The notes under the pieces are model-generated. The model searched no databases and was not told the origin of the DNA. It worked only from the letters and a program-made list of their open reading frames with translations. A stretch of 47,856 nucleotides of DNA from a virus. The stretch spans positions 1-47,856 of IMG/VR virus record IMGVR_UViG_3300037493_006469, one strand, 5' to 3'. Of the stretch, positions 1 to 47,856 are shown piece after piece. The translations under genes and the position numbers were made by a program. Each line of letters starts with the position of its first letter. Positions within the stretch are counted from its first letter, which is position 1.

Positions 1-186
1 TTTGGACACGTTGCCGTGGTCTTCGACAAGGTTGACGTGTCCAAAACTTGGAACGGTTTCCCGATTGTCGACGGCGACCTATCGGACGTCCGGTTCCGGG
101 ATCCTCCCGGAACTGTTGTTGGCTTAAAGGCGAAGGGCACGGCGCGCCACGCGGACACCCCCTTCGTACACCGGCACACAATTTGA
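1..186 (+). CDS. gp88-family protein, C-terminal part (continues from 47142-47856)
   Basis: Reading from base 1 gives the end of the protein that starts at 47142; the stop is TGA at 184-186. Joined across the circle (47142-47856 then 134-186) the gene encodes 255 residues. The tail reads VVGLKAKGTARHADTPFV, typical of the end of the gp88-like family found in actinophages and other phages, whose function is unknown. At 1-9 the codons give Phe-Gly-His where the right copy has Gly-Gly-Asn, so this edge may come from a variant. See 47142 for the main description. Confidence 0.8.
   Translation, partial: FGHVAVVFDKVDVSKTWNGFPIVDGDLSDVRFRDPPGTVVGLKAKGTARHADTPFVHRHTI
8..133. repeat. 126-bp terminal direct repeat, left copy
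   Basis: Bases 8-133 are identical to 47731-47856. Joining the copies restores one open reading frame (gp88 family), so this is best read as the overlap left when a circular or circularly permuted genome was assembled, not as two genes' worth of duplicated DNA. The first seven bases (1-7) do not match the sequence preceding the right copy, which marks either an assembly edge or real strain variation. A true short terminal repeat of a linear virion genome is less likely because the repeat lies inside a gene. Confidence 0.9.
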
Positions 187-200
187 TAGTACCTGGATCG

Positions 201-235
201 TAGGACCGGCCGGATGGTCCGGTCGGTCCTATCTT
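201..235 (+). terminator. Intrinsic terminator after gp88
   Basis: Arms 201-214 and 218-231 pair almost perfectly (14 bp with one G-U) around a 3-base loop and are followed by TCTTT. It lies 14 bases after the gp88 stop and before the ribosome-binding site of the gene at 263, so it probably separates or attenuates these two units. Confidence 0.75.
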
Positions 236-262
236 TCCACCAACACACAATGGAGAAGCGCA

Positions 263-1081
263 ATGCAAGACATTGTCGCCTACTCGGTCTTAACGGACCG
301 GTCCCGCTTGGCTGTCCTCCCGACAGGCGAAGCGCTTGTTTACCGAAACAAGGAAGGGGTGCCCCACCTTGCGTCAAGGCAGTACAGGGTATCGGACCCG
401 GACACCATTGCGCGCAAGCTTGAAGCGCACGGGTTCCAGGACATTCAGCTCTCGTCGAAGCTCATGGACGCCAGGACCCATGCGCGCAGCCCCTTCCTTT
501 GCGCCTTGACGGCGCGCTATCCAGGCGAAGCGTCCGGCGGCGAATACCACGACTTCGTCAAATTTCTCCTCGACAATAGAGGCCGCGCGGCCTTTCAGGT
601 CATGGCGGGGGCCCTCCGCATGGAATGCGCCAACCAGTTTATGGGCGCCCCGCTCCGGTTCCGTCACACCGACCCGTCAATCGACCGGTTCTTGGAAGAG
701 CCCTGGGTTGCGGCGGACATGGTTCGCGATCAGGGGCGCATCATGAGGGAGCGAATCGAAAGCCTTCGCGGCGTGCCTGGCGGGGCGCCGATTCTGAACA
801 GGGTGCGCGAGCTACACCCGAAGCTGGGCGCCCGTGCGGCCGAGGAAAGCTGGGGCTATCACTGGAAAGACGTTGGGCCATATTGCGCCATGACGGTATG
901 GACGGCCCTACAAGGCCTCACGCGCGTCCACGCGAACCGCCTGAACGGCCTTGCGCAGCTCGCCCTGGTCGACGGCTATGAGGACCTCCTCCGTGGCCAG
1001 GTGCCCGATTGCTGGCCCCGCCCGAAGGCGAAGGCGCCCATTCCCTACGATCAGCCCCTTCCGACCTACCCTATAAACTGA
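263..1081 (+). CDS. DUF932-like phage/plasmid protein
   Basis: A 272-residue protein with a GGAGAAG ribosome-binding site just upstream. The central part (about residues 100-155), with a small-residue-rich stretch, then RMECANQ, then RFRHTDPSIDRFLEE, resembles the pattern of DUF932 (phage/plasmid-like TIGR03299), where a Cys-Asn motif is followed by a basic-His-Thr segment and a helix. The biochemical role of that family is not established; members often sit near replication or gp88-type genes in phages and plasmids, as here. The gene is flanked by hairpin terminators on both sides, so it looks like its own transcription unit. Family assignment is from pattern only. Confidence 0.6.
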   Translation: MQDIVAYSVLTDRSRLAVLPTGEALVYRNKEGVPHLASRQYRVSDPDTIARKLEAHGFQDIQLSSKLMDARTHARSPFLCALTARYPGEASGGEYHDFVKFLLDNRGRAAFQVMAGALRMECANQFMGAPLRFRHTDPSIDRFLEEPWVAADMVRDQGRIMRERIESLRGVPGGAPILNRVRELHPKLGARAAEESWGYHWKDVGPYCAMTVWTALQGLTRVHANRLNGLAQLALVDGYEDLLRGQVPDCWPRPKAKAPIPYDQPLPTYPIN

Positions 1082-1099
1082 AATCCACTACCCTACCCC

Positions 1100-1132
1100 A
1101 GGAGCCGGGCCTTGTGGTCCGGCTCCTTCATT
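1100..1132 (+). terminator. Hairpin terminator between the DUF932-like gene and integrase
   Basis: Arms 1100-1111 and 1116-1127 pair over 12 bp (one G-U) with a TTGT loop, followed by TCATTTG. It begins 19 bases after the stop at 1081 and ends 20 bases before the integrase start, so integrase is probably transcribed separately or at reduced level. Confidence 0.7.
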
Positions 1133-1146
1133 TGTAAAATCCCCTC

Positions 1147-2250
1147 ATGACTGGCAACGGCTCGATCTACAAGCGGGGAGCGGTCCTTTGGATCCGCTAC
1201 TCGGTCGGCGGTCACGAGCACCGCGAAAGCGCCCGGACCGACCGACAGAGCGAAGCCCGCGCCCTCCTCGCGCAGCGGCTCACAGAGGCCCGGGGAGGCC
1301 GCGCGCCCCACCTGGCGCCGAAGCTCACGGTGAGCGAGGCCCTCGCGGCCTTCCTCGAGGACCAGCGCATTGCCGGCCGGCGAAGCCTACGGCAGACCAC
1401 AGGGCACGTGGCCCCTGTGCGCGAAGCCTTCGGCCCCCGGCGGCTGGTGGACGTGACCACGGAGGCCCTGCGCGCCTACGTGCGGGCCCGCCAAGCGCAA
1501 GGCAAGGCCCCGGCGACGATCAACCGCGAGCTGGCCGCCCTCCGCCGGGCCATGCGCCTGGCCGTGGCCGAGGGGCGAAGCGCATGGGTGCCCGCCTTCC
1601 CCTGCCTGAAAGAGGAGAACGCGCGCCGGGGGTTCTTCACCAGGGACGAGGCGGATGCCATTTTGGCAGCCTTGCGCGACGACGACGTTCGCGACTTCGT
1701 CGAGTGGGCGTACTGGACGGGCATGAGGAGGGGCGAAGCGGCCGGCCTCCGGTGGCTGGACTACAGCCCCGACGAGGGGCTCCTCCGCCTCCACGAAAGC
1801 GAAGCGAAGACCGGCGAAGGCCGCGCCCTGCCCGTGGTGGGCCCGCTCCTGGCGATCCTCGAGCGCCGCCTGAAGCGCAAGGATGTGAACCCAGAGTTTA
1901 TCTTTGGGCGTAAAGGCAAGCGCATGGCCACCTTCCGCGTCACCTGGGCGCGCGCCTGTCGAAGCGCGGGCTGCCCGGGGCGCCTGTTCCACGACCTCAG
2001 GCGGACAGGCGTGCGCAACCTAATTCGCGCAGGCGTCAGTCGTAAGGTGGCCATGGCGATCAGCGGACACAAGACCGAGGCGGTGTTCAACCGCTACGAC
2101 ATCACGGCGGGCGACGACCTGCGCGAAGCGATCGAAGCGGTAGCTTCATCCCAGGATCGCCAGGCGCCTCAGGGCTGCGTTGCGGCGCGATCGGTGGCCC
2201 CCGGCACCCTCGGCGCGGCTCCTGAGGCTGCCAGGGCCTTTCCTGTATAA
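1147..2250 (+). CDS. int: Tyrosine recombinase (phage integrase)
   Basis: A 367-residue tyrosine integrase that would catalyse site-specific recombination between phage and host attachment sites. The N-terminus (residues 5-30) has the short beta-strand layout of an arm-binding domain; residues about 60-145 form the SAM-like core-binding domain; the catalytic domain carries R194 (TGMRRGE), K221 (EAKTGEGR), H282 and R285 (FHDLRRTG), H308 (SGHK) and the nucleophile Y317 (NRYD), so all six active-site positions are present. About 50 residues follow the tyrosine, longer than usual. No good Shine-Dalgarno precedes ATG 1147, suggesting weak translation. It lies just after a terminator and before a structured non-coding region that could hold attP. 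Confidence 0.95.
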   Translation: MTGNGSIYKRGAVLWIRYSVGGHEHRESARTDRQSEARALLAQRLTEARGGRAPHLAPKLTVSEALAAFLEDQRIAGRRSLRQTTGHVAPVREAFGPRRLVDVTTEALRAYVRARQAQGKAPATINRELAALRRAMRLAVAEGRSAWVPAFPCLKEENARRGFFTRDEADAILAALRDDDVRDFVEWAYWTGMRRGEAAGLRWLDYSPDEGLLRLHESEAKTGEGRALPVVGPLLAILERRLKRKDVNPEFIFGRKGKRMATFRVTWARACRSAGCPGRLFHDLRRTGVRNLIRAGVSRKVAMAISGHKTEAVFNRYDITAGDDLREAIEAVASSQDRQAPQGCVAARSVAPGTLGAAPEAARAFPV

Positions 2251-2292
2251 ACAAAGCACAACCAAGGAGGACAAGATTCGTAAGCCCCCTTT

Positions 2293-2322
2293 TGTCCAGC
2301 AAACCTGTACAGGAACTGGACA
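2293..2322. promoter_or_regulatory. Nested dyad (operator or recombination-site candidate)
   Basis: Outer arms TGTCCAG (2293-2299) and CTGGACA (2316-2322) enclose a perfect 10-bp palindrome CCTGTACAGG (2304-2313). The layout suits a dimeric protein such as a repressor or a recombination directionality factor. No function can be read directly. Confidence 0.35.
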
Positions 2323-2499
2323 GAAAGCCCCGCCCCGGTACACCTAAACTACCGAAGGGCCCACCCGATGGGACTTGCGGCAGGCACGCTGTTTGCCTGG
2401 TAGTCTCTTTTACCTCCCGGGGCTATACTTTGTGGTCCTGGGGCATCTCTCTGACGCCGCACACACCGCACCTTGATGGCCGCCACCACCAGGATACCT

Positions 2500-2535
2500 G
2501 CCGCAGGCCGACACTTCGCCGGCCTGCGGCCTTTC
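2500..2535 (+). terminator. GC-rich hairpin terminator
   Basis: Perfect 11-bp arms 2500-2510 and 2520-2530 with a 9-base loop, followed by CTTTCC. It could stop integrase transcripts, or attenuate the gene starting at 2562. Confidence 0.6.
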
Positions 2536-2561
2536 CAACCCCTTTACTTTACGGAGGTTCT

Positions 2562-2951
2562 ATGCCCGTCGTTTTTGGTCCGAAGCTCGCCGCGCGTCTG
2601 GCCACCTCGGTCACCCCGGAGTTTTCCCTGTTTGACCACGGGGAACCAGGAGGAGCCTGGGCGCGCGACACGTACGCCAAACTCCTAAAGACCGGTCGAG
2701 TCTTTCGTTACTACAACGGCCCGGAACTGTTTCTGGTCACGGGCCCAAACGACTACGTGCTTTGCAAGCCCCGGGCCGCCATCGCTCAGTTCGCCCTGAT
2801 GTTTGACCTCGATCTGGGCGCTCGCGCCACGGTTTTGCTACGCGCGGCCTTGGAAGCGGGGGGCGCGCTCGAGTCCGTCCGTGACGCCGGGCAACGCGGC
2901 GAGACCCTGATTCTCGACCTGGCGGAGCCCCCAACTCCTGGGGTCACTTAG
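2562..2951 (+). CDS. Hypothetical protein
   Basis: A 129-residue protein with ribosome-binding site ACGGAGG five bases before ATG 2562; the same frame is open further upstream to 2292 but that part crosses the hairpin and has no start signal. The sequence begins MPVVFGPKLAARLATSVTPE, has a short aromatic stretch (RVFRYYNGPELFLVTGPNDY, about residues 47-66) that suggests a small beta-rich domain, and ends with a helix and a Pro-rich tail. No family was recognised. It stands alone between a terminator and the AT-rich inverted-repeat region before the helicase gene. Confidence 0.6.
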   Translation: MPVVFGPKLAARLATSVTPEFSLFDHGEPGGAWARDTYAKLLKTGRVFRYYNGPELFLVTGPNDYVLCKPRAAIAQFALMFDLDLGARATVLLRAALEAGGALESVRDAGQRGETLILDLAEPPTPGVT

Positions 2952-2961
2952 TGTACTGTAT

Positions 2962-3055
2962 TGCGGAACCACTCACCCTTTCCCTTAGTCTGAAGAAAAA
3001 TATATATATAAGAATATAAAGAGAGAGGGGGAGAGACCCCGGGGGGGGTTCCGCA
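2962..3055. other. AT-rich tract inside a 9-bp inverted repeat: replication origin or control-site candidate
   Basis: TGCGGAACC (2962-2970) and its exact complement GGTTCCGCA (3047-3055) enclose an AT-rich tract (about 2994-3020, mostly alternating T and A) followed by a polypurine run (3021-3036) and an eight-G run (3041-3048). This is the most AT-rich stretch of the left arm and lies immediately upstream of a helicase-type gene, the usual place for a DNA-unwinding element. It could also be a regulated promoter region. Confidence 0.4.
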
Positions 3056-3104
3056 TGACTTAAGTCGAATGATTTCGAGGCCATCGAACAAAAAAGGAGC
3101 CACT

Positions 3105-4577
3105 TTGACAAAAATTGTCACTACCACCGGTTTGAACGAGGCCGCCGGGGCCACCCTTCTGGACCTCGCCGCCCACCTTGCGCAGTCCGGCCGAGCCTAT
3201 CGATCGAAGGGCGGTGAGCTGCTGTTGCCGGAGAAGACCGACTTCTCGATCCCCAAGCACGCCGAGATCGGCATGGCGCTGATTACGGCGGACCTCATCT
3301 CCCTCGTGCAGAACGGGACCCCCGTCGCGATCCCCCACCGGGGGCCATATCTGGGGGCGATCAACCGGCTCGCCGACATGCACGACGCCTTGGCGTTGTT
3401 GCCGAAGGTGTCGTCTGTGGTGAGGGGCCCCGCGTTCAAATTCAGCCCCGACGGGCGGCGCCTCTTGCCGCGGGCCATCGGCTACGACGCGGAGGACCGG
3501 GTCCTGACCGTCGAGCCGGGCCTGCCGACGCTGCCGGAGCCGGATCCGGGCTTTCCGTTCCTTCAAAAGTTGTTCTCTGGTCTACTCTTTGCGGATCCGC
3601 TCTATCATGCCAACCTGTACGGCTACCTCCTGGCGTCGTTCGCGCGTACAGCTCTGGACGACTATCCCGTTCTCCTACTTGATGCCGAGGACAAGAGTTC
3701 TGGAAAAACGAAGACCGCCACCGCAATCGGCGAGCTGCTCATGGGTGAGACCCCGGAGCCAATCGGGTACGCGGGGGGCGAGCAGGACGTCGAGACCAGG
3801 CTCGGCAAGTACTGCGAGAAGACCGGGCCGAACTTCATCCTGATCGACAACGTGCGCCCGAAGCGGGGCCAGACCAAGCAGATCCGGGCGTCCATTATCA
3901 AGATCCTCACGAACTCGAGGTGTCCTGGCATCCGCACCCTCTACAAGACCGGCGCCCCGTTGTGCGACCCCATCGCCGTCTTCACCATGAACGGGGCCCG
4001 TGTCGAGCGCGACCTCGCCGACAGCATCGTGCGGGTCAGCCTCCGGCGCCCGTTCGGAGCCGCGAACCACCGCATGATCGACCCGAACCCGGCCAAGTGG
4101 GCGCGGGCCCACCGGCTCGCCATCATGGCGGAGGCCCTGGCGATCTTGCGGGCGGTCGAGCTGCCCGACTTGACGCAAGAGTCGGCGCTCGGCACGCGCT
4201 TCTACGATTTCGAGCGTATTGCGGTCGCGGCGGCGGGGGCCATGGGCCTGGTGGCGAACTACCATCCAGAAATGGTACAGACCGCCGACGCTGTGGTCAC
4301 CGAACTTTACAACCTTATGATGGACGAGTTTCAAGGGACGGCGCCAATGCCAGCCCTCGTGGCGAAGATCATGACAAGCTCGCGTGTTACGGAGCTGCGT
4401 GACATGTTGTCGGCCGAGGGCCGCACCGATCGGGGCCTGGCATTCTTCTTGCATGAATGGCTGGAGACGACGCTGAAGGGGCAGAAGCACCAGATCGACA
4501 AGAAGACCTTCATGGTTGTGGTCAGCCATGATAGTCACCTGAACCAACAGGTCGTCAGCGTCCAGTTCGTAAAATAA
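3105..4577 (+). CDS. P-loop NTPase, putative replicative helicase / primase C-terminal domain
   Basis: A 490-residue protein from TTG 3105, chosen because AAGGAG (3094-3099) sits five bases upstream; an ATG at 3069 would add 12 residues but has no ribosome-binding site. The middle holds a Walker A-like loop (DAEDKSSGKTKTA, about residues 193-205 from the TTG), a Walker B-like strand (NFILIDN, about 241-247) and a sensor-like VFTMNG (about 291-296), followed by an arginine-rich segment (VRVSLRRPF). This order fits AAA+/SF3-like helicase domains found at the C-terminus of phage primase-helicases; no primase active site was seen. Its place beside DNA polymerase and the AT-rich repeat supports a replication role. 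Exact subfamily unknown. Confidence 0.65.
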   Translation: MTKIVTTTGLNEAAGATLLDLAAHLAQSGRAYRSKGGELLLPEKTDFSIPKHAEIGMALITADLISLVQNGTPVAIPHRGPYLGAINRLADMHDALALLPKVSSVVRGPAFKFSPDGRRLLPRAIGYDAEDRVLTVEPGLPTLPEPDPGFPFLQKLFSGLLFADPLYHANLYGYLLASFARTALDDYPVLLLDAEDKSSGKTKTATAIGELLMGETPEPIGYAGGEQDVETRLGKYCEKTGPNFILIDNVRPKRGQTKQIRASIIKILTNSRCPGIRTLYKTGAPLCDPIAVFTMNGARVERDLADSIVRVSLRRPFGAANHRMIDPNPAKWARAHRLAIMAEALAILRAVELPDLTQESALGTRFYDFERIAVAAAGAMGLVANYHPEMVQTADAVVTELYNLMMDEFQGTAPMPALVAKIMTSSRVTELRDMLSAEGRTDRGLAFFLHEWLETTLKGQKHQIDKKTFMVVVSHDSHLNQQVVSVQFVK

Positions 4578-4615
4578 CATTGACTTCTCGCCCGTCGTCG
4601 CTATAATAGTATACA
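4571..4615 (+). promoter_or_regulatory. Sigma70-type promoter cassette, copy 1
   Basis: TTGACT (4580-4585), 16-base spacer, TATAAT (4602-4607). The surrounding 46 bases are nearly the same as 10391-10435, including the upstream gene's TAA stop, the spacer end GTCGTCGC and the GTATACAT after the -10. A 6-bp leader hairpin (GAGGCC 4622-4627 / GGCCTC 4636-4641) follows. It should drive the operon from 4661 through the polymerase region. Confidence 0.85.
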
Positions 4616-4660
4616 TCGGTTGAGGCCTCTACCAGGGCCTCCCAGCACAAGGAGACCAAC

Positions 4661-4840
4661 ATGCACGCCCATCGTTTTCCCAATCTTTCGTCGGCCGAGC
4701 GGCGCCGCGTTCTGGACGTTGTCCTTGAGGAGGACGTCCACCGCGAGGAGGCGTTGACCGCCATCGAGCACGAGGAAATGGGGCGCGTCAGTCTGTTCGA
4801 GGACGTGGTCAACGACCCGGACGACGACAAGGAGGAGTAG
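4661..4840 (+). CDS. Small acidic hypothetical protein
   Basis: A 59-residue product directly behind the promoter, with AAGGAG six bases before ATG 4661. It is helical and very acidic: the second half (EEDVHREEALTAIEHEE) and the end (NDPDDDKEE) are dominated by Asp and Glu. Small acidic early phage proteins often bind and inhibit host proteins or mimic DNA, but nothing here proves that. The stop is two bases before the GTG of the next gene, so they are translationally linked. No family recognised. Confidence 0.65.
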   Translation: MHAHRFPNLSSAERRRVLDVVLEEDVHREEALTAIEHEEMGRVSLFEDVVNDPDDDKEE

Positions 4841-4842
4841 GC

Positions 4843-5208
4843 GTGGTCCCGCTCCTCTTTGGCCTCGGGATCATCGTCGACTTCCTCTGGACGAGGACGG
4901 TGTCGGCTGTAAGTCAGCGCCGGGGCCCCCCCGCAGTCGCCTACGCCATCGTCTTCAACGTCATCACCATGGGGTCGACCTGGATGGTGATCGAGGCGCG
5001 CACGGTCCCCGGCCTGCTCGCCTTCGCTGTCGGAGGGGGGCTGGGGACCGCCCTCGGGTTATGGAAAAGAAATTCTCCGGACTCGCCGCTCGACGGAGCG
5101 ACGGGACTAAGTCCGTCGTCTAAAGGCCAGGACACCGTCGTAGAGGAGGGCGCCCCCTCACAAGACGGAGACGCGGGTCCGAACCCCGCCGGCCGGAGGA
5201 TTTTATGA
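4843..5208 (+). CDS. Small membrane protein
   Basis: A 121-residue protein starting at GTG 4843, whose ribosome-binding site (AAGGAGGAG) lies in the last codons of the preceding gene. Three hydrophobic segments are visible (about residues 2-20, 31-50 and 54-73), consistent with an inner-membrane protein; the third ends with a Gly-rich GGGLGTALGLW turn. The last roughly 35 codons read through a tRNA-shaped sequence (5109-5196) and are low-complexity Gly/Pro/Asp, so that tail may be tolerated rather than functional. The stop overlaps the ATG of the GGQ gene. Function unknown. Confidence 0.6.
   Translation: MVPLLFGLGIIVDFLWTRTVSAVSQRRGPPAVAYAIVFNVITMGSTWMVIEARTVPGLLAFAVGGGLGTALGLWKRNSPDSPLDGATGLSPSSKGQDTVVEEGAPSQDGDAGPNPAGRRIL
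5109..5196 (+). ncRNA. tRNA-like structure in the leader of the GGQ gene
   Basis: The order and spacing of a tRNA are all present: two linker bases (5116-5117), D-stem GTCT/GGAC (5118-5121 / 5130-5133) with an 8-base loop containing GG, one base, anticodon stem CCGTC/GACGG (5135-5139 / 5164-5168), a 4-base variable loop, and T-stem GCGGG/CCCGC (5173-5177 / 5185-5189) with loop TCCGAAC. It resembles a tRNA-Glu body. Departures: the anticodon loop is 24 bases (5140-5163) with its own inner hairpin, the acceptor strands (5109-5115 / 5190-5196) pair at only four of seven positions, and no CCA follows. The 3' acceptor strand overlaps the ribosome-binding site GGAGG (5195-5199) of the next gene. 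It could be a decayed tRNA or a tRNA-mimicking regulatory leader. Confidence 0.45.
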
Positions 5209-5552
5209 CCAAGCAGATCCTCTTCTCGGTCACCAAGAAGGACCTCGATATCTCCTGGTACACCAGCCACGGGCCCGGGGGCCAGAAGAAGAACAAGACA
5301 CGGAACGCCTGCCGCATCATCCACCGCGCCTCGGGGGCCATGGTCACGGCCCAGGAGCGGCGGGAGCAGAAGGCCAACCTTTCCGCGGCCCTTCACCGGC
5401 TCCTCGAACACCCCAAGTTCAAGATCTGGTGGACGCGCCGCGTCTTCGAGATCGACGAGGGTGAGACGCTGGAGCAGAAGGTCGACCGCATGATGGCGGC
5501 GGAGCACCTGCGCGTCGAGGGCATCATCGACGGCGCCTGGAGGCCGATATGA
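5205..5552 (+). CDS. GGQ-domain peptide release factor-like protein (ArfB/RF-1 domain)
   Basis: A 115-residue protein that is essentially only the catalytic domain of class I release factors. GPGGQ (Gly-Gly-Gln at 25-27) is followed by the family's KT..A.R..H..SG..V..Q..R signature (residues 31-52). In release factors and in the rescue factor ArfB this loop enters the ribosomal peptidyl-transferase centre and hydrolyses peptidyl-tRNA. No stop-codon recognition domain is present, and no clear ArfB-type basic tail: the C-terminus is acidic then short, so ribosome entry may differ. ATG 5205 has GGAGG five bases upstream; the start overlaps the previous stop and the stop overlaps the next start (ATGA). 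The tRNA-like element directly ahead suggests tRNA-linked control. Confidence 0.85.
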   Translation: MTKQILFSVTKKDLDISWYTSHGPGGQKKNKTRNACRIIHRASGAMVTAQERREQKANLSAALHRLLEHPKFKIWWTRRVFEIDEGETLEQKVDRMMAAEHLRVEGIIDGAWRPI

Positions 5553-5818
5553 GGCGCCCCCGCCGGTCCCTCCGCTACCACGAGGAGGGCCTCGACCGGT
5601 CGGGGCCGCACATCGGAGACCTGGTCAGCCTGCCGACCACGTCCGAGGTCGGGATCCGCCAGGTCCGCCGGTGTGAACGCTGCGAACAGCGGTTCCTGAT
5701 GGTCTGGCCGACGCGCCGCAAGCTGCACGAGGACGAGCGGGCGGTGCCTATCTGTCTTGAGTGCGTTTACGAAATCATCGAGTCCGGGGGCAGAGAAGGA
5801 GACGTGTTCATCCCATGA
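5549..5818 (+). CDS. Small zinc-ribbon-like protein
   Basis: An 89-residue protein overlapping the GGQ gene by ATGA. Two Cys pairs, CERC (42-45) and CLEC (70-73), separated by 24 residues, suggest a treble-clef or zinc-ribbon fold. The N-terminus is rich in Arg. It may bind nucleic acid or a protein partner; nothing more specific can be said. Coupled translation with the GGQ gene makes a shared process plausible. Confidence 0.65.
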   Translation: MRRPRRSLRYHEEGLDRSGPHIGDLVSLPTTSEVGIRQVRRCERCEQRFLMVWPTRRKLHEDERAVPICLECVYEIIESGGREGDVFIP

Positions 5819-5919
5819 CAAATATCAAATGGCCCGAGGTTTTCGCCGCAGTTTTTCAGGCGGTGCTTCTGAGTCTACTGTTGGGGATCGCGGCGGCATG
5901 GATGGTGACCGAAATATGA
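5815..5919 (+). CDS. 34-residue single-pass membrane peptide
   Basis: Starts at an ATGA overlap with the preceding gene and ends at an ATATGA overlap with the next, so it fits the operon's coupled style exactly. The product has one hydrophobic helix (about residues 8-30, including FQAVLLSLLLGIAAAWMV) and almost no soluble part. Small peptides of this kind in phages often act on host membrane proteins or in lysis regulation, but no family was recognised. Confidence 0.55.
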   Translation: MTNIKWPEVFAAVFQAVLLSLLLGIAAAWMVTEI

Positions 5920-6152
5920 AAGCCTTTCCCGAGAACAAGGTCCTGCGGCGCGTCATCAAGATCAAGTCCAGCGATAGGGCGATCGCAGATGCTCAGTGGG
6001 TCCTGGAGCTGGGCGTCTTCGGCGTCCGCATCCATCGCCTGAACCACCGGTCGGAGCAGTGGTCGCTGTCGTGGCGGTCCGTGATTTCACACGCGCTCGT
6101 ACACGGGGCGGGCCGCACCTGTCCGACGCTGAAGAAGGAAGGTGCTAAGTGA
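5916..6152 (+). CDS. Hypothetical protein
   Basis: A 78-residue basic protein starting at ATG 5916 inside the preceding gene's stop and ending inside the GTG start of DNA polymerase. The same frame is open upstream to 5757, but the overlap-style start at 5916 matches its neighbours. The sequence alternates strands and helices (KVLRRVIKIKSSDRAIADA, then WVLELGVFGVRIHRL) and may be a small alpha/beta domain. Its coupling to the polymerase hints at a replication accessory role; unproven. Confidence 0.6.
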   Translation: MKAFPENKVLRRVIKIKSSDRAIADAQWVLELGVFGVRIHRLNHRSEQWSLSWRSVISHALVHGAGRTCPTLKKEGAK

Positions 6153-8299
6153 AGATTCTGGCGTGGGATACGGAAACCGCGCTGATTGCGGCCCGCACCC
6201 AAGTGGCGCCCAACAGCGGCCGGGCAGTCGTCAACACCGGCCCCTTCGTCACCCCCGACATCGTCCTCGGCTCCATCGCGGGCGAGGGCTTTGAGGACGG
6301 GCGCGTCGTCAACCCGGCCCTCCTGGCCGCGCAGCTCGAGGACTGGCTCGAGGGGGGCCCCGACCACCATCTGGTCGGCCACAACCTCCCGTTCGACTAC
6401 GCGGTCGTGTGCAAGTTCGCCCCGCACATGCGGGAGGTCTTTGACAAGGCCGCCGAGGAGGGCCGCTTGCACGACACCATGCTCCTCGACGTCCTGTACG
6501 GGCTGTCGGTGGGGCGTTACGACCGGCCCAAGTTCAACCCCGAGACCAAGGTCTGGTCCCGCGAGGAGGTCAAGTCGCGGCGCCTCGCGGACCTGGCCTT
6601 CAGCTACCTGGGGCAGCACCTGGCGAAGGACGACCACATCCGGCTGGGGTTCGGTCAGTTCAAGGGGCGCCCGATCGCGGAGCTGCCCGAGGAGTTCCGG
6701 TTCTACGCCGCCCAGGACGCTGTGGCCACCTACAAGGTGTTCCTGGAGCTGAAGGCCCGCCTCGAGAAGGACGGGCGCCGGAACTGGCTGTCGGAGCCGA
6801 TCCAGGTGCGGGCGGCCCTGGCCCTCCGGCCCCTCGACGAGCGCGGGGTCGTGGTCGACTGGGCCCTCGCCGCCAAGCTCCAGCGCCAGGTGGAGTCGTG
6901 GTTGGACCCCCTGCGCCACGAGCTGGTCGCGGGGGGCCTCGGGCGGTGGGAGAAGGACATGGCTGTCGGGGAGCCGAAGATTGAGCCCCCCTGCCCGCGG
7001 ACCGGGCCCACCGCCTGGACCTGGGATCCTAAGTCCAAGCTGGTCTTCAAGTACCGGCACTTCAAGAAGATGTCGAAGTTGTCCTGGGCCAAGGGAGTAT
7101 TCAGCCTCAACACCGCGGAGATCCAGGAGGCCCTCCGGCCCTTTGCCGACAAGGAGACGCCGCTGCGCGCCAACCAGGCCATCAGCCTGGAGTACGACTA
7201 CTGGGCCGAGCACCTGCCGGCCGAGGCCCCCCCGATCCTCCGGCGGTGGCTCGAGCACGAGAAGGGTAAGAAGATCCTGACGACCTACCTGTCCCTCTAC
7301 TCGCGCACCCCGGAGGTCTTCCCGCGGTGGCACATCATCGGGGCCCGGTCGGGGCGCATGAGCGCGTCGTCGCCCAACCTGCAAAACATCCCGAAGAGGA
7401 AGTACGGGATCCGGGCCCTGTTCCTCCCCCGCGTCGGCAAGGTGTTCGTGAAGGGCGACTACAGCGCCCAGGAGATGCTCACCCTCGCCGAGATCCTCGA
7501 GGTCAAGCACCTGGGCCAGGGGCCGCTCTACGCCATGATCTCCTCCGGGGTCGACCTCCACCGGTTCGCCGCCTCGATGATGTTCGGGAAGCCGGCCGCG
7601 GAGGTCACCAAGGAGGAGCGCCAGGCCCTGAAGGCCCTGAACTTCGGGGTCCCCGGGGGCCTCGGCGCCCGCAAGCTGCGCGACTACGCCGCCCAGACCT
7701 GGGGCCTCGACTGGACGGTTGCGACGGCCGCCTACCATCGCCAGAAGTACCTGGAGGTCTTCACCGACGTGGCTGCGTACCTGGAGGACCTGAAGGTATC
7801 ACAAGACGCCCTCCTGCGCCGGCTGACGGGCGAGGGCCGCCGCGGCTGGGCCGAGACCCTCGAGCTGACCGACTGGAACGTCATCAAGGCCATGCAGCGC
7901 CACCCCGACCCCGAGATCCAGGAGATCGGGCAGCTCGCCGAGCAGTCTCAGGTCGTCGAGCTGCCCACCGGGCGCGTCCGGGCGCAGTGTCGCTTCACAG
8001 AGGCCGCGAACTGCGGCTTCCAGGGGCTGGCCTCGGATGTCACAAAGGAAGCTGTTTGGAGGTGTTACCGTGCTGGACTGGTTGTTGTCATGGTGGTTCA
8101 TGACGAGATCGTGGTGGAGAGCGCGCCATCGGAGGCGGGGGGCGCCGGGCGCGTGCTGGAGGAATCCATGCTCGCCGCCTTCCGCGCGGTCTGCCCCTCC
8201 GTCGGCCAGTTCGCAAAGGTCGAGGTCGAGGGGCCGCTGACCCGGTGGGGGCCCGCAACCGACCCGAATGGAAAGGAGGTCGACCTATCCAGTATCTGA
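6149..8299 (+). CDS. polA: DNA polymerase I-type (family A) DNA polymerase with 3'-5' exonuclease
   Basis: A 716-residue replicative-type family A polymerase. The N-terminal DEDD exonuclease domain shows WDTET (D7, E9), HN-x3-FD (near residues 76-83) and a Y-x2-QDA motif (D near 191). The palm and fingers carry motif A GDYSAQE (D437), motif B RQALKALNFG (K495) and motif C VVHDEIVVES (D652), so both active sites look intact. Motif A lacks the usual SQIELR form, having SAQEMLTLAE. GTG 6149 overlaps the previous stop (GTGA). Length and lack of a 5'-nuclease domain match phage polymerases. A homing endonuclease gene lies just downstream. Confidence 0.95.
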   Translation: MKILAWDTETALIAARTQVAPNSGRAVVNTGPFVTPDIVLGSIAGEGFEDGRVVNPALLAAQLEDWLEGGPDHHLVGHNLPFDYAVVCKFAPHMREVFDKAAEEGRLHDTMLLDVLYGLSVGRYDRPKFNPETKVWSREEVKSRRLADLAFSYLGQHLAKDDHIRLGFGQFKGRPIAELPEEFRFYAAQDAVATYKVFLELKARLEKDGRRNWLSEPIQVRAALALRPLDERGVVVDWALAAKLQRQVESWLDPLRHELVAGGLGRWEKDMAVGEPKIEPPCPRTGPTAWTWDPKSKLVFKYRHFKKMSKLSWAKGVFSLNTAEIQEALRPFADKETPLRANQAISLEYDYWAEHLPAEAPPILRRWLEHEKGKKILTTYLSLYSRTPEVFPRWHIIGARSGRMSASSPNLQNIPKRKYGIRALFLPRVGKVFVKGDYSAQEMLTLAEILEVKHLGQGPLYAMISSGVDLHRFAASMMFGKPAAEVTKEERQALKALNFGVPGGLGARKLRDYAAQTWGLDWTVATAAYHRQKYLEVFTDVAAYLEDLKVSQDALLRRLTGEGRRGWAETLELTDWNVIKAMQRHPDPEIQEIGQLAEQSQVVELPTGRVRAQCRFTEAANCGFQGLASDVTKEAVWRCYRAGLVVVMVVHDEIVVESAPSEAGGAGRVLEESMLAAFRAVCPSVGQFAKVEVEGPLTRWGPATDPNGKEVDLSSI

Positions 8300-8310
8300 A
8301 GAAGTCGTTC

Positions 8311-8532
8311 ATGGTGCCCGTCCAGGTTTCAATCTCCGACGAGGAATGGCGTGCAATCTTCTCTCCCAAATCACCATCTCGGCAAAAAACACGGCGTACA
8401 ACGTTGGACACGGGCGGAGATTCAGCTCCGGTACCGTCTACGCCACCGGGAGCGATGTCAGACCAGAAGTCGCGAGGCATCGCGAAAGATCAGCGATCTG
8501 TGCCAGCGTCTGAAGATTCTGGTGGGATGTGA
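8311..8532 (+). CDS. Doubtful small ORF, possibly the truncated start of a gene hit by HNH insertion
   Basis: The first 19 codons (MVPVQVSISDEEWRAIFSP) look like a real protein N-terminus; the remainder is low-complexity and reads the HNH gene out of frame. AAGGAGG at 8273-8279 is followed eight bases on by ATC (8287) in this same frame rather than ATG. One reading is that a gene beginning at ATC 8287 or ATG 8311 was interrupted when the HNH gene arrived at about 8351. It may also be chance. Confidence 0.3.
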   Translation: MVPVQVSISDEEWRAIFSPKSPSRQKTRRTTLDTGGDSAPVPSTPPGAMSDQKSRGIAKDQRSVPASEDSGGM

Positions 8533-8719
8533 ACGATGCGGTTACAGAAAATGTGCCGCGGCACTCCAACTTCACCACCGCAATCCAAGTACAAAAACAG
8601 CCAGGTCTGTGACCTGGATAAGTATGTCGCGAATGTTGAACGAGTTTCTGCTTTGCGATGTGCTCTGCGCCAACTGTCACTTCGAGGTCCACGACGACCT
8701 CAGAAAGGAAAAGTCTTGA
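8351..8719 (+). CDS. HNH homing-type endonuclease
   Basis: A 122-residue protein from GTG 8351 (GAGGAA upstream). The C-terminal half has the zinc-binding HNH layout: C60-x2-C63, L-x-HH (75-76), N78, then LCANCH with C106-x2-C109, H110 and H114. The basic N-terminal half probably contacts DNA. Homing HNH genes cut near their own site in relatives lacking them and spread by repair. It sits directly after DNA polymerase and is less GC-rich than that gene, consistent with recent arrival. The stop overlaps the TTG start of the next gene. Confidence 0.8.
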   Translation: MQSSLPNHHLGKKHGVQRWTRAEIQLRYRLRHRERCQTRSREASRKISDLCQRLKILVGCERCGYRKCAAALQLHHRNPSTKTARSVTWISMSRMLNEFLLCDVLCANCHFEVHDDLRKEKS

Positions 8720-9042
8720 ACATCAAGATTCGCCCCGAGCAAGTCGACGCCGTCCGTCTCGCCCTCAACACCGGCTGCCGGTCCGTGGCCTCGATTGCGC
8801 GGGAGGCCGGGATCTCCCACCAGCCGACCGTCCGCCGGATCCTGCGCGAGCTTAACTTCCTCGGCACCCCGGTCGTTGCCACGGAGAAGGGCGTCTTCGT
8901 CGCCACCGATCCGGGCGACGTGTACGCCTACGTCTACGAGCTGGAGGCGCGGGCCGCCTCGCTTAACGACCGCTCCAAGATGCTCCGCTCCATCGCCCAG
9001 GTCATGCAGGCGAAGAGGTCCCTCAGTGGAAGTGCCTGCTGA
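8716..9042 (+). CDS. HTH-type DNA-binding protein
   Basis: A 108-residue protein starting at TTG 8716 (AAAGGAAAAG upstream; TTGA overlap with the HNH stop). Residues about 18-45 (CRSVASIAREAGISHQPTVR) form a helix-turn-helix of the type seen in transposase-like and replication-initiation proteins. The rest is a short strand pair (VVATEKGVFVAT) and a helical C-terminus. Lying between polymerase and nuclease genes, it may regulate the early operon or bind the origin. No closer family was recognised. Confidence 0.65.
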   Translation: MNIKIRPEQVDAVRLALNTGCRSVASIAREAGISHQPTVRRILRELNFLGTPVVATEKGVFVATDPGDVYAYVYELEARAASLNDRSKMLRSIAQVMQAKRSLSGSAC

Positions 9043-9244
9043 GTTCGCCGGCCTTGTCGGCCATTCCCGTGGCCCCGTTGTCCTGTTGGCTCTGCTTCTC
9101 AAGGAGGTGCGAGAACTTCGTCATGAAATTCAGGAATTTTGCGCTGTGCGTGGTCCTGCTGTCGGTGGTGTTCCTGATCTGCGGGGCGATCCGGAGCCTG
9201 GGCGAGTCGATCGGCCAGGGCATCCGCGACGTCGGCGCGGGTAA
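9026..9244 (+). CDS. Possible small overlapping ORF
   Basis: GTG 9026 has AAGAGG seven bases upstream and opens a 72-codon frame whose first 40 codons (including VVLLALLLKEVRELRHEIQEF) look like a hydrophobic helix plus amphipathic helix, unlike noise. The second half is Gly/Pro/Arg-rich and overlaps the next gene out of frame. It may be a real small membrane-associated protein nested at a gene junction, or a shadow. Confidence 0.3.
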   Translation: MEVPAEFAGLVGHSRGPVVLLALLLKEVRELRHEIQEFCAVRGPAVGGVPDLRGDPEPGRVDRPGHPRRRRG

Positions 9245-9350
9245 CACCCAGCTCCAGTACCAGATCATCACCAACGAGCGCGCCAAGGCCCGGGCGGAGC
9301 TGGACCGCAAGCTGAAGGCCGGCAACCTGCGAGAGGCGGGGGGCCTGTGA
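9123..9350 (+). CDS. Small membrane-anchored protein
   Basis: A 75-residue protein: residues 5-24 are a hydrophobic anchor (FALCVVLLSVVFLICGAI) preceded by a lysine and an arginine, followed by a soluble helical tail rich in Lys, Arg and Glu. The topology fits an inner-membrane anchor with a cytoplasmic or periplasmic coiled segment. AAGGAGG lies 15 bases before the ATG, further than optimal. The stop overlaps the GTG of the nuclease gene. Function unknown. Confidence 0.55.
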   Translation: MKFRNFALCVVLLSVVFLICGAIRSLGESIGQGIRDVGAGNTQLQYQIITNERAKARAELDRKLKAGNLREAGGL

Positions 9351-10114
9351 AGAAGGTCAAGCGGTCCTTCAGCGCCCTCGACCAGTTCTTGAACTGCGAG
9401 CGCCAGTTCTTCTTCCGCCGGGTGGCGGGGCTGCCGGAGCCCCCTTCGCACTACCTGGCGATCGGGATCCTCTACCACGAGGCCCTCGCGGTCCTCCTGA
9501 ACGAGGGCGAGGTCGACCTCGAGGAGGTCCTTGAGCTTCAGAAGCTCGAGAAGGGGTGGACCTGCCCCACCGCCGACGCCGAGCTGTTGGCGGAGCTGCG
9601 GTGCAACCTGGAGCGCGTCGAGCGCCAGGTCCTGCCCTACATCAGGCAGACTGCCGTCGAGGTCTGGTCGAACGAGATCAACGACCGGGCCAAGTACTGC
9701 GCCAAGCTCGACGTCCTCAGCGCCTGGACCCCGGTCGTGGACGACGGCCAGATCGTCGGCAAGAACGAGGTCCCCTGCGTGCTCGACTGGAAGACGGTGT
9801 TCAGCGCCCGCAAGCACCGCAGCCAGGAGGACGTCGACACCTCCCCGCAGCTCGCCCTGTACTGCCTGGAGGCGGGAGTCAACAACGCGGGGTTCGTGGA
9901 GGTCCCCCGCGACGTCAACCAGGACATCCGTGTCGTCGTCACATCGTTCACCGACGCCGAGCTGCGCCGCTGGGACGGGTGGTTCCAGGAGCAGTTCGGC
10001 GCCATCGAAACCCGCGGGCCGGACAAGGATGCCTACCGGCTCGCTGCACCCACCAACAAGTTATGCTGCGAAAAGTGGTGTCCCTACTGGAGGTCGTGTG
10101 TTGGAGCTTTCTGA
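9347..10114 (+). CDS. PD-(D/E)XK nuclease, Cas4/RecB-like
   Basis: A 255-residue exonuclease-family protein. The N-terminus (SFSALDQFLNCERQFFFRR) is the typical opening of Cas4/AddB/RecB nucleases with C17 as the first iron-sulphur ligand; three further cysteines sit in CEKWCPYWRSC near the C-terminus, giving a likely 4Fe-4S cluster. Active-site residues visible are H44 (LYHEAL), D122 (KLDVL), D147 and K149 (VLDWKT) and Q168 (SPQLALY). Such proteins trim DNA ends in recombination and replication. GTG 9347 overlaps the preceding stop. It lies in the replication operon just before the next gene's start. Confidence 0.85.
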   Translation: MKKVKRSFSALDQFLNCERQFFFRRVAGLPEPPSHYLAIGILYHEALAVLLNEGEVDLEEVLELQKLEKGWTCPTADAELLAELRCNLERVERQVLPYIRQTAVEVWSNEINDRAKYCAKLDVLSAWTPVVDDGQIVGKNEVPCVLDWKTVFSARKHRSQEDVDTSPQLALYCLEAGVNNAGFVEVPRDVNQDIRVVVTSFTDAELRRWDGWFQEQFGAIETRGPDKDAYRLAAPTNKLCCEKWCPYWRSCVGAF

Positions 10115-10397
10115 CGCTGTACGGGTCGGGGTCGCCGCAGCCCACCAGGCCGCCGAGTACGTCATCGACAACCTGGTCACCAAGCGGGAGTCGCCGCGGC
10201 CCGAGGAGGCGGAGGCGGTGACCGCCGCCTTGTGCGCGACGGTCGCCACCTTGGAGTTCAACGTCAGGGTCAACCTGCCGCCCGAGGCGCAGGAGGGGGT
10301 CCGGGCCGCGATCGAGGCCCTTTCCAGGGCCATGGGGCGCAAGGTCGCGCTCCTCAAGACCGCGGCGAACATCGCCAACAAAAAGGAGGAAAAATAA
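10098..10397 (+). CDS. Hypothetical protein
   Basis: A 99-residue, largely helical protein starting at GTG 10098 (TTG 10101 is the alternative and is better spaced from GGAGG 10089-10093), overlapping the end of the nuclease gene by 17 bases. The sequence is Ala/Val/Glu-rich with a helix-breaking loop NLPPEAQEG in the middle and a lysine-rich end. No family was recognised. Its TAA stop lies inside the second promoter cassette, exactly as the helicase gene's stop lies inside the first. Confidence 0.6.
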   Translation: MLELSDAVRVGVAAAHQAAEYVIDNLVTKRESPRPEEAEAVTAALCATVATLEFNVRVNLPPEAQEGVRAAIEALSRAMGRKVALLKTAANIANKKEEK

Positions 10398-10435
10398 CAT
10401 TGACTTCGGCGGCGTCGTCGCTATAATTGTATACA
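10391..10435 (+). promoter_or_regulatory. Sigma70-type promoter cassette, copy 2
   Basis: TTGACT (10400-10405), 16-base spacer, TATAAT (10422-10427), embedded in the same 46-base block found at 4571-4615 with only about six differences. A CCGG/CCGG leader hairpin with the shared loop core CCTACCA follows, matching the CTCTACCA of copy 1. It should drive the genes from 10490 onward. Confidence 0.85.
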
Positions 10436-10489
10436 TAAGTCGAACACCGGTCCTACCAGGCCGGAGGCACACAAGTAGGAGATCGACCC

Positions 10490-10819
10490 ATTCGTCCTCG
10501 TTGTAACGGAACAGTTGCGGAGCGGCTTGCCGCGCACACCATTCGGTCTGTCTTCCGGAATGGTATGTACTGCCACGAGTGGATGGGTGCCCGTTGGGGC
10601 TCCCAGAATCGTGGCGGCGGGCGGTACGGCTGCATCAACATCGGCGGGCACACCGTCGCAGCCCACCGGGCAGCGTATGAGGCATACCGTGGTCCCATTC
10701 CTGCCGGCATGGTTGTCATGCACCAGTGCGACAATCCGCTCTGCGTGAACCCGCAACATCTTCGGATCGGTACGCAGGCGGACAACATGCAGGATGCCTC
10801 CCGCAAGGGACGCCTGTAA
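10490..10819 (+). CDS. HNH endonuclease (HNH_3 type) with apparent ATT start
   Basis: The HNH core is clear: YCHEWMGA near the front, a Gly-rich hairpin ending AHR (58-60 from the ATT), then MHQCDNPLCVNPQHL (77-91). Homology-like sequence (RCNGTVAERL) continues upstream of the first ATG (10565) and ends at ATT 10490, which sits eight bases after TAGGAG and behind promoter copy 2. No ATG, GTG or TTG is available there, so initiation at AUU, or a shorter 84-residue protein from 10565, must be assumed. The enzyme would nick or cut DNA as a mobile gene. It separates the promoter from the DNA-binding gene that follows. Confidence 0.7.
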   Translation: MRPRCNGTVAERLAAHTIRSVFRNGMYCHEWMGARWGSQNRGGGRYGCINIGGHTVAAHRAAYEAYRGPIPAGMVVMHQCDNPLCVNPQHLRIGTQADNMQDASRKGRL

Positions 10820-10842
10820 CCCAAGAGAGGAGCGCCGCACAC

Positions 10843-11160
10843 ATTCCTGACTTCAGCACCGAGTACCAGTCGTACTTCAAGGCCGACAATCTCAGGGCCG
10901 GCCCCCTCACCCTGACCATCAAGTCGGTCGGGGTCGAGAAGATCAGCCCGCAGTCCGACGACACGAGCCCCGTGCTCTGGGTCATCGAGGACAAGCGGGG
11001 GGTCGTTCTGAACAAGACGCGGTACGAGCAGATCGCCGAGATCTTCGGCTCGCCCGACACCGACAAGTGGATCGGCAACAAGGTCGTCGCCTTCCTTGAC
11101 CCCTCCGTCAAGTTCGGGGGCAAGAAGGTCGGCGGCATCGCTTTCAAACCGACTGCCTGA
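10843..11160 (+). CDS. Phage ssDNA-binding-like / conserved replication-associated protein
   Basis: About 105 residues. The pattern LTLTIKSVGVEKI ... LWVIEDKRGVVLNKTRYEQIAEIFGS ... WIGNKVVAFLDPSVKFGGKKVGGIAF matches a small beta-barrel phage family often found in replication and recombination modules; an OB-like nucleic-acid-binding role is inferred. The frame has no ATG/GTG/TTG near the start of the conserved sequence; ATT 10843 follows GAGGAG by about ten bases. Arrival of the HNH gene between promoter and this gene may have removed the original start. Start is uncertain; the family call is moderate. Confidence 0.55.
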   Translation: MPDFSTEYQSYFKADNLRAGPLTLTIKSVGVEKISPQSDDTSPVLWVIEDKRGVVLNKTRYEQIAEIFGSPDTDKWIGNKVVAFLDPSVKFGGKKVGGIAFKPTA

Positions 11161-11200
11161 GTCTCCTTTCTCCCTCTCCTTCTCCCTCATCTCTTTTCTG

Positions 11201-11234
11201 GGACGCCCGGCCCCTGCAACCGGGCGTCCTACTT
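11201..11234 (+). terminator. Intrinsic terminator
   Basis: A perfect 10-bp hairpin (11201-11210 / 11220-11229, GGACGCCCGG arms) with a 9-base loop, followed by TACTT. It ends the transcript of the DNA-binding gene, after a long pyrimidine tract (11161-11199), and directly precedes the tRNA-like array. Confidence 0.7.
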
Positions 11235-11236
11235 AT

Positions 11237-11330
11237 CAGGCCATCGTCTAACAATTGCGCGTCGAGATGCGTTAGGACTCCGGCTGAGATGCCGGCGATC
11301 CCCGTCTGAGAACTCGGGGTGGCCTGACCA
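11237..11330 (+). ncRNA. tRNA-like cloverleaf with encoded CCA and aberrant loops
   Basis: All stems of a tRNA pair perfectly and with correct joints: acceptor CAGGCCA/TGGCCTG (11237-11243 / 11320-11326), discriminator A and CCA (11327-11330), D-stem GTCT/GGAC (11246-11249 / 11275-11278), anticodon stem CCGGC/GCCGG (11280-11284 / 11291-11295), 4-base variable loop, T-stem CCCCG/CGGGG (11300-11304 / 11315-11319). All three loops are wrong for a working tRNA: the D-loop is 25 bases and lacks GG, the anticodon loop is 6 bases (TGAGAT), and the T-loop is 10 bases without the TTCRA core. If C-G 11284/11291 opens, GAG would be presented (Leu). It may be a tRNA decoy, a processing signal or a decayed tRNA. 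Confidence 0.55.
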
Positions 11331-11331
11331 T

Positions 11332-11381
11332 GCGGGACGGCGCTTAGTTGGGACCGATTCCCCTGGCGTCGTCCCGCACCA
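11332..11381 (+). ncRNA. CCA-ended tRNA minihelix-like hairpin
   Basis: One base after the preceding CCA, GCGGGAC (11332-11338) pairs with GTCCCGC (11371-11377), followed by A and CCA (11378-11381), the exact geometry of an acceptor stem. Pairing continues to 13 bp (11332-11344 / 11365-11377), close to the 12-bp acceptor plus T-stem stack of a tRNA. The loop contains a small 4-bp hairpin (GGGA/TCCC) and a D-loop-like CTTAGTTGG. There is no anticodon arm. It looks like a truncated tRNA or an acceptor-stem mimic. Confidence 0.45.
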
Positions 11382-11387
11382 ATTAAA

Positions 11388-11418
11388 GCGGCCCTCGACC
11401 GGGGAGGTCGAAGGCCGC
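11388..11418 (+). other. Long hairpin in the RNA array
   Basis: GCGGCC plus TCGACC (11388-11400) pair with GGTCGA plus GGCCGC (11406-11418) with one mismatch and a GGGGA loop. The bases after it read CA, so the string GCCA closes the hairpin much as CCA closes the two elements before. No T-run follows, so it is not an obvious terminator. Confidence 0.5.
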
Positions 11419-11552
11419 CAGTTGGCACGATCGCCGCCGCGGCTAACCCTCTACCAAAGGAATATGACCGCGGGGCTACGAGTGCCGCACACAAAGGAGA
11501 CCGCTGTTAGGCGGGTCCGTCGTCACTCTACCACAACACCCAAAGGAGTCAA
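11419..11552. other. Non-coding stretch between RNA array and the nucleotide/sugar operon
   Basis: Contains CCGCGG inverted copies at 11437-11442 and 11468-11473 and a wider GGCAC/GTGCC pair (11424-11428 / 11482-11486), so a further folded RNA is possible though not tRNA-shaped. CACACAAAGGAG (11488-11499) is a ribosome-binding-like motif with no start codon after it; a second copy, CACCCAAAGGAG (11537-11548), serves the gene at 11553. No clear promoter was seen here. Confidence 0.4.
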
Positions 11553-12137
11553 GTGCGCATCTACCTTTCGTACCCGATGACCAAGGCCAACGGTTCCGAT
11601 AAGGCCGTCGTCGAGGCGGTCCGCGCGGAGCTGCGGGCCCAGGGGGTCGACTTCTACGACCCAGCGAACATGGAGCCGGAGCACATGTCGATCCGGTTCC
11701 TCCAGAACTGGGACCTCGAGAAGATGTCCACCTGCGGCGCCCTCGTCGCGGTCTGGACCGAAAGCACGGCCGACAGCCTCGGCGTCAACGCGGAGATCGA
11801 GTGGGCGGCCCGCCTGTTCGAGATCCCCGTCTACATACTCCTGATCGACTCCGACAGCCGGCCGGCGGCGTGGCCCCTCGCGACCGCAGAGTCGAGCGGC
11901 GGGGGCATGTACGAGTCAATCACAACCATTCTTCAGGAGATCTACCGTGGCCTTAACGATCGATCCGGAAACCGCAGATCGGCTCGCGACATACCAGGCG
12001 GCTGTCATGCAGGGTCGCTTACCGGAGGCGCGTCCAACAACGCCAACGAGCGGAGGCGGCGTCAAGCACGACTGCGGCAAGCCACCGCTCGGGCTGCTGC
12101 CGTGGCGCGCTCTGGTCGAGGTCGCAGAGGTTCTTGA
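11553..12137 (+). CDS. Nucleoside 2-deoxyribosyltransferase-like protein
   Basis: GTG 11553 is preceded by AAAGGAG. The first 130 residues match the nucleoside 2-deoxyribosyltransferase / YspA-like fold: MRIYLSYPMT at the N-terminus, then FYDPANMEPEH, and GVNAEIEWAARLFEIPVY, where the Glu of an N-x-E motif is the usual nucleophile or substrate contact. Enzymes of this group exchange bases on deoxyribosides or cleave deoxynucleotides. The frame runs on for about 60 Arg/Ala-rich residues over the next gene, far more overlap than elsewhere in the operon, so the natural stop may have been lost. It heads a five-gene operon with nucleotide and sugar enzymes. Confidence 0.65.
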   Translation: MRIYLSYPMTKANGSDKAVVEAVRAELRAQGVDFYDPANMEPEHMSIRFLQNWDLEKMSTCGALVAVWTESTADSLGVNAEIEWAARLFEIPVYILLIDSDSRPAAWPLATAESSGGGMYESITTILQEIYRGLNDRSGNRRSARDIPGGCHAGSLTGGASNNANERRRRQARLRQATARAAAVARSGRGRRGS

Positions 12138-12420
12138 CCACGGGGCCAAGAAATACACGCGGCACAACTGGCGCGGGGGCTTCCAGTACTCCCGCCTCTA
12201 CGATGCCGCCCTCCGCCACCTGACCGCCTTCATCGAGGGCCAGGACAACGACGAGGAGACGGGGATCTCCCACCTCGCACACCTGTCCTGTTGCACGTTG
12301 TTCCTCCTGACCCAGGTGCTTGAGCAAAAGCCGGGGCTTGACGATCGGTACAAGCCGCCGTCGCCGCCCGACCATCCAACGATCTACGACATTCAGCGGC
12401 AGAAGAGGGACGAGACATGA
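11947..12420 (+). CDS. dATP/dGTP diphosphohydrolase-like (MazG-like) protein
   Basis: A 157-residue protein from GTG 11947 (GGAG seven bases upstream). Residues 40-120 follow the phage dATP/dGTP diphosphohydrolase N-terminal domain pattern: KHDCGKPPLGLLPW, LVEVAEVLDHGAKKY, NWRGG, YDAALRHL, then an acidic DNDEETG and HLAH (109-112). The Glu and His residues would bind metal and the dNTP phosphates. Such enzymes reshape dNTP pools, and relatives occur in phages with modified bases. The stop overlaps the formyltransferase start (ATGA). No PurZ-like gene is present here, so full 2-aminoadenine substitution is not supported. Confidence 0.7.
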   Translation: MALTIDPETADRLATYQAAVMQGRLPEARPTTPTSGGGVKHDCGKPPLGLLPWRALVEVAEVLDHGAKKYTRHNWRGGFQYSRLYDAALRHLTAFIEGQDNDEETGISHLAHLSCCTLFLLTQVLEQKPGLDDRYKPPSPPDHPTIYDIQRQKRDET

Positions 12421-13001
12421 AGGTCCTCCACCTCGGCCCCCAGGACGCCCACTACCAACTTATCGCGGCGCTCCCGGACGAGGACTTGGCCATGTGCCGG
12501 GACCCCCTTGATCCGCAGGACTCGCGTCTCGATGAGGCGGAGTTCATCGTCTCCTACCGCTACCGCCACCGCATCCCCAAGGCCGTGATCGACCGCTTCC
12601 ACTACCGCATCATCAACGTCCACTGCGGCCTCACCTGGGTCTGCCGCGGGGTGCGGCCCACCTTCTTCAGCCTCCTACACGACCTCCCGATGGGCGTCAC
12701 CATCCATGAGGTCGACGAGGGCTGGGACACGGGGCCCATTCTGAACTGGTGCGGGGACTTCCGCCCCTCCTGGAACGAAGACACGCTCGAGGGCGCCTGG
12801 CAAAACCACAACAACACGGCGCTGCGCTTCCTCGCGCGGCACTGGAACAGGCTCAGGCACGGCGAGTACCTGCCTTCTCCACTTCGTGGCCGCGCCGGCC
12901 CCCTCTTCACCATGTCCGATTTCGACAAGGTCTGGCCGCTCCTTCCCCGCGGCTGGAAGACTACCGTAGCAGAACTCAGAAAAATTGGAGAAACCCTATG
13001 A
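12417..13001 (+). CDS. Formyltransferase (sugar/tRNA N-formyltransferase family)
   Basis: A 194-residue one-domain formyl_trans_N protein. The catalytic set is visible: N67 and H69 in IINVHCG, then RPTFFSLLHDLPMGVTIHEVD, and D104 in DEGWDTGPIL. These enzymes move a formyl group from N10-formyl-tetrahydrofolate to an amine. It lacks the C-terminal domain that methionyl-tRNA formyltransferase uses to bind tRNA, and it lies in one operon with a sugar epimerase and a sugar aminotransferase, so an amino-sugar nucleotide is the more likely substrate. Both ends overlap neighbouring genes by ATGA. Confidence 0.8.
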   Translation: MKVLHLGPQDAHYQLIAALPDEDLAMCRDPLDPQDSRLDEAEFIVSYRYRHRIPKAVIDRFHYRIINVHCGLTWVCRGVRPTFFSLLHDLPMGVTIHEVDEGWDTGPILNWCGDFRPSWNEDTLEGAWQNHNNTALRFLARHWNRLRHGEYLPSPLRGRAGPLFTMSDFDKVWPLLPRGWKTTVAELRKIGETL

Positions 13002-13906
13002 GAGTTGCCGTTGTCGGCTCAGGGGGCTATGTCGGCGTCCCCTTGTGTCACGCTTTGGAAAGTCGCGGGGACAAGGTCCTCCGCATCGACGCCCGGGTGT
13101 ACGGGCAGCCGGTCCACCCCGACACGATCGTCGCCAACCATGGTTGGACGATCAGCGAGGCCATCCTGCGCCGCGGGGCCGACGCCGTAGTCTGGCTCGC
13201 CGCCTACGCCCACGACCCCGCGGGGCGGATCCACGTCGATGAGATGCGGCGGAACAACACCGAGCTGATCTACGACACCCTGGCGACCACGACCTTTCCG
13301 GTCATCGTCACCAGCTCCCTGTCGGTATTCGCCGGCAACCGCGGAGGGGCCTACCCCAGGAGCAAGAGGATGCTCGAGGAGAACCTGTCCTGGCGCAAGG
13401 ACTTCCCCGAGCGCATTTCGATCCTGCGGTTCGGGACGTTGTTCGGGGCGGCGCCTCCTTACGACATCCCGACCTACAGGAGCCATCTGCTTCTGAACAA
13501 CCTGGTCTTCGACGCCATGTCGGACGGCTTCGTTCGTTATCAGGTTGACCGGTCGCGCCCGGTCCTCCCCCTGGCCCTCGCCGTCGAGGCGATCATCGGG
13601 CGCCTGGACGGGGGGCCCCGCGGTGACATCACCAACCACTACCTGACCAGCGGCACGCTGGAGCAGTACGCGGTGGCGGTGCGCGAGGCCCTTCGAGCCC
13701 ACTACTGCTTCCCCGTGTTGATGAGGAACTACAGCGAGTACGTCGCCGACGACCGAGACTACGGGTGGGGCCCGTTCGACGAGGTCACCCTCCGCGGGTG
13801 GCTGCATCCGCTCATACATTGGACGCTGTCCAATCGTCGGCCCATCTCAGTCGAGCGGGAGAAGTTTCCGAAGAACCTGTACGACTACATCGAAAGGAGG
13901 AGGTAG
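12998..13906 (+). CDS. NAD-dependent epimerase/dehydratase (extended SDR), nucleotide-sugar type
   Basis: A 302-residue extended short-chain dehydrogenase. It opens with VAVVGSGGYVG (Rossmann GxxGxxG at 7-13), has an adenine-contact acidic residue (RIDARV), an active-site serine pair (VTSSLSVF, near 107) and the YxxxK pair Y119/K123 (AYPRSK). Family members epimerise, dehydrate or reduce nucleotide-activated sugars. The ATG overlaps the formyltransferase stop and has TTGGAG upstream. A frame open to 12749 upstream is not part of the protein. Paired with the aminotransferase next door, it likely makes the keto-sugar or final epimer of an amino sugar. Confidence 0.85.
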   Translation: MRVAVVGSGGYVGVPLCHALESRGDKVLRIDARVYGQPVHPDTIVANHGWTISEAILRRGADAVVWLAAYAHDPAGRIHVDEMRRNNTELIYDTLATTTFPVIVTSSLSVFAGNRGGAYPRSKRMLEENLSWRKDFPERISILRFGTLFGAAPPYDIPTYRSHLLLNNLVFDAMSDGFVRYQVDRSRPVLPLALAVEAIIGRLDGGPRGDITNHYLTSGTLEQYAVAVREALRAHYCFPVLMRNYSEYVADDRDYGWGPFDEVTLRGWLHPLIHWTLSNRRPISVEREKFPKNLYDYIERRR

Positions 13907-14835
13907 TGGAGCTGTTCCAAACGCCGCGCCTGACGGGCAAGTACCTGGACAAGGTCTTGTCCTCGGGGTGGTACACGTCGGGGCCCATGGGGCAGCGGCT
14001 GCGCGACAAGGTCGCCGCCTTCATCGGCATGGGCATCAGCCCCGACCGGGTGGTCCTGGCCTCCTCGGCTACGGCGGGCTTTCAGGCCGTCCTGGACGCT
14101 TGCCGCGCCCACGGGGCCAAGACCGTGTCCATCACCGACGCCACCTGGCCTGGGATGCACCAGGCGATCACGCACGCCGGCCTCGGACGGGCGGCCCCCG
14201 ACGGCTTCGCCGACATCGACGTTTTCACCGACATCGGCGGGGCCTCAGAGATCGATGAGCGGGATCACTTCCCGGAGCCCGTCAAGATCCATGACTGCTG
14301 TCACTCCTGGCTGCCGGCCCCCGGCCGGGACTTCTACCTCATGAGCTTCTATCCGACGAAGCTGGTCCCGGGGGCCGAGGGCGGCGTCGTCATCTGCCCG
14401 CGCAACGACATCGCCGAGGAGGTCGCCTACCGCCTGTACTGCGGGCTCGAACCCGGGGCCGCCGGCCAGGGTAAGGAGCCCCGCTTCCAGGGGCGCAAAG
14501 CCAATATGACGGACATCACCGCCGCCCTCAACCTGGAGGCGTTGGAGGTCGCGCCGTACTACATCAAGACGATCGGTGACTCGTGGCGGGGCCTCGCGGC
14601 CGAGGCCGATCGCCAGGGGGTCATCTACCGCGCGCATAACACCCGGCCTTACCTGTTCCAGGCCATGGTCGCACCCAAGGAAGTGTCCGCCATTCGGGAG
14701 AGCCTCAAGGAACGGGGCATCCCGTCCGCCTGGAACTTCCGGCCCGCGGGCCTCGTCACCCTTCCTTGTTACCCAGGAATGCTGCCCCACGAGATCAAGC
14801 AGGTGGTCGGGGCAGTGAGGGAGGTCCTTGAGTGA
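13906..14835 (+). CDS. DegT/DnrJ/EryC1/StrS-family sugar aminotransferase
   Basis: A 309-residue PLP enzyme from GTG 13906 (AAGGAGGAGG upstream). The start GKYLDKVLSSGWYTSGP is the family's usual opening, SSATAGFQA binds the cofactor phosphate, D130 and H133 (IHDCCHS) hold the pyridine ring, and K152 in SFYPTKLVPGAEGG forms the Schiff base. It would transfer an amino group from glutamate or glutamine to a nucleotide-linked keto-sugar. It is shorter than the common 360-400 residues. The stop overlaps the TTG of the HNH gene. Confidence 0.85.
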   Translation: MELFQTPRLTGKYLDKVLSSGWYTSGPMGQRLRDKVAAFIGMGISPDRVVLASSATAGFQAVLDACRAHGAKTVSITDATWPGMHQAITHAGLGRAAPDGFADIDVFTDIGGASEIDERDHFPEPVKIHDCCHSWLPAPGRDFYLMSFYPTKLVPGAEGGVVICPRNDIAEEVAYRLYCGLEPGAAGQGKEPRFQGRKANMTDITAALNLEALEVAPYYIKTIGDSWRGLAAEADRQGVIYRAHNTRPYLFQAMVAPKEVSAIRESLKERGIPSAWNFRPAGLVTLPCYPGMLPHEIKQVVGAVREVLE

Positions 14836-15586
14836 TGAGAAGGAGGAGGGGGCGCGAAAAAGAAAGCCACTATCCGAGGAGCAACGTCAACTAAAAAAAA
14901 TTCATCGAAAACAATATTATCTCCAACACCGAGAAATATTGCTTGCTAAATCTCGGAAGTATTTTCTGGAGCACCATGATAAAAAATATGCCGCCGAGCG
15001 GCGATATCAAGAGCGGCACCGAGAGCGCATTAAAGAGCGAAGCAGGCAGCGAAGCAGGCGTCGAGGGGATGGCTATGCCATCCTTGGACACGGGCGCACA
15101 TGGCCCCCCTATTCATTGAAAATGAGGGTTATCAACGAGGTCGCTCTCCAGGCAGGATGTGCAGTATGTGGATATAACGAGACACATGCGGGAATGTGCT
15201 GGCATCACCTACGAGATAAGCGTTTTTCTTTCAATCGTCCCAGGATATGTCCCATTCCTTGGGCCGACATTATTGAGGAAATGGGACGATGTGTTGTGTT
15301 ATGCCATAACTGCCATAGTGCCGTACATAACCCAAAGAACGGTTTCATAACACCTCGTCGGCGAGCCCGCATCGAAGAGATTCGCGCGCAGTCATCCAAG
15401 TCTCCGCCTCCATCGCTCCCGCCCACCATTTCGCTGACCTCTTTGTCCGTCGCCCCAGGATCCGACAGTACTCCGCTTTCATGCGTTTTAGTTCCTGCAC
15501 ATCCTGAACCAGTTCAGTTGCAGTTCGCCTTCCAGGATCCGCAATCTGACCCAACGGATGAACCATCACCCGACAACGCGGGGTGA
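14828..15586 (+). CDS. HNH homing-type endonuclease, AT-rich insert
   Basis: Residues 1-80 are a lysine/arginine-rich, mostly helical region; residues 111-167 are the HNH domain: C111-x2-C114, W-HH (126-127), LCHNCH with C159-x2-C162 and H163, and H167. TTG 14828 overlaps the aminotransferase stop. The gene is visibly AT-richer than both neighbours from about 14870 to 15340. The HNH domain ends almost exactly where the convergent ClpP-like gene ends (15345), and the last roughly 80 residues (Ser/Pro-rich) are read antisense through that gene, so they are probably an accidental tail. A mobile endonuclease inserted at an operon boundary. Confidence 0.8.
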   Translation: MSDEKEEGARKRKPLSEEQRQLKKIHRKQYYLQHREILLAKSRKYFLEHHDKKYAAERRYQERHRERIKERSRQRSRRRGDGYAILGHGRTWPPYSLKMRVINEVALQAGCAVCGYNETHAGMCWHHLRDKRFSFNRPRICPIPWADIIEEMGRCVVLCHNCHSAVHNPKNGFITPRRRARIEEIRAQSSKSPPPSLPPTISLTSLSVAPGSDSTPLSCVLVPAHPEPVQLQFAFQDPQSDPTDEPSPDNAG

Positions 15587-15830
15587 TGAACCGGCGGACA
15601 CCAGAGGCAAGAACGGGAACCGCGGCGGACCAGCATACGCCCGTGGCAACAATCTCTGTCGGGTTGGCTTCGAGGTAGTCGATCGCCGCGAACATATCGA
15701 ACAGGCTGCCCCCCTCGCTGTTGATTATAAGGCGAGGGGGGCCAGTGTACAGCGCCCGCAGAAGGTCGTTGTTAACTTCCCCCGCGTAGAAGAGCGGAGG
15801 GTTTGATTCCGGGGTTGATGACGGGTCCAA
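15345..15830 (-). CDS. ClpP-like serine protease
   Basis: A 161-residue protein if it starts at TTG 15830; the frame is open further, to 16022, and the true start is uncertain. The ClpP-type core is complete: FYAGEVNNDLLRAL, LIINSEGGSLFDMF, nucleophile S68 in TGVCWSAAV, and H91 in VMVHPLG, ending with ARESLRCGLADEVL. In phages this family usually matures the procapsid, but here the gene is the last of the virion operon rather than next to the coat gene, so it could act on internal proteins or on host targets. It overlaps the preceding membrane-protein gene and, on the other strand, the HNH tail. Confidence 0.75.
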   Translation of the reverse strand: MDPSSTPESNPPLFYAGEVNNDLLRALYTGPPRLIINSEGGSLFDMFAAIDYLEANPTEIVATGVCWSAAVPVLASGVRRFITPRCRVMVHPLGQIADPGRRTATELVQDVQELKRMKAEYCRILGRRTKRSAKWWAGAMEAETWMTARESLRCGLADEVL

Positions 15831-16047
15831 GTACCGCGGCTTCGAGGACAGGCAGGATGGCGTTGGTCTTCGCGCAATGAACCTCGAGCTTCGCCAACCG
15901 TCCGTTCTGTGTTTCATTGTGCCTCTCGATCCGGGACAAAGACAGCCTGATCTCGCGTAGACTGGCGCGGGTGAATCCCACGAAGACTCCCAGACCCACG
16001 GCCGCCCCCGCGCCGAGTTCACCGAGGTTGCTCCAGACGTCGATCAT
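15772..16047 (-). CDS. Small membrane protein with coiled coil (holin candidate)
   Basis: A 91-residue protein just after the giant internal protein gene. Residues 11-28 (LGAGAAVGLGVFVGFTRA) form one membrane segment, followed by a charged amphipathic helix (residues 29-50, SLREIRLSLSRIERHNETQ) and a second apolar stretch (65-75). The single-pass-plus-coil layout occurs in holins and spanin-like proteins, and this is the only obvious candidate near the end of the late operon. No endolysin was recognised nearby, so the lysis role is only a guess. Confidence 0.55.
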   Translation of the reverse strand: MIDVWSNLGELGAGAAVGLGVFVGFTRASLREIRLSLSRIERHNETQNGRLAKLEVHCAKTNAILPVLEAAVLGPVINPGIKPSALLRGGS

Positions 16048-16049
16048 AG

Positions 16050-19000
16050 TTATTTCCTTGGCATAAGGATTTCGACGACCCGATCGCCGAACTGTTTGCG
16101 GACCTCCTTCGACTGTTGGTTTACCGTGCCTGTGATTTTTTCGAGCATTCTTTTCTGGTCGGTCAGTGGCTGCGTTTCCTTCTTCATGTGTTGAAGCAAG
16201 TACTTGAATCGCGGGTTCGCACCAGCCTGTGCCACCCGCTCCTCCAGGGTCTTCACGGCCGAGTCGACCTTCTCGGGGTCGTCGGCCCCCTTGAAGCCCA
16301 TGCTGTTGTCGCTCCAGGTCATCCGGTGGATGAACTCGAGGATGTGCCTGTCGGCCACGCCCTTGCGGTCGAGGTTGGTGACGATCGCGGCCTGCTGGTC
16401 GATCGGGAGGCGCCCGAAACTTTCGTGCGGGTCGTAGTCGGAGATCCGGTTGGCCATCTGCTGGGACTCGCGTTCGGTCAGGCCTGTGGTCACCTTGGCC
16501 GCGCCGAACTCCGACTCGGCGCGCTGGTGGACGAGCTTGACGAACTCCTCTTCGGCGCGCGCCTTGGCCGCCGGATCCTTGGCCTCCTGGATCATGCGGA
16601 AGTAGGCGCCGCGCAGCTCCTGGTATGGCGAGTACAGCGACTGGTCGGACGGCGTGTCTCCCGGGTTCCGGAAGAACCGCTGGGCCTCCTTGATCTCGTT
16701 GATGATGATGTCCTCGTCGTCCGCGACGTTCCGCTTCTGGTTCGGAGCCCGGGTGCCAAGGTAGTCGTCGATGTAGGAAACAGGGACGCCACGCGGGTCG
16801 GCGCCAGAGATGGTACGCAAGAGGGTCGAGGCCACGCCGGCCGGGGCTCGGAAGGGCCGCCCGGTCGCCGGGTTGATCGCTGCGGTCGCCTCGATGGCCT
16901 TCTCCACTCGCTCGACATCGCGGCCCACGACGTTGAAGGGCCCGGCGTGAATGTGCGGGAAGAGGGGCGACACGAAGTTCTGAGTGAGGGCCTTCATGTA
17001 CTGGCCCACCTTGGTCGGGAAATCTACGTCCTCGTCAACGATCCTCTCCCCGGTAACCTGGTCTCGACCGGCGACCAAGGTGCCAAGGTTGAAGAGGGGG
17101 TTGTTCAGGTAGAACTGGCCGGCGTACCCCACCGCTCCGGCCAGGATCTCCTGGCCCAGGCCTCGCTTCTCCGGCGGCATCAACATGTCGGTGCCGACCC
17201 CCACCGCGCCGCGGGCCGTCGTGATGTCGGCGGCGGGCAGCCAGTTCCCGGTGTTGATATCCATGGCCAGGTTGTTGTCCCCGTCCAGCGACATCAAGTG
17301 CGTCATGAAGTACTTGACGGTCTCGCCCCATCCGCGGGCCCCCCGTGCGTGGACCATTGCCTCGAGCCTGTCCCAGTTCGTCCCGCTCAAGGTCATGGAC
17401 GAGAAGTTGAGAGCGCTGACGGCCCCGAGAGTACCGATGGTGCGCGCCGGGTAGTGCGTCAGGAAGTTCTTTCCGAGCCGCGTCAGCTCTGCCGGGAATG
17501 ACGTGATGAGCGACAGCATCGGGTTGCTCGAACGCAAGGACTGGGGGACCCGGCTGTAGTCTTGCATGAACGTCTTGACGCGCCAGATCGCCTCGGACTT
17601 GGGCATCCCCGAGTCGAGCATGTTCTTGTAAGCCGCGAGCTTGAAGTGCTCGTCGATCTGGTTGTAGAACTTCTTCGCCATGTCCATGACGCCGTTGTTC
17701 GGGATGCCCAGCTTGTTGGCGCCGTCGAGCCAGAAGCCGCCGATGAACCGACCCATGCGCTTGGCGAGGCCGGCGTTCAGCGTGTCCATCGCCGCCTGGA
17801 TGGAGGCCAGCTCCTTCTGGAGTTCCTGCGTGTTGACGGCGGCCGAGGTCTTGCCCTCGGAGGCAAGCTGGCTCTTGCGCAGGACCGCCTCACGCTTCTT
17901 GAAGAGATCCTTCAGGGCGATCCCGTCCTTCGTCCCGAACCCAACCATATCCTGCCAGGCGCGCCGGATGTACTGGTTGTTCTTGTCGAAGAAGGTGCCG
18001 GTCAGGACGCCATTGTTGACCGCGTCGACGTAGAGCGGGTCGTGAGCAATCTTGTTGTTGAGCGGAGACGTCTCCTTGATTGCCCACCAAAGGTTCTTCA
18101 CATTGTTCAGGTTGTAGACCCCGAACTGCCCCATGTGATCGAGGATGACGTTGAACATGAAGTTGCCGACCCAGGTCCGGGGCGACTGGATGATCTGCGT
18201 CATCTTCGCGACCTTGGACATTGTGTCGAAAACAACGTTGCCCGCGTTTGCCACCTTGTTCACGATCTCGTCGGGGACCGGATAGTTGGCGTGGCTGAAG
18301 CTCTCCTGGAGCCCGGCCATAAACCCCTTGAGGCCCTCGTGCGTCTTCACCATATTGTTCATCTCGGCGAAGACGCGCTTGTGAACCCACTTGCCGGAGA
18401 TGGACCCGAAGTGAGCCTGGTCGGTGGGAACCCGCACGAACTGGGACGCCGCCTGGAGGCCGCTCTTGCCCTTCAGCGTCAGGGCGTTCCGGGCCTCGTC
18501 GGTGAGGACCATGCCGCCGTAGAGGTCAAGGGCCTGGACGTAGGAGTGCATCATGACGTCCCGCCACATCTGCTGGAGGCGCTCGATCCGCTTCAGGGGG
18601 ACCGCCTCGGAGCCGAGGTAGTCCAGGTTCCGGAGGCCCTCCTTCCCGAGCGGGGCCGCCACCGAGATGTTGTCGCGGTACTGGGTCTTGCCGCGGAAGA
18701 TCCCGTCCTTCTCCACGAGCCCGTCGATGATCGCCTGGCCGTAGTTCTGGCGGATAAAGCGGTGGGCCTCGACGACGCTCGGGAAGTACTCGTCGACGAT
18801 CGCGTCGGGCTCGTCAACCCGCACGCGGTACTGGGTCGCGTCCCTCTCCATCTTGAACTCGGAAAGATCGGTGAGCTGCGGCGGCGACTCCATGCCGCGG
18901 CCGGCGCCGCCCTTCTTGCCGAGGCCGCGCACGACGTCGTCGCGGACCAGGCCCGGGCGCTCGTGAACGCCGTAGGACTTGGGCGCGTACCCGAGCTTCT

Positions 19001-22000
19001 TGAACTCGCGGAGGGTCTTGTTGTCGAGCATTCCGGCCCGATCGAGGGCGCGGAAGACCGAGTCGAACATGCCCTTCTCTCGGGTCCAGAAGTCGTCGAG
19101 CCGGCTCATGATCGTTTTCAGGCTGCCGTCCAGGGACCGCCCGTAGAAAGCGCGGTCGAGGAGCGGGTACTTCTCGACGAGCTTGGAGGGCAGCACGCCC
19201 GCCTTCTGGGAGCGGGCCAGGAGCTGCCGCTCGGCCGGGGTCATCTGGCTGTGAATCTTGGCCAGGTCCTCGAGCTGACCGGTGACCGCGTTGAGCCGGG
19301 CGGTCACCCCAACCGACATGTCGTGCAGGATCGAGGCCTTCTTCAGGAAGGGGAGGGCCTCGACCATGAAGGGGTTGCCGCGCATTCCGACGACGGATCC
19401 GGCCTTGAGGTTTTCCTGGTAGGCCTTCGCGCGGGCGACGATCTCGTCCGGGGTCTCGATGCCACGGTGCCGGAGCTTAGGCCCCAGCTCCTTACGAACC
19501 GCGTCGGCGTTGAGGCTGTAGGTCGGGGCCGGGTTCTCGGCCCGGTCCAGCCCGGCCACCGCGGCGCGCCTCTCGGCTTTCAGGGACTTGATCTCGGCCT
19601 CAGCGTCGTAGAAGGCCGTCGACTTGCGTGCGCCGGTCTTGATTCCCTGGCCAGCCTGTTGGTAGAGGTCGGCCGCCGCCGCCTCTTCCTGGTCCAGCAT
19701 CTTGGTGTTCAGCGCCCCGTTCCGGGCGTCCGCGTGGTGCGGGAGGTCGCGGGTCACACGCTCGGCGAAGGTGGCCGGCATGACCTCGCGGGCGTGCTGG
19801 ACCGACTCATCCATGCGCCGAAGGATGTCGCCCAGCTTCTGGCCCTCGCCCTTGAACCGGATCCCTTCCAGGACCGACAGGTACTCGGGGTTGAGGTTGG
19901 CCTTCAGGAGGTCGATGTTCTCGTCGGTCGCCGGCTTGTCCAGCATCTCGCTGACCCGCCGGAGCCGCAGGTTCCGCAGCTTCGCGTCCTTCGCCGCCTG
20001 GCCGAGGCCCTTGGTCGTTGCGTCCGAGTCCAGCGGGCTCGTCCGGGCCTCTTCCCTGCGGTTTACGGCCGCACGGATCCGCTGGTCAACGGCGGCCAGT
20101 TCGGCTTTCCGTGTCTCCACCAGCACCGAGTTCGGCAGATCCCTGTGCTCGAAGGCGATCGTCTCCGGCGTCAACCCATCGAACATCGGCTGGTTGTGCT
20201 CGACCACGGAGCGGAGAAGATCGGGGTTCTCCCGATAGGCCTCCAGGACCGCGGGGGCCGCCTGCTCGGTCCATGGTTTCGTGGCGTCGTGGCCGCGCAA
20301 CCTGGAGCGGTACTTCTGGGTCTGGGTCAGCTTTTCGGTGTAGTCCCGAATGGTCGCGTCCAGCTCGTCGCGCTGCCGCACCTTGAGATCCAGGAGGGCG
20401 CGCTGGGTCGCGGTCGGCTCCGGCCCGAAGGCAACCATGTCGGCGTCGATCGACGCCTGGGCTCCGGCCCGAGCCGGCTTGAGGCGGCTTTCCAGCCTGT
20501 CGCGGTAGATGTACTCCGCCGTGCTGGCAATGACGTCGTTCCGCGCCATGACCGGGCGCCATTCCTTCTGCGCCTGTGCGGCCCCGACGGCGTACTGGTG
20601 GGCGGCGTCGACCATTTTCTCGGCGCCACGGACCACGCGCTCGAACAGCTCCGGATGACGCACTCCCGTCAGCTTCAAGAAGGCGCGGGCCCAGATCGAG
20701 CTGCCCGGGGGAGGCAGATGGTCAGAGGCATTGAGGGCCGCGACCAGTGTGCGGTTCTGCTCGGGCATCAGGTCCAGCATCTCGCGCATCGTCGGGTCGC
20801 GCCCGTTCTTCGTCTTGAACTCGGCGACCCCCTTCTGGTAGCTGTCGTCGCGCATCCCGGTAAGGACGTCGTCGGTGTCCGGTCCGACGAAGAGCCCCGT
20901 GTCCGACCGCATCATTCTGTCAATCGATTGGCCGGTCTCGTCCAGGATCCGTCGCGAGGACAGGAAGTCGAACCACTTCCCTGGACGCTGGATCAGCTTG
21001 CCCCAGGCCTGGTCGACATGGTGGAAGAAGTTCCCGATCGTCGACTCGGAGCCGACCTTGTACGCGATGCTCTCCGCTGACTCGTCAAGCCGCCCAGAGA
21101 TGTTACCCCAGATCTTCCGGACGGTGGCCCCCAGCTCGCGCGCCTTCGCGGGCACGAACCTGTTCGCCTTCTGGTCCTCGAGGACGTGGTCGATCGCGGC
21201 CCCGGCGGCCTCGAGCTTGCGCAGGGTCACCTCCGGGCGAGCCGGATCGTACCGAAGGATCTCGTCGCTGATCGCCTTGCGGTACGGGGTCAGGTGCTCG
21301 GGGGCGTACTTCGCCATCTCGACGAGCTTCCGCTGCAACCCGTATCCCTGGAGCATCCGATCCACGAGCTGCGTCTTGGCGGCGCCGAGCCCGCTGACGC
21401 TGCGGCCCAGCATGTCGAACCCGATCATGTAGGCGATCCCCTGGCGAGGGTCGTCGACCAGGGCGGCGGCCACGTCGACCACCGGAAGGAGCATCTGCCC
21501 GACGAGGGACTTCGAGGTGGCCGAGATGGTGCCCAGCCAGTCCCGGGGGGCCTTGCCGTCGAGTTGCGCCGACAGGTACCCCTGCCGGTCCGACTCCTCT
21601 TTCACCGCTTGCCCGAAGGCGTTCCGCAGCAAGAAGTCCCCGGCGTGCGCCTCCATGTCGAAGGCCGCCCGGACGCGCTCGGGGCTCGCCCCTTCCATCC
21701 CGACCAGGTCGTGGAGGAGGCTCTTGTCCGTGATGGACGGAAGCGGGCCGTCTCCCGTCTTGGGCGTGTAGGCCTCGAGGGCCGTCCCCTTCGCCAGCTC
21801 GGTCGCGTCCAGCACACGCCGCCTCTCGATCGGGTCCTTGGTGATCCCGTACTGCTTCAGGGCGTCGGCCAGCCGCGCCCCGACGACCTTGAACCCGTCG
21901 GCCAGGGTGAGCCCCTGGAACACGGTCGCCATCATGTGCGAGGGGCCCTTCGTCGTCTCGGCCAGGATGGCGTTGCCGGTCCAGGCGTAGGTACCGGTCT

Positions 22001-23540
22001 TGGCCCAGTCGTTGACGCCCGGGACCTTTTGTAGGCCGGCGTCGACGGCGGTGGTGCCGCGCTGGAGCACTTTTCCGATCTCGTGCTGGGCATTCAGAAA
22101 CGCGGCCCCAAAGAGATTGCCCGGGGTCATCTGCGTCTTCATGTACGGGGTCAGCTCGTCGAACGACAACTCGTGGTCGTCGATCGTGCGCCGCAGAGAG
22201 GCCACCGACGTGTAGTACCGCAGGGCGGTCAGGTAGTTGCCGTCGGCGACCTGCTTCTGGATCTCCCGGGTCTTCTCCGCGCCGTAGACCGCCCAGGTCT
22301 TGTAGGCGTCCTTCTCCCACTCCGTCTGGATCTGCTTGGTGAGGGCCGACTGCTGGTTCGCGGCCGCCTCGTCGAGTAGGGTCTTCAGGGAGTCGGTCGG
22401 GATCATGTCGACGAAGGAGATCCCGCTGAACTGTCCCGGGATCGGGGCCCCATCCGGCGTGGTGCGCCATCCTGCGCGGTTCAGGTTGTACTCGAGCCGC
22501 CCGTTGTCGTAGGCGTCGATCATGGACTGCTTCCAGCCCTGCCCGAGGAAGGCCGCGACGGTCGCCGCCTGGCGGCCGACGTCCGCGTGCGTCGGGTCGA
22601 GCAGGCGCTGGGCCGGGAGCTGGCTCAGACTCCGGACCTCGTTCGGGTGCAGGCTGCCGCCGCCACCGAGCAGGACGTCCGCCATGTTGCGGCGGTACTC
22701 TTTGCCCGCGTTCTCCTCCCAGGTGTTCTGGGCCACGCGGTCCTCGGCGTTGATCTGGTGCGCCAGCCCGAGCCGCATGACGTTCCGCCACTCGTCGTCC
22801 GTCCACTGGGTCGTCTTGTTGTAGAGCTGCTGCATCCGGTCGGCGTTCTCCTTGACCGTGATGCTGACCGCCGCGTCCCCCGCCAGGGCCCCCTGGAGTT
22901 CCATCTGGATCGCCGTCATCTTCGCCTTGAGGTGCTCCCGCCCGATCCGACCGGAGAGCTGGGTGGCCTCCGCCTCGGTGACCGGGGCGTGCCGTAGGAG
23001 GGTGGCGAGCTGGAGCCCCGCCCGTACCTTGTTCACCGCCTCGGGGTTGGCGCTGATCTTGTCGATCCCCAGGGCCTGCATGGCCATGGTGGTCGCCTTG
23101 TCCGCCTCCACCAGGATGGCGGTGGCCTGGCCCGGGCGCCGGATCGCGTCGTAGGCGTCGACCCCGGCCTTCTGCAACCGGGCCGCCGCCTCCCCGAGGG
23201 TGGCCGCATCGCCGGCCCCGGGGGCCTCGAACAGCGGCTTCACCGCGTCCATGAGCCCGCCCATGGCCTCGTTGCCCTGGGCCTGGAGGGCGTTCAGGTG
23301 CTCGATCCGCCCGAGGATGGGGGGCGGGACCTCGCCCTTAGGTGTCGCGCTGGGGGCCGGGTTGTTCTTAACGATCTCGTCTAAGAGCACCGGGTCGTTC
23401 GCATAGTCTGGCAGGGATGCCTTCGGCACAGGCGGAGGAGGGGCCGCGTCCGGCGCAGGGTTGTTCTTAACGATCTCGTCCAAGAACGCGGGGTCGTTGG
23501 CGTAGTCCGGGAGAGCGGGCGGGGCGACAGGATCGGCCAT
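16050..23540 (-). CDS. Giant internal virion / DNA-ejection-type protein (2496 residues)
   Basis: By far the largest gene, covering nearly 16% of the genome. The N-terminus has two copies of a short motif (LPDYANDP, then LDEIVKNNPAP) about 40 residues apart, joined by Pro/Ala linkers. Most of the rest is helical with many charged stretches; one apolar segment lies around residues 2025-2055 (MLSLITSFPAELTRLGKNF onward). No lysozyme, transglycosylase, RNA polymerase or protease motif was found by eye. Size, position after the tail genes and composition fit the very large internal or ejected proteins of podoviruses. Antisense frames here are long but only mirror its GC-rich codons. Confidence 0.7.
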   Translation of the reverse strand: MADPVAPPALPDYANDPAFLDEIVKNNPAPDAAPPPPVPKASLPDYANDPVLLDEIVKNNPAPSATPKGEVPPPILGRIEHLNALQAQGNEAMGGLMDAVKPLFEAPGAGDAATLGEAAARLQKAGVDAYDAIRRPGQATAILVEADKATTMAMQALGIDKISANPEAVNKVRAGLQLATLLRHAPVTEAEATQLSGRIGREHLKAKMTAIQMELQGALAGDAAVSITVKENADRMQQLYNKTTQWTDDEWRNVMRLGLAHQINAEDRVAQNTWEENAGKEYRRNMADVLLGGGGSLHPNEVRSLSQLPAQRLLDPTHADVGRQAATVAAFLGQGWKQSMIDAYDNGRLEYNLNRAGWRTTPDGAPIPGQFSGISFVDMIPTDSLKTLLDEAAANQQSALTKQIQTEWEKDAYKTWAVYGAEKTREIQKQVADGNYLTALRYYTSVASLRRTIDDHELSFDELTPYMKTQMTPGNLFGAAFLNAQHEIGKVLQRGTTAVDAGLQKVPGVNDWAKTGTYAWTGNAILAETTKGPSHMMATVFQGLTLADGFKVVGARLADALKQYGITKDPIERRRVLDATELAKGTALEAYTPKTGDGPLPSITDKSLLHDLVGMEGASPERVRAAFDMEAHAGDFLLRNAFGQAVKEESDRQGYLSAQLDGKAPRDWLGTISATSKSLVGQMLLPVVDVAAALVDDPRQGIAYMIGFDMLGRSVSGLGAAKTQLVDRMLQGYGLQRKLVEMAKYAPEHLTPYRKAISDEILRYDPARPEVTLRKLEAAGAAIDHVLEDQKANRFVPAKARELGATVRKIWGNISGRLDESAESIAYKVGSESTIGNFFHHVDQAWGKLIQRPGKWFDFLSSRRILDETGQSIDRMMRSDTGLFVGPDTDDVLTGMRDDSYQKGVAEFKTKNGRDPTMREMLDLMPEQNRTLVAALNASDHLPPPGSSIWARAFLKLTGVRHPELFERVVRGAEKMVDAAHQYAVGAAQAQKEWRPVMARNDVIASTAEYIYRDRLESRLKPARAGAQASIDADMVAFGPEPTATQRALLDLKVRQRDELDATIRDYTEKLTQTQKYRSRLRGHDATKPWTEQAAPAVLEAYRENPDLLRSVVEHNQPMFDGLTPETIAFEHRDLPNSVLVETRKAELAAVDQRIRAAVNRREEARTSPLDSDATTKGLGQAAKDAKLRNLRLRRVSEMLDKPATDENIDLLKANLNPEYLSVLEGIRFKGEGQKLGDILRRMDESVQHAREVMPATFAERVTRDLPHHADARNGALNTKMLDQEEAAAADLYQQAGQGIKTGARKSTAFYDAEAEIKSLKAERRAAVAGLDRAENPAPTYSLNADAVRKELGPKLRHRGIETPDEIVARAKAYQENLKAGSVVGMRGNPFMVEALPFLKKASILHDMSVGVTARLNAVTGQLEDLAKIHSQMTPAERQLLARSQKAGVLPSKLVEKYPLLDRAFYGRSLDGSLKTIMSRLDDFWTREKGMFDSVFRALDRAGMLDNKTLREFKKLGYAPKSYGVHERPGLVRDDVVRGLGKKGGAGRGMESPPQLTDLSEFKMERDATQYRVRVDEPDAIVDEYFPSVVEAHRFIRQNYGQAIIDGLVEKDGIFRGKTQYRDNISVAAPLGKEGLRNLDYLGSEAVPLKRIERLQQMWRDVMMHSYVQALDLYGGMVLTDEARNALTLKGKSGLQAASQFVRVPTDQAHFGSISGKWVHKRVFAEMNNMVKTHEGLKGFMAGLQESFSHANYPVPDEIVNKVANAGNVVFDTMSKVAKMTQIIQSPRTWVGNFMFNVILDHMGQFGVYNLNNVKNLWWAIKETSPLNNKIAHDPLYVDAVNNGVLTGTFFDKNNQYIRRAWQDMVGFGTKDGIALKDLFKKREAVLRKSQLASEGKTSAAVNTQELQKELASIQAAMDTLNAGLAKRMGRFIGGFWLDGANKLGIPNNGVMDMAKKFYNQIDEHFKLAAYKNMLDSGMPKSEAIWRVKTFMQDYSRVPQSLRSSNPMLSLITSFPAELTRLGKNFLTHYPARTIGTLGAVSALNFSSMTLSGTNWDRLEAMVHARGARGWGETVKYFMTHLMSLDGDNNLAMDINTGNWLPAADITTARGAVGVGTDMLMPPEKRGLGQEILAGAVGYAGQFYLNNPLFNLGTLVAGRDQVTGERIVDEDVDFPTKVGQYMKALTQNFVSPLFPHIHAGPFNVVGRDVERVEKAIEATAAINPATGRPFRAPAGVASTLLRTISGADPRGVPVSYIDDYLGTRAPNQKRNVADDEDIIINEIKEAQRFFRNPGDTPSDQSLYSPYQELRGAYFRMIQEAKDPAAKARAEEEFVKLVHQRAESEFGAAKVTTGLTERESQQMANRISDYDPHESFGRLPIDQQAAIVTNLDRKGVADRHILEFIHRMTWSDNSMGFKGADDPEKVDSAVKTLEERVAQAGANPRFKYLLQHMKKETQPLTDQKRMLEKITGTVNQQSKEVRKQFGDRVVEILMPRK

Positions 23541-23543
23541 GTG

Positions 23544-24569
23544 CTATTTGCCCTTGTGAAGCTGGATCATGAACTTGCGCCCGAGTTCAGGGGTACCCAG
23601 TTGATTGAGTATTGGCGCGAGGGCGGACGAGAGCTGCTCTCTCGTGAGACCCAGAATGCTGCCGCGGAACATCTCCGCCAGGGAGGTGACGGCCCCCTCC
23701 TGGGCCGCGGGCTCCATCTTCTTGATGTTGGCGGCCCGCACCTCGAACTCGGTGGATCGGTTCGCCGCCCCGATCAACGCCTGGGGCGCGGTCCTCGGAT
23801 CGACAGCGGCCGCGAGGGGCTTCGACGACCCATCCGGGTTGAACCCGAACCTCTCCAGGTCGGTGGCCGCGGGCCCGGACAGGATCTGCTTCTCGAGCTG
23901 CTGGTACCGGGGGTTCTTGTGGATCGCCTCGAGTTGTTTTTCCCGGAAGACGTTGAGGATGGTCTTGACGTTCCCATCCTCACCGAGAAGATTCTTCAGA
24001 TCCGGGTTCGCCATGGTCAGGGCCTGGGCGATGCTCAGGGTTCCTTCCCTCGAGACCATTTCCTCCAGTTTGGTGCTGGACATGCCCTTGAACCGACCCG
24101 GGACGTTGATGACGTTGGGAGCCGCGGCGCCCGGCATCATGATCTCGAGCTTGTCGACCTGGGTAGCGTTCTGCGACTCGATCTCCTCGATCTTATGCAT
24201 CTCGTTCAGGGCGTCGGTCGGGGTCCCGAGTTTGCCGGTGGCCTTCAACAGGTCGATCTTGATCTTCTGATCTTCTTGGCTGTTCTTGATCCCTTCCTGG
24301 GTGGCCTTGGCGCGCTGCTCGATATCGAACTGCGCCTGGTCCTCGGCCAGTTTGGCCTTGGCCTGGTCGATCCTCATCGTCTCGATGTCGCGCTCCATCT
24401 CGTTCTTCTCGCGAGTGAGCTTCAGGTTCTCCTCGTACTGCCGCTTGTTCTCCTCGAACTGCTGCTTGCGCAGCTCCAGCTCGGCGCGCTGCTGTATTGT
24501 GTTACTGAGCATCTGCGCACCTTGCAGCAGCATCTGGATGTTGGCTTTGTTGTCGAAGATGTCAGCCAT
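23544..24569 (-). CDS. Coiled-coil internal virion protein
   Basis: A 341-residue protein whose residues about 20-110 are a continuous, highly charged helix (QKIRQ/E-type heptads such as LRKQQFEENKRQYEENLKLTREKNEMERD), followed by mixed helical domains. It lies between the Gly-rich protein and the giant protein with only a few bases between stops and starts. Three consecutive genes of this type (small, Gly-rich, giant) resemble the internal ejection-protein sets of podoviruses. No enzyme motif was seen. Confidence 0.6.
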   Translation of the reverse strand: MADIFDNKANIQMLLQGAQMLSNTIQQRAELELRKQQFEENKRQYEENLKLTREKNEMERDIETMRIDQAKAKLAEDQAQFDIEQRAKATQEGIKNSQEDQKIKIDLLKATGKLGTPTDALNEMHKIEEIESQNATQVDKLEIMMPGAAAPNVINVPGRFKGMSSTKLEEMVSREGTLSIAQALTMANPDLKNLLGEDGNVKTILNVFREKQLEAIHKNPRYQQLEKQILSGPAATDLERFGFNPDGSSKPLAAAVDPRTAPQALIGAANRSTEFEVRAANIKKMEPAAQEGAVTSLAEMFRGSILGLTREQLSSALAPILNQLGTPELGRKFMIQLHKGK

Positions 24570-24578
24570 TGTTGTTCC

Positions 24579-25883
24579 TTAGATAATACCGCCGAGCATC
24601 GACATGATGGATGACATATCCATCCCGCTGCCGAAACCACCGAGGCTGCCCATGCCGCCCATGCCGTTGCCCTGGAGACCGGCGCCGCCCCCGCCACCGG
24701 AACCGGTGAGGATGTTGCCGACCCCCATCGCACTTCCGGCGATGGACTGGAGCGCGCTGGCCATCGGCACCCCGCCGTTTGTGGCCTGGAAGTTCGGCTG
24801 GTTGTAGCCCACCTTCCCGCCGGTTTGTTGGAACACGGAGGCGTTCAGGTTGTTCTGGAGGAACTGGTTCGTCAGGGTCGAGGCCCCCTGCGCCTGTTGC
24901 ATGAGCGCGGGTAGAAGTTGCATCTGGAGGTTCGCCCTGAAGGCCGCGAGCCCGGACCCCTCGGCCATGGCGCCTGCTTCCCCGTTGAACATGCCGCGGA
25001 CCGACTGGGCCTGGCGGATCTGGGACGCGAACTGCTGCCCGAGGGCGTCCAGCGCCATCCCGCCCTGCGCGTTGGCGGACGGGCCCGCCTCCTGAATCGG
25101 AGCCAGCGCCGGCTGCACGGCGGGGGTCGCCGGCTGCGGCCGGTACTGCTGCATCTGTCCCTCGTACCCCTTCAGCTTGTCCTGGAGCTGCCCGACGATC
25201 GAGTCGATCCCGGTCTTCCGATACCACTTGGCCTGGTGGCTGCCGACTCCCAGTAGCTTCGCGCTGTTGACGATGATGTCGCCGGCCGCGCGCTCGCCGA
25301 GAGCCTGGGCCGACTGCATCCCGGCGAGGGCCGTGTTCAGTTCGTCCATGCGCCCCTGGAGCGCCGCCGCCGGGCCGGTCATGCCCTCGAAGGAGCTGGT
25401 CCAGTCGCCCGCCGCCCCGCTGCCGGCCGGCGCGGTCTGGGCGAGCATCCCGCCCGCCCCGCCCACGTTGGCGCCCGCCTGCGCGAACTGGTTCTTGAGG
25501 TACGCCTGGTTCCAGGCGGCGTCGGCGCCGGGCTGGAGGCGGCCGTTCTCCACCACCACCTTGTTGCTCGACCCGTACCCCTTCACGCCAAACCCGAAAC
25601 TGCCCTCGGGCCCGTACTGCCCGAGGAGGGCCTGGTAGTTGTCCTGGGCCGCGCTGCCGCCGATCCCAAAGATCCCGCGGAGCCAGTCCTGGCCCCCGAC
25701 GTAGCCGGGGTTGGAGAGGACGGAGCCCGCCTGACGGACGGCCTCGGCCTGCCCGATCCCTACGCCCTCGCGGATACGCTTCCGCAGGTCACCGGCCGCC
25801 GTCGAGTTTCCAAAGGCGCCGGCAACCCCGGCGATCCCGCCCATGACTTGCCCGCCGATTCCGAACATCGATCCGAGGTCCAT
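24579..25883 (-). CDS. Gly/Ala/Gln-rich internal virion protein
   Basis: A 434-residue protein opening with MDLGSMFGIGGQVMGGIAG, a flexible apolar Gly repeat, and closing with a similar Gly-Met-rich tail. The middle is helical and rich in Gln and Ala. Such ends can insert into membranes, which suits a protein released into the host envelope during DNA entry. Placed with the two following internal-type genes. The role is inferred from composition and position only. Confidence 0.55.
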   Translation of the reverse strand: MDLGSMFGIGGQVMGGIAGVAGAFGNSTAAGDLRKRIREGVGIGQAEAVRQAGSVLSNPGYVGGQDWLRGIFGIGGSAAQDNYQALLGQYGPEGSFGFGVKGYGSSNKVVVENGRLQPGADAAWNQAYLKNQFAQAGANVGGAGGMLAQTAPAGSGAAGDWTSSFEGMTGPAAALQGRMDELNTALAGMQSAQALGERAAGDIIVNSAKLLGVGSHQAKWYRKTGIDSIVGQLQDKLKGYEGQMQQYRPQPATPAVQPALAPIQEAGPSANAQGGMALDALGQQFASQIRQAQSVRGMFNGEAGAMAEGSGLAAFRANLQMQLLPALMQQAQGASTLTNQFLQNNLNASVFQQTGGKVGYNQPNFQATNGGVPMASALQSIAGSAMGVGNILTGSGGGGGAGLQGNGMGGMGSLGGFGSGMDMSSIMSMLGGII

Positions 25884-25892
25884 CGTCTTCTC

Positions 25893-26687
25893 CTAATGCG
25901 TTCCGACCCTCGCCCCCGACCAGAATCGGAGCGCGTGTTGCCCTGTCGAATTTGTCGCCGACACGAAGGCGTAAAGTGAAAGGACGAGCGCCGCGTCCTT
26001 GCCCGCCTGCAACGTGTTCTGATCGGCATCCTTCATGAGCCCGCCCCGCACGTCCGTCGTCCCCGAGCAGAAGGTGGTGTTCGAGTTCCAGGAGATCAGC
26101 GAGTCCCAGATGGTGCCGACACCGGCCGAGGACGTGAACGTCGTCGGCCCCTTGCGCGCCGGGTACCAGGCCCAGACCCATCCTTCCATGGCGCACGCGA
26201 ACCACGTTCCCGAGGCCGCGGTGGCCGGGGAGACGTAAGGGGCGCCGTTGTTGAACCCGACGACCTTCGCCAGCTCCCACTGCCGATAGCCGGCGCCCAT
26301 GCCCTCGAGACCCGACGGAGAGGTTGGGAGGCAGACGTTCCGCCCAATCCCCCGGAGCTGGACAGCGGCCCCGTACGGGATCGGCTCGGTCGCGTAGACC
26401 GGCATGTCCCACCGGTCGGGCCCGATCGCCATCCATAGGCTGACGCCGGTCCCGTCCAGGACGTCGACCCAGAGCTTCATGAGCTGGCTGGTCTGGTCGT
26501 ACCATAGCGCGCCCGGGCCCTTGGGCGTTGGAGCTTCGGACTGGGTCGCGATCTCGTAGAGCTGCGTCGTGTCGAAGTCCGACATCGTGGTGATGGCGGA
26601 GCAGTACGCCGACCCTACCAGGTCATACAACGTGGTCGCCGTGACCACGTCTCCGGTCGCGAGTGTGACGCCGGGGGAAAGTCTCAT
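25893..26687 (-). CDS. Tail/fibre-type structural protein, paralogue 3
   Basis: A 264-residue protein starting at ATG 26687 with GGAG five bases upstream; the preceding gene's stop lies three bases before. The start MRLSPGVTLATGDVVT parallels the next gene's MRITPGYTFGTNEVPT, and residues about 60-80 (GALWYDQTSQLMKLWVDVLD) match a Trp-rich motif in both neighbours. Sequence is beta-rich with many Gly, Trp and Thr, typical of tail or fibre domains. Part of a three-gene paralogous set. Confidence 0.6.
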   Translation of the reverse strand: MRLSPGVTLATGDVVTATTLYDLVGSAYCSAITTMSDFDTTQLYEIATQSEAPTPKGPGALWYDQTSQLMKLWVDVLDGTGVSLWMAIGPDRWDMPVYATEPIPYGAAVQLRGIGRNVCLPTSPSGLEGMGAGYRQWELAKVVGFNNGAPYVSPATAASGTWFACAMEGWVWAWYPARKGPTTFTSSAGVGTIWDSLISWNSNTTFCSGTTDVRGGLMKDADQNTLQAGKDAALVLSLYAFVSATNSTGQHALRFWSGARVGTH

Positions 26688-26689
26688 AT

Positions 26690-27373
26690 CTACTCCAACA
26701 TGTACGCCAGGCCGGGCGTCCACCGCACCGACGTCGACTTGGCCGTGCGGGCCGCGGCTTTGAAGAGGAGGCCAATCCGGTAGGCGTTAGCCGCGCACGG
26801 GAAGGCCAGGTTGTTGACGCCGGTGGCCCCCGCCTGGAACTCGCCGATCTCGTCGATCGCCGTGGCCGCGCGGGCCGAGCTGTGGTAGACGATGTTCGCG
26901 CCGCGGCCCAGGAGGCGGCAGTAGTTGCCGGAGACCGGGGTGTCCAGCGGGAAGAAGTGGTGGTAGGGGGCTCCGACAGTGAGCATGTTCTGAAAGATGA
27001 CGTTGGAGGCCACGGTGTCTCCGACACCGGGGTTGTAGACGCGGCCGTAGCCGGCGCCCACCGGTTGCGGCAGGGTGCCGCTAAGAGCGCCCACCGTGAC
27101 ACGCCGCGTTTCCCAGCCTCCCCAGTTCGCCCGGAACATCTTCACCGGCCCCCACCGACTGTTCACCCAGAGGGCGCCGATCCCGTCCCGCCACAGTAGT
27201 CCCTCGGCGACCATCGACGGAGTGCTGGTCGCGGTAATGATGAGGCCGCGCACGTCCGTCGGGAACTGGGAGGCTGACAGCCCGGTAAGGGTGATCCCCA
27301 ACAGGGAGTTCTCGAGCTTGGCCCGGGTGGGGACTTCGTTGGTGCCGAACGTGTATCCTGGCGTGATTCTCAT
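26690..27373 (-). CDS. Tail/fibre-type structural protein, paralogue 2
   Basis: A 227-residue beta-rich protein. The N-terminal MRITPGYTFGTNEVPT and the segment GLLWRDGIGALWVNSRWGPV (about 59-78) align with the other two members of the set. The C-terminal half is distinct, as expected for proteins sharing an attachment domain but differing in their exposed part. Its stop is separated by two bases from the next start, so the set is co-translated. Confidence 0.6.
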   Translation of the reverse strand: MRITPGYTFGTNEVPTRAKLENSLLGITLTGLSASQFPTDVRGLIITATSTPSMVAEGLLWRDGIGALWVNSRWGPVKMFRANWGGWETRRVTVGALSGTLPQPVGAGYGRVYNPGVGDTVASNVIFQNMLTVGAPYHHFFPLDTPVSGNYCRLLGRGANIVYHSSARAATAIDEIGEFQAGATGVNNLAFPCAANAYRIGLLFKAAARTAKSTSVRWTPGLAYMLE

Positions 27374-27374
27374 G

Positions 27375-28214
27375 TTACACCCCCGGAGAGGCCCCGATCA
27401 TTGGACATTGGAAAAGGAACGCCGATCGCAGTCTCGTGTCCGCCATGGACTCCGCGGAGTCGCACAGGAACCCGAACGCGATCCCGCCGCTGATCCCCGA
27501 CTGGATTGTCATCTGCTGGGTGAACCCATCGATGCAGGTAACGCCCGACTGGGCGGCCACGAGCTTCAGGAACCCGCCGGTACCGGACTCGCCACTGGTC
27601 ATGTAGACCGTGCAGAACCCGTGCTCGACTGCCCGGAAGGGGGCCACCGTGGTGGCGCTGTCGAGGGCCACGCACAACATGATCGATGGGTAGGGGGTGA
27701 AGGTGTTGACCAGGGAGGCATTGTCCCAAGGCCACATTGACCAGATCGGGCGGTACCCCATGCTGGTTATTGGGTTCCCGTTGGGCGACCAGGTGATCGG
27801 TTCGTTGGTCAGGATCATTGTCTGGTTGACGCTGGACGCACCCGGCTCGATCTGCGGCGAGAGGGGGCTTCCGAGGACGACCGGACTGAGGACCGCGTTG
27901 ACCCAGAGTTCGCGCCGGTCCGAGAGGGCGATCCACCCGCGCAGGCCCGAGTAGTATGAACTACTCGGGTCGACCACGTCCCAGAGGTACAGGCGCCCGT
28001 CCCCGCGCTGGAACCACAGCATTCCGGCCGTTCGCATGGAGGTGGCGGGGGCGTCGGTAGCTGAATAGACCAATTGTAGGTCCGAATTGGTGAAGGCGCC
28101 GAGGTCGAAGTTCCAGACGTCGGTGCCGGCGATCCAGGCCTCCAGGAAAGTGGAGGGGTCGACGGTGGTCCCGTCTTGCGGGAGAGGCGTGCCTTGATTA
28201 AATTGCAGAGCCAT
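27375..28214 (-). CDS. Tail/fibre-type structural protein, paralogue 1
   Basis: A 279-residue protein whose residues 65-85 (GMLWFQRGDGRLYLWDVV) carry the same Trp motif as the two genes after it, while its N-terminus (MALQFNQGTPLPQDGTT) differs more. The middle holds WSPNGNPITSMGYRP and a run of short strands. It follows directly from the tail-hub gene (shared TTAT junction), a usual place for tail-tip or receptor-binding subunits. Function by position and composition only. Confidence 0.6.
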   Translation of the reverse strand: MALQFNQGTPLPQDGTTVDPSTFLEAWIAGTDVWNFDLGAFTNSDLQLVYSATDAPATSMRTAGMLWFQRGDGRLYLWDVVDPSSSYYSGLRGWIALSDRRELWVNAVLSPVVLGSPLSPQIEPGASSVNQTMILTNEPITWSPNGNPITSMGYRPIWSMWPWDNASLVNTFTPYPSIMLCVALDSATTVAPFRAVEHGFCTVYMTSGESGTGGFLKLVAAQSGVTCIDGFTQQMTIQSGISGGIAFGFLCDSAESMADTRLRSAFLFQCPMIGASPGV

Positions 28215-29863
28215 TATCCGATCTCGTTATCAAACTCGTTGACGAGGGGACGCGCCCCAACCATCAGGCTGAAGATCACCGGCACCGACAGGTCGCTGGT
28301 CGAGGCCATGCGGAGCTGGATCTCCACCCCCGGCGGGGCGTCGGCGAGACTGTACTTGAACGTCTTGATGAAGCCGGTCAGGCGGCCCCATGGTAGCGGG
28401 GTCTCGCCAAGGACCACGATCGCCGACTGGATGTCCCCGACGACGCAGGTGGCCAAGGTAACCCACCCGGTCTGGTCGATGTTGTAGCAGAGCGAGTAGA
28501 CGCCCGTGTAGTCCGCCTCGTTTGACAGCGTGATAGCCACACGGTCCCAGACCTTTTTGATTGTTAGGTCGCCAAAGTAGAACCCCTTGGTGTCCAGGCG
28601 CCAGTACGGTGGCAAATTGTTCGGCGCCTGATACTCTCCCGAAAAACATTTGAACATATGGTAGCCCGACGCGAGCCCCGTCACCGTGCTGTCGATCGTA
28701 ACGGTGTTATAGGACATCCATAGTTCGGGCCTCGGGCTGAATGTGTTGGCCGTGAGAAGGTACCCCGGCATCCACGGCACAATGGACCAGGCGCTATTGA
28801 TCGTGTCAAAAATTAAAATATGGCTATTATCCCCCGAACTGTCGAGAGGAACGGCCAGGTAATATTTCGCATCCCAATAGGCCGAGACGCAGCGGTAGGC
28901 CTCGTCCCAGTTCAGCCGGTCCATAATTGGCTTGATTGGGTCGCTGATCGGTTTCGAGACTCCCTGGATCGCGTCGAACTTGGACCGCGTGATGGCGCGC
29001 ACCCCGTCGGCCGCCAGGAAGTAGATGTCGCCCTCGGGGGCCCCCGGCGTGTTCTGAATGGAGAAGGGGGCCACACAACCTACCGTGCTGGAGATGACGA
29101 TGATCGACGACTTGATGGTGTCGAGCTGGTCGGAGGCAATGGGGATCAGACTGGAACTGTCTCCCCAGTACGGCTGGAAGACCGAAATCGACCGCTGCTT
29201 GAATAGCAGTAGGGCCGGCGTGTTCGCGGCCACCGGCACGATCCCGGTGATCTGGTCGCCGCCGATCCCCAGTTCAAACTGGAACGAATTGCCCGCGGTG
29301 AACGTGAGCGGGTCCGCGAGGTCCGAGAACCGGATGGTCGAGTTCGCCCCGCCGAGCCATAGGCGATTCTGAAAGAAGGCGCCGCACGTTGGGTTGGCCA
29401 CCATGTGGGCGGACCCGACCTCGGCCTGGCTGACCACGAAGAACGGCGAGGTCGCGTCCGCCGACGGAATGGTCGGGACGAAGAAGAGGGTCGGGTTGGC
29501 GAGGTACGTCCCCTCTACCGCTTGGTACATGTTGGACGCCAGGGATGGAGAGGAGTAGATCCCGTCCAGAGCCCCGCTGTTGGTCAAACGGAAAATACCG
29601 GACGTGTTCGGGATGTAGAGGTGATCCTCGTGGTCCGCCGAAATGTAGTTCTTACCAAACCCCCAAGGATAACTGTCTACCTTACCAAATCCGACTACCC
29701 CGTGTAACAGTTTGGCGGCCCCCATCACCGAGATGTCGAGGCCGAGGACCATGGCAACCTGGTTGTCGGACAGCATCCAGGGGCGTTGCTTCGCGTTAAT
29801 ACCCTCGTGTGCCGACATGGTTCCGGCGTACACGGGATCGGGCATGTGCCTCTGCGGCAGCAT
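28214..29863 (-). CDS. Tail hub / nozzle-like protein (P22 gp10-type candidate)
   Basis: A 549-residue beta-rich protein starting at ATG 29863 with GAGGTG seven bases upstream. Repeated short strands with Asp/Gly/Trp turns (for example HLYIPNTSGIFRLTNSG, YLAVPLDSSGDNSHILIFD, FYLAADGVRAI) look like propeller blades. Early YAGT and KQRPWML segments and the position between the adaptor and tail-fibre genes match the stabilisation/hub protein of P22-like podoviruses. It would close the portal channel and hold the fibres. Moderate confidence. Confidence 0.6.
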   Translation of the reverse strand: MLPQRHMPDPVYAGTMSAHEGINAKQRPWMLSDNQVAMVLGLDISVMGAAKLLHGVVGFGKVDSYPWGFGKNYISADHEDHLYIPNTSGIFRLTNSGALDGIYSSPSLASNMYQAVEGTYLANPTLFFVPTIPSADATSPFFVVSQAEVGSAHMVANPTCGAFFQNRLWLGGANSTIRFSDLADPLTFTAGNSFQFELGIGGDQITGIVPVAANTPALLLFKQRSISVFQPYWGDSSSLIPIASDQLDTIKSSIIVISSTVGCVAPFSIQNTPGAPEGDIYFLAADGVRAITRSKFDAIQGVSKPISDPIKPIMDRLNWDEAYRCVSAYWDAKYYLAVPLDSSGDNSHILIFDTINSAWSIVPWMPGYLLTANTFSPRPELWMSYNTVTIDSTVTGLASGYHMFKCFSGEYQAPNNLPPYWRLDTKGFYFGDLTIKKVWDRVAITLSNEADYTGVYSLCYNIDQTGWVTLATCVVGDIQSAIVVLGETPLPWGRLTGFIKTFKYSLADAPPGVEIQLRMASTSDLSVPVIFSLMVGARPLVNEFDNEIG

Positions 29864-29865
29864 GA

Positions 29866-30813
29866 TTACACCTCGTCCTGGTCCTCAGCGCCCCAGTAGT
29901 TCTGGTCAGGGCGGCCCTGGTAGCTCTTCTCACCGAACGCTCGCTCCCGATAGATCTGCGCCTGAAGCCAATCTTGGGCGATCGACCGCTTCTCTGCCGC
30001 CTGCTCCATCTGCCCCTGCGCCGAGTGCAGCATGGCCGCCGCGTACCAGATCAGGTACTCAGTTTTGATAGACGGGTGCGGGACCTGGTACTCCTCAATC
30101 AATGGGGCGGGCGCCTGGACGTAGTTGACGTCCACCTCGTCACCGGCCGCCGGGACGTAGAGGAACTCGATCTGCCGGTACTCGGCCGTGTAGGCGTGCG
30201 CCGGGATGCGGGCGATGATGTTGGAGGCCGCGTCCCGGATGACCACGTCCGACGGGGTGAAGTCGTCCTTGCCTACGACCTCGATCCGGACGAACAGCTT
30301 CACGCCGGCCGTGGCCGCCGAGCTGGTGACGTCGATTTTCTCCTCGTCGAAGAAGTAGAGGTCCGGGGTCCCGGAGGCGGTCGTGTCCTGGCACAACCCT
30401 CCGAGGTAGACGCCGAAGACGTCGCTGCTGTCGGTCTTGACAGACAGGAGACCGGGGGTGGCCGGCTGCGAGGTGACCGGCGTCACCCCGAGTTCCCGGA
30501 CCAGGCAGGGGGCCCCCGCCGTCTCGGACATGTAGGCTTCCGGGAAGTCCTTCTCCCAGCCGTCGCGGACCAGGAGAGACCGCTTCCCCGTCCGGTCCCC
30601 GACCCAGTTCACGACCTTGACCCGTTGGGGAAGGACCAGGTTCTGGGTCCCGCGGCAGGAGAACGTCTCCGTCCGCAGGAGGGTCGGCCAGGGGATCGCG
30701 AGGGCCCACCTCTCTTGGGCCTCGTTCAGCCACCTGCGGGTGCGGGAATTGAAGTCCGGGTCGACCCGGCCCGCGATCCGCTGGGCTTCTGTGCGCAGGT
30801 TGGCGAGGTTCAT
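29866..30813 (-). CDS. Head-to-tail adaptor-like protein
   Basis: A 315-residue protein with the N-terminal helical pattern of phage adaptor proteins (LRTEAQRIAGRVDPDFNSRTRRWLNEAQERW), a beta-rich middle with strand pairs (LLSVKTDSSDVFGVYL, VKLFVRIEVVGKDDF) and a C-terminal helix (EYLIWYAAAMLHSAQGQMEQAAEKRSIAQDW) that usually packs on the portal. It follows small genes after the capsid block and precedes the tail hub, as expected for a connector. Specific family not proven. Confidence 0.65.
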   Translation of the reverse strand: MNLANLRTEAQRIAGRVDPDFNSRTRRWLNEAQERWALAIPWPTLLRTETFSCRGTQNLVLPQRVKVVNWVGDRTGKRSLLVRDGWEKDFPEAYMSETAGAPCLVRELGVTPVTSQPATPGLLSVKTDSSDVFGVYLGGLCQDTTASGTPDLYFFDEEKIDVTSSAATAGVKLFVRIEVVGKDDFTPSDVVIRDAASNIIARIPAHAYTAEYRQIEFLYVPAAGDEVDVNYVQAPAPLIEEYQVPHPSIKTEYLIWYAAAMLHSAQGQMEQAAEKRSIAQDWLQAQIYRERAFGEKSYQGRPDQNYWGAEDQDEV

Positions 30814-31004
30814 TTCTTCTCCAGCTTCTCAAAAGGGACGGACGTGAACTGCATGGCGCCGCACTTGGGGCAGGTCCGCACGTACCGGTTGCGCGACGGA
30901 ATGGTGACCCACTCGTGCGCGCACCCGGGCGGAGGCTTCGGCGGGGCGGGCGGGACCACCTGCTTGGCCAGCTCCGTCCCGAACAAACTCTGAAGCCAGC
31001 CCAT
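30810..31004 (-). CDS. Small zinc-ribbon protein
   Basis: A 64-residue protein starting at ATG 31004 (GGAGG seven bases upstream). After an amphipathic N-terminus (MGWLQSLFG) and a proline-rich spacer come CAHEW and CPKCG, giving a CxH...CxxC zinc-binding set about 18 residues apart. Such one-zinc proteins are common hitchhikers in phage operons. The stop overlaps the adaptor start and its own start overlaps the previous stop. Confidence 0.65.
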   Translation of the reverse strand: MGWLQSLFGTELAKQVVPPAPPKPPPGCAHEWVTIPSRNRYVRTCPKCGAMQFTSVPFEKLEKK

Positions 31005-31186
31005 CACTTCACCTCCGTCTCGGTCACGACCTGCACCTTCTTGCGAATGACCTCGCACTTGACGAGGATCTTCTCGCCCTTGTCCACGACAACGTTGAAC
31101 GCCTGGTCGGCCGCGGACCGGTCGAGGAAAGTCTGGGAGCCATCCGTATCGACAACGACGAAGTAGACGATTCCTTTGTTATACAC
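31004..31186 (-). CDS. Small hypothetical protein
   Basis: A 60-residue protein from GTG 31186, with four strands and a helix (IVYFVVVDTDGSQTFLDR, ILVKCEVIRKKVQVV), probably a small beta domain. Start and stop both overlap neighbours, consistent with translational coupling. No good ribosome-binding site and no recognised family. Confidence 0.55.
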   Translation of the reverse strand: MYNKGIVYFVVVDTDGSQTFLDRSAADQAFNVVVDKGEKILVKCEVIRKKVQVVTETEVK

Positions 31187-31940
31187 TTTGCACCATGCAA
31201 TAGGGTTCTTGGGAATGTTGCCAGATCTCGGCCGGAGAAAGGGCTCTATCCCAAATAAACACGTACTGAAGCCAGCCAGCGAACGTATAATCTACCCACG
31301 CCTCACACCCAATGAGATTGTCGATGGTAAGAGCGTAATCATCGGATCCGCCCCCGTTCCAGATTGAAAACCTGCCGTCCACATAGAAATAAGGATACGA
31401 GTCGTTGTTCCATACCCAGGCCCGGTGATGGGAGACACAGGAATCGACCGTCGCCGTGGTGGCATACCGAATTGATACCCATTTATCCGGAAAGAAAAAG
31501 AACTCTTTCAGTGTGATAAGTGCGAGCTTTGTGCGCGAGCCGAGAAGTGTCTCGGAGTACGCGCCACCTGGATATGTGATCTGTTGGGCGTGACAAATAA
31601 AGGTCCATGGCTGTTTGTTCGCCATGTAGATCGAACGATTCAGAGGAACAATCCGGGAGGCGTGAGACGGGCCGGCGGGTACAACCAGCCCGCCTAATTG
31701 AGACCAATCGGGCATGCTCCCGGTGTCCACGATAGATACCTTCGTGCGCCTGGGACTGATGAATGTGTTTGGCCCCACTGTAGCATAGAGATTGGGAATG
31801 GACCCAATGCTGTTGGCGCGAGACCCGGCCTCGTTGAAAAGAAAAGCCGCAATCAGTCCCTTGGACAAGGGATGTCCCCAGTCCACTCGACAGCCCGGGA
31901 GGGGCTTCTCCGTCGGCGTTCGCCACCGGCCTCGGCGCAT
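31179..31940 (-). CDS. LamG/concanavalin-like tail-associated protein
   Basis: A 253-residue protein starting at ATG 31940, overlapping the upstream stop as TGATG. The segment HPLSKGLIAAFLFNEAGS near residues 24-42, then PWTFICHAQQI, and WVDYTFAGWLQYVFIWDRALSPAEI near the end form the typical jelly-roll pattern of LamG-like lectin domains in phage tail and head decoration proteins. It may bind glycans on the host surface. The DNA is visibly AT-richer than the neighbouring genes, suggesting separate origin or exchange. The frame open upstream to 32069 is not needed. Confidence 0.65.
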   Translation of the reverse strand: MRRGRWRTPTEKPLPGCRVDWGHPLSKGLIAAFLFNEAGSRANSIGSIPNLYATVGPNTFISPRRTKVSIVDTGSMPDWSQLGGLVVPAGPSHASRIVPLNRSIYMANKQPWTFICHAQQITYPGGAYSETLLGSRTKLALITLKEFFFFPDKWVSIRYATTATVDSCVSHHRAWVWNNDSYPYFYVDGRFSIWNGGGSDDYALTIDNLIGCEAWVDYTFAGWLQYVFIWDRALSPAEIWQHSQEPYCMVQSV

Positions 31941-32737
31941 CAGAAGGTCCCAGCCATCGCCTGAACCTGCCAGGCCAATAAATAACTGTTGACGTGGAGG
32001 CCGTTGTTGCACACACAACGAACCCGTTTTAGCTCCGCCACGTTGATCGTCGCCACAAACTCTTCGCACCTATTGTAGATGACGCTGGAGGCCTGTGTGT
32101 TGGTGAGGTTATCGACCAGTTCCAACGACGCATCTGTCGTAACATGGTAGACCTCGGCCCATTCGGAGTTGGCCAAAACAATGTTCTGGAAGAAAATTCG
32201 ATCCGTGCTGGTATATGCAGGAGTGGCGGCAAACGGGATGATATTGGTGCCCCCCGGCATTGTGTCCGTCACCGTTGCGGCCACCGCCGCAAGTACGCCG
32301 GACCGGAAGGTTGCCAGGGCGCGCCAGTCCGCATTACCGGTGAGTTTGGCACTTCCTTCAATTGTGTACTCGGTTCCGGCGACAGGTACACTCGTCGTCA
32401 ACGGCGCATGGTCGAGAAAAACCATGAGCCGCTGGTAGTTGGTGGTGTCGAGTTCGCTGGAAATACTTCGTGTCTGCGCCGACACCGTCGTGATGGCAAT
32501 GAGCGGCGTAACGATCGTCTTGACGTTGGTGTCGCCGCCCCCGGCCGCCGCAGCCGCGGAGAACGGGGTGGGCTTCCAGAGAGAGGCGGCGCTGTCGAAG
32601 GAGTAGCTCAGGATCGAGGTGGTGGACCCGGTGGCCGTGGTGGTGCCCGCCGACGGGGTGGAGTACGGCTGCGGGCGCCAGGCGTCGGTGTCCGCGTCGT
32701 ACACGTAGTTGAAGGCGTCTCGTCTCGCTCCGGGCAT
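31940..32737 (-). CDS. Virion structural protein (decoration or fibre type)
   Basis: A 265-residue protein from ATG 32737 (GGAG seven bases upstream). Thr/Ala/Ser-rich, beta-strand composition with a short N-terminal domain (FNYVYDADTDAWRPQPYST) and a C-terminal half of regular strands (TIEGSAKLTGNADWRALATF, EFVATINVAELKRVRCV). It is the first gene after the GT fusion and its hairpin and is joined to the LamG gene by a stop-start overlap, so they may form one structure. No family recognised. Confidence 0.55.
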   Translation of the reverse strand: MPGARRDAFNYVYDADTDAWRPQPYSTPSAGTTTATGSTTSILSYSFDSAASLWKPTPFSAAAAAGGGDTNVKTIVTPLIAITTVSAQTRSISSELDTTNYQRLMVFLDHAPLTTSVPVAGTEYTIEGSAKLTGNADWRALATFRSGVLAAVAATVTDTMPGGTNIIPFAATPAYTSTDRIFFQNIVLANSEWAEVYHVTTDASLELVDNLTNTQASSVIYNRCEEFVATINVAELKRVRCVCNNGLHVNSYLLAWQVQAMAGTF

Positions 32738-32756
32738 GTCTATTCTCCAATCGCGA

Positions 32757-32788
32757 GCCGGGGGCAGGCGCCGCTTCCTGCCCCCGGC
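32757..32788 (-). terminator. 12-bp perfect hairpin between GT fusion and structural gene
   Basis: Arms 32757-32768 and 32777-32788 (GCCGGGGGCAGG and its complement) pair perfectly over 12 bp with an 8-base loop. It lies 13 bases after the glycosyltransferase stop on the minus strand. No T-run follows, so it may be a processing or attenuation site rather than a full terminator. Confidence 0.55.
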
Positions 32789-32801
32789 CGCATCGTGTCT
32801 C

Positions 32802-35393
32802 TCACTTCAGCCTTTGAGCCCACTCGTCTGCGAGGGCCTCATAATCGAATCGGTCACAGGCGTTGTTGTGCAGGTCGAGTCGGTACTGGGGATCCCATCC
32901 CTGGAGCACCATTCGCAGCGTCTCGGGGTTCGGTTGCTGCCGCACGCCGAGCGGCACCGTCTCCGCGAGGGCCGCGAAGTCGTTGCAGACCGGGATGAGC
33001 CCGGCAGCCTGCGCCTCCATGGCCGCCATGCAGGAGATCTCGGGGAACTTGCAGGGGTAGAGCCAGGCGCCCGCGCTGCACATCTCCTGCGCCAGCTCCT
33101 CCCAGCCGACCCGCCCGCGCCAGTGGATCCGGTCGTCCTTGTCCGCCATGGTCAGGACGGTCTGCATGTAGTCGTACAGCGACCCGTCGCGCTGGATGTC
33201 GGGGATGTGCCGGTACTCGCAGGCGGCCGCGGAGTCCAGGTACATCTTGTTGAACCCGTAGAAGACGTGCAGCTCGCTGCCCGCGACGTCGGCCGCCTGG
33301 AACAGGTCGATCGCCGACTTCACCCCACGGTCCGGGCTGGATGCAAAAACCACCTTTTTCTCGTTGCGGGTGCAACCAAAATGCTTTCGATAGAGGGCCG
33401 CGTCGATCCCGTTCCGGGTGATGACGACCTTGTCCCCGAGCCGCGCCCGGGCGGGCCCGAGCGTCGTCGCGTGGAACTCGGACAGGACCCAGACCTCGTT
33501 GGCCAGGGCGACCCGGGGGGCCGTCCACTCCTCGGGCCGCTGCACGTCATGACACCAGAGGATCCGCTTCTCGGCCGGCACCGCCATCTCCAGCATGGCC
33601 GGCGACCGCCACCCGATCAGGATGCCGACGGGGTTGTTGCGGTGCATGGCGCCGAAGTGTTCCCAGCGCACCCCGGTGGCCGGGTCGACCCCGCGCTGGC
33701 CGGCGGGGACGTTGGCGTAGACCGTGACCCGGAACCCGCGCTTCTGGAGCCGCGGGGCCATTTGGATGACGGCCTTCTCGCTGCCCCCGATCCCGGCGGC
33801 GCCCGACTGGGGGCCCCAGGCCTCGATGGCTTTGCCGCAGAAGATGGTGAGGGGCCGCCCCTCGGTCCGGGGGTCGGGGCAGGCGAGCTTCGCCAGGCCC
33901 AGGTCCTCCAGCTCCGGGGGTACCGCGGCCATGTTGGCGATGACCTGCTGCCCGATCTCGACCCGAGCGTGCGGGTTGTCGGTCTTCGAGTTGGCGACCA
34001 CCCGGCGCACCGAATCGACCAGGCGCCGCCCGGCGATCCAGTTGCCGATGTACTTCTTCAGGGTCTCGGTCTCGGGGTGGTTCGGCCGCGCCTGGATGAG
34101 GGCGTCGACGGCCTGGGCTGCCCCCTCTTCGTCCCCCTGCTTCTCGCAGGACAGGGCCTCGATCTGGAGGGGCAGGGCCGAGATGTGCGTCGGATCATAG
34201 GAGTGTAGGGACTCCTTCGGCTCCGGCAGCATCCGGCCGACCTTGAACCAGTGCCGCGCCTCCGCGTACTTTCCGAGCAGGAAGTACGCCCGGGCCAGCC
34301 CGAACGGGGTCCGGGGGTCCTCCGGCTTCAGCTTCAGGCACCGCAGGAAGGAGTCGATGGCGTCGACCGGGCGCTTCACCGACTCGTGCAGGAACATGAC
34401 CCCGATGTAGTACTCGGCAGCGTACCGGTCGTCCCGGCTGCCGGAGACGGGGATGAAGTCGCGGTAGATCTGGACGGCCTCGCCGTGCAACTTCAGCCCG
34501 CGCGCTGCGTTTCCGAGGTAGAAGAGGGTTCGGGGATCGAGCCCCTTGCCCGCCGCCTTGCAGTCCTCGATCTCCTTCCGCAGGATGATGTAGTTGCGGA
34601 TATCCGAGGAGTTGGGGAACGGGGTCCGCTCCTTGATGTGGACGATTGCGGAGGGCAGGTCCTGGAAGAAGGCGGCGCCGCGGACCGGCACGCCATCCGG
34701 CGGGATCGCGGTCTCGTGGCAGCGCCCGACCCACCGGTAGGCCCGGCGGTCGTAGGCGCGCTCGCGCTTCAGGGTCGTGGTGGTCAGGCCGTCGCGCTCG
34801 TCCGTGGAGTAGACGTACTCCATGAACATGGCGTCGGCCTTGTCGCTCGTGAAAATCTGGTCGATCATGGCCCGGACCTGGCCGGGATTCTTTTCCTGGA
34901 GGATGTCGTCGGAGTCGATCCAGAACTGGACATCGTTCTTCGCGGCATCGGCGGCCACCTGGCGCGCCGCGGCGAAGTCGATGATGCACCCGTCCGCGAG
35001 GCTCGACTTGTCGAAGGCCTCGAGGAAGTCCGGGAGCCACTTCTCGACGTAGGGCCGGAAGTCGACGGCCAGGTCGGGCCGCTCGATGACGCGGGCGCCG
35101 AACAGGCTCGCGACAGCCAGGGTGTCTCTCTCGACACTTCCGGTATCCACGAGGAGCAGTTCGTCAGTCGGCCTGAGGAAGTTCGACCGGAGGGACTCCA
35201 GCGTCTTCTGCAATGACGCCGCGCAGTCCTTCACGATCATCACCACCGAGACCGGCACCGTCTTTCCGGGTTCCGTCTTCACCATCGTCGGCAGGGCCGG
35301 GGGCGGGGCCCCCTTCCGCTGCGCCTTCCGATCCAACTTCCGCTGCTCCAGCTCCCTCTGCCTTCTCACTGACCGGGCGAGACTTTGAGACAC
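32802..35393 (-). CDS. Bifunctional glycosyltransferase: GT2 - TPR - GT4 fusion
   Basis: An 863-residue protein from GTG 35393 (GGAGG nine bases upstream). Residues about 45-290 form a family-2 glycosyltransferase (VSVVMIVKD, LLLVDTGS, and the DxD-type FWIDSDD at 158-163). Residues about 285-470 are TPR-like helical pairs (RTLFYLGNAARGLKLHGEA, PFGLARAYFLLGKYAEAR). Residues about 500-863 form a family-4/GT-B domain (GIGGSEKAVIQMA; FPEISCMAAMEAQAAG with the E-x7-E motif). Two sugar-transfer sites on one chain would let it add two residues in turn. It sits in the virion operon between the coat block and tail genes, far from the amino-sugar cassette, and probably glycosylates a virion or host-surface component. 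Confidence 0.85.
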   Translation of the reverse strand: MSQSLARSVRRQRELEQRKLDRKAQRKGAPPPALPTMVKTEPGKTVPVSVVMIVKDCAASLQKTLESLRSNFLRPTDELLLVDTGSVERDTLAVASLFGARVIERPDLAVDFRPYVEKWLPDFLEAFDKSSLADGCIIDFAAARQVAADAAKNDVQFWIDSDDILQEKNPGQVRAMIDQIFTSDKADAMFMEYVYSTDERDGLTTTTLKRERAYDRRAYRWVGRCHETAIPPDGVPVRGAAFFQDLPSAIVHIKERTPFPNSSDIRNYIILRKEIEDCKAAGKGLDPRTLFYLGNAARGLKLHGEAVQIYRDFIPVSGSRDDRYAAEYYIGVMFLHESVKRPVDAIDSFLRCLKLKPEDPRTPFGLARAYFLLGKYAEARHWFKVGRMLPEPKESLHSYDPTHISALPLQIEALSCEKQGDEEGAAQAVDALIQARPNHPETETLKKYIGNWIAGRRLVDSVRRVVANSKTDNPHARVEIGQQVIANMAAVPPELEDLGLAKLACPDPRTEGRPLTIFCGKAIEAWGPQSGAAGIGGSEKAVIQMAPRLQKRGFRVTVYANVPAGQRGVDPATGVRWEHFGAMHRNNPVGILIGWRSPAMLEMAVPAEKRILWCHDVQRPEEWTAPRVALANEVWVLSEFHATTLGPARARLGDKVVITRNGIDAALYRKHFGCTRNEKKVVFASSPDRGVKSAIDLFQAADVAGSELHVFYGFNKMYLDSAAACEYRHIPDIQRDGSLYDYMQTVLTMADKDDRIHWRGRVGWEELAQEMCSAGAWLYPCKFPEISCMAAMEAQAAGLIPVCNDFAALAETVPLGVRQQPNPETLRMVLQGWDPQYRLDLHNNACDRFDYEALADEWAQRLK

Positions 35394-35766
35394 GCGGAAA
35401 AACCTCCGAAACTACCAACCGGGTGCAGCGGCGACGATCCTTCTTGGCTCGGACGAGGTCGCACCAAACCCTCGAGAGGAGCTGGATGTCGGAACTGTCC
35501 TTTCCGAAATCCGGGATCCAACGTTGAATGAACAACCAAAGTTCTGTAGGAACACGAATCGAACACTCCATCTGGCCCGCGCGGCCGGCGGAGTAGCCGT
35601 CGGTCGTCACGTTCCGAAGTTCGCGGAGCGACTGCTTGAAGTAGTCGGCCTTGTTCGGGTACAATGTTTCGTAGGCTCGAGCTACCTCTGAAAGAAATTG
35701 CTCTTTCCCTGTTTTGGAATGCACATCAAAGCGAGCAATTTCATGCTTCCAGGAGCGTTTCTTCAT
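35164..35766 (-). CDS. Hypothetical protein co-transcribed with the LAGLIDADG gene
   Basis: A 200-residue frame from ATG 35766, starting inside the LAGLIDADG stop (ATGA) with GAGG upstream. The first 125 residues (basic and helical, including WKHEIARFDVHSKTGKEQ and TELWLFIQRWIPDFG) look like a real domain; the last 75 are Gly/Ala/Glu low complexity and overlap the glycosyltransferase N-terminus by 230 bases in another frame. The real protein may end earlier through an unseen frameshift. It probably travelled with the homing gene. No family recognised. Confidence 0.45.
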   Translation of the reverse strand: MKKRSWKHEIARFDVHSKTGKEQFLSEVARAYETLYPNKADYFKQSLRELRNVTTDGYSAGRAGQMECSIRVPTELWLFIQRWIPDFGKDSSDIQLLSRVWCDLVRAKKDRRRCTRLVVSEVFPRVSKSRPVSEKAEGAGAAEVGSEGAAEGGPAPGPADDGEDGTRKDGAGLGGDDREGLRGVIAEDAGVPPVELPQAD

Positions 35767-36131
35767 GCTACCTCTTGAGAAATGATCTCGCGCTTTTGGG
35801 CACAAAGTATGCGGTAGAACTGCTCACGCCAGTGCGCCGATACCTTGGCCGACTCGAGCAATGTGACGAGCTGCGCGCGTTTGCATAGGCATACGCGAAC
35901 CAATTTCTCGGCCAGAGCCAATGCTGAGGGGCCGTGCCAGGTAAGAAGAGAACACGGCGGGCATCCCCGCGTATGAAGATGCCCGCCGAATTTGCTTTGC
36001 ACCGCTTGAAGAATGGACCTATCTTTCTGCGCAAGGGTAAGCCGGGGGTAGTAAAGTCTGCCGCCGTTAGAGGACGCCAGGATCACACACCCTTCACCAT
36101 CGAAGAAACCGGCCAACCACCGAAGATCCAT
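35763..36131 (-). CDS. LAGLIDADG homing endonuclease (single motif)
   Basis: A 122-residue protein with one LAGLIDADG-type motif at the N-terminus (WLAGFFDGEGCV, residues 5-16), followed by strands (LYYPRLTLAQKD), an ILQAVQSKFGG helix and further half-site-binding pattern. Single-motif enzymes work as homodimers and cut long, nearly palindromic sites. ATG 36131 follows AAGGA. It sits 15 bases after the coat gene stop with no visible intron, so it is free-standing. Its DNA is less GC-rich than the coat and GT genes. Confidence 0.75.
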   Translation of the reverse strand: MDLRWLAGFFDGEGCVILASSNGGRLYYPRLTLAQKDRSILQAVQSKFGGHLHTRGCPPCSLLTWHGPSALALAEKLVRVCLCKRAQLVTLLESAKVSAHWREQFYRILCAQKREIISQEVA

Positions 36132-36145
36132 AAGTCCTTATTCTG

Positions 36146-37075
36146 TCAGGAAATATATGACACGTATCCCGTCCCGCCCCCACCGGCCTTCTCGGTCCGG
36201 TAGAGCAAGGTCAGCATCGCGCTGATCTGGAACTGGGTCGACAGACCAGCCCGCGCGAGCACCTCGCTCATGAGGGGCTGGAGCCACCCGGTCTCGAAGT
36301 AGGCCGGGTCGAGGAGGACGATCGAGTTCCCGTAGGTCGTCTTGGACGCCGCCGAGAGCTGGTCCCTCGAATGGAAGATGTTGATGTCCCCGAAGTCGGA
36401 GACGTGCCGCTCGATCACGTTGTACTGGATCTTCTCGGCCGCACCGACGTTCCGAGTGAGCTTCGTGTCGAACTGCGAGATGGTCCGCTTCAGGTACGAG
36501 TTGACGAAGCAGACAGTCGGCTTCACGTCCGTGTTGTCGCGGAAGAGCTGGACGAGGTCGCCCCACACCGACTCCGTGAACGTCGTGCCCGAGGAGGCCG
36601 TGAAGTTCGTGGAGAAGATGTTGAGGAGGCCGTTCAGCTTCCTGGCCGCCGCCGTCGAGCCCGTGGCCGCCGACTGGCGGTGGATGGCGTGCTCGATGTC
36701 GTTCAGGGTCGCCTGGATGGCCTGGTTCTCCTTGTAGAGGAGGGTGTCCGAGAACCCCTTGTGGTCCACGGCCCTCTGCTCGTCGGAGGCCTTGCCCCAC
36801 CGCGCGAACGTCTGAACGTGCGTGTACGACCGGGTCGGCATCCCGAGGGACAGGTCGGTGGCGTCGACACCTTCGATCCAGGCGTTGTACGCCCTGGACG
36901 GGAGGGAGTCCTCGAGCCACTCGATGAAGGTCGTGTTGACCTTCGTCCGGCGGAAGAGGGCCAGAGCCGGCCGGTCGATCGGGCTGACGTTCTCCACGAA
37001 GTCGCGGAGATCCTCCGGGATGGAGCCCCCCTGGGGGCGTCCGGAAGCAGTGAATTCCTGCCACGTGTTGATCAT
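36146..37075 (-). CDS. Major capsid protein, SU10/DUF5309-like
   Basis: A 309-residue protein matching the SU10-type coat pattern: early FVENVSPIDRPALALF, then TFIEWLEDSL, IEGVDATDLSLGMP, the THVQTFARW segment, and the long helix LLYKENQAIQATLNDIEHAIH that forms the spine. C-terminal strands (INIFHSRDQL, IVLLDPAYFETGWLQPL) complete an HK97-like fold. It follows the scaffold-like gene by three bases. This fold would assemble the icosahedral shell. Good confidence from pattern and gene order. Confidence 0.8.
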   Translation of the reverse strand: MINTWQEFTASGRPQGGSIPEDLRDFVENVSPIDRPALALFRRTKVNTTFIEWLEDSLPSRAYNAWIEGVDATDLSLGMPTRSYTHVQTFARWGKASDEQRAVDHKGFSDTLLYKENQAIQATLNDIEHAIHRQSAATGSTAAARKLNGLLNIFSTNFTASSGTTFTESVWGDLVQLFRDNTDVKPTVCFVNSYLKRTISQFDTKLTRNVGAAEKIQYNVIERHVSDFGDINIFHSRDQLSAASKTTYGNSIVLLDPAYFETGWLQPLMSEVLARAGLSTQFQISAMLTLLYRTEKAGGGGTGYVSYIS

Positions 37076-37078
37076 GGT

Positions 37079-38053
37079 TTACTTGTTTTGCTGGAGAGCT
37101 GACCTGAGCTTCCGCCACTGGATGTAGAGTCGAGGATCCTGGGATCCGGCCTTCATCTGGTCGTTGATCTTTCCAAGCTCCTTCTCGAGCTGCACCCTCT
37201 GCGTGCCGGCCACCTCTGGGGTTGGAGTTGACAAAGAACGCGACGGAACGATCGAGGCGCCGCGCTTACGCGCATCCACCTCCGCGGGGTTGACCCGGGG
37301 GTTGGAGGCCTCGTCGGCCAAGATGCCACGGACCTGCAAGGCGATCTGGTACGGGGCGTCCGGAAGGGCGCGCAAGGGGGACGTGTTGTAGAGCTGGAGG
37401 AACAGACGGTTGGCGCTCGTTCGCGCGTCCGCCAGTTCCGGGAACTCTTCGCACGCTTCCTTGAAGGACGCGATGTGCATGTTGGTCTGGGCGACCTTCT
37501 GAGCTTCCGCGTACTGCCTCTGCTGGTCGTAGTTCACCAGGGCCTGTTGGACGACAGCGGCGATGTCGCTCGCCGGGGCGTTCTTTGGCGCATCCCCCCC
37601 CAAGTCGCCGAGCCCCGAGGGGTCTCCGGCGGAGTTGTCGGGTTTACCGTGGGCGGCAGGGGAGCGAGACGATAGCTGGGTAATGAGTTTCGATTGGTCT
37701 TCGAGTCGCGACACGAGCTGGGAGAGCTGCACCTCGAGCTGGCTGCGGCCGTCCTGCTCCTGCCGGTATTTCTTCGTGAGCTGCGCGATCCGGTCGGCAG
37801 CCGTGCGGCCCCCCTTGCGCTGGGCCGGGGGATCGATCTCGCCGCCGGCCACGAGCTGCTTGCCGGGTTCGGCGCCTTCGACCTGGCCCCCGCCGAGCAT
37901 GTCGACGTGGCTGATGCTGTTCGACTGGCCCGCCGCGATGCTCGACTCAGCAAGGTCCGGAAGGACCTGGCCAGTGACATCGGCGCGGGCGGGCTCGGTG
38001 CCGGGGCTGTCGCCGTCGATCGAGGGGAACAAGGTGCCGGGGTCGCTGGGCAT
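37079..38053 (-). CDS. Scaffold-like protein
   Basis: A 324-residue protein with a disordered Pro/Gly/Asp-rich N-terminus, a central coiled coil (about residues 84-130, DRIAQLTKKYRQEQDGRSQ and onward), a second helical section around 165-245 and a Lys/Arg-rich C-terminal helix (VQLEKELGKINDQMKAGSQ). This layout, and its place between portal and coat genes, is typical of phage scaffolding proteins that guide shell assembly and then leave. Not homologous by any obvious motif. Confidence 0.7.
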   Translation of the reverse strand: MPSDPGTLFPSIDGDSPGTEPARADVTGQVLPDLAESSIAAGQSNSISHVDMLGGGQVEGAEPGKQLVAGGEIDPPAQRKGGRTAADRIAQLTKKYRQEQDGRSQLEVQLSQLVSRLEDQSKLITQLSSRSPAAHGKPDNSAGDPSGLGDLGGDAPKNAPASDIAAVVQQALVNYDQQRQYAEAQKVAQTNMHIASFKEACEEFPELADARTSANRLFLQLYNTSPLRALPDAPYQIALQVRGILADEASNPRVNPAEVDARKRGASIVPSRSLSTPTPEVAGTQRVQLEKELGKINDQMKAGSQDPRLYIQWRKLRSALQQNK

Positions 38054-38066
38054 GGGATTCTCTATT

Positions 38067-38417
38067 TCACCCGAGCTGCTTGTCGCGCGACTGGTTCACG
38101 GGAAGATCGTCTTCCTCGGAATCGAACCAATCTACGTTTGCCTTCTGGGCGTCGGGTAAGAGCGCGACCAGAGAGCGACGGATTTCTTCGATGGCCTCGA
38201 TCCTCCCCAGGACGCGGTCCGGGTTGCGCCCGGTGCCGGTGCGGAGCGAGTGCATGGCAAGTCGCTCCAGGTCCCGGAGAAGAGCAGTTACGAGCTGGAA
38301 CCCGGTGGTGGAGGCGGTTTCGAGGAACGCGTCCCCGCGCGTCTCGATCATCTTCGCCTCGCCCTGCTGAAGGAGGGCCTCCAGTTCCAACTCGAAAGGT
38401 AATTTCCGATAGGTCAT
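38067..38417 (-). CDS. Hypothetical protein between portal and scaffold
   Basis: A 116-residue, mainly helical acidic protein (for example FQLVTALLRDLERLAMHSL, RIEAIEEIRRSLVALLPD) ending in a very acidic stretch (DWFDSEEDDLPV). Small helical proteins at this position in other podovirus-like genomes may be portal accessories; nothing here identifies one. It follows the portal gene with a short gap and precedes the scaffold gene. Confidence 0.6.
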   Translation of the reverse strand: MTYRKLPFELELEALLQQGEAKMIETRGDAFLETASTTGFQLVTALLRDLERLAMHSLRTGTGRNPDRVLGRIEAIEEIRRSLVALLPDAQKANVDWFDSEEDDLPVNQSRDKQLG

Positions 38418-38427
38418 GCGGCGTTCC

Positions 38428-40491
38428 TTACATCGACTGGGGTTGCTGCCCGCCCTGGGCCACGACCTGCATCATCTGCTGGATCAGGGCGGCCTGCTCG
38501 GGCGTCCTCACCATCAACCGACTCATGTTCCGGTCCAACACGTCGAAGTAATACTTGGCGAGGGCGTTCTTGTTGATGGTCCCGGTCTGGTCCGGCCAGA
38601 AGATCTGGAGGGCCTCACGCGCCCGCGCCATCGCGAGCTGCTTCGACGTGTTCGCGGGGGTCCCCGACGGGACCAGGTCGTAGTCGTAGGAGATCTCCGA
38701 CTTCTTAGCGAGTTTGGGCATCTCCTCGCCGGTCACCCGGAAGACCAGCTCCTGGGGCCCGAACTCGAGTTCGAGGAGCCAGAGTTGCCGGTGGACCTTC
38801 GACATCGCCGACTGGAAGAGGGCCGCGTCCTGGCCGTAGACCGACTGCGTCACGCTCTGCACGGCGTTGACTTCGGTCGCGGTCCGGCGCTCGGGGGCGT
38901 TCTCCGCCATCACCGACGGGTCGAAGAGGCCGACGTACTGTTCGGCCATCCCGCGCACGTAGTTCTCTTCGTTCAGCGACTGGATGAGCCCGCTCACGTC
39001 CATCTGAAGGGGCTGGATGTCGCCCACCGACTGAACAGGGATGATGGCCCCCGGGGTGAACTTGATGTTCGGTGGGATGGTCCCGGCGGTCGCCCTCATC
39101 TGGAACATCGGCGCCAGGACGATCTGGATCGCGTCGAGCCGCGCGTTGTGAATCTTGTTGACCTGCGCCTGGAACGTCGACAGAAGTTCGGCGATCCCGC
39201 GGGCCGAGTACAGCCGGTTCGATGTGTGCTCGAACTGGAAGAGGGTCAGCGGCCACTCGAAGAACGGGTTGGCGTAGGGGTGCAGGGCCAGGACGGTGTG
39301 CGTCGAAGGGTGATACCAGAGGTGGTGCTTCTCGAGGATCCCGTCCCCGTCGAGGTCGAGCTTCGCATACATCTCGAGGAAGACGTCGACGGTGGGCTCG
39401 TCTTCAGTCGCCGCGGTGATCCCGTCGGCCGCATCCAGGGCGTTCTCGACCGCGGACCGCCAGGCGCCCGTGCGCGCCCCGATCCCGGACTGCATCTCGC
39501 CGCTGTTCGCCGACTTGTTCTTCAGCCCGTCGGCGACCTTCTGGGCCGCGGTGGGGTCGAACCAACCGTCGCGCGCCATCCGCAGGACGTCGTCCGACGA
39601 CAGCCGGTGGATGAGCCCGATGTAGGAGGCGTCCGCGATCTCGCCCGTCGGGCACCTCGGGGGCAGGATGACGTCAAGGGGGTTGAACACCTGCCACCCG
39701 GGCCGGTCCGCCCGGATCAGCGAGTAGTACAGCCGGACGACCTGCGCACCCTGGAGGATCGCCTGGGTGGCCTCCAGGATCTGCCCAGCCTCCATGGGGT
39801 TGTCGCTCTTGACGACATATTCGTCTTCGAGCGTCTTCGCCACGAACTCGGCCGGCGACATCTGGGGCGGCACCTGCTGCGCGGCCTCGGGCGGCGCCTG
39901 GCCCGCCTGGATGGCGGCCTGCACCTGGGCCCCGATCTGGGCCGCCTGCTGGTTGTAAGCGTCGACGGTGGCCTGGACGCCGTTCGGGAAGAGGGTCTCA
40001 ACCCGTACGATCCGGCACTGCCGCTCCGTCTTGTACTCCCACCCTTGCCGCGTGAACGCCATCCCGTGCTGGCCGATGTAGTCCACCAGCTCCAGGGCCG
40101 TCTCCTCGACCCCCGGGATGTCGTGGAACCTCCAGTGGTAGTAGGCCTGGGCGGTCGGCTGGGCGGCCATGGCCTTCTGATTCTGGGGGAAGAAGTAGCA
40201 GACCGGGTCGGCCTGCATGACGAGGGCCACGATCCCCGGCTTCCAGCGCCGGATCGTACCGTCGGTGACCGGCCAGGAATGGTTGTTCGCCCCGGGCCAG
40301 GGGAAGACCTTCGTCCGCCGGATCCCCTTGCGCTGCCGGATCAGTTTCTCCTGCTTCCCAACCCACTCCTGCCGGGCGTTGTCGCCCTCCTCGACGCGGG
40401 CGTACAGCTCCTTGACCTTGTCCTCGACCTCCTTCGTGATGCGGGAGTCGAAGTTCGAGATGTTAAGCGGATTTTCTCGTAGGACGCTCAC
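38428..40491 (-). CDS. Portal protein, P22-type
   Basis: A 687-residue portal. The N-terminal part (VFPWPGANNHSWPVTDGTI, then IVALVMQADPVCYFFPQ) is characteristic of long P22-like portals; the middle has the stem and crown strands, with YWDAK-like and HHLWYHPSTHTVLAL segments, and the end is Gln-rich (LIQQMMQVVAQGGQQPQSM), a likely barrel/helix region inside the head. It would form the dodecameric ring where terminase docks. It overlaps the glycosyltransferase gene by 29 bases and lies before the scaffold and coat genes, as expected. Confidence 0.85.
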   Translation of the reverse strand: MSVLRENPLNISNFDSRITKEVEDKVKELYARVEEGDNARQEWVGKQEKLIRQRKGIRRTKVFPWPGANNHSWPVTDGTIRRWKPGIVALVMQADPVCYFFPQNQKAMAAQPTAQAYYHWRFHDIPGVEETALELVDYIGQHGMAFTRQGWEYKTERQCRIVRVETLFPNGVQATVDAYNQQAAQIGAQVQAAIQAGQAPPEAAQQVPPQMSPAEFVAKTLEDEYVVKSDNPMEAGQILEATQAILQGAQVVRLYYSLIRADRPGWQVFNPLDVILPPRCPTGEIADASYIGLIHRLSSDDVLRMARDGWFDPTAAQKVADGLKNKSANSGEMQSGIGARTGAWRSAVENALDAADGITAATEDEPTVDVFLEMYAKLDLDGDGILEKHHLWYHPSTHTVLALHPYANPFFEWPLTLFQFEHTSNRLYSARGIAELLSTFQAQVNKIHNARLDAIQIVLAPMFQMRATAGTIPPNIKFTPGAIIPVQSVGDIQPLQMDVSGLIQSLNEENYVRGMAEQYVGLFDPSVMAENAPERRTATEVNAVQSVTQSVYGQDAALFQSAMSKVHRQLWLLELEFGPQELVFRVTGEEMPKLAKKSEISYDYDLVPSGTPANTSKQLAMARAREALQIFWPDQTGTINKNALAKYYFDVLDRNMSRLMVRTPEQAALIQQMMQVVAQGGQQPQSM

Positions 40492-41260
40492 GTTGAACCT
40501 TCTTCATTGTGTCCCGCATTGCCCCGTACCAGCCCGGCTCGCGACTCTGCCCGGCCTTGTACTGTTCGAGGATCGGCTCCTCCATGAGGGGCATGGTGGC
40601 CGCGTCGAGCTTTCCGGCCTTCGCGTACATGTTGAAAACGCGCTCACGGTCCTCCGGGTAGAGGTACCCAACATCCAGGAGGCGGGAGTTCATCTGGGCC
40701 TTCTTGGCGAGGGGGTTGTCATGGATGCCCGCGGGCGCGTGGATGATTCGGTCGAGAGGGAAACGATCTCCCTTGATGAGCCGGAAGAACGACACCGAGT
40801 TGTGCTCGAACAACCCGATGTTCACCATGTTGGTCTGGTTCCAGAAAAAAAGTTTGCGGGTGTAGACGAGGTCGTACCCGGCCTTCATGTACACGTCCGC
40901 GTCCATCGGCCGCTCGAAGATGTGGTCGTCGTCCCAGATCATGCAGAACTCGGGGCCCCGCGGCTCCATCTGCTCGAGCTGCCAGTTCCGCAACGCCATC
41001 CAGTTCTCCTTCTCGCCGATGGGCGGGAAGGGGGCCTCGAAGATCTCCAGGTTCTCGTGCCACCGGCGCGCCTCCTGGGCCGCCTCGATGACCTCGGCCG
41101 ACGGGCGGTCGAGGGTGAACTGGACGATCGAGTCGGGCCAGATGGTCCGGCACTGGCGCGCGATCAGAGGAAGGAGCCATGGCCTCCGGTGACAGAGGAC
41201 CATGGCCCCGATCTTTGCGCGCCGGGCGCGGAACTTGTTGGCGAACTGCTTGCGCGTCAA
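40463..41260 (-). CDS. Glycosyltransferase (GT-A type, DxD motif)
   Basis: A 265-residue protein from TTG 41260 (TTGA overlap with the small upstream gene); M20 (MVLCHRRPWLLP) is a possible shorter start. The order strand-helix-strand of a GT-A fold is followed by the metal-binding EFCMIWDDDHIFERP near residues 110-120, then YDLVYTRKLFFWNQ. Inverting or retaining chemistry and the sugar used cannot be told. Between terminase/coat genes and the portal, it joins the GT fusion as a second candidate for decorating virion proteins. The call rests on the DxD motif and fold order. Confidence 0.65.
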   Translation of the reverse strand: MTRKQFANKFRARRAKIGAMVLCHRRPWLLPLIARQCRTIWPDSIVQFTLDRPSAEVIEAAQEARRWHENLEIFEAPFPPIGEKENWMALRNWQLEQMEPRGPEFCMIWDDDHIFERPMDADVYMKAGYDLVYTRKLFFWNQTNMVNIGLFEHNSVSFFRLIKGDRFPLDRIIHAPAGIHDNPLAKKAQMNSRLLDVGYLYPEDRERVFNMYAKAGKLDAATMPLMEEPILEQYKAGQSREPGWYGAMRDTMKKVQRERPTRKSA

Positions 41261-41415
41261 TTGCCCTCGTAGTACCCCAGGGCCGTGACCACCAACTCCG
41301 TGGTCTTGTCCGCGACGAACACGACCGGACAGTTGGCTCGGAAGGCGTTGCCTTCGGCGGGCGTCAGATCCAGCCGCAGGGCCTGAATCTGCTTCGCGGT
41401 GTCAACGTCGCCCAT
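41257..41415 (-). CDS. Small hypothetical protein
   Basis: A 52-residue product starting at ATG 41415 (TGATG overlap with the upstream stop) and ending inside the TTG start of the glycosyltransferase. It reads MGDVDTAKQIQALRLDLTPA at the start, with strands at the end (FVADKTTELVVTALGYY). Perfect fit between both neighbours and no rival frame make it likely real. No family recognised. Confidence 0.6.
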   Translation of the reverse strand: MGDVDTAKQIQALRLDLTPAEGNAFRANCPVVFVADKTTELVVTALGYYEGN

Positions 41416-41819
41416 CAGTCGGCTTCCTTGTAGCCGCGGACCATGATCTTGGCGCCCGCAGCCACGGTCACGCCGGCCGACAGCCCGCGGTTCGTCTTCA
41501 GCTTCAGGCCGTCGCCTGCGAACTGGACGTGCTTCGTGTCGAAGGGGGCGACACAGAGGTTGAGCTTGAGGTTGGCGACAGAACTCGCCGCGCTGACAGC
41601 GGTGAACTGGTAGAGCTGGACCCTCATGATGTCGCTGTAGGCGTTCGCGACCAGGAGATCCGTGATGTGGTAGTGGTAGCCCGACCCGGGCTCCGAGACG
41701 AGACAGACCTCCGAGTAGAGCGACCCGATGTCGATCGGCCCGATGTCGAGGTAGTTTCCCTCCTTCGGGGCCAGGTCGTACCGAAGGTTCTCCAACTCGC
41801 CAACGATGTCCTGTGACAT
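41415..41819 (-). CDS. Structural protein candidate (beta-rich)
   Basis: A 134-residue protein starting at ATG 41819 with AAGGAG upstream; the frame is open to 41873 but that part lies in the lipoprotein gene's end. It is made mostly of strands (YHYHITDLLVANAYSDIMRV, QFTAVSAASSVANLKLN), ending with GVTVAAGAKIMVRGYKE, which resembles a small decoration or tail-spike-stem domain. The position among packaging and portal genes supports a virion part. No specific family. Confidence 0.55.
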   Translation of the reverse strand: MSQDIVGELENLRYDLAPKEGNYLDIGPIDIGSLYSEVCLVSEPGSGYHYHITDLLVANAYSDIMRVQLYQFTAVSAASSVANLKLNLCVAPFDTKHVQFAGDGLKLKTNRGLSAGVTVAAGAKIMVRGYKEAD

Positions 41820-41823
41820 TTCC

Positions 41824-42183
41824 TTACTCCTTGCCCTTCTCCGTGGCGTCCACCTCGCCCTGCGACTCCGCAACCTGCGCCGTGGTCACCGTCTTCTTGA
41901 TGAGGTACTTGCCCCCGAGCCAGCCCGACAGGACCACGCCGATGGCCCCGCCGATGTACATGATGATCCCGAGGGGATCGCCCCCCTTGGAGATGACGTC
42001 CAGGGCGACCTTCTTGGCCACCCCGGACATCAAGTAGTTCTGGGACCCGTCCGCGTTCTGGCTCGTCGGGGTCGCCCCCGCGTACTGCCCGAGCAGGTCG
42101 GTCATGTTCTGCCGGTCCAGCGCCGAGCAGGCCGGAAGGGCCAGGGCGCCAACGATCGCAAGTCCGTACAGTGTTCGCTTCAT
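41824..42183 (-). CDS. Membrane lipoprotein with C-terminal membrane helix
   Basis: A 119-residue protein. The N-terminus has a signal peptide with a lipobox (LALPAC, Cys at 19), so it should be lipidated and exported. A second hydrophobic segment (residues about 71-90, LGIIMYIGGAIGVVLSGWLG) precedes a charged tail. Such proteins can be spanins, superinfection exclusion factors or parts of the lysis system. It lies between a methyltransferase and a structural gene in the virion operon rather than near lysis genes. Start overlaps the methyltransferase stop. Confidence 0.65.
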   Translation of the reverse strand: MKRTLYGLAIVGALALPACSALDRQNMTDLLGQYAGATPTSQNADGSQNYLMSGVAKKVALDVISKGGDPLGIIMYIGGAIGVVLSGWLGGKYLIKKTVTTAQVAESQGEVDATEKGKE

Positions 42184-42737
42184 GGTTTTTTCAGGCTCCA
42201 GACTGAGCCTCCCTCTTCTACGTACCCCAGGTTGATCTCCTCGAGCGCCCTCCAGACCCCTGGATAGTTTCCGCAGAGGTCGTGCCCCGCTAAGATGCCG
42301 CCGGACTTCACCTTCGGGAACCAGGCGGCCAGGTCGGCCTTCACTCCTTCATAAGTATGATCTGCGTCAAGGAATACGAGATCCACCGTCCCGTCAGCAA
42401 ACTCGTCCGCGGCCCCGGGGGAGGCCCTCTCGACCGGGACGACAATGTTCTCGACCCCGGCCTCCCGGACGTTCGCCTTGAACTGCGGAAGGAGGGAGCC
42501 GCCGGCCAGCTTGATGAAGTCGGCCATCTGGTCGGTCACGCAGTCGGCGCCCGTGAACGTGTCCACCGCGTAGACCAGTACCGACCGGCGATCCTCCTGG
42601 ATCCGCTTGGCCAGATGGATGACCGAACACCCCAGCCAGACCCCGACCTCAACGACGCGGCCGTGGTCCGGGATCTGGCCCAGGATCCGGTTGTAGAACT
42701 GGCAGATCCACTGGCTGCCCATCGCGGGATCATCCAT
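42180..42737 (-). CDS. Class I SAM-dependent methyltransferase
   Basis: A 185-residue protein starting at ATG 42737 (GGAGAG upstream), eight bases inside the terminase gene. Motif I is VVEVGVWLGCS (28-38), followed by VYAVDTFTGAD, and LVFLDADHTYEGVKADLAAW and GGILAGHDLCGNYPGVWRA, typical of the CmcI-like/Methyltransf_24 group that methylates sugars or small molecules. With glycosyltransferases and an amino-sugar cassette in the same genome, sugar O- or N-methylation is a reasonable guess. Longer upstream reading would overlap terminase and has no start signal. Confidence 0.75.
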   Translation of the reverse strand: MDDPAMGSQWICQFYNRILGQIPDHGRVVEVGVWLGCSVIHLAKRIQEDRRSVLVYAVDTFTGADCVTDQMADFIKLAGGSLLPQFKANVREAGVENIVVPVERASPGAADEFADGTVDLVFLDADHTYEGVKADLAAWFPKVKSGGILAGHDLCGNYPGVWRALEEINLGYVEEGGSVWSLKKP

Positions 42738-44358
42738 CGTTCTCTCTCCGCAAGTCGTCGTCAGTGAACCTCTGGAGCCGGTTCCTCTCCTCGGTCGTGC
42801 AGGGGAGAGGGTACAGGACCGCGTACCGGACCGCATCCGCGGCGTCCTTGTACTCCTCCATCACCTTGGTGAAGAGGCCGCGTTCGGGCGATTCAACATT
42901 GGAGAACGCATAGGACATGAACGACTCGGCGATGTTGGGACAGTTGTCGTGAATGTAGAGGTGTGGCCGATTCGCCGGACCCACAGGGAAGTTCTTGTCG
43001 TATCGCAGCAGGTCGTTAATGACCTCGTGGCCGTAGTCGATGGTGGCGGTGTTCGGGACCGTGGCGTCGAAGAACAGGCCGTACTCAGCCATCGCGTTAA
43101 CCCAAGAAGTCTCCCGGAACCCATATCGCTGGGCCTCGGCCTTCCCGAACCGCGGGTCAACAACACGAACGGGGGCGGGGCAACGGCCCTCGGCGTTGCG
43201 GATTACGGTCGCAAGTTCAGCATGGGGGAGCCCCCCGGATCGCATTTTATGAAAAACACCGGGCGGCCATTCGCGATAAAAATGGTAGGTGTGGGTGGTT
43301 GGGTCGAAGGCGAACCAGGCGAGGAAGGCCGGCCTCTTCAAATGGGGATCGACCGAGAGACCGTGAATCCACTCACGCGGCGGTTGAAAGGAGGGGATAA
43401 TGTGCACGGACGGGTCAAACAGGTCATAGACCCTATCACCTAAAAATTGGAATCGGCCATGTAGCCGCGCCGCGCGTTCCCTTTCTGAATATTCGCCGTT
43501 ATCTTCGAAAGCCTGCCGTTGTTCCGCGGTGAGTCCGGGGTTGTCCTTTTGCTCAACCTCGACTACAAACATGTCGGGCGGCGGGTTCGTGTAAAACGCC
43601 GTGTACATCCAGGCGCTGTGCGCCCCCAGCGGCGTCAAGGTGAACCATATATCGCCGAAGTTGTCGGTGAGACGAGCCCAGATCGCGGAGTACAACGACG
43701 CCCGGATAGGCTCGTCGACAGCGCAGTAGTCCAGGATGAACCCCTCGAACGACAGATCCTCCTGCTCGGCAGACGCCCACATCAGGCGTGAGCCGTTCGG
43801 GAAGTCCATATAGACCGGGGTCCCGCCGCCGCCCTTGATGACTTTGCACTTCTGGCGCGTGGCTTCAGGCAACGCGGCCATCAGGGCCGGAAACAGGTTC
43901 TGCGCGATCCCGCGGTCGCGAGGCAGGCCGGTCAGGAACATCCCGACGTTGGGGACCCGCATAGGAATTCCATCGGTCCGCCTTATCCAGTAGGCGGGCG
44001 GGACCTCCTCGCGCGGGGGAAGCTCGCCTTCTTTGGTCAGTCGAAGGTTCGGGATCTCCCAAAACCTGTACCCGACAACATGCCCGATGACCTCGTGAAT
44101 AGAGGCGAACGACTTCCCGCTGCGATTCGCACCCAGAAAAAGCCTGCGGCGGAACTTCTTACCCGCTTCGTGGAAGGCACGCTGCTTCGCGTGCTTCATC
44201 ATCATGTCTCGGTAGAAGAGGAGCGGGGCCGCGCGACGTCGACGCTCCAGTTCTGATTGCGCCTGGTACAACATCTCCAAGTCGGCGCGCGAGACGTTCG
44301 GCGCGGTGCCAGTTGGAGTGGCAGTAGGAACAGAGGACGGAACACTGGCAGAGTTCAT
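42730..44358 (-). CDS. terL: Terminase large subunit
   Basis: A 542-residue packaging motor. The ATPase half has Walker A GANRSGKS (about 76-83), a C-terminal Walker B region FILDYCAVDEP (about 207-217) and coupling-motif-like WFTLTPLG; the nuclease half begins near GLSVDPHLKRPAFLAWFAFD with acidic residues spaced as in RNase H-like nucleases and ends with EEYKDAADAVRYAVLY. It cuts and pumps concatemeric DNA through the portal. The first roughly 28 residues are Ser/Thr/Pro-rich and overlap the HNH gene, so the true start may lie nearer 44274. It belongs with the small subunit upstream. Confidence 0.9.
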   Translation of the reverse strand: MNSASVPSSVPTATPTGTAPNVSRADLEMLYQAQSELERRRRAAPLLFYRDMMMKHAKQRAFHEAGKKFRRRLFLGANRSGKSFASIHEVIGHVVGYRFWEIPNLRLTKEGELPPREEVPPAYWIRRTDGIPMRVPNVGMFLTGLPRDRGIAQNLFPALMAALPEATRQKCKVIKGGGGTPVYMDFPNGSRLMWASAEQEDLSFEGFILDYCAVDEPIRASLYSAIWARLTDNFGDIWFTLTPLGAHSAWMYTAFYTNPPPDMFVVEVEQKDNPGLTAEQRQAFEDNGEYSERERAARLHGRFQFLGDRVYDLFDPSVHIIPSFQPPREWIHGLSVDPHLKRPAFLAWFAFDPTTHTYHFYREWPPGVFHKMRSGGLPHAELATVIRNAEGRCPAPVRVVDPRFGKAEAQRYGFRETSWVNAMAEYGLFFDATVPNTATIDYGHEVINDLLRYDKNFPVGPANRPHLYIHDNCPNIAESFMSYAFSNVESPERGLFTKVMEEYKDAADAVRYAVLYPLPCTTEERNRLQRFTDDDLRRENDG

Positions 44359-44629
44359 TCCAGAACCGTTTGGTCGGAGACTGGTGGTAACCGATCGATA
44401 TCGTCCTTTTCGCCGGATCGAGGTGGTGAAAATGCAAGAAGTCCGGGTTCCGTTCCCCGCAACTCTGACACCCCGTTTGTGTCTTGTACGCGGCCAGTGT
44501 CCGGCGCAGCCGATGTAGTCGCGTCAGGTAGTTCGCCCGAATTGTGCGAACCTTCTCCGGATTGTCCCTGCGCCACTTCCTGCAACGTGCCCTTTCCTTC
44601 TCCTCCTTCGATAACCCTGAAGGAGGCAT
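44159..44629 (-). CDS. HNH homing endonuclease between terminase genes
   Basis: A 156-residue protein starting at ATG 44629 (AAGGAAGG seven bases upstream). After a basic helical N-terminus (MPPSGLSKEEKERARCRKW) comes the zinc-bound HNH core: C54-x2-C57, L-x-FHH (68-69), then VLCSYCHSNWH with C100-x2-C103, H104 and H108. The last 40 residues overlap the terminase large-subunit frame and are probably accidental. Upstream, the small-subunit frame also runs through it. It lies exactly at the junction of the two terminase genes and is likely a mobile insertion. Confidence 0.8.
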   Translation of the reverse strand: MPPSGLSKEEKERARCRKWRRDNPEKVRTIRANYLTRLHRLRRTLAAYKTQTGCQSCGERNPDFLHFHHLDPAKRTISIGYHQSPTKRFWNELCQCSVLCSYCHSNWHRAERLARRLGDVVPGAIRTGASTSRGPAPLLPRHDDEAREAACLPRSG

Positions 44630-45173
44630 CCAGCAACCTTCCTTTCTCGGCGACAAGCCGCCGAAGGTCTTCGGTTGAAAGAGCGGTGACGTTCACGCCG
44701 CCGCTGTAGACGTGCCGAATGGTCTGGTCCTGGGAAAGTTGCCCCAGTCGCTCGTACATGAGTTTGCACGCGCCCGGATCACCGGTCATGCTGCGCTGAA
44801 ACAGGGCCGAGTCCACCATGCCGATCCGGTGGGTGAACAGCGATTTGAGGGTTCGGCTGATCCAGGCGGTTGCAACGGGATTGCTTAACACCCGCTTCAC
44901 GCGCTCGGCCGACACGCCGCAGTAGAACCCGATGGCCTTCGGGCCCGTTTCCCCGTTCAGGAGGGCCTCCGCCACCAGGGCGTCGAGGGTGGTGGGTTGA
45001 AAAGCGGCGACCTGCTGGTCGTCGACAGACTGGGCGTTCTGCCAGGCCTTGACGAGCGTGGCCCCGATCGCCTTATTACGCTGCGGCGCCAGCTTCCGCC
45101 CGGCCCGGTCTGCGCGCACGGCCCGCGGATCGCGCTGCCCGAGGGGCTCCAGCTTGAGTTTTTCTGGTTCCAA
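44355..45173 (-). CDS. terS: Terminase small subunit-like protein
   Basis: A 272-residue frame from TTG 45173. Residues 60-120 hold a helix-turn-helix-type region (VAEALLNGETGPKAIGFYCG and VSAERVKRVLSNPVATAW), as in small terminases that recognise the packaging site. Residues 155-185 are an amphipathic helix (LSTEDLRRLVAEKGRLLDA) fit for oligomerisation. From about residue 190 the frame is Ser/Thr/Glu-rich and coincides with the HNH gene in another frame, so the natural protein probably ended near 44600. Order with the large subunit supports the call. Confidence 0.6.
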   Translation of the reverse strand: MEPEKLKLEPLGQRDPRAVRADRAGRKLAPQRNKAIGATLVKAWQNAQSVDDQQVAAFQPTTLDALVAEALLNGETGPKAIGFYCGVSAERVKRVLSNPVATAWISRTLKSLFTHRIGMVDSALFQRSMTGDPGACKLMYERLGQLSQDQTIRHVYSGGVNVTALSTEDLRRLVAEKGRLLDASFRVIEGGEGKGTLQEVAQGQSGEGSHNSGELPDATTSAAPDTGRVQDTNGVSELRGTEPGLLAFSPPRSGEKDDIDRLPPVSDQTVLE

Positions 45174-45522
45174 CGTTGTACTTCAGCTCCCAGACCTTGC
45201 CGGGGGCCATTCCCAACGACAATGCTCGGTTTTCCTCTGGCATAAGACCAAGGATAAGCATCCCTTCGAGACGCAACCTTGACATTTGGTCCGCAACATG
45301 GTAATATAGAATGGTCGAAAAATGCTTCCGACCATCCCTACGATGCTGACGAACCCGCTGCTGGATGTAGTAGGACTGCCCGACGTACACGGGGGCCCCG
45401 TCCGCAGCCGTCAAAATGTACACCCCAGCGACTGGCTCGGGTTCCCTGGCCAATTGGGCTTCGCTTTTGAAGTTCTCTGGTTTGGGGAGCCATGCCAGGA
45501 ACGGCCAGTCGCAGGTGTCCAT
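45076..45522 (-). CDS. GIY-YIG homing endonuclease
   Basis: A 148-residue protein. The GIY-YIG domain starts at GVY (33-35) and YVG (46-48), followed by RVRQH with R56 as the catalytic arginine, a helix and E86 as the metal-binding glutamate (LRLEGM). The last 32 residues (Arg/Ala-rich) overlap the small terminase gene in another frame and are probably spurious. It is the first gene of the packaging operon, and its DNA contains an outward plus-strand promoter. It looks like a mobile nuclease placed at the operon edge. Confidence 0.75.
   Translation of the reverse strand: MDTCDWPFLAWLPKPENFKSEAQLAREPEPVAGVYILTAADGAPVYVGQSYYIQQRVRQHRRDGRKHFSTILYYHVADQMSRLRLEGMLILGLMPEENRALSLGMAPGKVWELKYNVGTRKTQAGAPRAARSAGRARRPGRAEAGAAA
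45279..45307 (+). promoter_or_regulatory. Sigma70-type promoter within the GIY-YIG gene, plus strand
   Basis: TTGACA (45279-45284), 17-base spacer, TAATAT (45302-45307). It points toward the two small genes at 45549 and 45884 and the control region beyond, the only plus-strand genes between here and gp88. Confidence 0.7.
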
Positions 45523-45548
45523 CTACAATACGTACCCCAGGGAGGTCT

Positions 45549-45887
45549 ATGGCCGCCCCCATCAGCGATGGGGAGCGGGAGAAATTCATGGCAGAGGCGT
45601 TGTACCAGCTCGGACAGGAGAAGTTTGAGCAGGCGTCGGGCGAGTTGTGGTTGCGGTGTGGCCCCTCGATCCGAAAGATCGCGAGCAAACCCCCGGGCCA
45701 CCAGGCCGAGACCCGGAAGTGGGAGGTCCAGAAACTCGCCCGGCGTGCTTTGACAGCCGAGAAGGACTTTTTCGGCCGCCAGGAGATCACCGACCGCAGC
45801 CGGGTGGCCGTCCCCTTCAGTGACCACGGCCGCCTGAGCCGCGACATCGCCGATTTGGACGAGTTTTTCGAGGAAATGGGCCAATGA
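45549..45887 (+). CDS. Hypothetical protein
   Basis: A 112-residue helical protein from ATG 45549 with GGGAGG three bases upstream. It is rich in Glu, Arg and Gln (EREKFMAEALYQLGQEKFEQA, KWEVQKLARRALTAEKDFFG) and ends DIADLDEFFEEMGQ. The stop overlaps the next ATG (ATGA), so these form a two-gene operon driven by the promoter at 45279. It is divergently placed from the packaging operon, a typical site for early or regulatory genes. No family recognised. Confidence 0.65.
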   Translation: MAAPISDGEREKFMAEALYQLGQEKFEQASGELWLRCGPSIRKIASKPPGHQAETRKWEVQKLARRALTAEKDFFGRQEITDRSRVAVPFSDHGRLSRDIADLDEFFEEMGQ

Positions 45888-46246
45888 CCCTCTGTTTTTG
45901 CGCTTATAACTGGCGGTTGGTGCGGACCGAGCTGGATCGGGTCCGCCTGCTGGTCTACTGCCTCCCAAACTACGGCCCCGAGCTTGTCAAGCGGCTCCAA
46001 CACCTCGGTTTCCGGCCCCGCCTTCGGTGCAAGGGGACCATTTGCATGGACCGTCCTCCAGATGTGGCGGACTTTCTTGGACAAGTGGGCGCCGCGCCCG
46101 GGCTGGTCGAGGCCGCGCAGGAGTACGCGGCCGCCTGGGCTGCCTCCAAGGCCGGTGTGACCAGCCCTCCCGAGGTCCGGGCCCGCCAAAGGGCGTGCGC
46201 CAGGCGAGTTCTGGAGCTGGCTCCGGCCCCCGATGTCGCGGAATGA
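45884..46246 (+). CDS. Hypothetical protein
   Basis: A 120-residue protein overlapping the previous gene by ATGA. The first half has two strand-helix units (LVRTELDRVRLLVYCLPNYG, RLQHLGFRPRLRCKG), including several Cys (4, 6, 25, 49 and 54), and the second half is a long Ala-rich helix (PGLVEAAQEYAAAWAASKAG) with basic end. No DNA-binding or enzyme motif was recognised. Following it is the 520-base control region. Confidence 0.6.
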   Translation: MTLCFCAYNWRLVRTELDRVRLLVYCLPNYGPELVKRLQHLGFRPRLRCKGTICMDRPPDVADFLGQVGAAPGLVEAAQEYAAAWAASKAGVTSPPEVRARQRACARRVLELAPAPDVAE

Positions 46247-46303
46247 CCCTGGGTACCTGGGTCGCATATAAGTCCAGATGATATATCATGTGCGCGTGAG
46301 AGT

Positions 46304-46333
46304 CCCCCCACCCCCCGCCGCCACCCCCACCCG
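46304..46333 (-). promoter_or_regulatory. G-quadruplex motif (minus strand)
   Basis: On the minus strand the runs GGG, GGGGG, GGGGGG and GGGGGG are separated by loops of 1, 7 and 1 bases, satisfying the usual four-run G-quadruplex pattern; the plus strand is the matching C-rich strand. It lies in the control region, about 70 bases upstream of the promoter candidate. Confidence 0.55.
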
Positions 46334-46404
46334 GCCCGTGGCACGAATCTTGCGGTGCCTACCCAACCTGGTAGGTGCTGCAAGTACTGGGCCCAGGGCA
46401 GGAC

Positions 46405-46434
46405 TTGTACAAAAGGCGCACAGTACGCTATAAA
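46405..46434 (+). promoter_or_regulatory. Promoter candidate, plus strand
   Basis: TTGTAC (46405-46410), 18-base spacer, TATAAA (46429-46434). It would transcribe across the dyads toward the small gene at 46764. Weaker match than the 4580 and 10400 promoters. Confidence 0.4.
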
Positions 46435-46521
46435 CTACGGTATTGTGTGTAGTTACCGATAGACTGCGGATATACAATCCGCTGTTAGTCAATAGGGCGC
46501 AAGGGTTTAGGTGCAATAAAG

Positions 46522-46539
46522 TGCAATACATGTATTGCA
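46522..46539. promoter_or_regulatory. 18-bp perfect palindrome (operator candidate)
   Basis: TGCAATACATGTATTGCA reads the same on both strands; another TGCAATA lies ten bases upstream (46512-46518). Perfect 18-bp symmetry with a half-site repeat is what a dimeric repressor operator would show. Confidence 0.6.
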
Positions 46540-46605
46540 TTGTATGGCACTGCTCCCGATAGGGAGAGGGGAGAGGGGATTTTCGAAGCCGACATGACGT
46601 TTTGC

Positions 46606-46636
46606 GTCACATTGTGACAAAATTGTGCAACACAAT
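46606..46636. promoter_or_regulatory. Two adjacent short dyads
   Basis: GTCACATTGTGAC (46606-46618, 5-bp arms) and ATTGTGCAACACAAT (46622-46636, 6-bp arms) lie side by side with a shared ATTGTG half-site; a further TGACG/CGTCA pair covers 46595-46609. Related half-sites suggest a second operator or iteron-like set. Confidence 0.45.
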
Positions 46637-46763
46637 GGTCGCTCTTTCGTTCTTCATTGTCATATGTCCAGGAAAATCCTCGGTTGATTCTTTGGCGCAT
46701 TGTTTGCTTCATTGTTTTTCGGTTCGTTGACGCTACCACGTCGGCAACACAAGGGAGTACGCC

Positions 46764-46952
46764 ATGAAGAACACAAGGGAATCGATTATCGCCCTACTCG
46801 CCGAAGACATTCAGTTCATTGCGGAGAGGAGAGCAGAGAGGGCATGGCGGACCACGTACGAATTGACCGCCTCCGCTTCTGACGCCTCAATTGCGTCGAG
46901 GGAAACGTACGCGTCCGCTATTCGGGAAATGAAGGAAGTGTTTCAGGATTGA
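46764..46952 (+). CDS. Small hypothetical protein
   Basis: A 62-residue helical protein from ATG 46764 with AAGGGAG upstream, preceded by the recurring CAACACAAGGGAG leader motif. It is charged (for example EDIQFIAERRAERAWRTTYE) with an Ala/Ser-rich middle. It is the first gene after the control region and could be a small early regulator, though no DNA-binding motif is visible. Confidence 0.6.
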   Translation: MKNTRESIIALLAEDIQFIAERRAERAWRTTYELTASASDASIASRETYASAIREMKEVFQD

Positions 46953-46957
46953 CGCCC

Positions 46958-47053
46958 ATGGTACTCGAAACCCTTTGCATTGTAATTCCGCTCGCCCTTC
47001 TTTGTTCGATTTTCCCTTCGCTTGGCGACATTTTCGACGATATCTTTCGTTAG
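46958..47053 (+). CDS. 31-residue hydrophobic peptide
   Basis: ATG 46958 lies six bases after the previous stop. The product has one strongly hydrophobic stretch (LCIVIPLALLCSIF, about residues 6-19) and an acidic-aromatic tail (LGDIFDDIFR), like a single-pass membrane peptide. A hairpin follows (GACCGC/GCGGTC, 47053-47067). The ribosome-binding site is weak (AGGA ten bases upstream), so this is a modest call. Confidence 0.4.
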   Translation: MVLETLCIVIPLALLCSIFPSLGDIFDDIFR

Positions 47054-47141
47054 ACCGCTCGGCGGTCAAGCGTAATTGACCGCACCACAAACGTCGACAG
47101 TCGAAACCGCCATTTCGGCAACATACAATGGAGGCCGCACA

Positions 47142-47856
47142 ATGAAAGAATTGTCGGTATTGACACCGTGCCGGGCCGTCCGGCCGGTCTATCTGAAGTG
47201 TAACTATCTTCTCACGACAGATAGTACCAAAACCGTGAAAGGCGAAAAGATAGGTGTCCTCACCGGGATCCTTTACTTGGCGCCTGCCTGGGAATCCCGA
47301 CGCTGGAACATGTGCGCTTGGGCCGACGGTTGTGAGGAATGGTGTTTGGGCCATTCCAGCGGCCGCATGATCTATCCAGCGGCTAAGCGGGCCCGTATTG
47401 CCCGGACACGTTTCCTCATGTTGAACCGCCAAGGGTTCAAGGCGCGCCTTATGAGGGAAATCGCCCTGCTCGTCCGCCGCGCCCGGAAAGCTGGAATGGT
47501 TCCGGCGATCCGCTTGGATGGCTCTTCTGACGTGTCCTGGGAAACTATGTACCCGGACCTTTTCGCCATGTTCCCGGACGTGCAATTCTACGATTATACG
47601 AAAAACCCGGTCCGCATGGAAACCTATCGTCGGTCCGCCGCATGGCCAAAGAACTACCAGCTTGTCTACTCGGTCGGGGCGTCAACGGTGTCGCATATTG
47701 CGGCCGAGGGGATCCTTCGCTATGGTGGTAACGTTGCCGTGGTCTTCGACAAGGTTGACGTGTCCAAAACTTGGAACGGTTTCCCGATTGTCGACGGCGA
47801 CCTATCGGACGTCCGGTTCCGGGATCCTCCCGGAACTGTTGTTGGCTTAAAGGCGA
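47142..47856 (+). CDS. gp88-family phage protein, N-terminal 238 codons (continues at 134-186)
   Basis: ATG 47142 has GGAGG seven bases upstream. The protein shows the family's ordered landmarks: MCAWADGCEEWCLGHSSGRM near residues 56-75, a basic helix, AIRLDGSSDVSWETMYPDLF, FPDVQFYDYTKNP, YQLVYSVGAS, and GGNVAVVFDK followed by VDGDLSDVRFRDPPGTVVGL. The gene is cut by the window end and finishes at 186 on the other side (255 residues in all). Function unknown; gp88-like proteins recur in temperate and lytic phages. It precedes the DUF932-like gene, a common pairing. Confidence 0.85.
   Translation, partial: MKELSVLTPCRAVRPVYLKCNYLLTTDSTKTVKGEKIGVLTGILYLAPAWESRRWNMCAWADGCEEWCLGHSSGRMIYPAAKRARIARTRFLMLNRQGFKARLMREIALLVRRARKAGMVPAIRLDGSSDVSWETMYPDLFAMFPDVQFYDYTKNPVRMETYRRSAAWPKNYQLVYSVGASTVSHIAAEGILRYGGNVAVVFDKVDVSKTWNGFPIVDGDLSDVRFRDPPGTVVGLKA
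47731..47856. repeat. 126-bp terminal direct repeat, right copy
   Basis: Identical to 8-133; see that entry. Removing one copy gives a circular length near 47,730 bases. Confidence 0.9.

Follow-up and report, generated by a model that had tools for sequence, protein, structure and literature searches.

The stretch of DNA analysed here (the window) comprises the 47,856 bases of one virus record. A 126-bp direct repeat at both ends leads us to read its map as complete and circular. Family profile searches (Pfam and PHROG) called six nuclease genes of three folds: four HNH genes, HNH1 to HNH4, one LAGLIDADG gene, and one GIY-YIG gene, which together take up about 6% of the genome length (Table 1). 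The window encodes an SU10-type coat protein, and the podovirus MW202743 from Manatee Spring, which has a similar portal and terminase gene order, is a distant synteny relative. A close relative is represented by a single IMG/VR contig of 12.6 kb (L002/L009, hereafter L002), mostly 93% to 100% identical to the window in the shared capsid region and the sole return of both the portal alignment and the coat-motif pattern searches. A nucleotide search with the central 24 kb (positions 20000-44000) gave zero matches among named phages, queries of IMG/VR with the large terminase (TerL), DNA polymerase, and exonuclease found no close relatives, and neither the TerL query nor the coat-motif pattern gave a relative among bacterial genomes. 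Elsewhere in the window, a very large gene of 2496 codons (16050-23540, minus strand) has no NCBIfam match, and a gene for a Gene product 88 family protein (47076-47856; PF17338) extends into the end repeat.

Table 1. Nuclease genes, selected neighbours, promoters, and tracts of divergence from L002 (window coordinates).
Feature	Position	Strand	Match or remark
HNH1	8351-8719	+	phrog_2255 3.6e-18; GC 0.54
HNH2	10490-10819	+	HNH_3 5.2e-15; phrog_1872 1.3e-29
HNH3	14828-15586	+	phrog_3106 3e-13; GC 0.50
LAGLIDADG endonuclease	35763-36131	-	LAGLIDADG_3 PF14528 5.7e-5 (above Pfam cut-off); phrog_5046 1.8e-14
HNH4	44159-44656	-	phrog_2255 1.3e-13
GIY-YIG endonuclease	45076-45522	-	PF01541 1.1e-5, above cut-off
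Major capsid gene	36146-37075	-	SU10_MCP PF17236 2.6e-46
Large terminase gene (TerL)	42730-44358	-	phrog_2 1.9e-18
Small terminase gene (TerS)	44355-45173	-	phrog_24579 5.2e-4
Sigma-70-like promoter (TTGACT ... TATAAT)	10400-10436	+	ahead of HNH2
Second sigma-70-like promoter copy, near-identical	4580-4616		ahead of another operon
Divergence tract, LAGLIDADG	35400-36240		about 71-84% identity, window versus L002
Divergence tract, portal/next-gene junction	38050-38640		window empty site, L002 Endonuclease-VII gene

The first-pass annotation had listed six nuclease ORFs of three folds, and each indeed matches a nuclease family, HNH2 on the plus strand. All six encode a nuclease domain of a homing family, that of HNH4 with one conserved Asn changed. 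Rfam returned no intron in the window at the gathering threshold or at E ≤ 5, so the search for group I intron cores around the nuclease ORFs, which had been proposed as a check, came out empty at that limit. Since no intron family was found and the genes neighbouring all six nucleases are unbroken, we regard the nuclease genes as free-standing. They are also AT-richer than the other genes (mean GC 0.56 versus 0.64 and GC3 0.62 versus 0.81; p ~0.0015; the comparison was with 38 other genes, two in a shifted frame, which affects only their GC3 and works against the contrast).

HNH1, HNH3, and HNH4 belong to one family placed at three sites. HNH1 lies directly 3' of the DNA polymerase gene (6149-8299), and its TGA shares bases with the start codon, TTG, of an HTH-like gene (8716-9042; the HTH_28 match is weak). 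HNH3, the nuclease part of which covers approximately 14828-15343, occupies the gap between a DegT/DnrJ aminotransferase gene upstream (1.2e-18) and a convergent ClpP-like gene (15345-16022, minus strand; CLP_protease 3.5e-20); its ORF over-runs the domain and continues for ~80 residues antisense into the 3' part of the ClpP-like gene. The HNH4 ORF likewise over-runs its domain, with the nuclease core (approximately 44293-44629) lying across the TerS stop and the TerL start in a different frame and the tail being the 5' end of TerL read out of frame. Of the family motifs, all three proteins retain the four Cys, CxxCH, and the His that is conserved in HH; in HNH4, Tyr replaces an Asn kept by all of the eight other aligned members (CxNCH to CSYCH). 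The catalytic residues, the loss of which would have counted against the initial reading, are thus mostly in place, HNH4 being the doubtful case. A predicted structure of HNH4 with two paralogues (pLDDT 69) has a strand-strand-helix core, and Foldseek matches to the HNH4 model were not significant (best E 0.48, to the HNH protein Cap5). Elsewhere, members of the family occur within the tRNA arrays of phages and next to a gene for a T7-like nucleotide kinase.

HNH2, which retains the HNH_3 motif, lies between an exonuclease operon of the PD-(D/E)XK type and a small gene (10846-11160; phrog_21613) that is not assigned to a known family. Longer minus-strand ORFs at this locus were ruled out as the gene; the plus-strand ORF carries the family matches. 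Within 10480-10850, neither HNH2 nor the next gene has an ATG, GTG, or TTG after a ribosome-binding-like site; the HNH2 start is therefore uncertain, and judging from the sequence, both genes could begin at ATT. Both sigma-70-like promoters look strong; their pattern has two exact matches in the window versus 0 in 100 shuffles, and the leader after each copy contains TACCAG.

The GIY-YIG gene lies upstream of TerS, with its core at 45174-45522 and a tail that is the 5' end of TerS read out of frame. Aligned with a protein of Pseudomonas phage Clover, it retains GVY, YVG, R, H, E, and N, and its phage relatives are almost absent; a predicted model of the protein folded alone was discarded (pLDDT 43). 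TerS is bracketed by GIY-YIG and HNH4, and its frame stays open through HNH4. We rejected adaptation as an explanation of this open frame, since 19% to 37% of synonymous codon shuffles stay open too; named relatives of TerS, which would fix its true end, were not found.

The position of HNH4 and GIY-YIG, on either side of TerS and adjoining both terminase genes, raises the question of whether the two are packaging-associated nucleases, like HK97 gp74 or GVE2 HNHE, rather than homing genes. Terminase-adjacent HNH proteins are a known packaging component (PMC5304195), as is HrdP in Skunavirus (PMC12724721). We nevertheless consider this improbable: HNH4 shares its PHROG family with HNH1 and HNH3, which are located elsewhere in the genome; its named-phage relatives occur in FelixO1-type phages, within the tRNA array in FelixO1 itself; and MW202743 has no annotated gene resembling HNH4 between TerS and TerL. 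The GVE2-type structure was not matched by the HNH4 sequence either, in a single-sequence PDB search that could miss a distant relation.

For HNH1 to HNH4 and GIY-YIG, searches gave zero close relatives with or without the gene at a comparable junction; among the six sites, only that of the LAGLIDADG gene had an informative close relative. The gene starts 14 nt after the major capsid gene; at its other end, the TGA stop and the following gene's ATG overlap as ATGA. The protein has a single motif, WLAGFFDGEG, and the pair profile matches solved homing enzymes, best those of the I-OnuI type (1.8e-7). In both the window and L002, the gene follows the coat gene, and the two proteins are 78% identical, with a dN/dS of 0.20. 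In the distant MW202743, the gap between the coat gene and the next gene holds no annotated nuclease. The next gene in the window (35164-35766) stops after 119 codons in L002, whereas in the window it extends into the glycosyltransferase start.

The comparison with L002, a single relative, spans about 12 kb and two nuclease sites. At the second site, L002 carries an additional Endonuclease-VII gene of 110 codons (919-1251 of the contig; Endonuclease_7, PF02945 8.7e-20). In the window, the corresponding junction is a clean empty site of ~10 nt (38418-38428), and the L002 gene falls exactly in that gap, with the portal stop on one side and the start codon of the next gene on the other. The first residues of the L002 gene product, SRYRLRHRQE, resemble the basic segment LRYRLRHRER of HNH1, a likeness which suggests that DNA-binding modules may be shared between the two genes. 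A comparison of junctions in relatives, as initially proposed, thus yielded one filled and empty pair at the portal junction; for the LAGLIDADG gene it did not, because the gene is present in both close relatives and missing only from the distant MW202743.

Both comparable nuclease sites coincide with the two broadest troughs of identity between 39.3 and 30.6 kb, where identity is ~62% to 84%, and both troughs begin within coding sequence, at the ends of the coat and portal genes. The coat gene is 97.7% identical over its first 840 nt but 72% over its last 90 (Fisher p 5e-16); of its last 30 codons, 20 differ, yet only 2 residues are altered. Within the tracts, dS is 0.89-1.58 (0.89 and 1.44 in the LAGLIDADG tract), compared with 0.12-0.21 outside. 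Such tracts, sharp and recombination-like, at both comparable sites are the pattern that homing with co-conversion would predict. In mixed infection, the enzyme would cut the matching locus of a relative without the nuclease gene, the break would be repaired from the carrier copy, and repair would bring flanking sequence across along with the nuclease gene. Such transfer, in which the flanks are co-converted, has been described for the free-standing enzymes of T4 (PMC2988022), and nuclease genes have been located at exchange boundaries (PMC10448857).

The pattern is not proof of homing, because troughs without nucleases also exist and the positional test is marginal. Two further troughs, one at 32.83-32.98 kb and a smaller one at 33.3 kb, lack nuclease genes, as does the tail region; the first of these troughs (32829-32978) is sharp and lies over the glycosyltransferase gene's 3' end, with a nuclease gene on neither side. 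A circular-shift test of the coincidence between troughs and nucleases gave p 0.05-0.09. Both observations would fit ordinary mosaic recombination or fast-evolving junction genes, with the nucleases merely sitting in tolerant gaps. That explanation appears unlikely to us, given that synonymous and not just protein divergence rises several fold, starting within the coat and portal coding ends, and that the portal junction differs by the presence of a nuclease gene.

Relatives of the LAGLIDADG gene were retrieved from IMG/VR by short peptides alone, blind to gene context, and 16 of 36 non-redundant groups (~44%) directly adjoin a major capsid gene, on either side; the tree is mostly unresolved, so that this figure counts groups and not independent insertions at capsid loci, and binomial p-values for the adjacency ignore relatedness. 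Restriction to contigs of at least 20 kb, which limits the bias from short contigs recognised through hallmark genes, leaves 7 of 16 groups adjoining a capsid gene. The capsid families concerned include Mu gpT-like and P22-like, in addition to the SU10 type found here. Relatives in named phages occupy other places as well, next to Cas4-type exonuclease genes or, in Cyanophage PP, in the terminase/portal gap, and one IMG/VR locus (L016) adjoins a ribonucleotide reductase gene. A literature search of open-access papers found no statement of a capsid preference among free-standing LAGLIDADG genes. We tentatively raise the possibility, which we rate somewhat below even odds, that the gene is one of a lineage of homing endonucleases, free-standing and specialised for capsid loci, whose members lie directly upstream or downstream of major capsid genes from at least three sequence-distinct capsid families. 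If so, a common class of selfish element would time and again convert capsid genes from one phage to another, and a capsid preference of this kind would link selfish genes to capsid-gene exchange among unrelated phages.

Some of the six genes might instead be remnants of nucleases, inactive or in decay, in which GC-rich sequence keeps the reading frame open. The Asn-to-Tyr change in HNH4, the entry of the HNH3, HNH4, and GIY-YIG ORFs into their neighbours out of frame or antisense, and the lack of a standard start codon in the region upstream of HNH2 are all in line with this. The other catalytic residues are intact, however, and the LAGLIDADG gene, with two diverged alleles, is under purifying selection, so we hold decay to be rather unlikely. 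Taken together, the sequence data indicate, with a probability of about 0.8, that all six are homing-type endonuclease genes of the free-standing kind, with neither intron nor intein, set into narrow spaces between essential genes. Support for homing is good for the LAGLIDADG gene, reasonable for HNH1 to HNH3, and weaker for HNH4 and the terminase-side GIY-YIG gene, which could serve in packaging or in some other way. The description of the genes as free-standing and homing-type in the first-pass annotation accordingly holds up, given the lack of introns and inteins, the foreign GC and GC3, the presence or absence of a nuclease gene at the L002 junction, and the divergence patches. Its view that the sites mark conserved targets stands insofar as most neighbours are core genes; as cleavage targets, they are putative only. 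The high load that it noted is true in rank but not exceptional, since T4 has 15 homing endonuclease genes (PMC2988022) and Skunavirus genomes carry 1 to 8 HNH genes each (PMC12724721); these are genes of a known kind at a density that is unusual, not unprecedented. Small phages are generally assumed to face pressure to keep their genomes economical, yet this one contains six apparently selfish nucleases of three folds. The natural filled and empty pair provided by L002, together with two tract boundaries within coding sequence, makes homing at the capsid and portal genes directly testable.

The arrangement resembles that of T4, with its seg and mob genes, and of ICP1, in which nucleases of mixed folds lie outside introns, beside essential genes, and are accompanied by co-conversion-like tracts (PMC2988022, PMC10448857), although the genome described here is much smaller (47.7 kb) and its LAGLIDADG gene is free-standing whereas that of ICP1 is intein-borne. 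Lactococcal Skunavirus are likewise small phages with intron-less HNH genes at preferred sites, and two of their HNH endonucleases have been shown to exclude gene-less phage (PMC12724721); their nucleases are of the HNH fold only, one being a fixed packaging gene, compared with three folds in a different type of phage here. Cluster J mycobacteriophages also carry numerous free-standing HNH genes tied to mosaicism and, at their capsid gene, a nuclease resembling I-CreI (PMC3706429), but the latter lies within a spliced intron, whereas the LAGLIDADG gene follows an intact capsid gene. The Endonuclease-VII gene of L002 shares CxxC, DHDH, R, and CxxCN, with the motif toward the C-terminus, with the F-CphI/DHHRN (Endonuclease-VII-motif) homing clade (PMC6083498); F-CphI adjoins the intron-bearing psbA, while the L002 site showed no intron, the Rfam scan having covered the window. 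Finally, HNH4 recalls the hidden HNH insertion of ShiLan, in which the HNH frame also differs from that of the overlapped gene (PMC11855218); the ShiLan HNH lies inside one gene, whereas HNH4 straddles a gene boundary, reaching from the 3' end of TerS into the 5' end of TerL, with an open TerS frame that is within chance.

Follow-up and report, generated by a model that had tools for sequence, protein, structure and literature searches.

A CCA-ended cloverleaf of tRNA-Glu ancestry and an adjoining hairpin in the early region of a phage

Results

The window, by which we mean the whole 47,856-base stretch that was analysed (IMGVR_UViG_3300037493_006469), codes for a tyrosine integrase, an A-family DNA polymerase, TerL and a portal protein. 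Among named relatives of this phage the nearest is Podoviridae sp. ctKR88, whose portal and TerL proteins are about 30% identical to those of the window. ARAGORN found no intact tRNA gene in the whole window. Elsewhere the window encodes an RF-1-domain protein (5205-5552) with an intact GPGGQ motif, either an ArfB-like ribosome rescue factor or a release factor, with similar proteins in cluster C mycobacteriophages and in Tunturiibacter phage Tunturi_3. It also holds a small sugar-modification set of formyltransferase-, epimerase- and DegT-aminotransferase-like proteins (12417-14835) and, on the minus strand, one open frame of 2,496 amino acids (16050-23540).

The RNA locus occupies a 392-nt noncoding gap (11161-11552) in the plus-strand early region and is flanked by genes on the same strand. 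Immediately upstream is a small protein gene (10840-11160, plus strand; phrog_21613, E=6e-10), whose frame is open from 10726, so that its start is uncertain. Just upstream of the elements there is also an HNH homing-type endonuclease gene (10565-10819, plus strand; Pfam HNH_3, E=3e-15), and such genes are frequent in phage tRNA clusters. The gene after the gap begins at 11553 and has its own AAAGGAG site at the start. The nearest promoter upstream of the elements is a sigma-70-type sequence with exact hexamers, TTGACT-16-TATAAT (10400-10427, plus strand). The same hexamers and 16-base spacing recur at 4580-4607 (plus strand), and none of 100 shuffles contained as many matches as these two on the plus strand. 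Each promoter leader (4580-4660 and 10400-10480) carries a hairpin with UACCAG in its loop, the stems differing between the copies, and downstream of the hairpins lies CACAAGGAG or CACACAAGUAGGAG.

Within the gap we found, in order, a C/T-rich tract with several UCUC motifs by direct reading (11161-11200), a perfect 10-bp hairpin by fold analysis (11201-11229), two elements described below, and a strong GC-rich hairpin (11388-11418) that is terminator-like on the minus strand only, all given on the plus strand. Element 1 (11237-11330, plus strand) is a 94-nt cloverleaf. Its acceptor stem has 7 bp (11237-11243/11320-11326), its D stem 4 bp, one of them G-U (11246-11249/11275-11278), its anticodon stem 5 bp (11280-11284/11291-11295) and its T stem 5 bp (11300-11304/11315-11319), and the encoded ACCA end consists of A73 and CCA at 11327-11330. 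The D-loop is expanded to 25 nt (11250-11274), the anticodon loop is the 6-nt UGAGAU (11285-11290) and the T-loop is the 10-nt UCUGAGAACU (11305-11314). The earlier note, made from the letters of this stretch, had given the coordinates of the locus, the loop sizes and the ACCA end correctly, and its fully paired stems include one G-U. Element 1 thus has the four paired cloverleaf stems and the 3′ CCA of a functional tRNA, but it lacks a readable anticodon set in a 7-nt loop with U33, and it lacks both of the elbow motifs, TTCRA in the T-loop and GG in the D-loop. With the D stem enforced, the cloverleaf folds at −37.1 kcal/mol, 1.3 above the minimum-energy fold at −38.4 kcal/mol, in which the D stem is replaced by other pairings. 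Pairing probabilities were 0.17 for the D stem, 0.99 for the anticodon stem and about 1.0 for the acceptor stem.

Element 2 (11332-11381, plus strand) begins one base past the end of element 1. It is a minihelix-like hairpin with no anticodon arm, made of a 12-bp stem including one G-U (11332-11343/11366-11377), a 22-nt apical region and an ACCA end, and it folds with z = −5.0. The 50-base hairpin of the earlier note was right in size, position and ACCA end. A thirteenth pair, U11331-A11378, consumes the discriminator A, so the 13-bp stem that the note had combined with the ACCA tail can only be an alternative to it. With its 12-bp acceptor/T-like stack and ACCA, it has the shape of a minimal RNase P substrate. 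No significant tRNA ancestry was found for element 2 itself (9 of 60 shuffles matched equally well). A search of the rest of the window for complements of the 3′ ends of the elements, as a primer-binding idea would have it, gave at best one match with 3 mismatches.

A 7-bp stem with CCA is common, with 56 in the window, so the evidence lies not in the tail but in the entire cloverleaf together with the tandem ACCA hairpin. A relaxed cloverleaf scanner (D-loop 5-30, anticodon loop 6-9, T-loop 6-12, at most 2 G-U) run on both strands of the window returned element 1 as its sole match and had no match in 200 dinucleotide-shuffled windows; as its limits were picked after element 1 had been seen, the resulting P value is approximate. 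In 457 kb of other DNA the scanner's only find was one genuine tRNA-Gly. A 12-bp hairpin with an ACCA end occurred once in the same 457 kb, and for this reason its tandem placement at one-base spacing is not an expected coincidence. ARAGORN did not call element 1 as a tRNA; lowered thresholds gave hundreds of noise calls, which were discarded. Rfam had no match at element 1, RF00005 being absent there even at E 10.

The sequence comparisons indicate that element 1 is a descendant of a bacterial tRNA-Glu. It has the tRNA-Glu D arm and anticodon stem, ATCGTCTA...TTAGGACnCCGGC. The 20 bases of its D and anticodon stems, scanned as a signature with normal D-loop spacing, matched more than 116 bacterial genomes; among the 116 matches listed, 113 were tRNA-Glu and 3 were not called as tRNA. 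Over 30 non-loop core positions, element 1 is identical to Myxococcota tRNA-Glu(UUC) at 29, while the best other isotype, tRNA-Gln, reaches 23 and all the rest at most 22. The Myxococcota match gives a hint, no more, of the host lineage. A covariance model built from element 1 alone aligned tRNA-Glu(UUC) end to end at 35 bits, with an E-value that is not independent, as the tRNA-Glu loci scored had been fetched with the signature.

In the alignment to tRNA-Glu, U8, A14 and GUUA are retained and the D-loop GUG is replaced by about 20 nt. The anticodon loop is one base short and the Glu anticodon is gone, and the T-loop aligns to UUCGAGU with two substitutions and a 3-nt insertion. Nor is the G1-C72 acceptor pair kept: element 1 has C-G where 82 of 82 tRNA-Glu have G-C or G-U. 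Element 1 has thus lost its anticodon, T-loop motif and D-loop GG as well as the G1-C72 pair, and cannot work as an ordinary tRNA-Glu.

The 12 pairs of the acceptor and T stems differ from those of the nearest tRNA-Glu by 14 substitutions; both sides have changed in 7 pairs and none is broken, nor is any of the 21 pairs of element 1 as a whole. Random substitution left all 12 pairs intact in 20 of 2,000,000 trials (about 1e-5). Furthermore, pairs 1-72, 3-70 and 52-62 have states that are absent from the 82 tRNA-Glu. Since these states lie outside natural tRNA-Glu, the pairing was probably maintained after the departure from Glu identity. Read against its ancestor, element 1 is probably not a product of simple random decay, which supports the earlier claim that conserved stems with changed loops are the opposite of such decay. 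The compensatory changes could still precede the loop changes, or stem from recombination with another tRNA. With a single element 1 sequence, they are judged against tRNA-Glu and not by covariation within the element's own family.

A DNA-level comparison with 50,697 phage records gave no relative of the phage, the matches in plasmids were chance fragments only, and protein-guided scans of IMG/VR gave no relative with the early region. Portal searches gave four distant relatives and one close one (IMGVR_UViG_3300049914_000169; 92% portal identity), a fragmentary record from which the RNA locus region is absent. A portal scan of genome contigs returned no prophage. When IMG/VR was scanned by pattern for the architecture of the locus, no homologue of element 1 was found; two records that were returned, L040 and L157, have no cloverleaf and were rejected as chance matches, that in L157 lying inside a 361-aa frame. 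A scan with the 16-base anticodon arm gave 32 matches, the sole cloverleaf among them being one ordinary tRNA-Gly (L020), and 379 Myxococcota genomes gave no match in a covariance search at E 1e-6. The homologues that the earlier note had proposed to look for were thus absent from the IMG/VR patterns, the phage DNA collection and these genomes, which leaves no covariation within element 1.

Discussion

Our best explanation, put forward tentatively, is that the two elements are putative translation-incompetent, CCA-ended RNAs, and that they are perhaps decoys for a host factor acting on tRNA acceptor ends. Elements 1 and 2 would be transcribed together with the flanking early genes, possibly under the 10400 promoter, and host tRNA-processing enzymes would excise both RNAs; element 2, with its minimal RNase P substrate form, could set the 3′ end of element 1. 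Both would then pile up as stable RNAs that the ribosome would not use in translation, and may tie up a host factor with specificity for the acceptor stem and CCA, such as a defence enzyme that cleaves tRNA 3′ ends or modifies them. We prefer a factor directed at the acceptor end because what the ribosome and GluRS need (anticodon, elbow, G1-C72) has been lost and the acceptor-end features have been kept; element 2, an acceptor-like stack with no anticodon arm, goes further in the same direction. Nothing in the results requires a decoy role, and the position of the D stem outside the minimum-energy fold counts against this explanation.

The earlier note had offered several decoy or mimic readings, among which acceptor mimicry is compatible with the retained features. 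A decoy for host anticodon nucleases is unlikely: it requires an intact target anticodon loop, and element 1 has lost the Glu anticodon and one base of the loop, while element 2 lacks an anticodon arm altogether. RloC favours tRNA-Glu but cleaves the anticodon loop (PMC2610378), which makes such a decoy a poor fit, because the loop that RloC cuts is not preserved in element 1. Charging by GluRS is also unlikely with the G1-C72 pair and the anticodon gone. An example of an enzyme working at the other end of the molecule is the immune nuclease Cas12a3, which engages the acceptor stem, T-arm and CCA and cuts tRNA tails; it still cleaves after stepwise removal of the tRNA loops, binding the minimal substrate with lower affinity (PMC12851939).

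A serious if somewhat unlikely competitor is that the elements are two decaying tRNA genes, remnants of a phage tRNA cluster with stems still intact. The clear tRNA-Glu ancestry of element 1, its missing canonical loop motifs and the absence of any intact tRNA gene from the phage would all fit, as would a T-loop that two substitutions and a 3-nt insertion account for, and an HNH endonuclease gene adjoins, as in other phage tRNA clusters (segB in T4; an HNH gene in LinStu). However, decay by random substitution does not readily give 7 doubly changed pairs with 0 of 21 broken, pairs 1-72, 3-70 and 52-62 have left the range of natural tRNA-Glu, and the encoded CCA is intact twice in tandem. A second serious competitor, though an unlikely one, is that the locus is instead a cis-acting element of the early transcript, with tRNA-like folds serving as processing punctuation (for RNase P or another tRNA-end enzyme) or as stability barriers before the gene at 11553. 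Four strong structures in a row in the 392-nt noncoding gap of a same-strand gene array, the minimal RNase P substrate form of element 2 and the AAAGGAG of the downstream start speak for it; but punctuation would be expected to retain the T-loop/D-loop elbow used by tRNA-processing enzymes, and a tRNA-Glu core would be superfluous.

The remaining explanations are harder to reconcile with the locus. A trans-acting RNA whose anticodon-arm loop, (U)GAGA(U), kisses the host tRNA-Glu loop UCUCA, or UUUCA with one G-U, is highly improbable, even though UGAGA is the exact complement of positions 33-37 of tRNA-Glu(CUC). GAGA is present in each of the three loops (chance 0.4 to 1.5%, for a motif picked after the fact), but the GAG of the T-loop is inherited from tRNA-Glu, so that the triple recurrence is overstated and we rejected it as a designed feature. 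Moreover, inversion of the loop between the palindromic arms CCGGC and GCCGG yields the same complement in fewer events, and titration of tRNA-Glu would harm the phage too. We give very little weight to an odd working tRNA, with U33-GAG-A37 reading the Leu codons CUC/CUU, or to an RNA that accepts an amino acid for some purpose other than translation. Covariance alignment and reading by eye allow U33 and A37 to be matched to tRNA-Glu, with GAG between them, and the CCA is encoded and the stems intact; against this stand the 6-nt anticodon loop, the missing T-loop motif and D-loop GG, the lack of a long variable arm for LeuRS and the loss of G1-C72 for GluRS. Least credible of all is a DNA-level feature, an attachment site or replication origin, that merely resembles a tRNA. 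The phage does have a tyrosine integrase, and many phages with such integrases integrate in tRNA genes; yet the integrase gene (1147-2250) is 9 kb off, the longest run in common with host tRNA-Glu is about 14 nt and in the 5′ half, the 3′ half, where attP usually lies, is divergent, and there is no GC-skew switch at the locus.

Returning to acceptor-end decoys, we regard as doubtful the proposal that a captured host tRNA-Glu has become a putative anti-defence RNA pair, cloverleaf plus minihelix, that presents only acceptor and CCA and saturates a tail-cutting or tail-modifying immune enzyme. We know of no description of a counter-defence RNA class that presents the acceptor/CCA end alone. If the elements do act on enzymes that attack tRNA tails, they would counter, by means of RNA, a branch of bacterial immunity that was described recently (Cas12a3, PMC12851939) and would offer an approach to the long-open question of the role of T4 rnaC and rnaD. 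As element 1 is invisible to standard tRNA finders and to Rfam, phages may also hold more tRNA-derived noncoding RNAs than are annotated.

Comparison with known systems

With bacterial tRNA-Glu, element 1 has in common the D stem, the anticodon stem, U8, A14, A21, the start of the variable region and CCA, with 29 of 30 core positions; it differs in three rewritten loops, in acceptor and T stems altered by compensatory pairs, and in the inverted G1-C72. Bacterial Y RNAs (YrlA) are noncoding RNAs with a tRNA-like domain, and element 1 resembles them as a noncoding RNA with a tRNA-like fold. No Ro60/TROVE protein was found among the window genes scanned with Pfam, and the Rfam YrlA model had no match. 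Separately, a Polyangium fumosum sequence (L188, 900-6800) carries an array of about 28 tRNA genes, several of them low-scoring or non-canonical, surrounding an ORF that, read by eye, resembles a Ro60/TROVE protein.

The closest known case is the rnaC/rnaD pair of phage T4, the species 1 and 2 stable RNAs. T4 encodes these two small RNAs in its tRNA region, and their role is unknown (PMC3014915). They resemble the present locus in being small RNAs separated by gaps of a few bases (in T4, from phage tRNA genes) with a homing endonuclease gene adjoining (segB in T4, HNH here). Both T4 RNAs look tRNA-derived by sequence: rnaC includes a T arm of canonical tRNA form (CCGGGTTCGAATCCCGG), and rnaD together with the next base ends in GCACCA (T4 region 1909-2172 in L212). 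Whereas rnaC keeps the T-loop TTCGAAT, the T-loop of element 1 has changed. The T4 RNAs measure 139 and 119 nt, belong to a cluster with eight tRNAs and are stable transcripts by annotation; the present locus has no intact tRNA gene nearby, and has instead the complete stems of a tRNA-Glu cloverleaf with changed loops. Phage tRNAs with changed anticodon loops evade host anticodon nucleases and are considered still to work as tRNAs (van den Berg 2023, PMC10264068). Element 1 is like them in being phage-encoded and tRNA-derived with an altered anticodon loop, and unlike them in having lost its decoding features. Placed beside these systems, element 1 is best described as a predicted tRNA-derived phage RNA that lacks the defining features of a functional tRNA.
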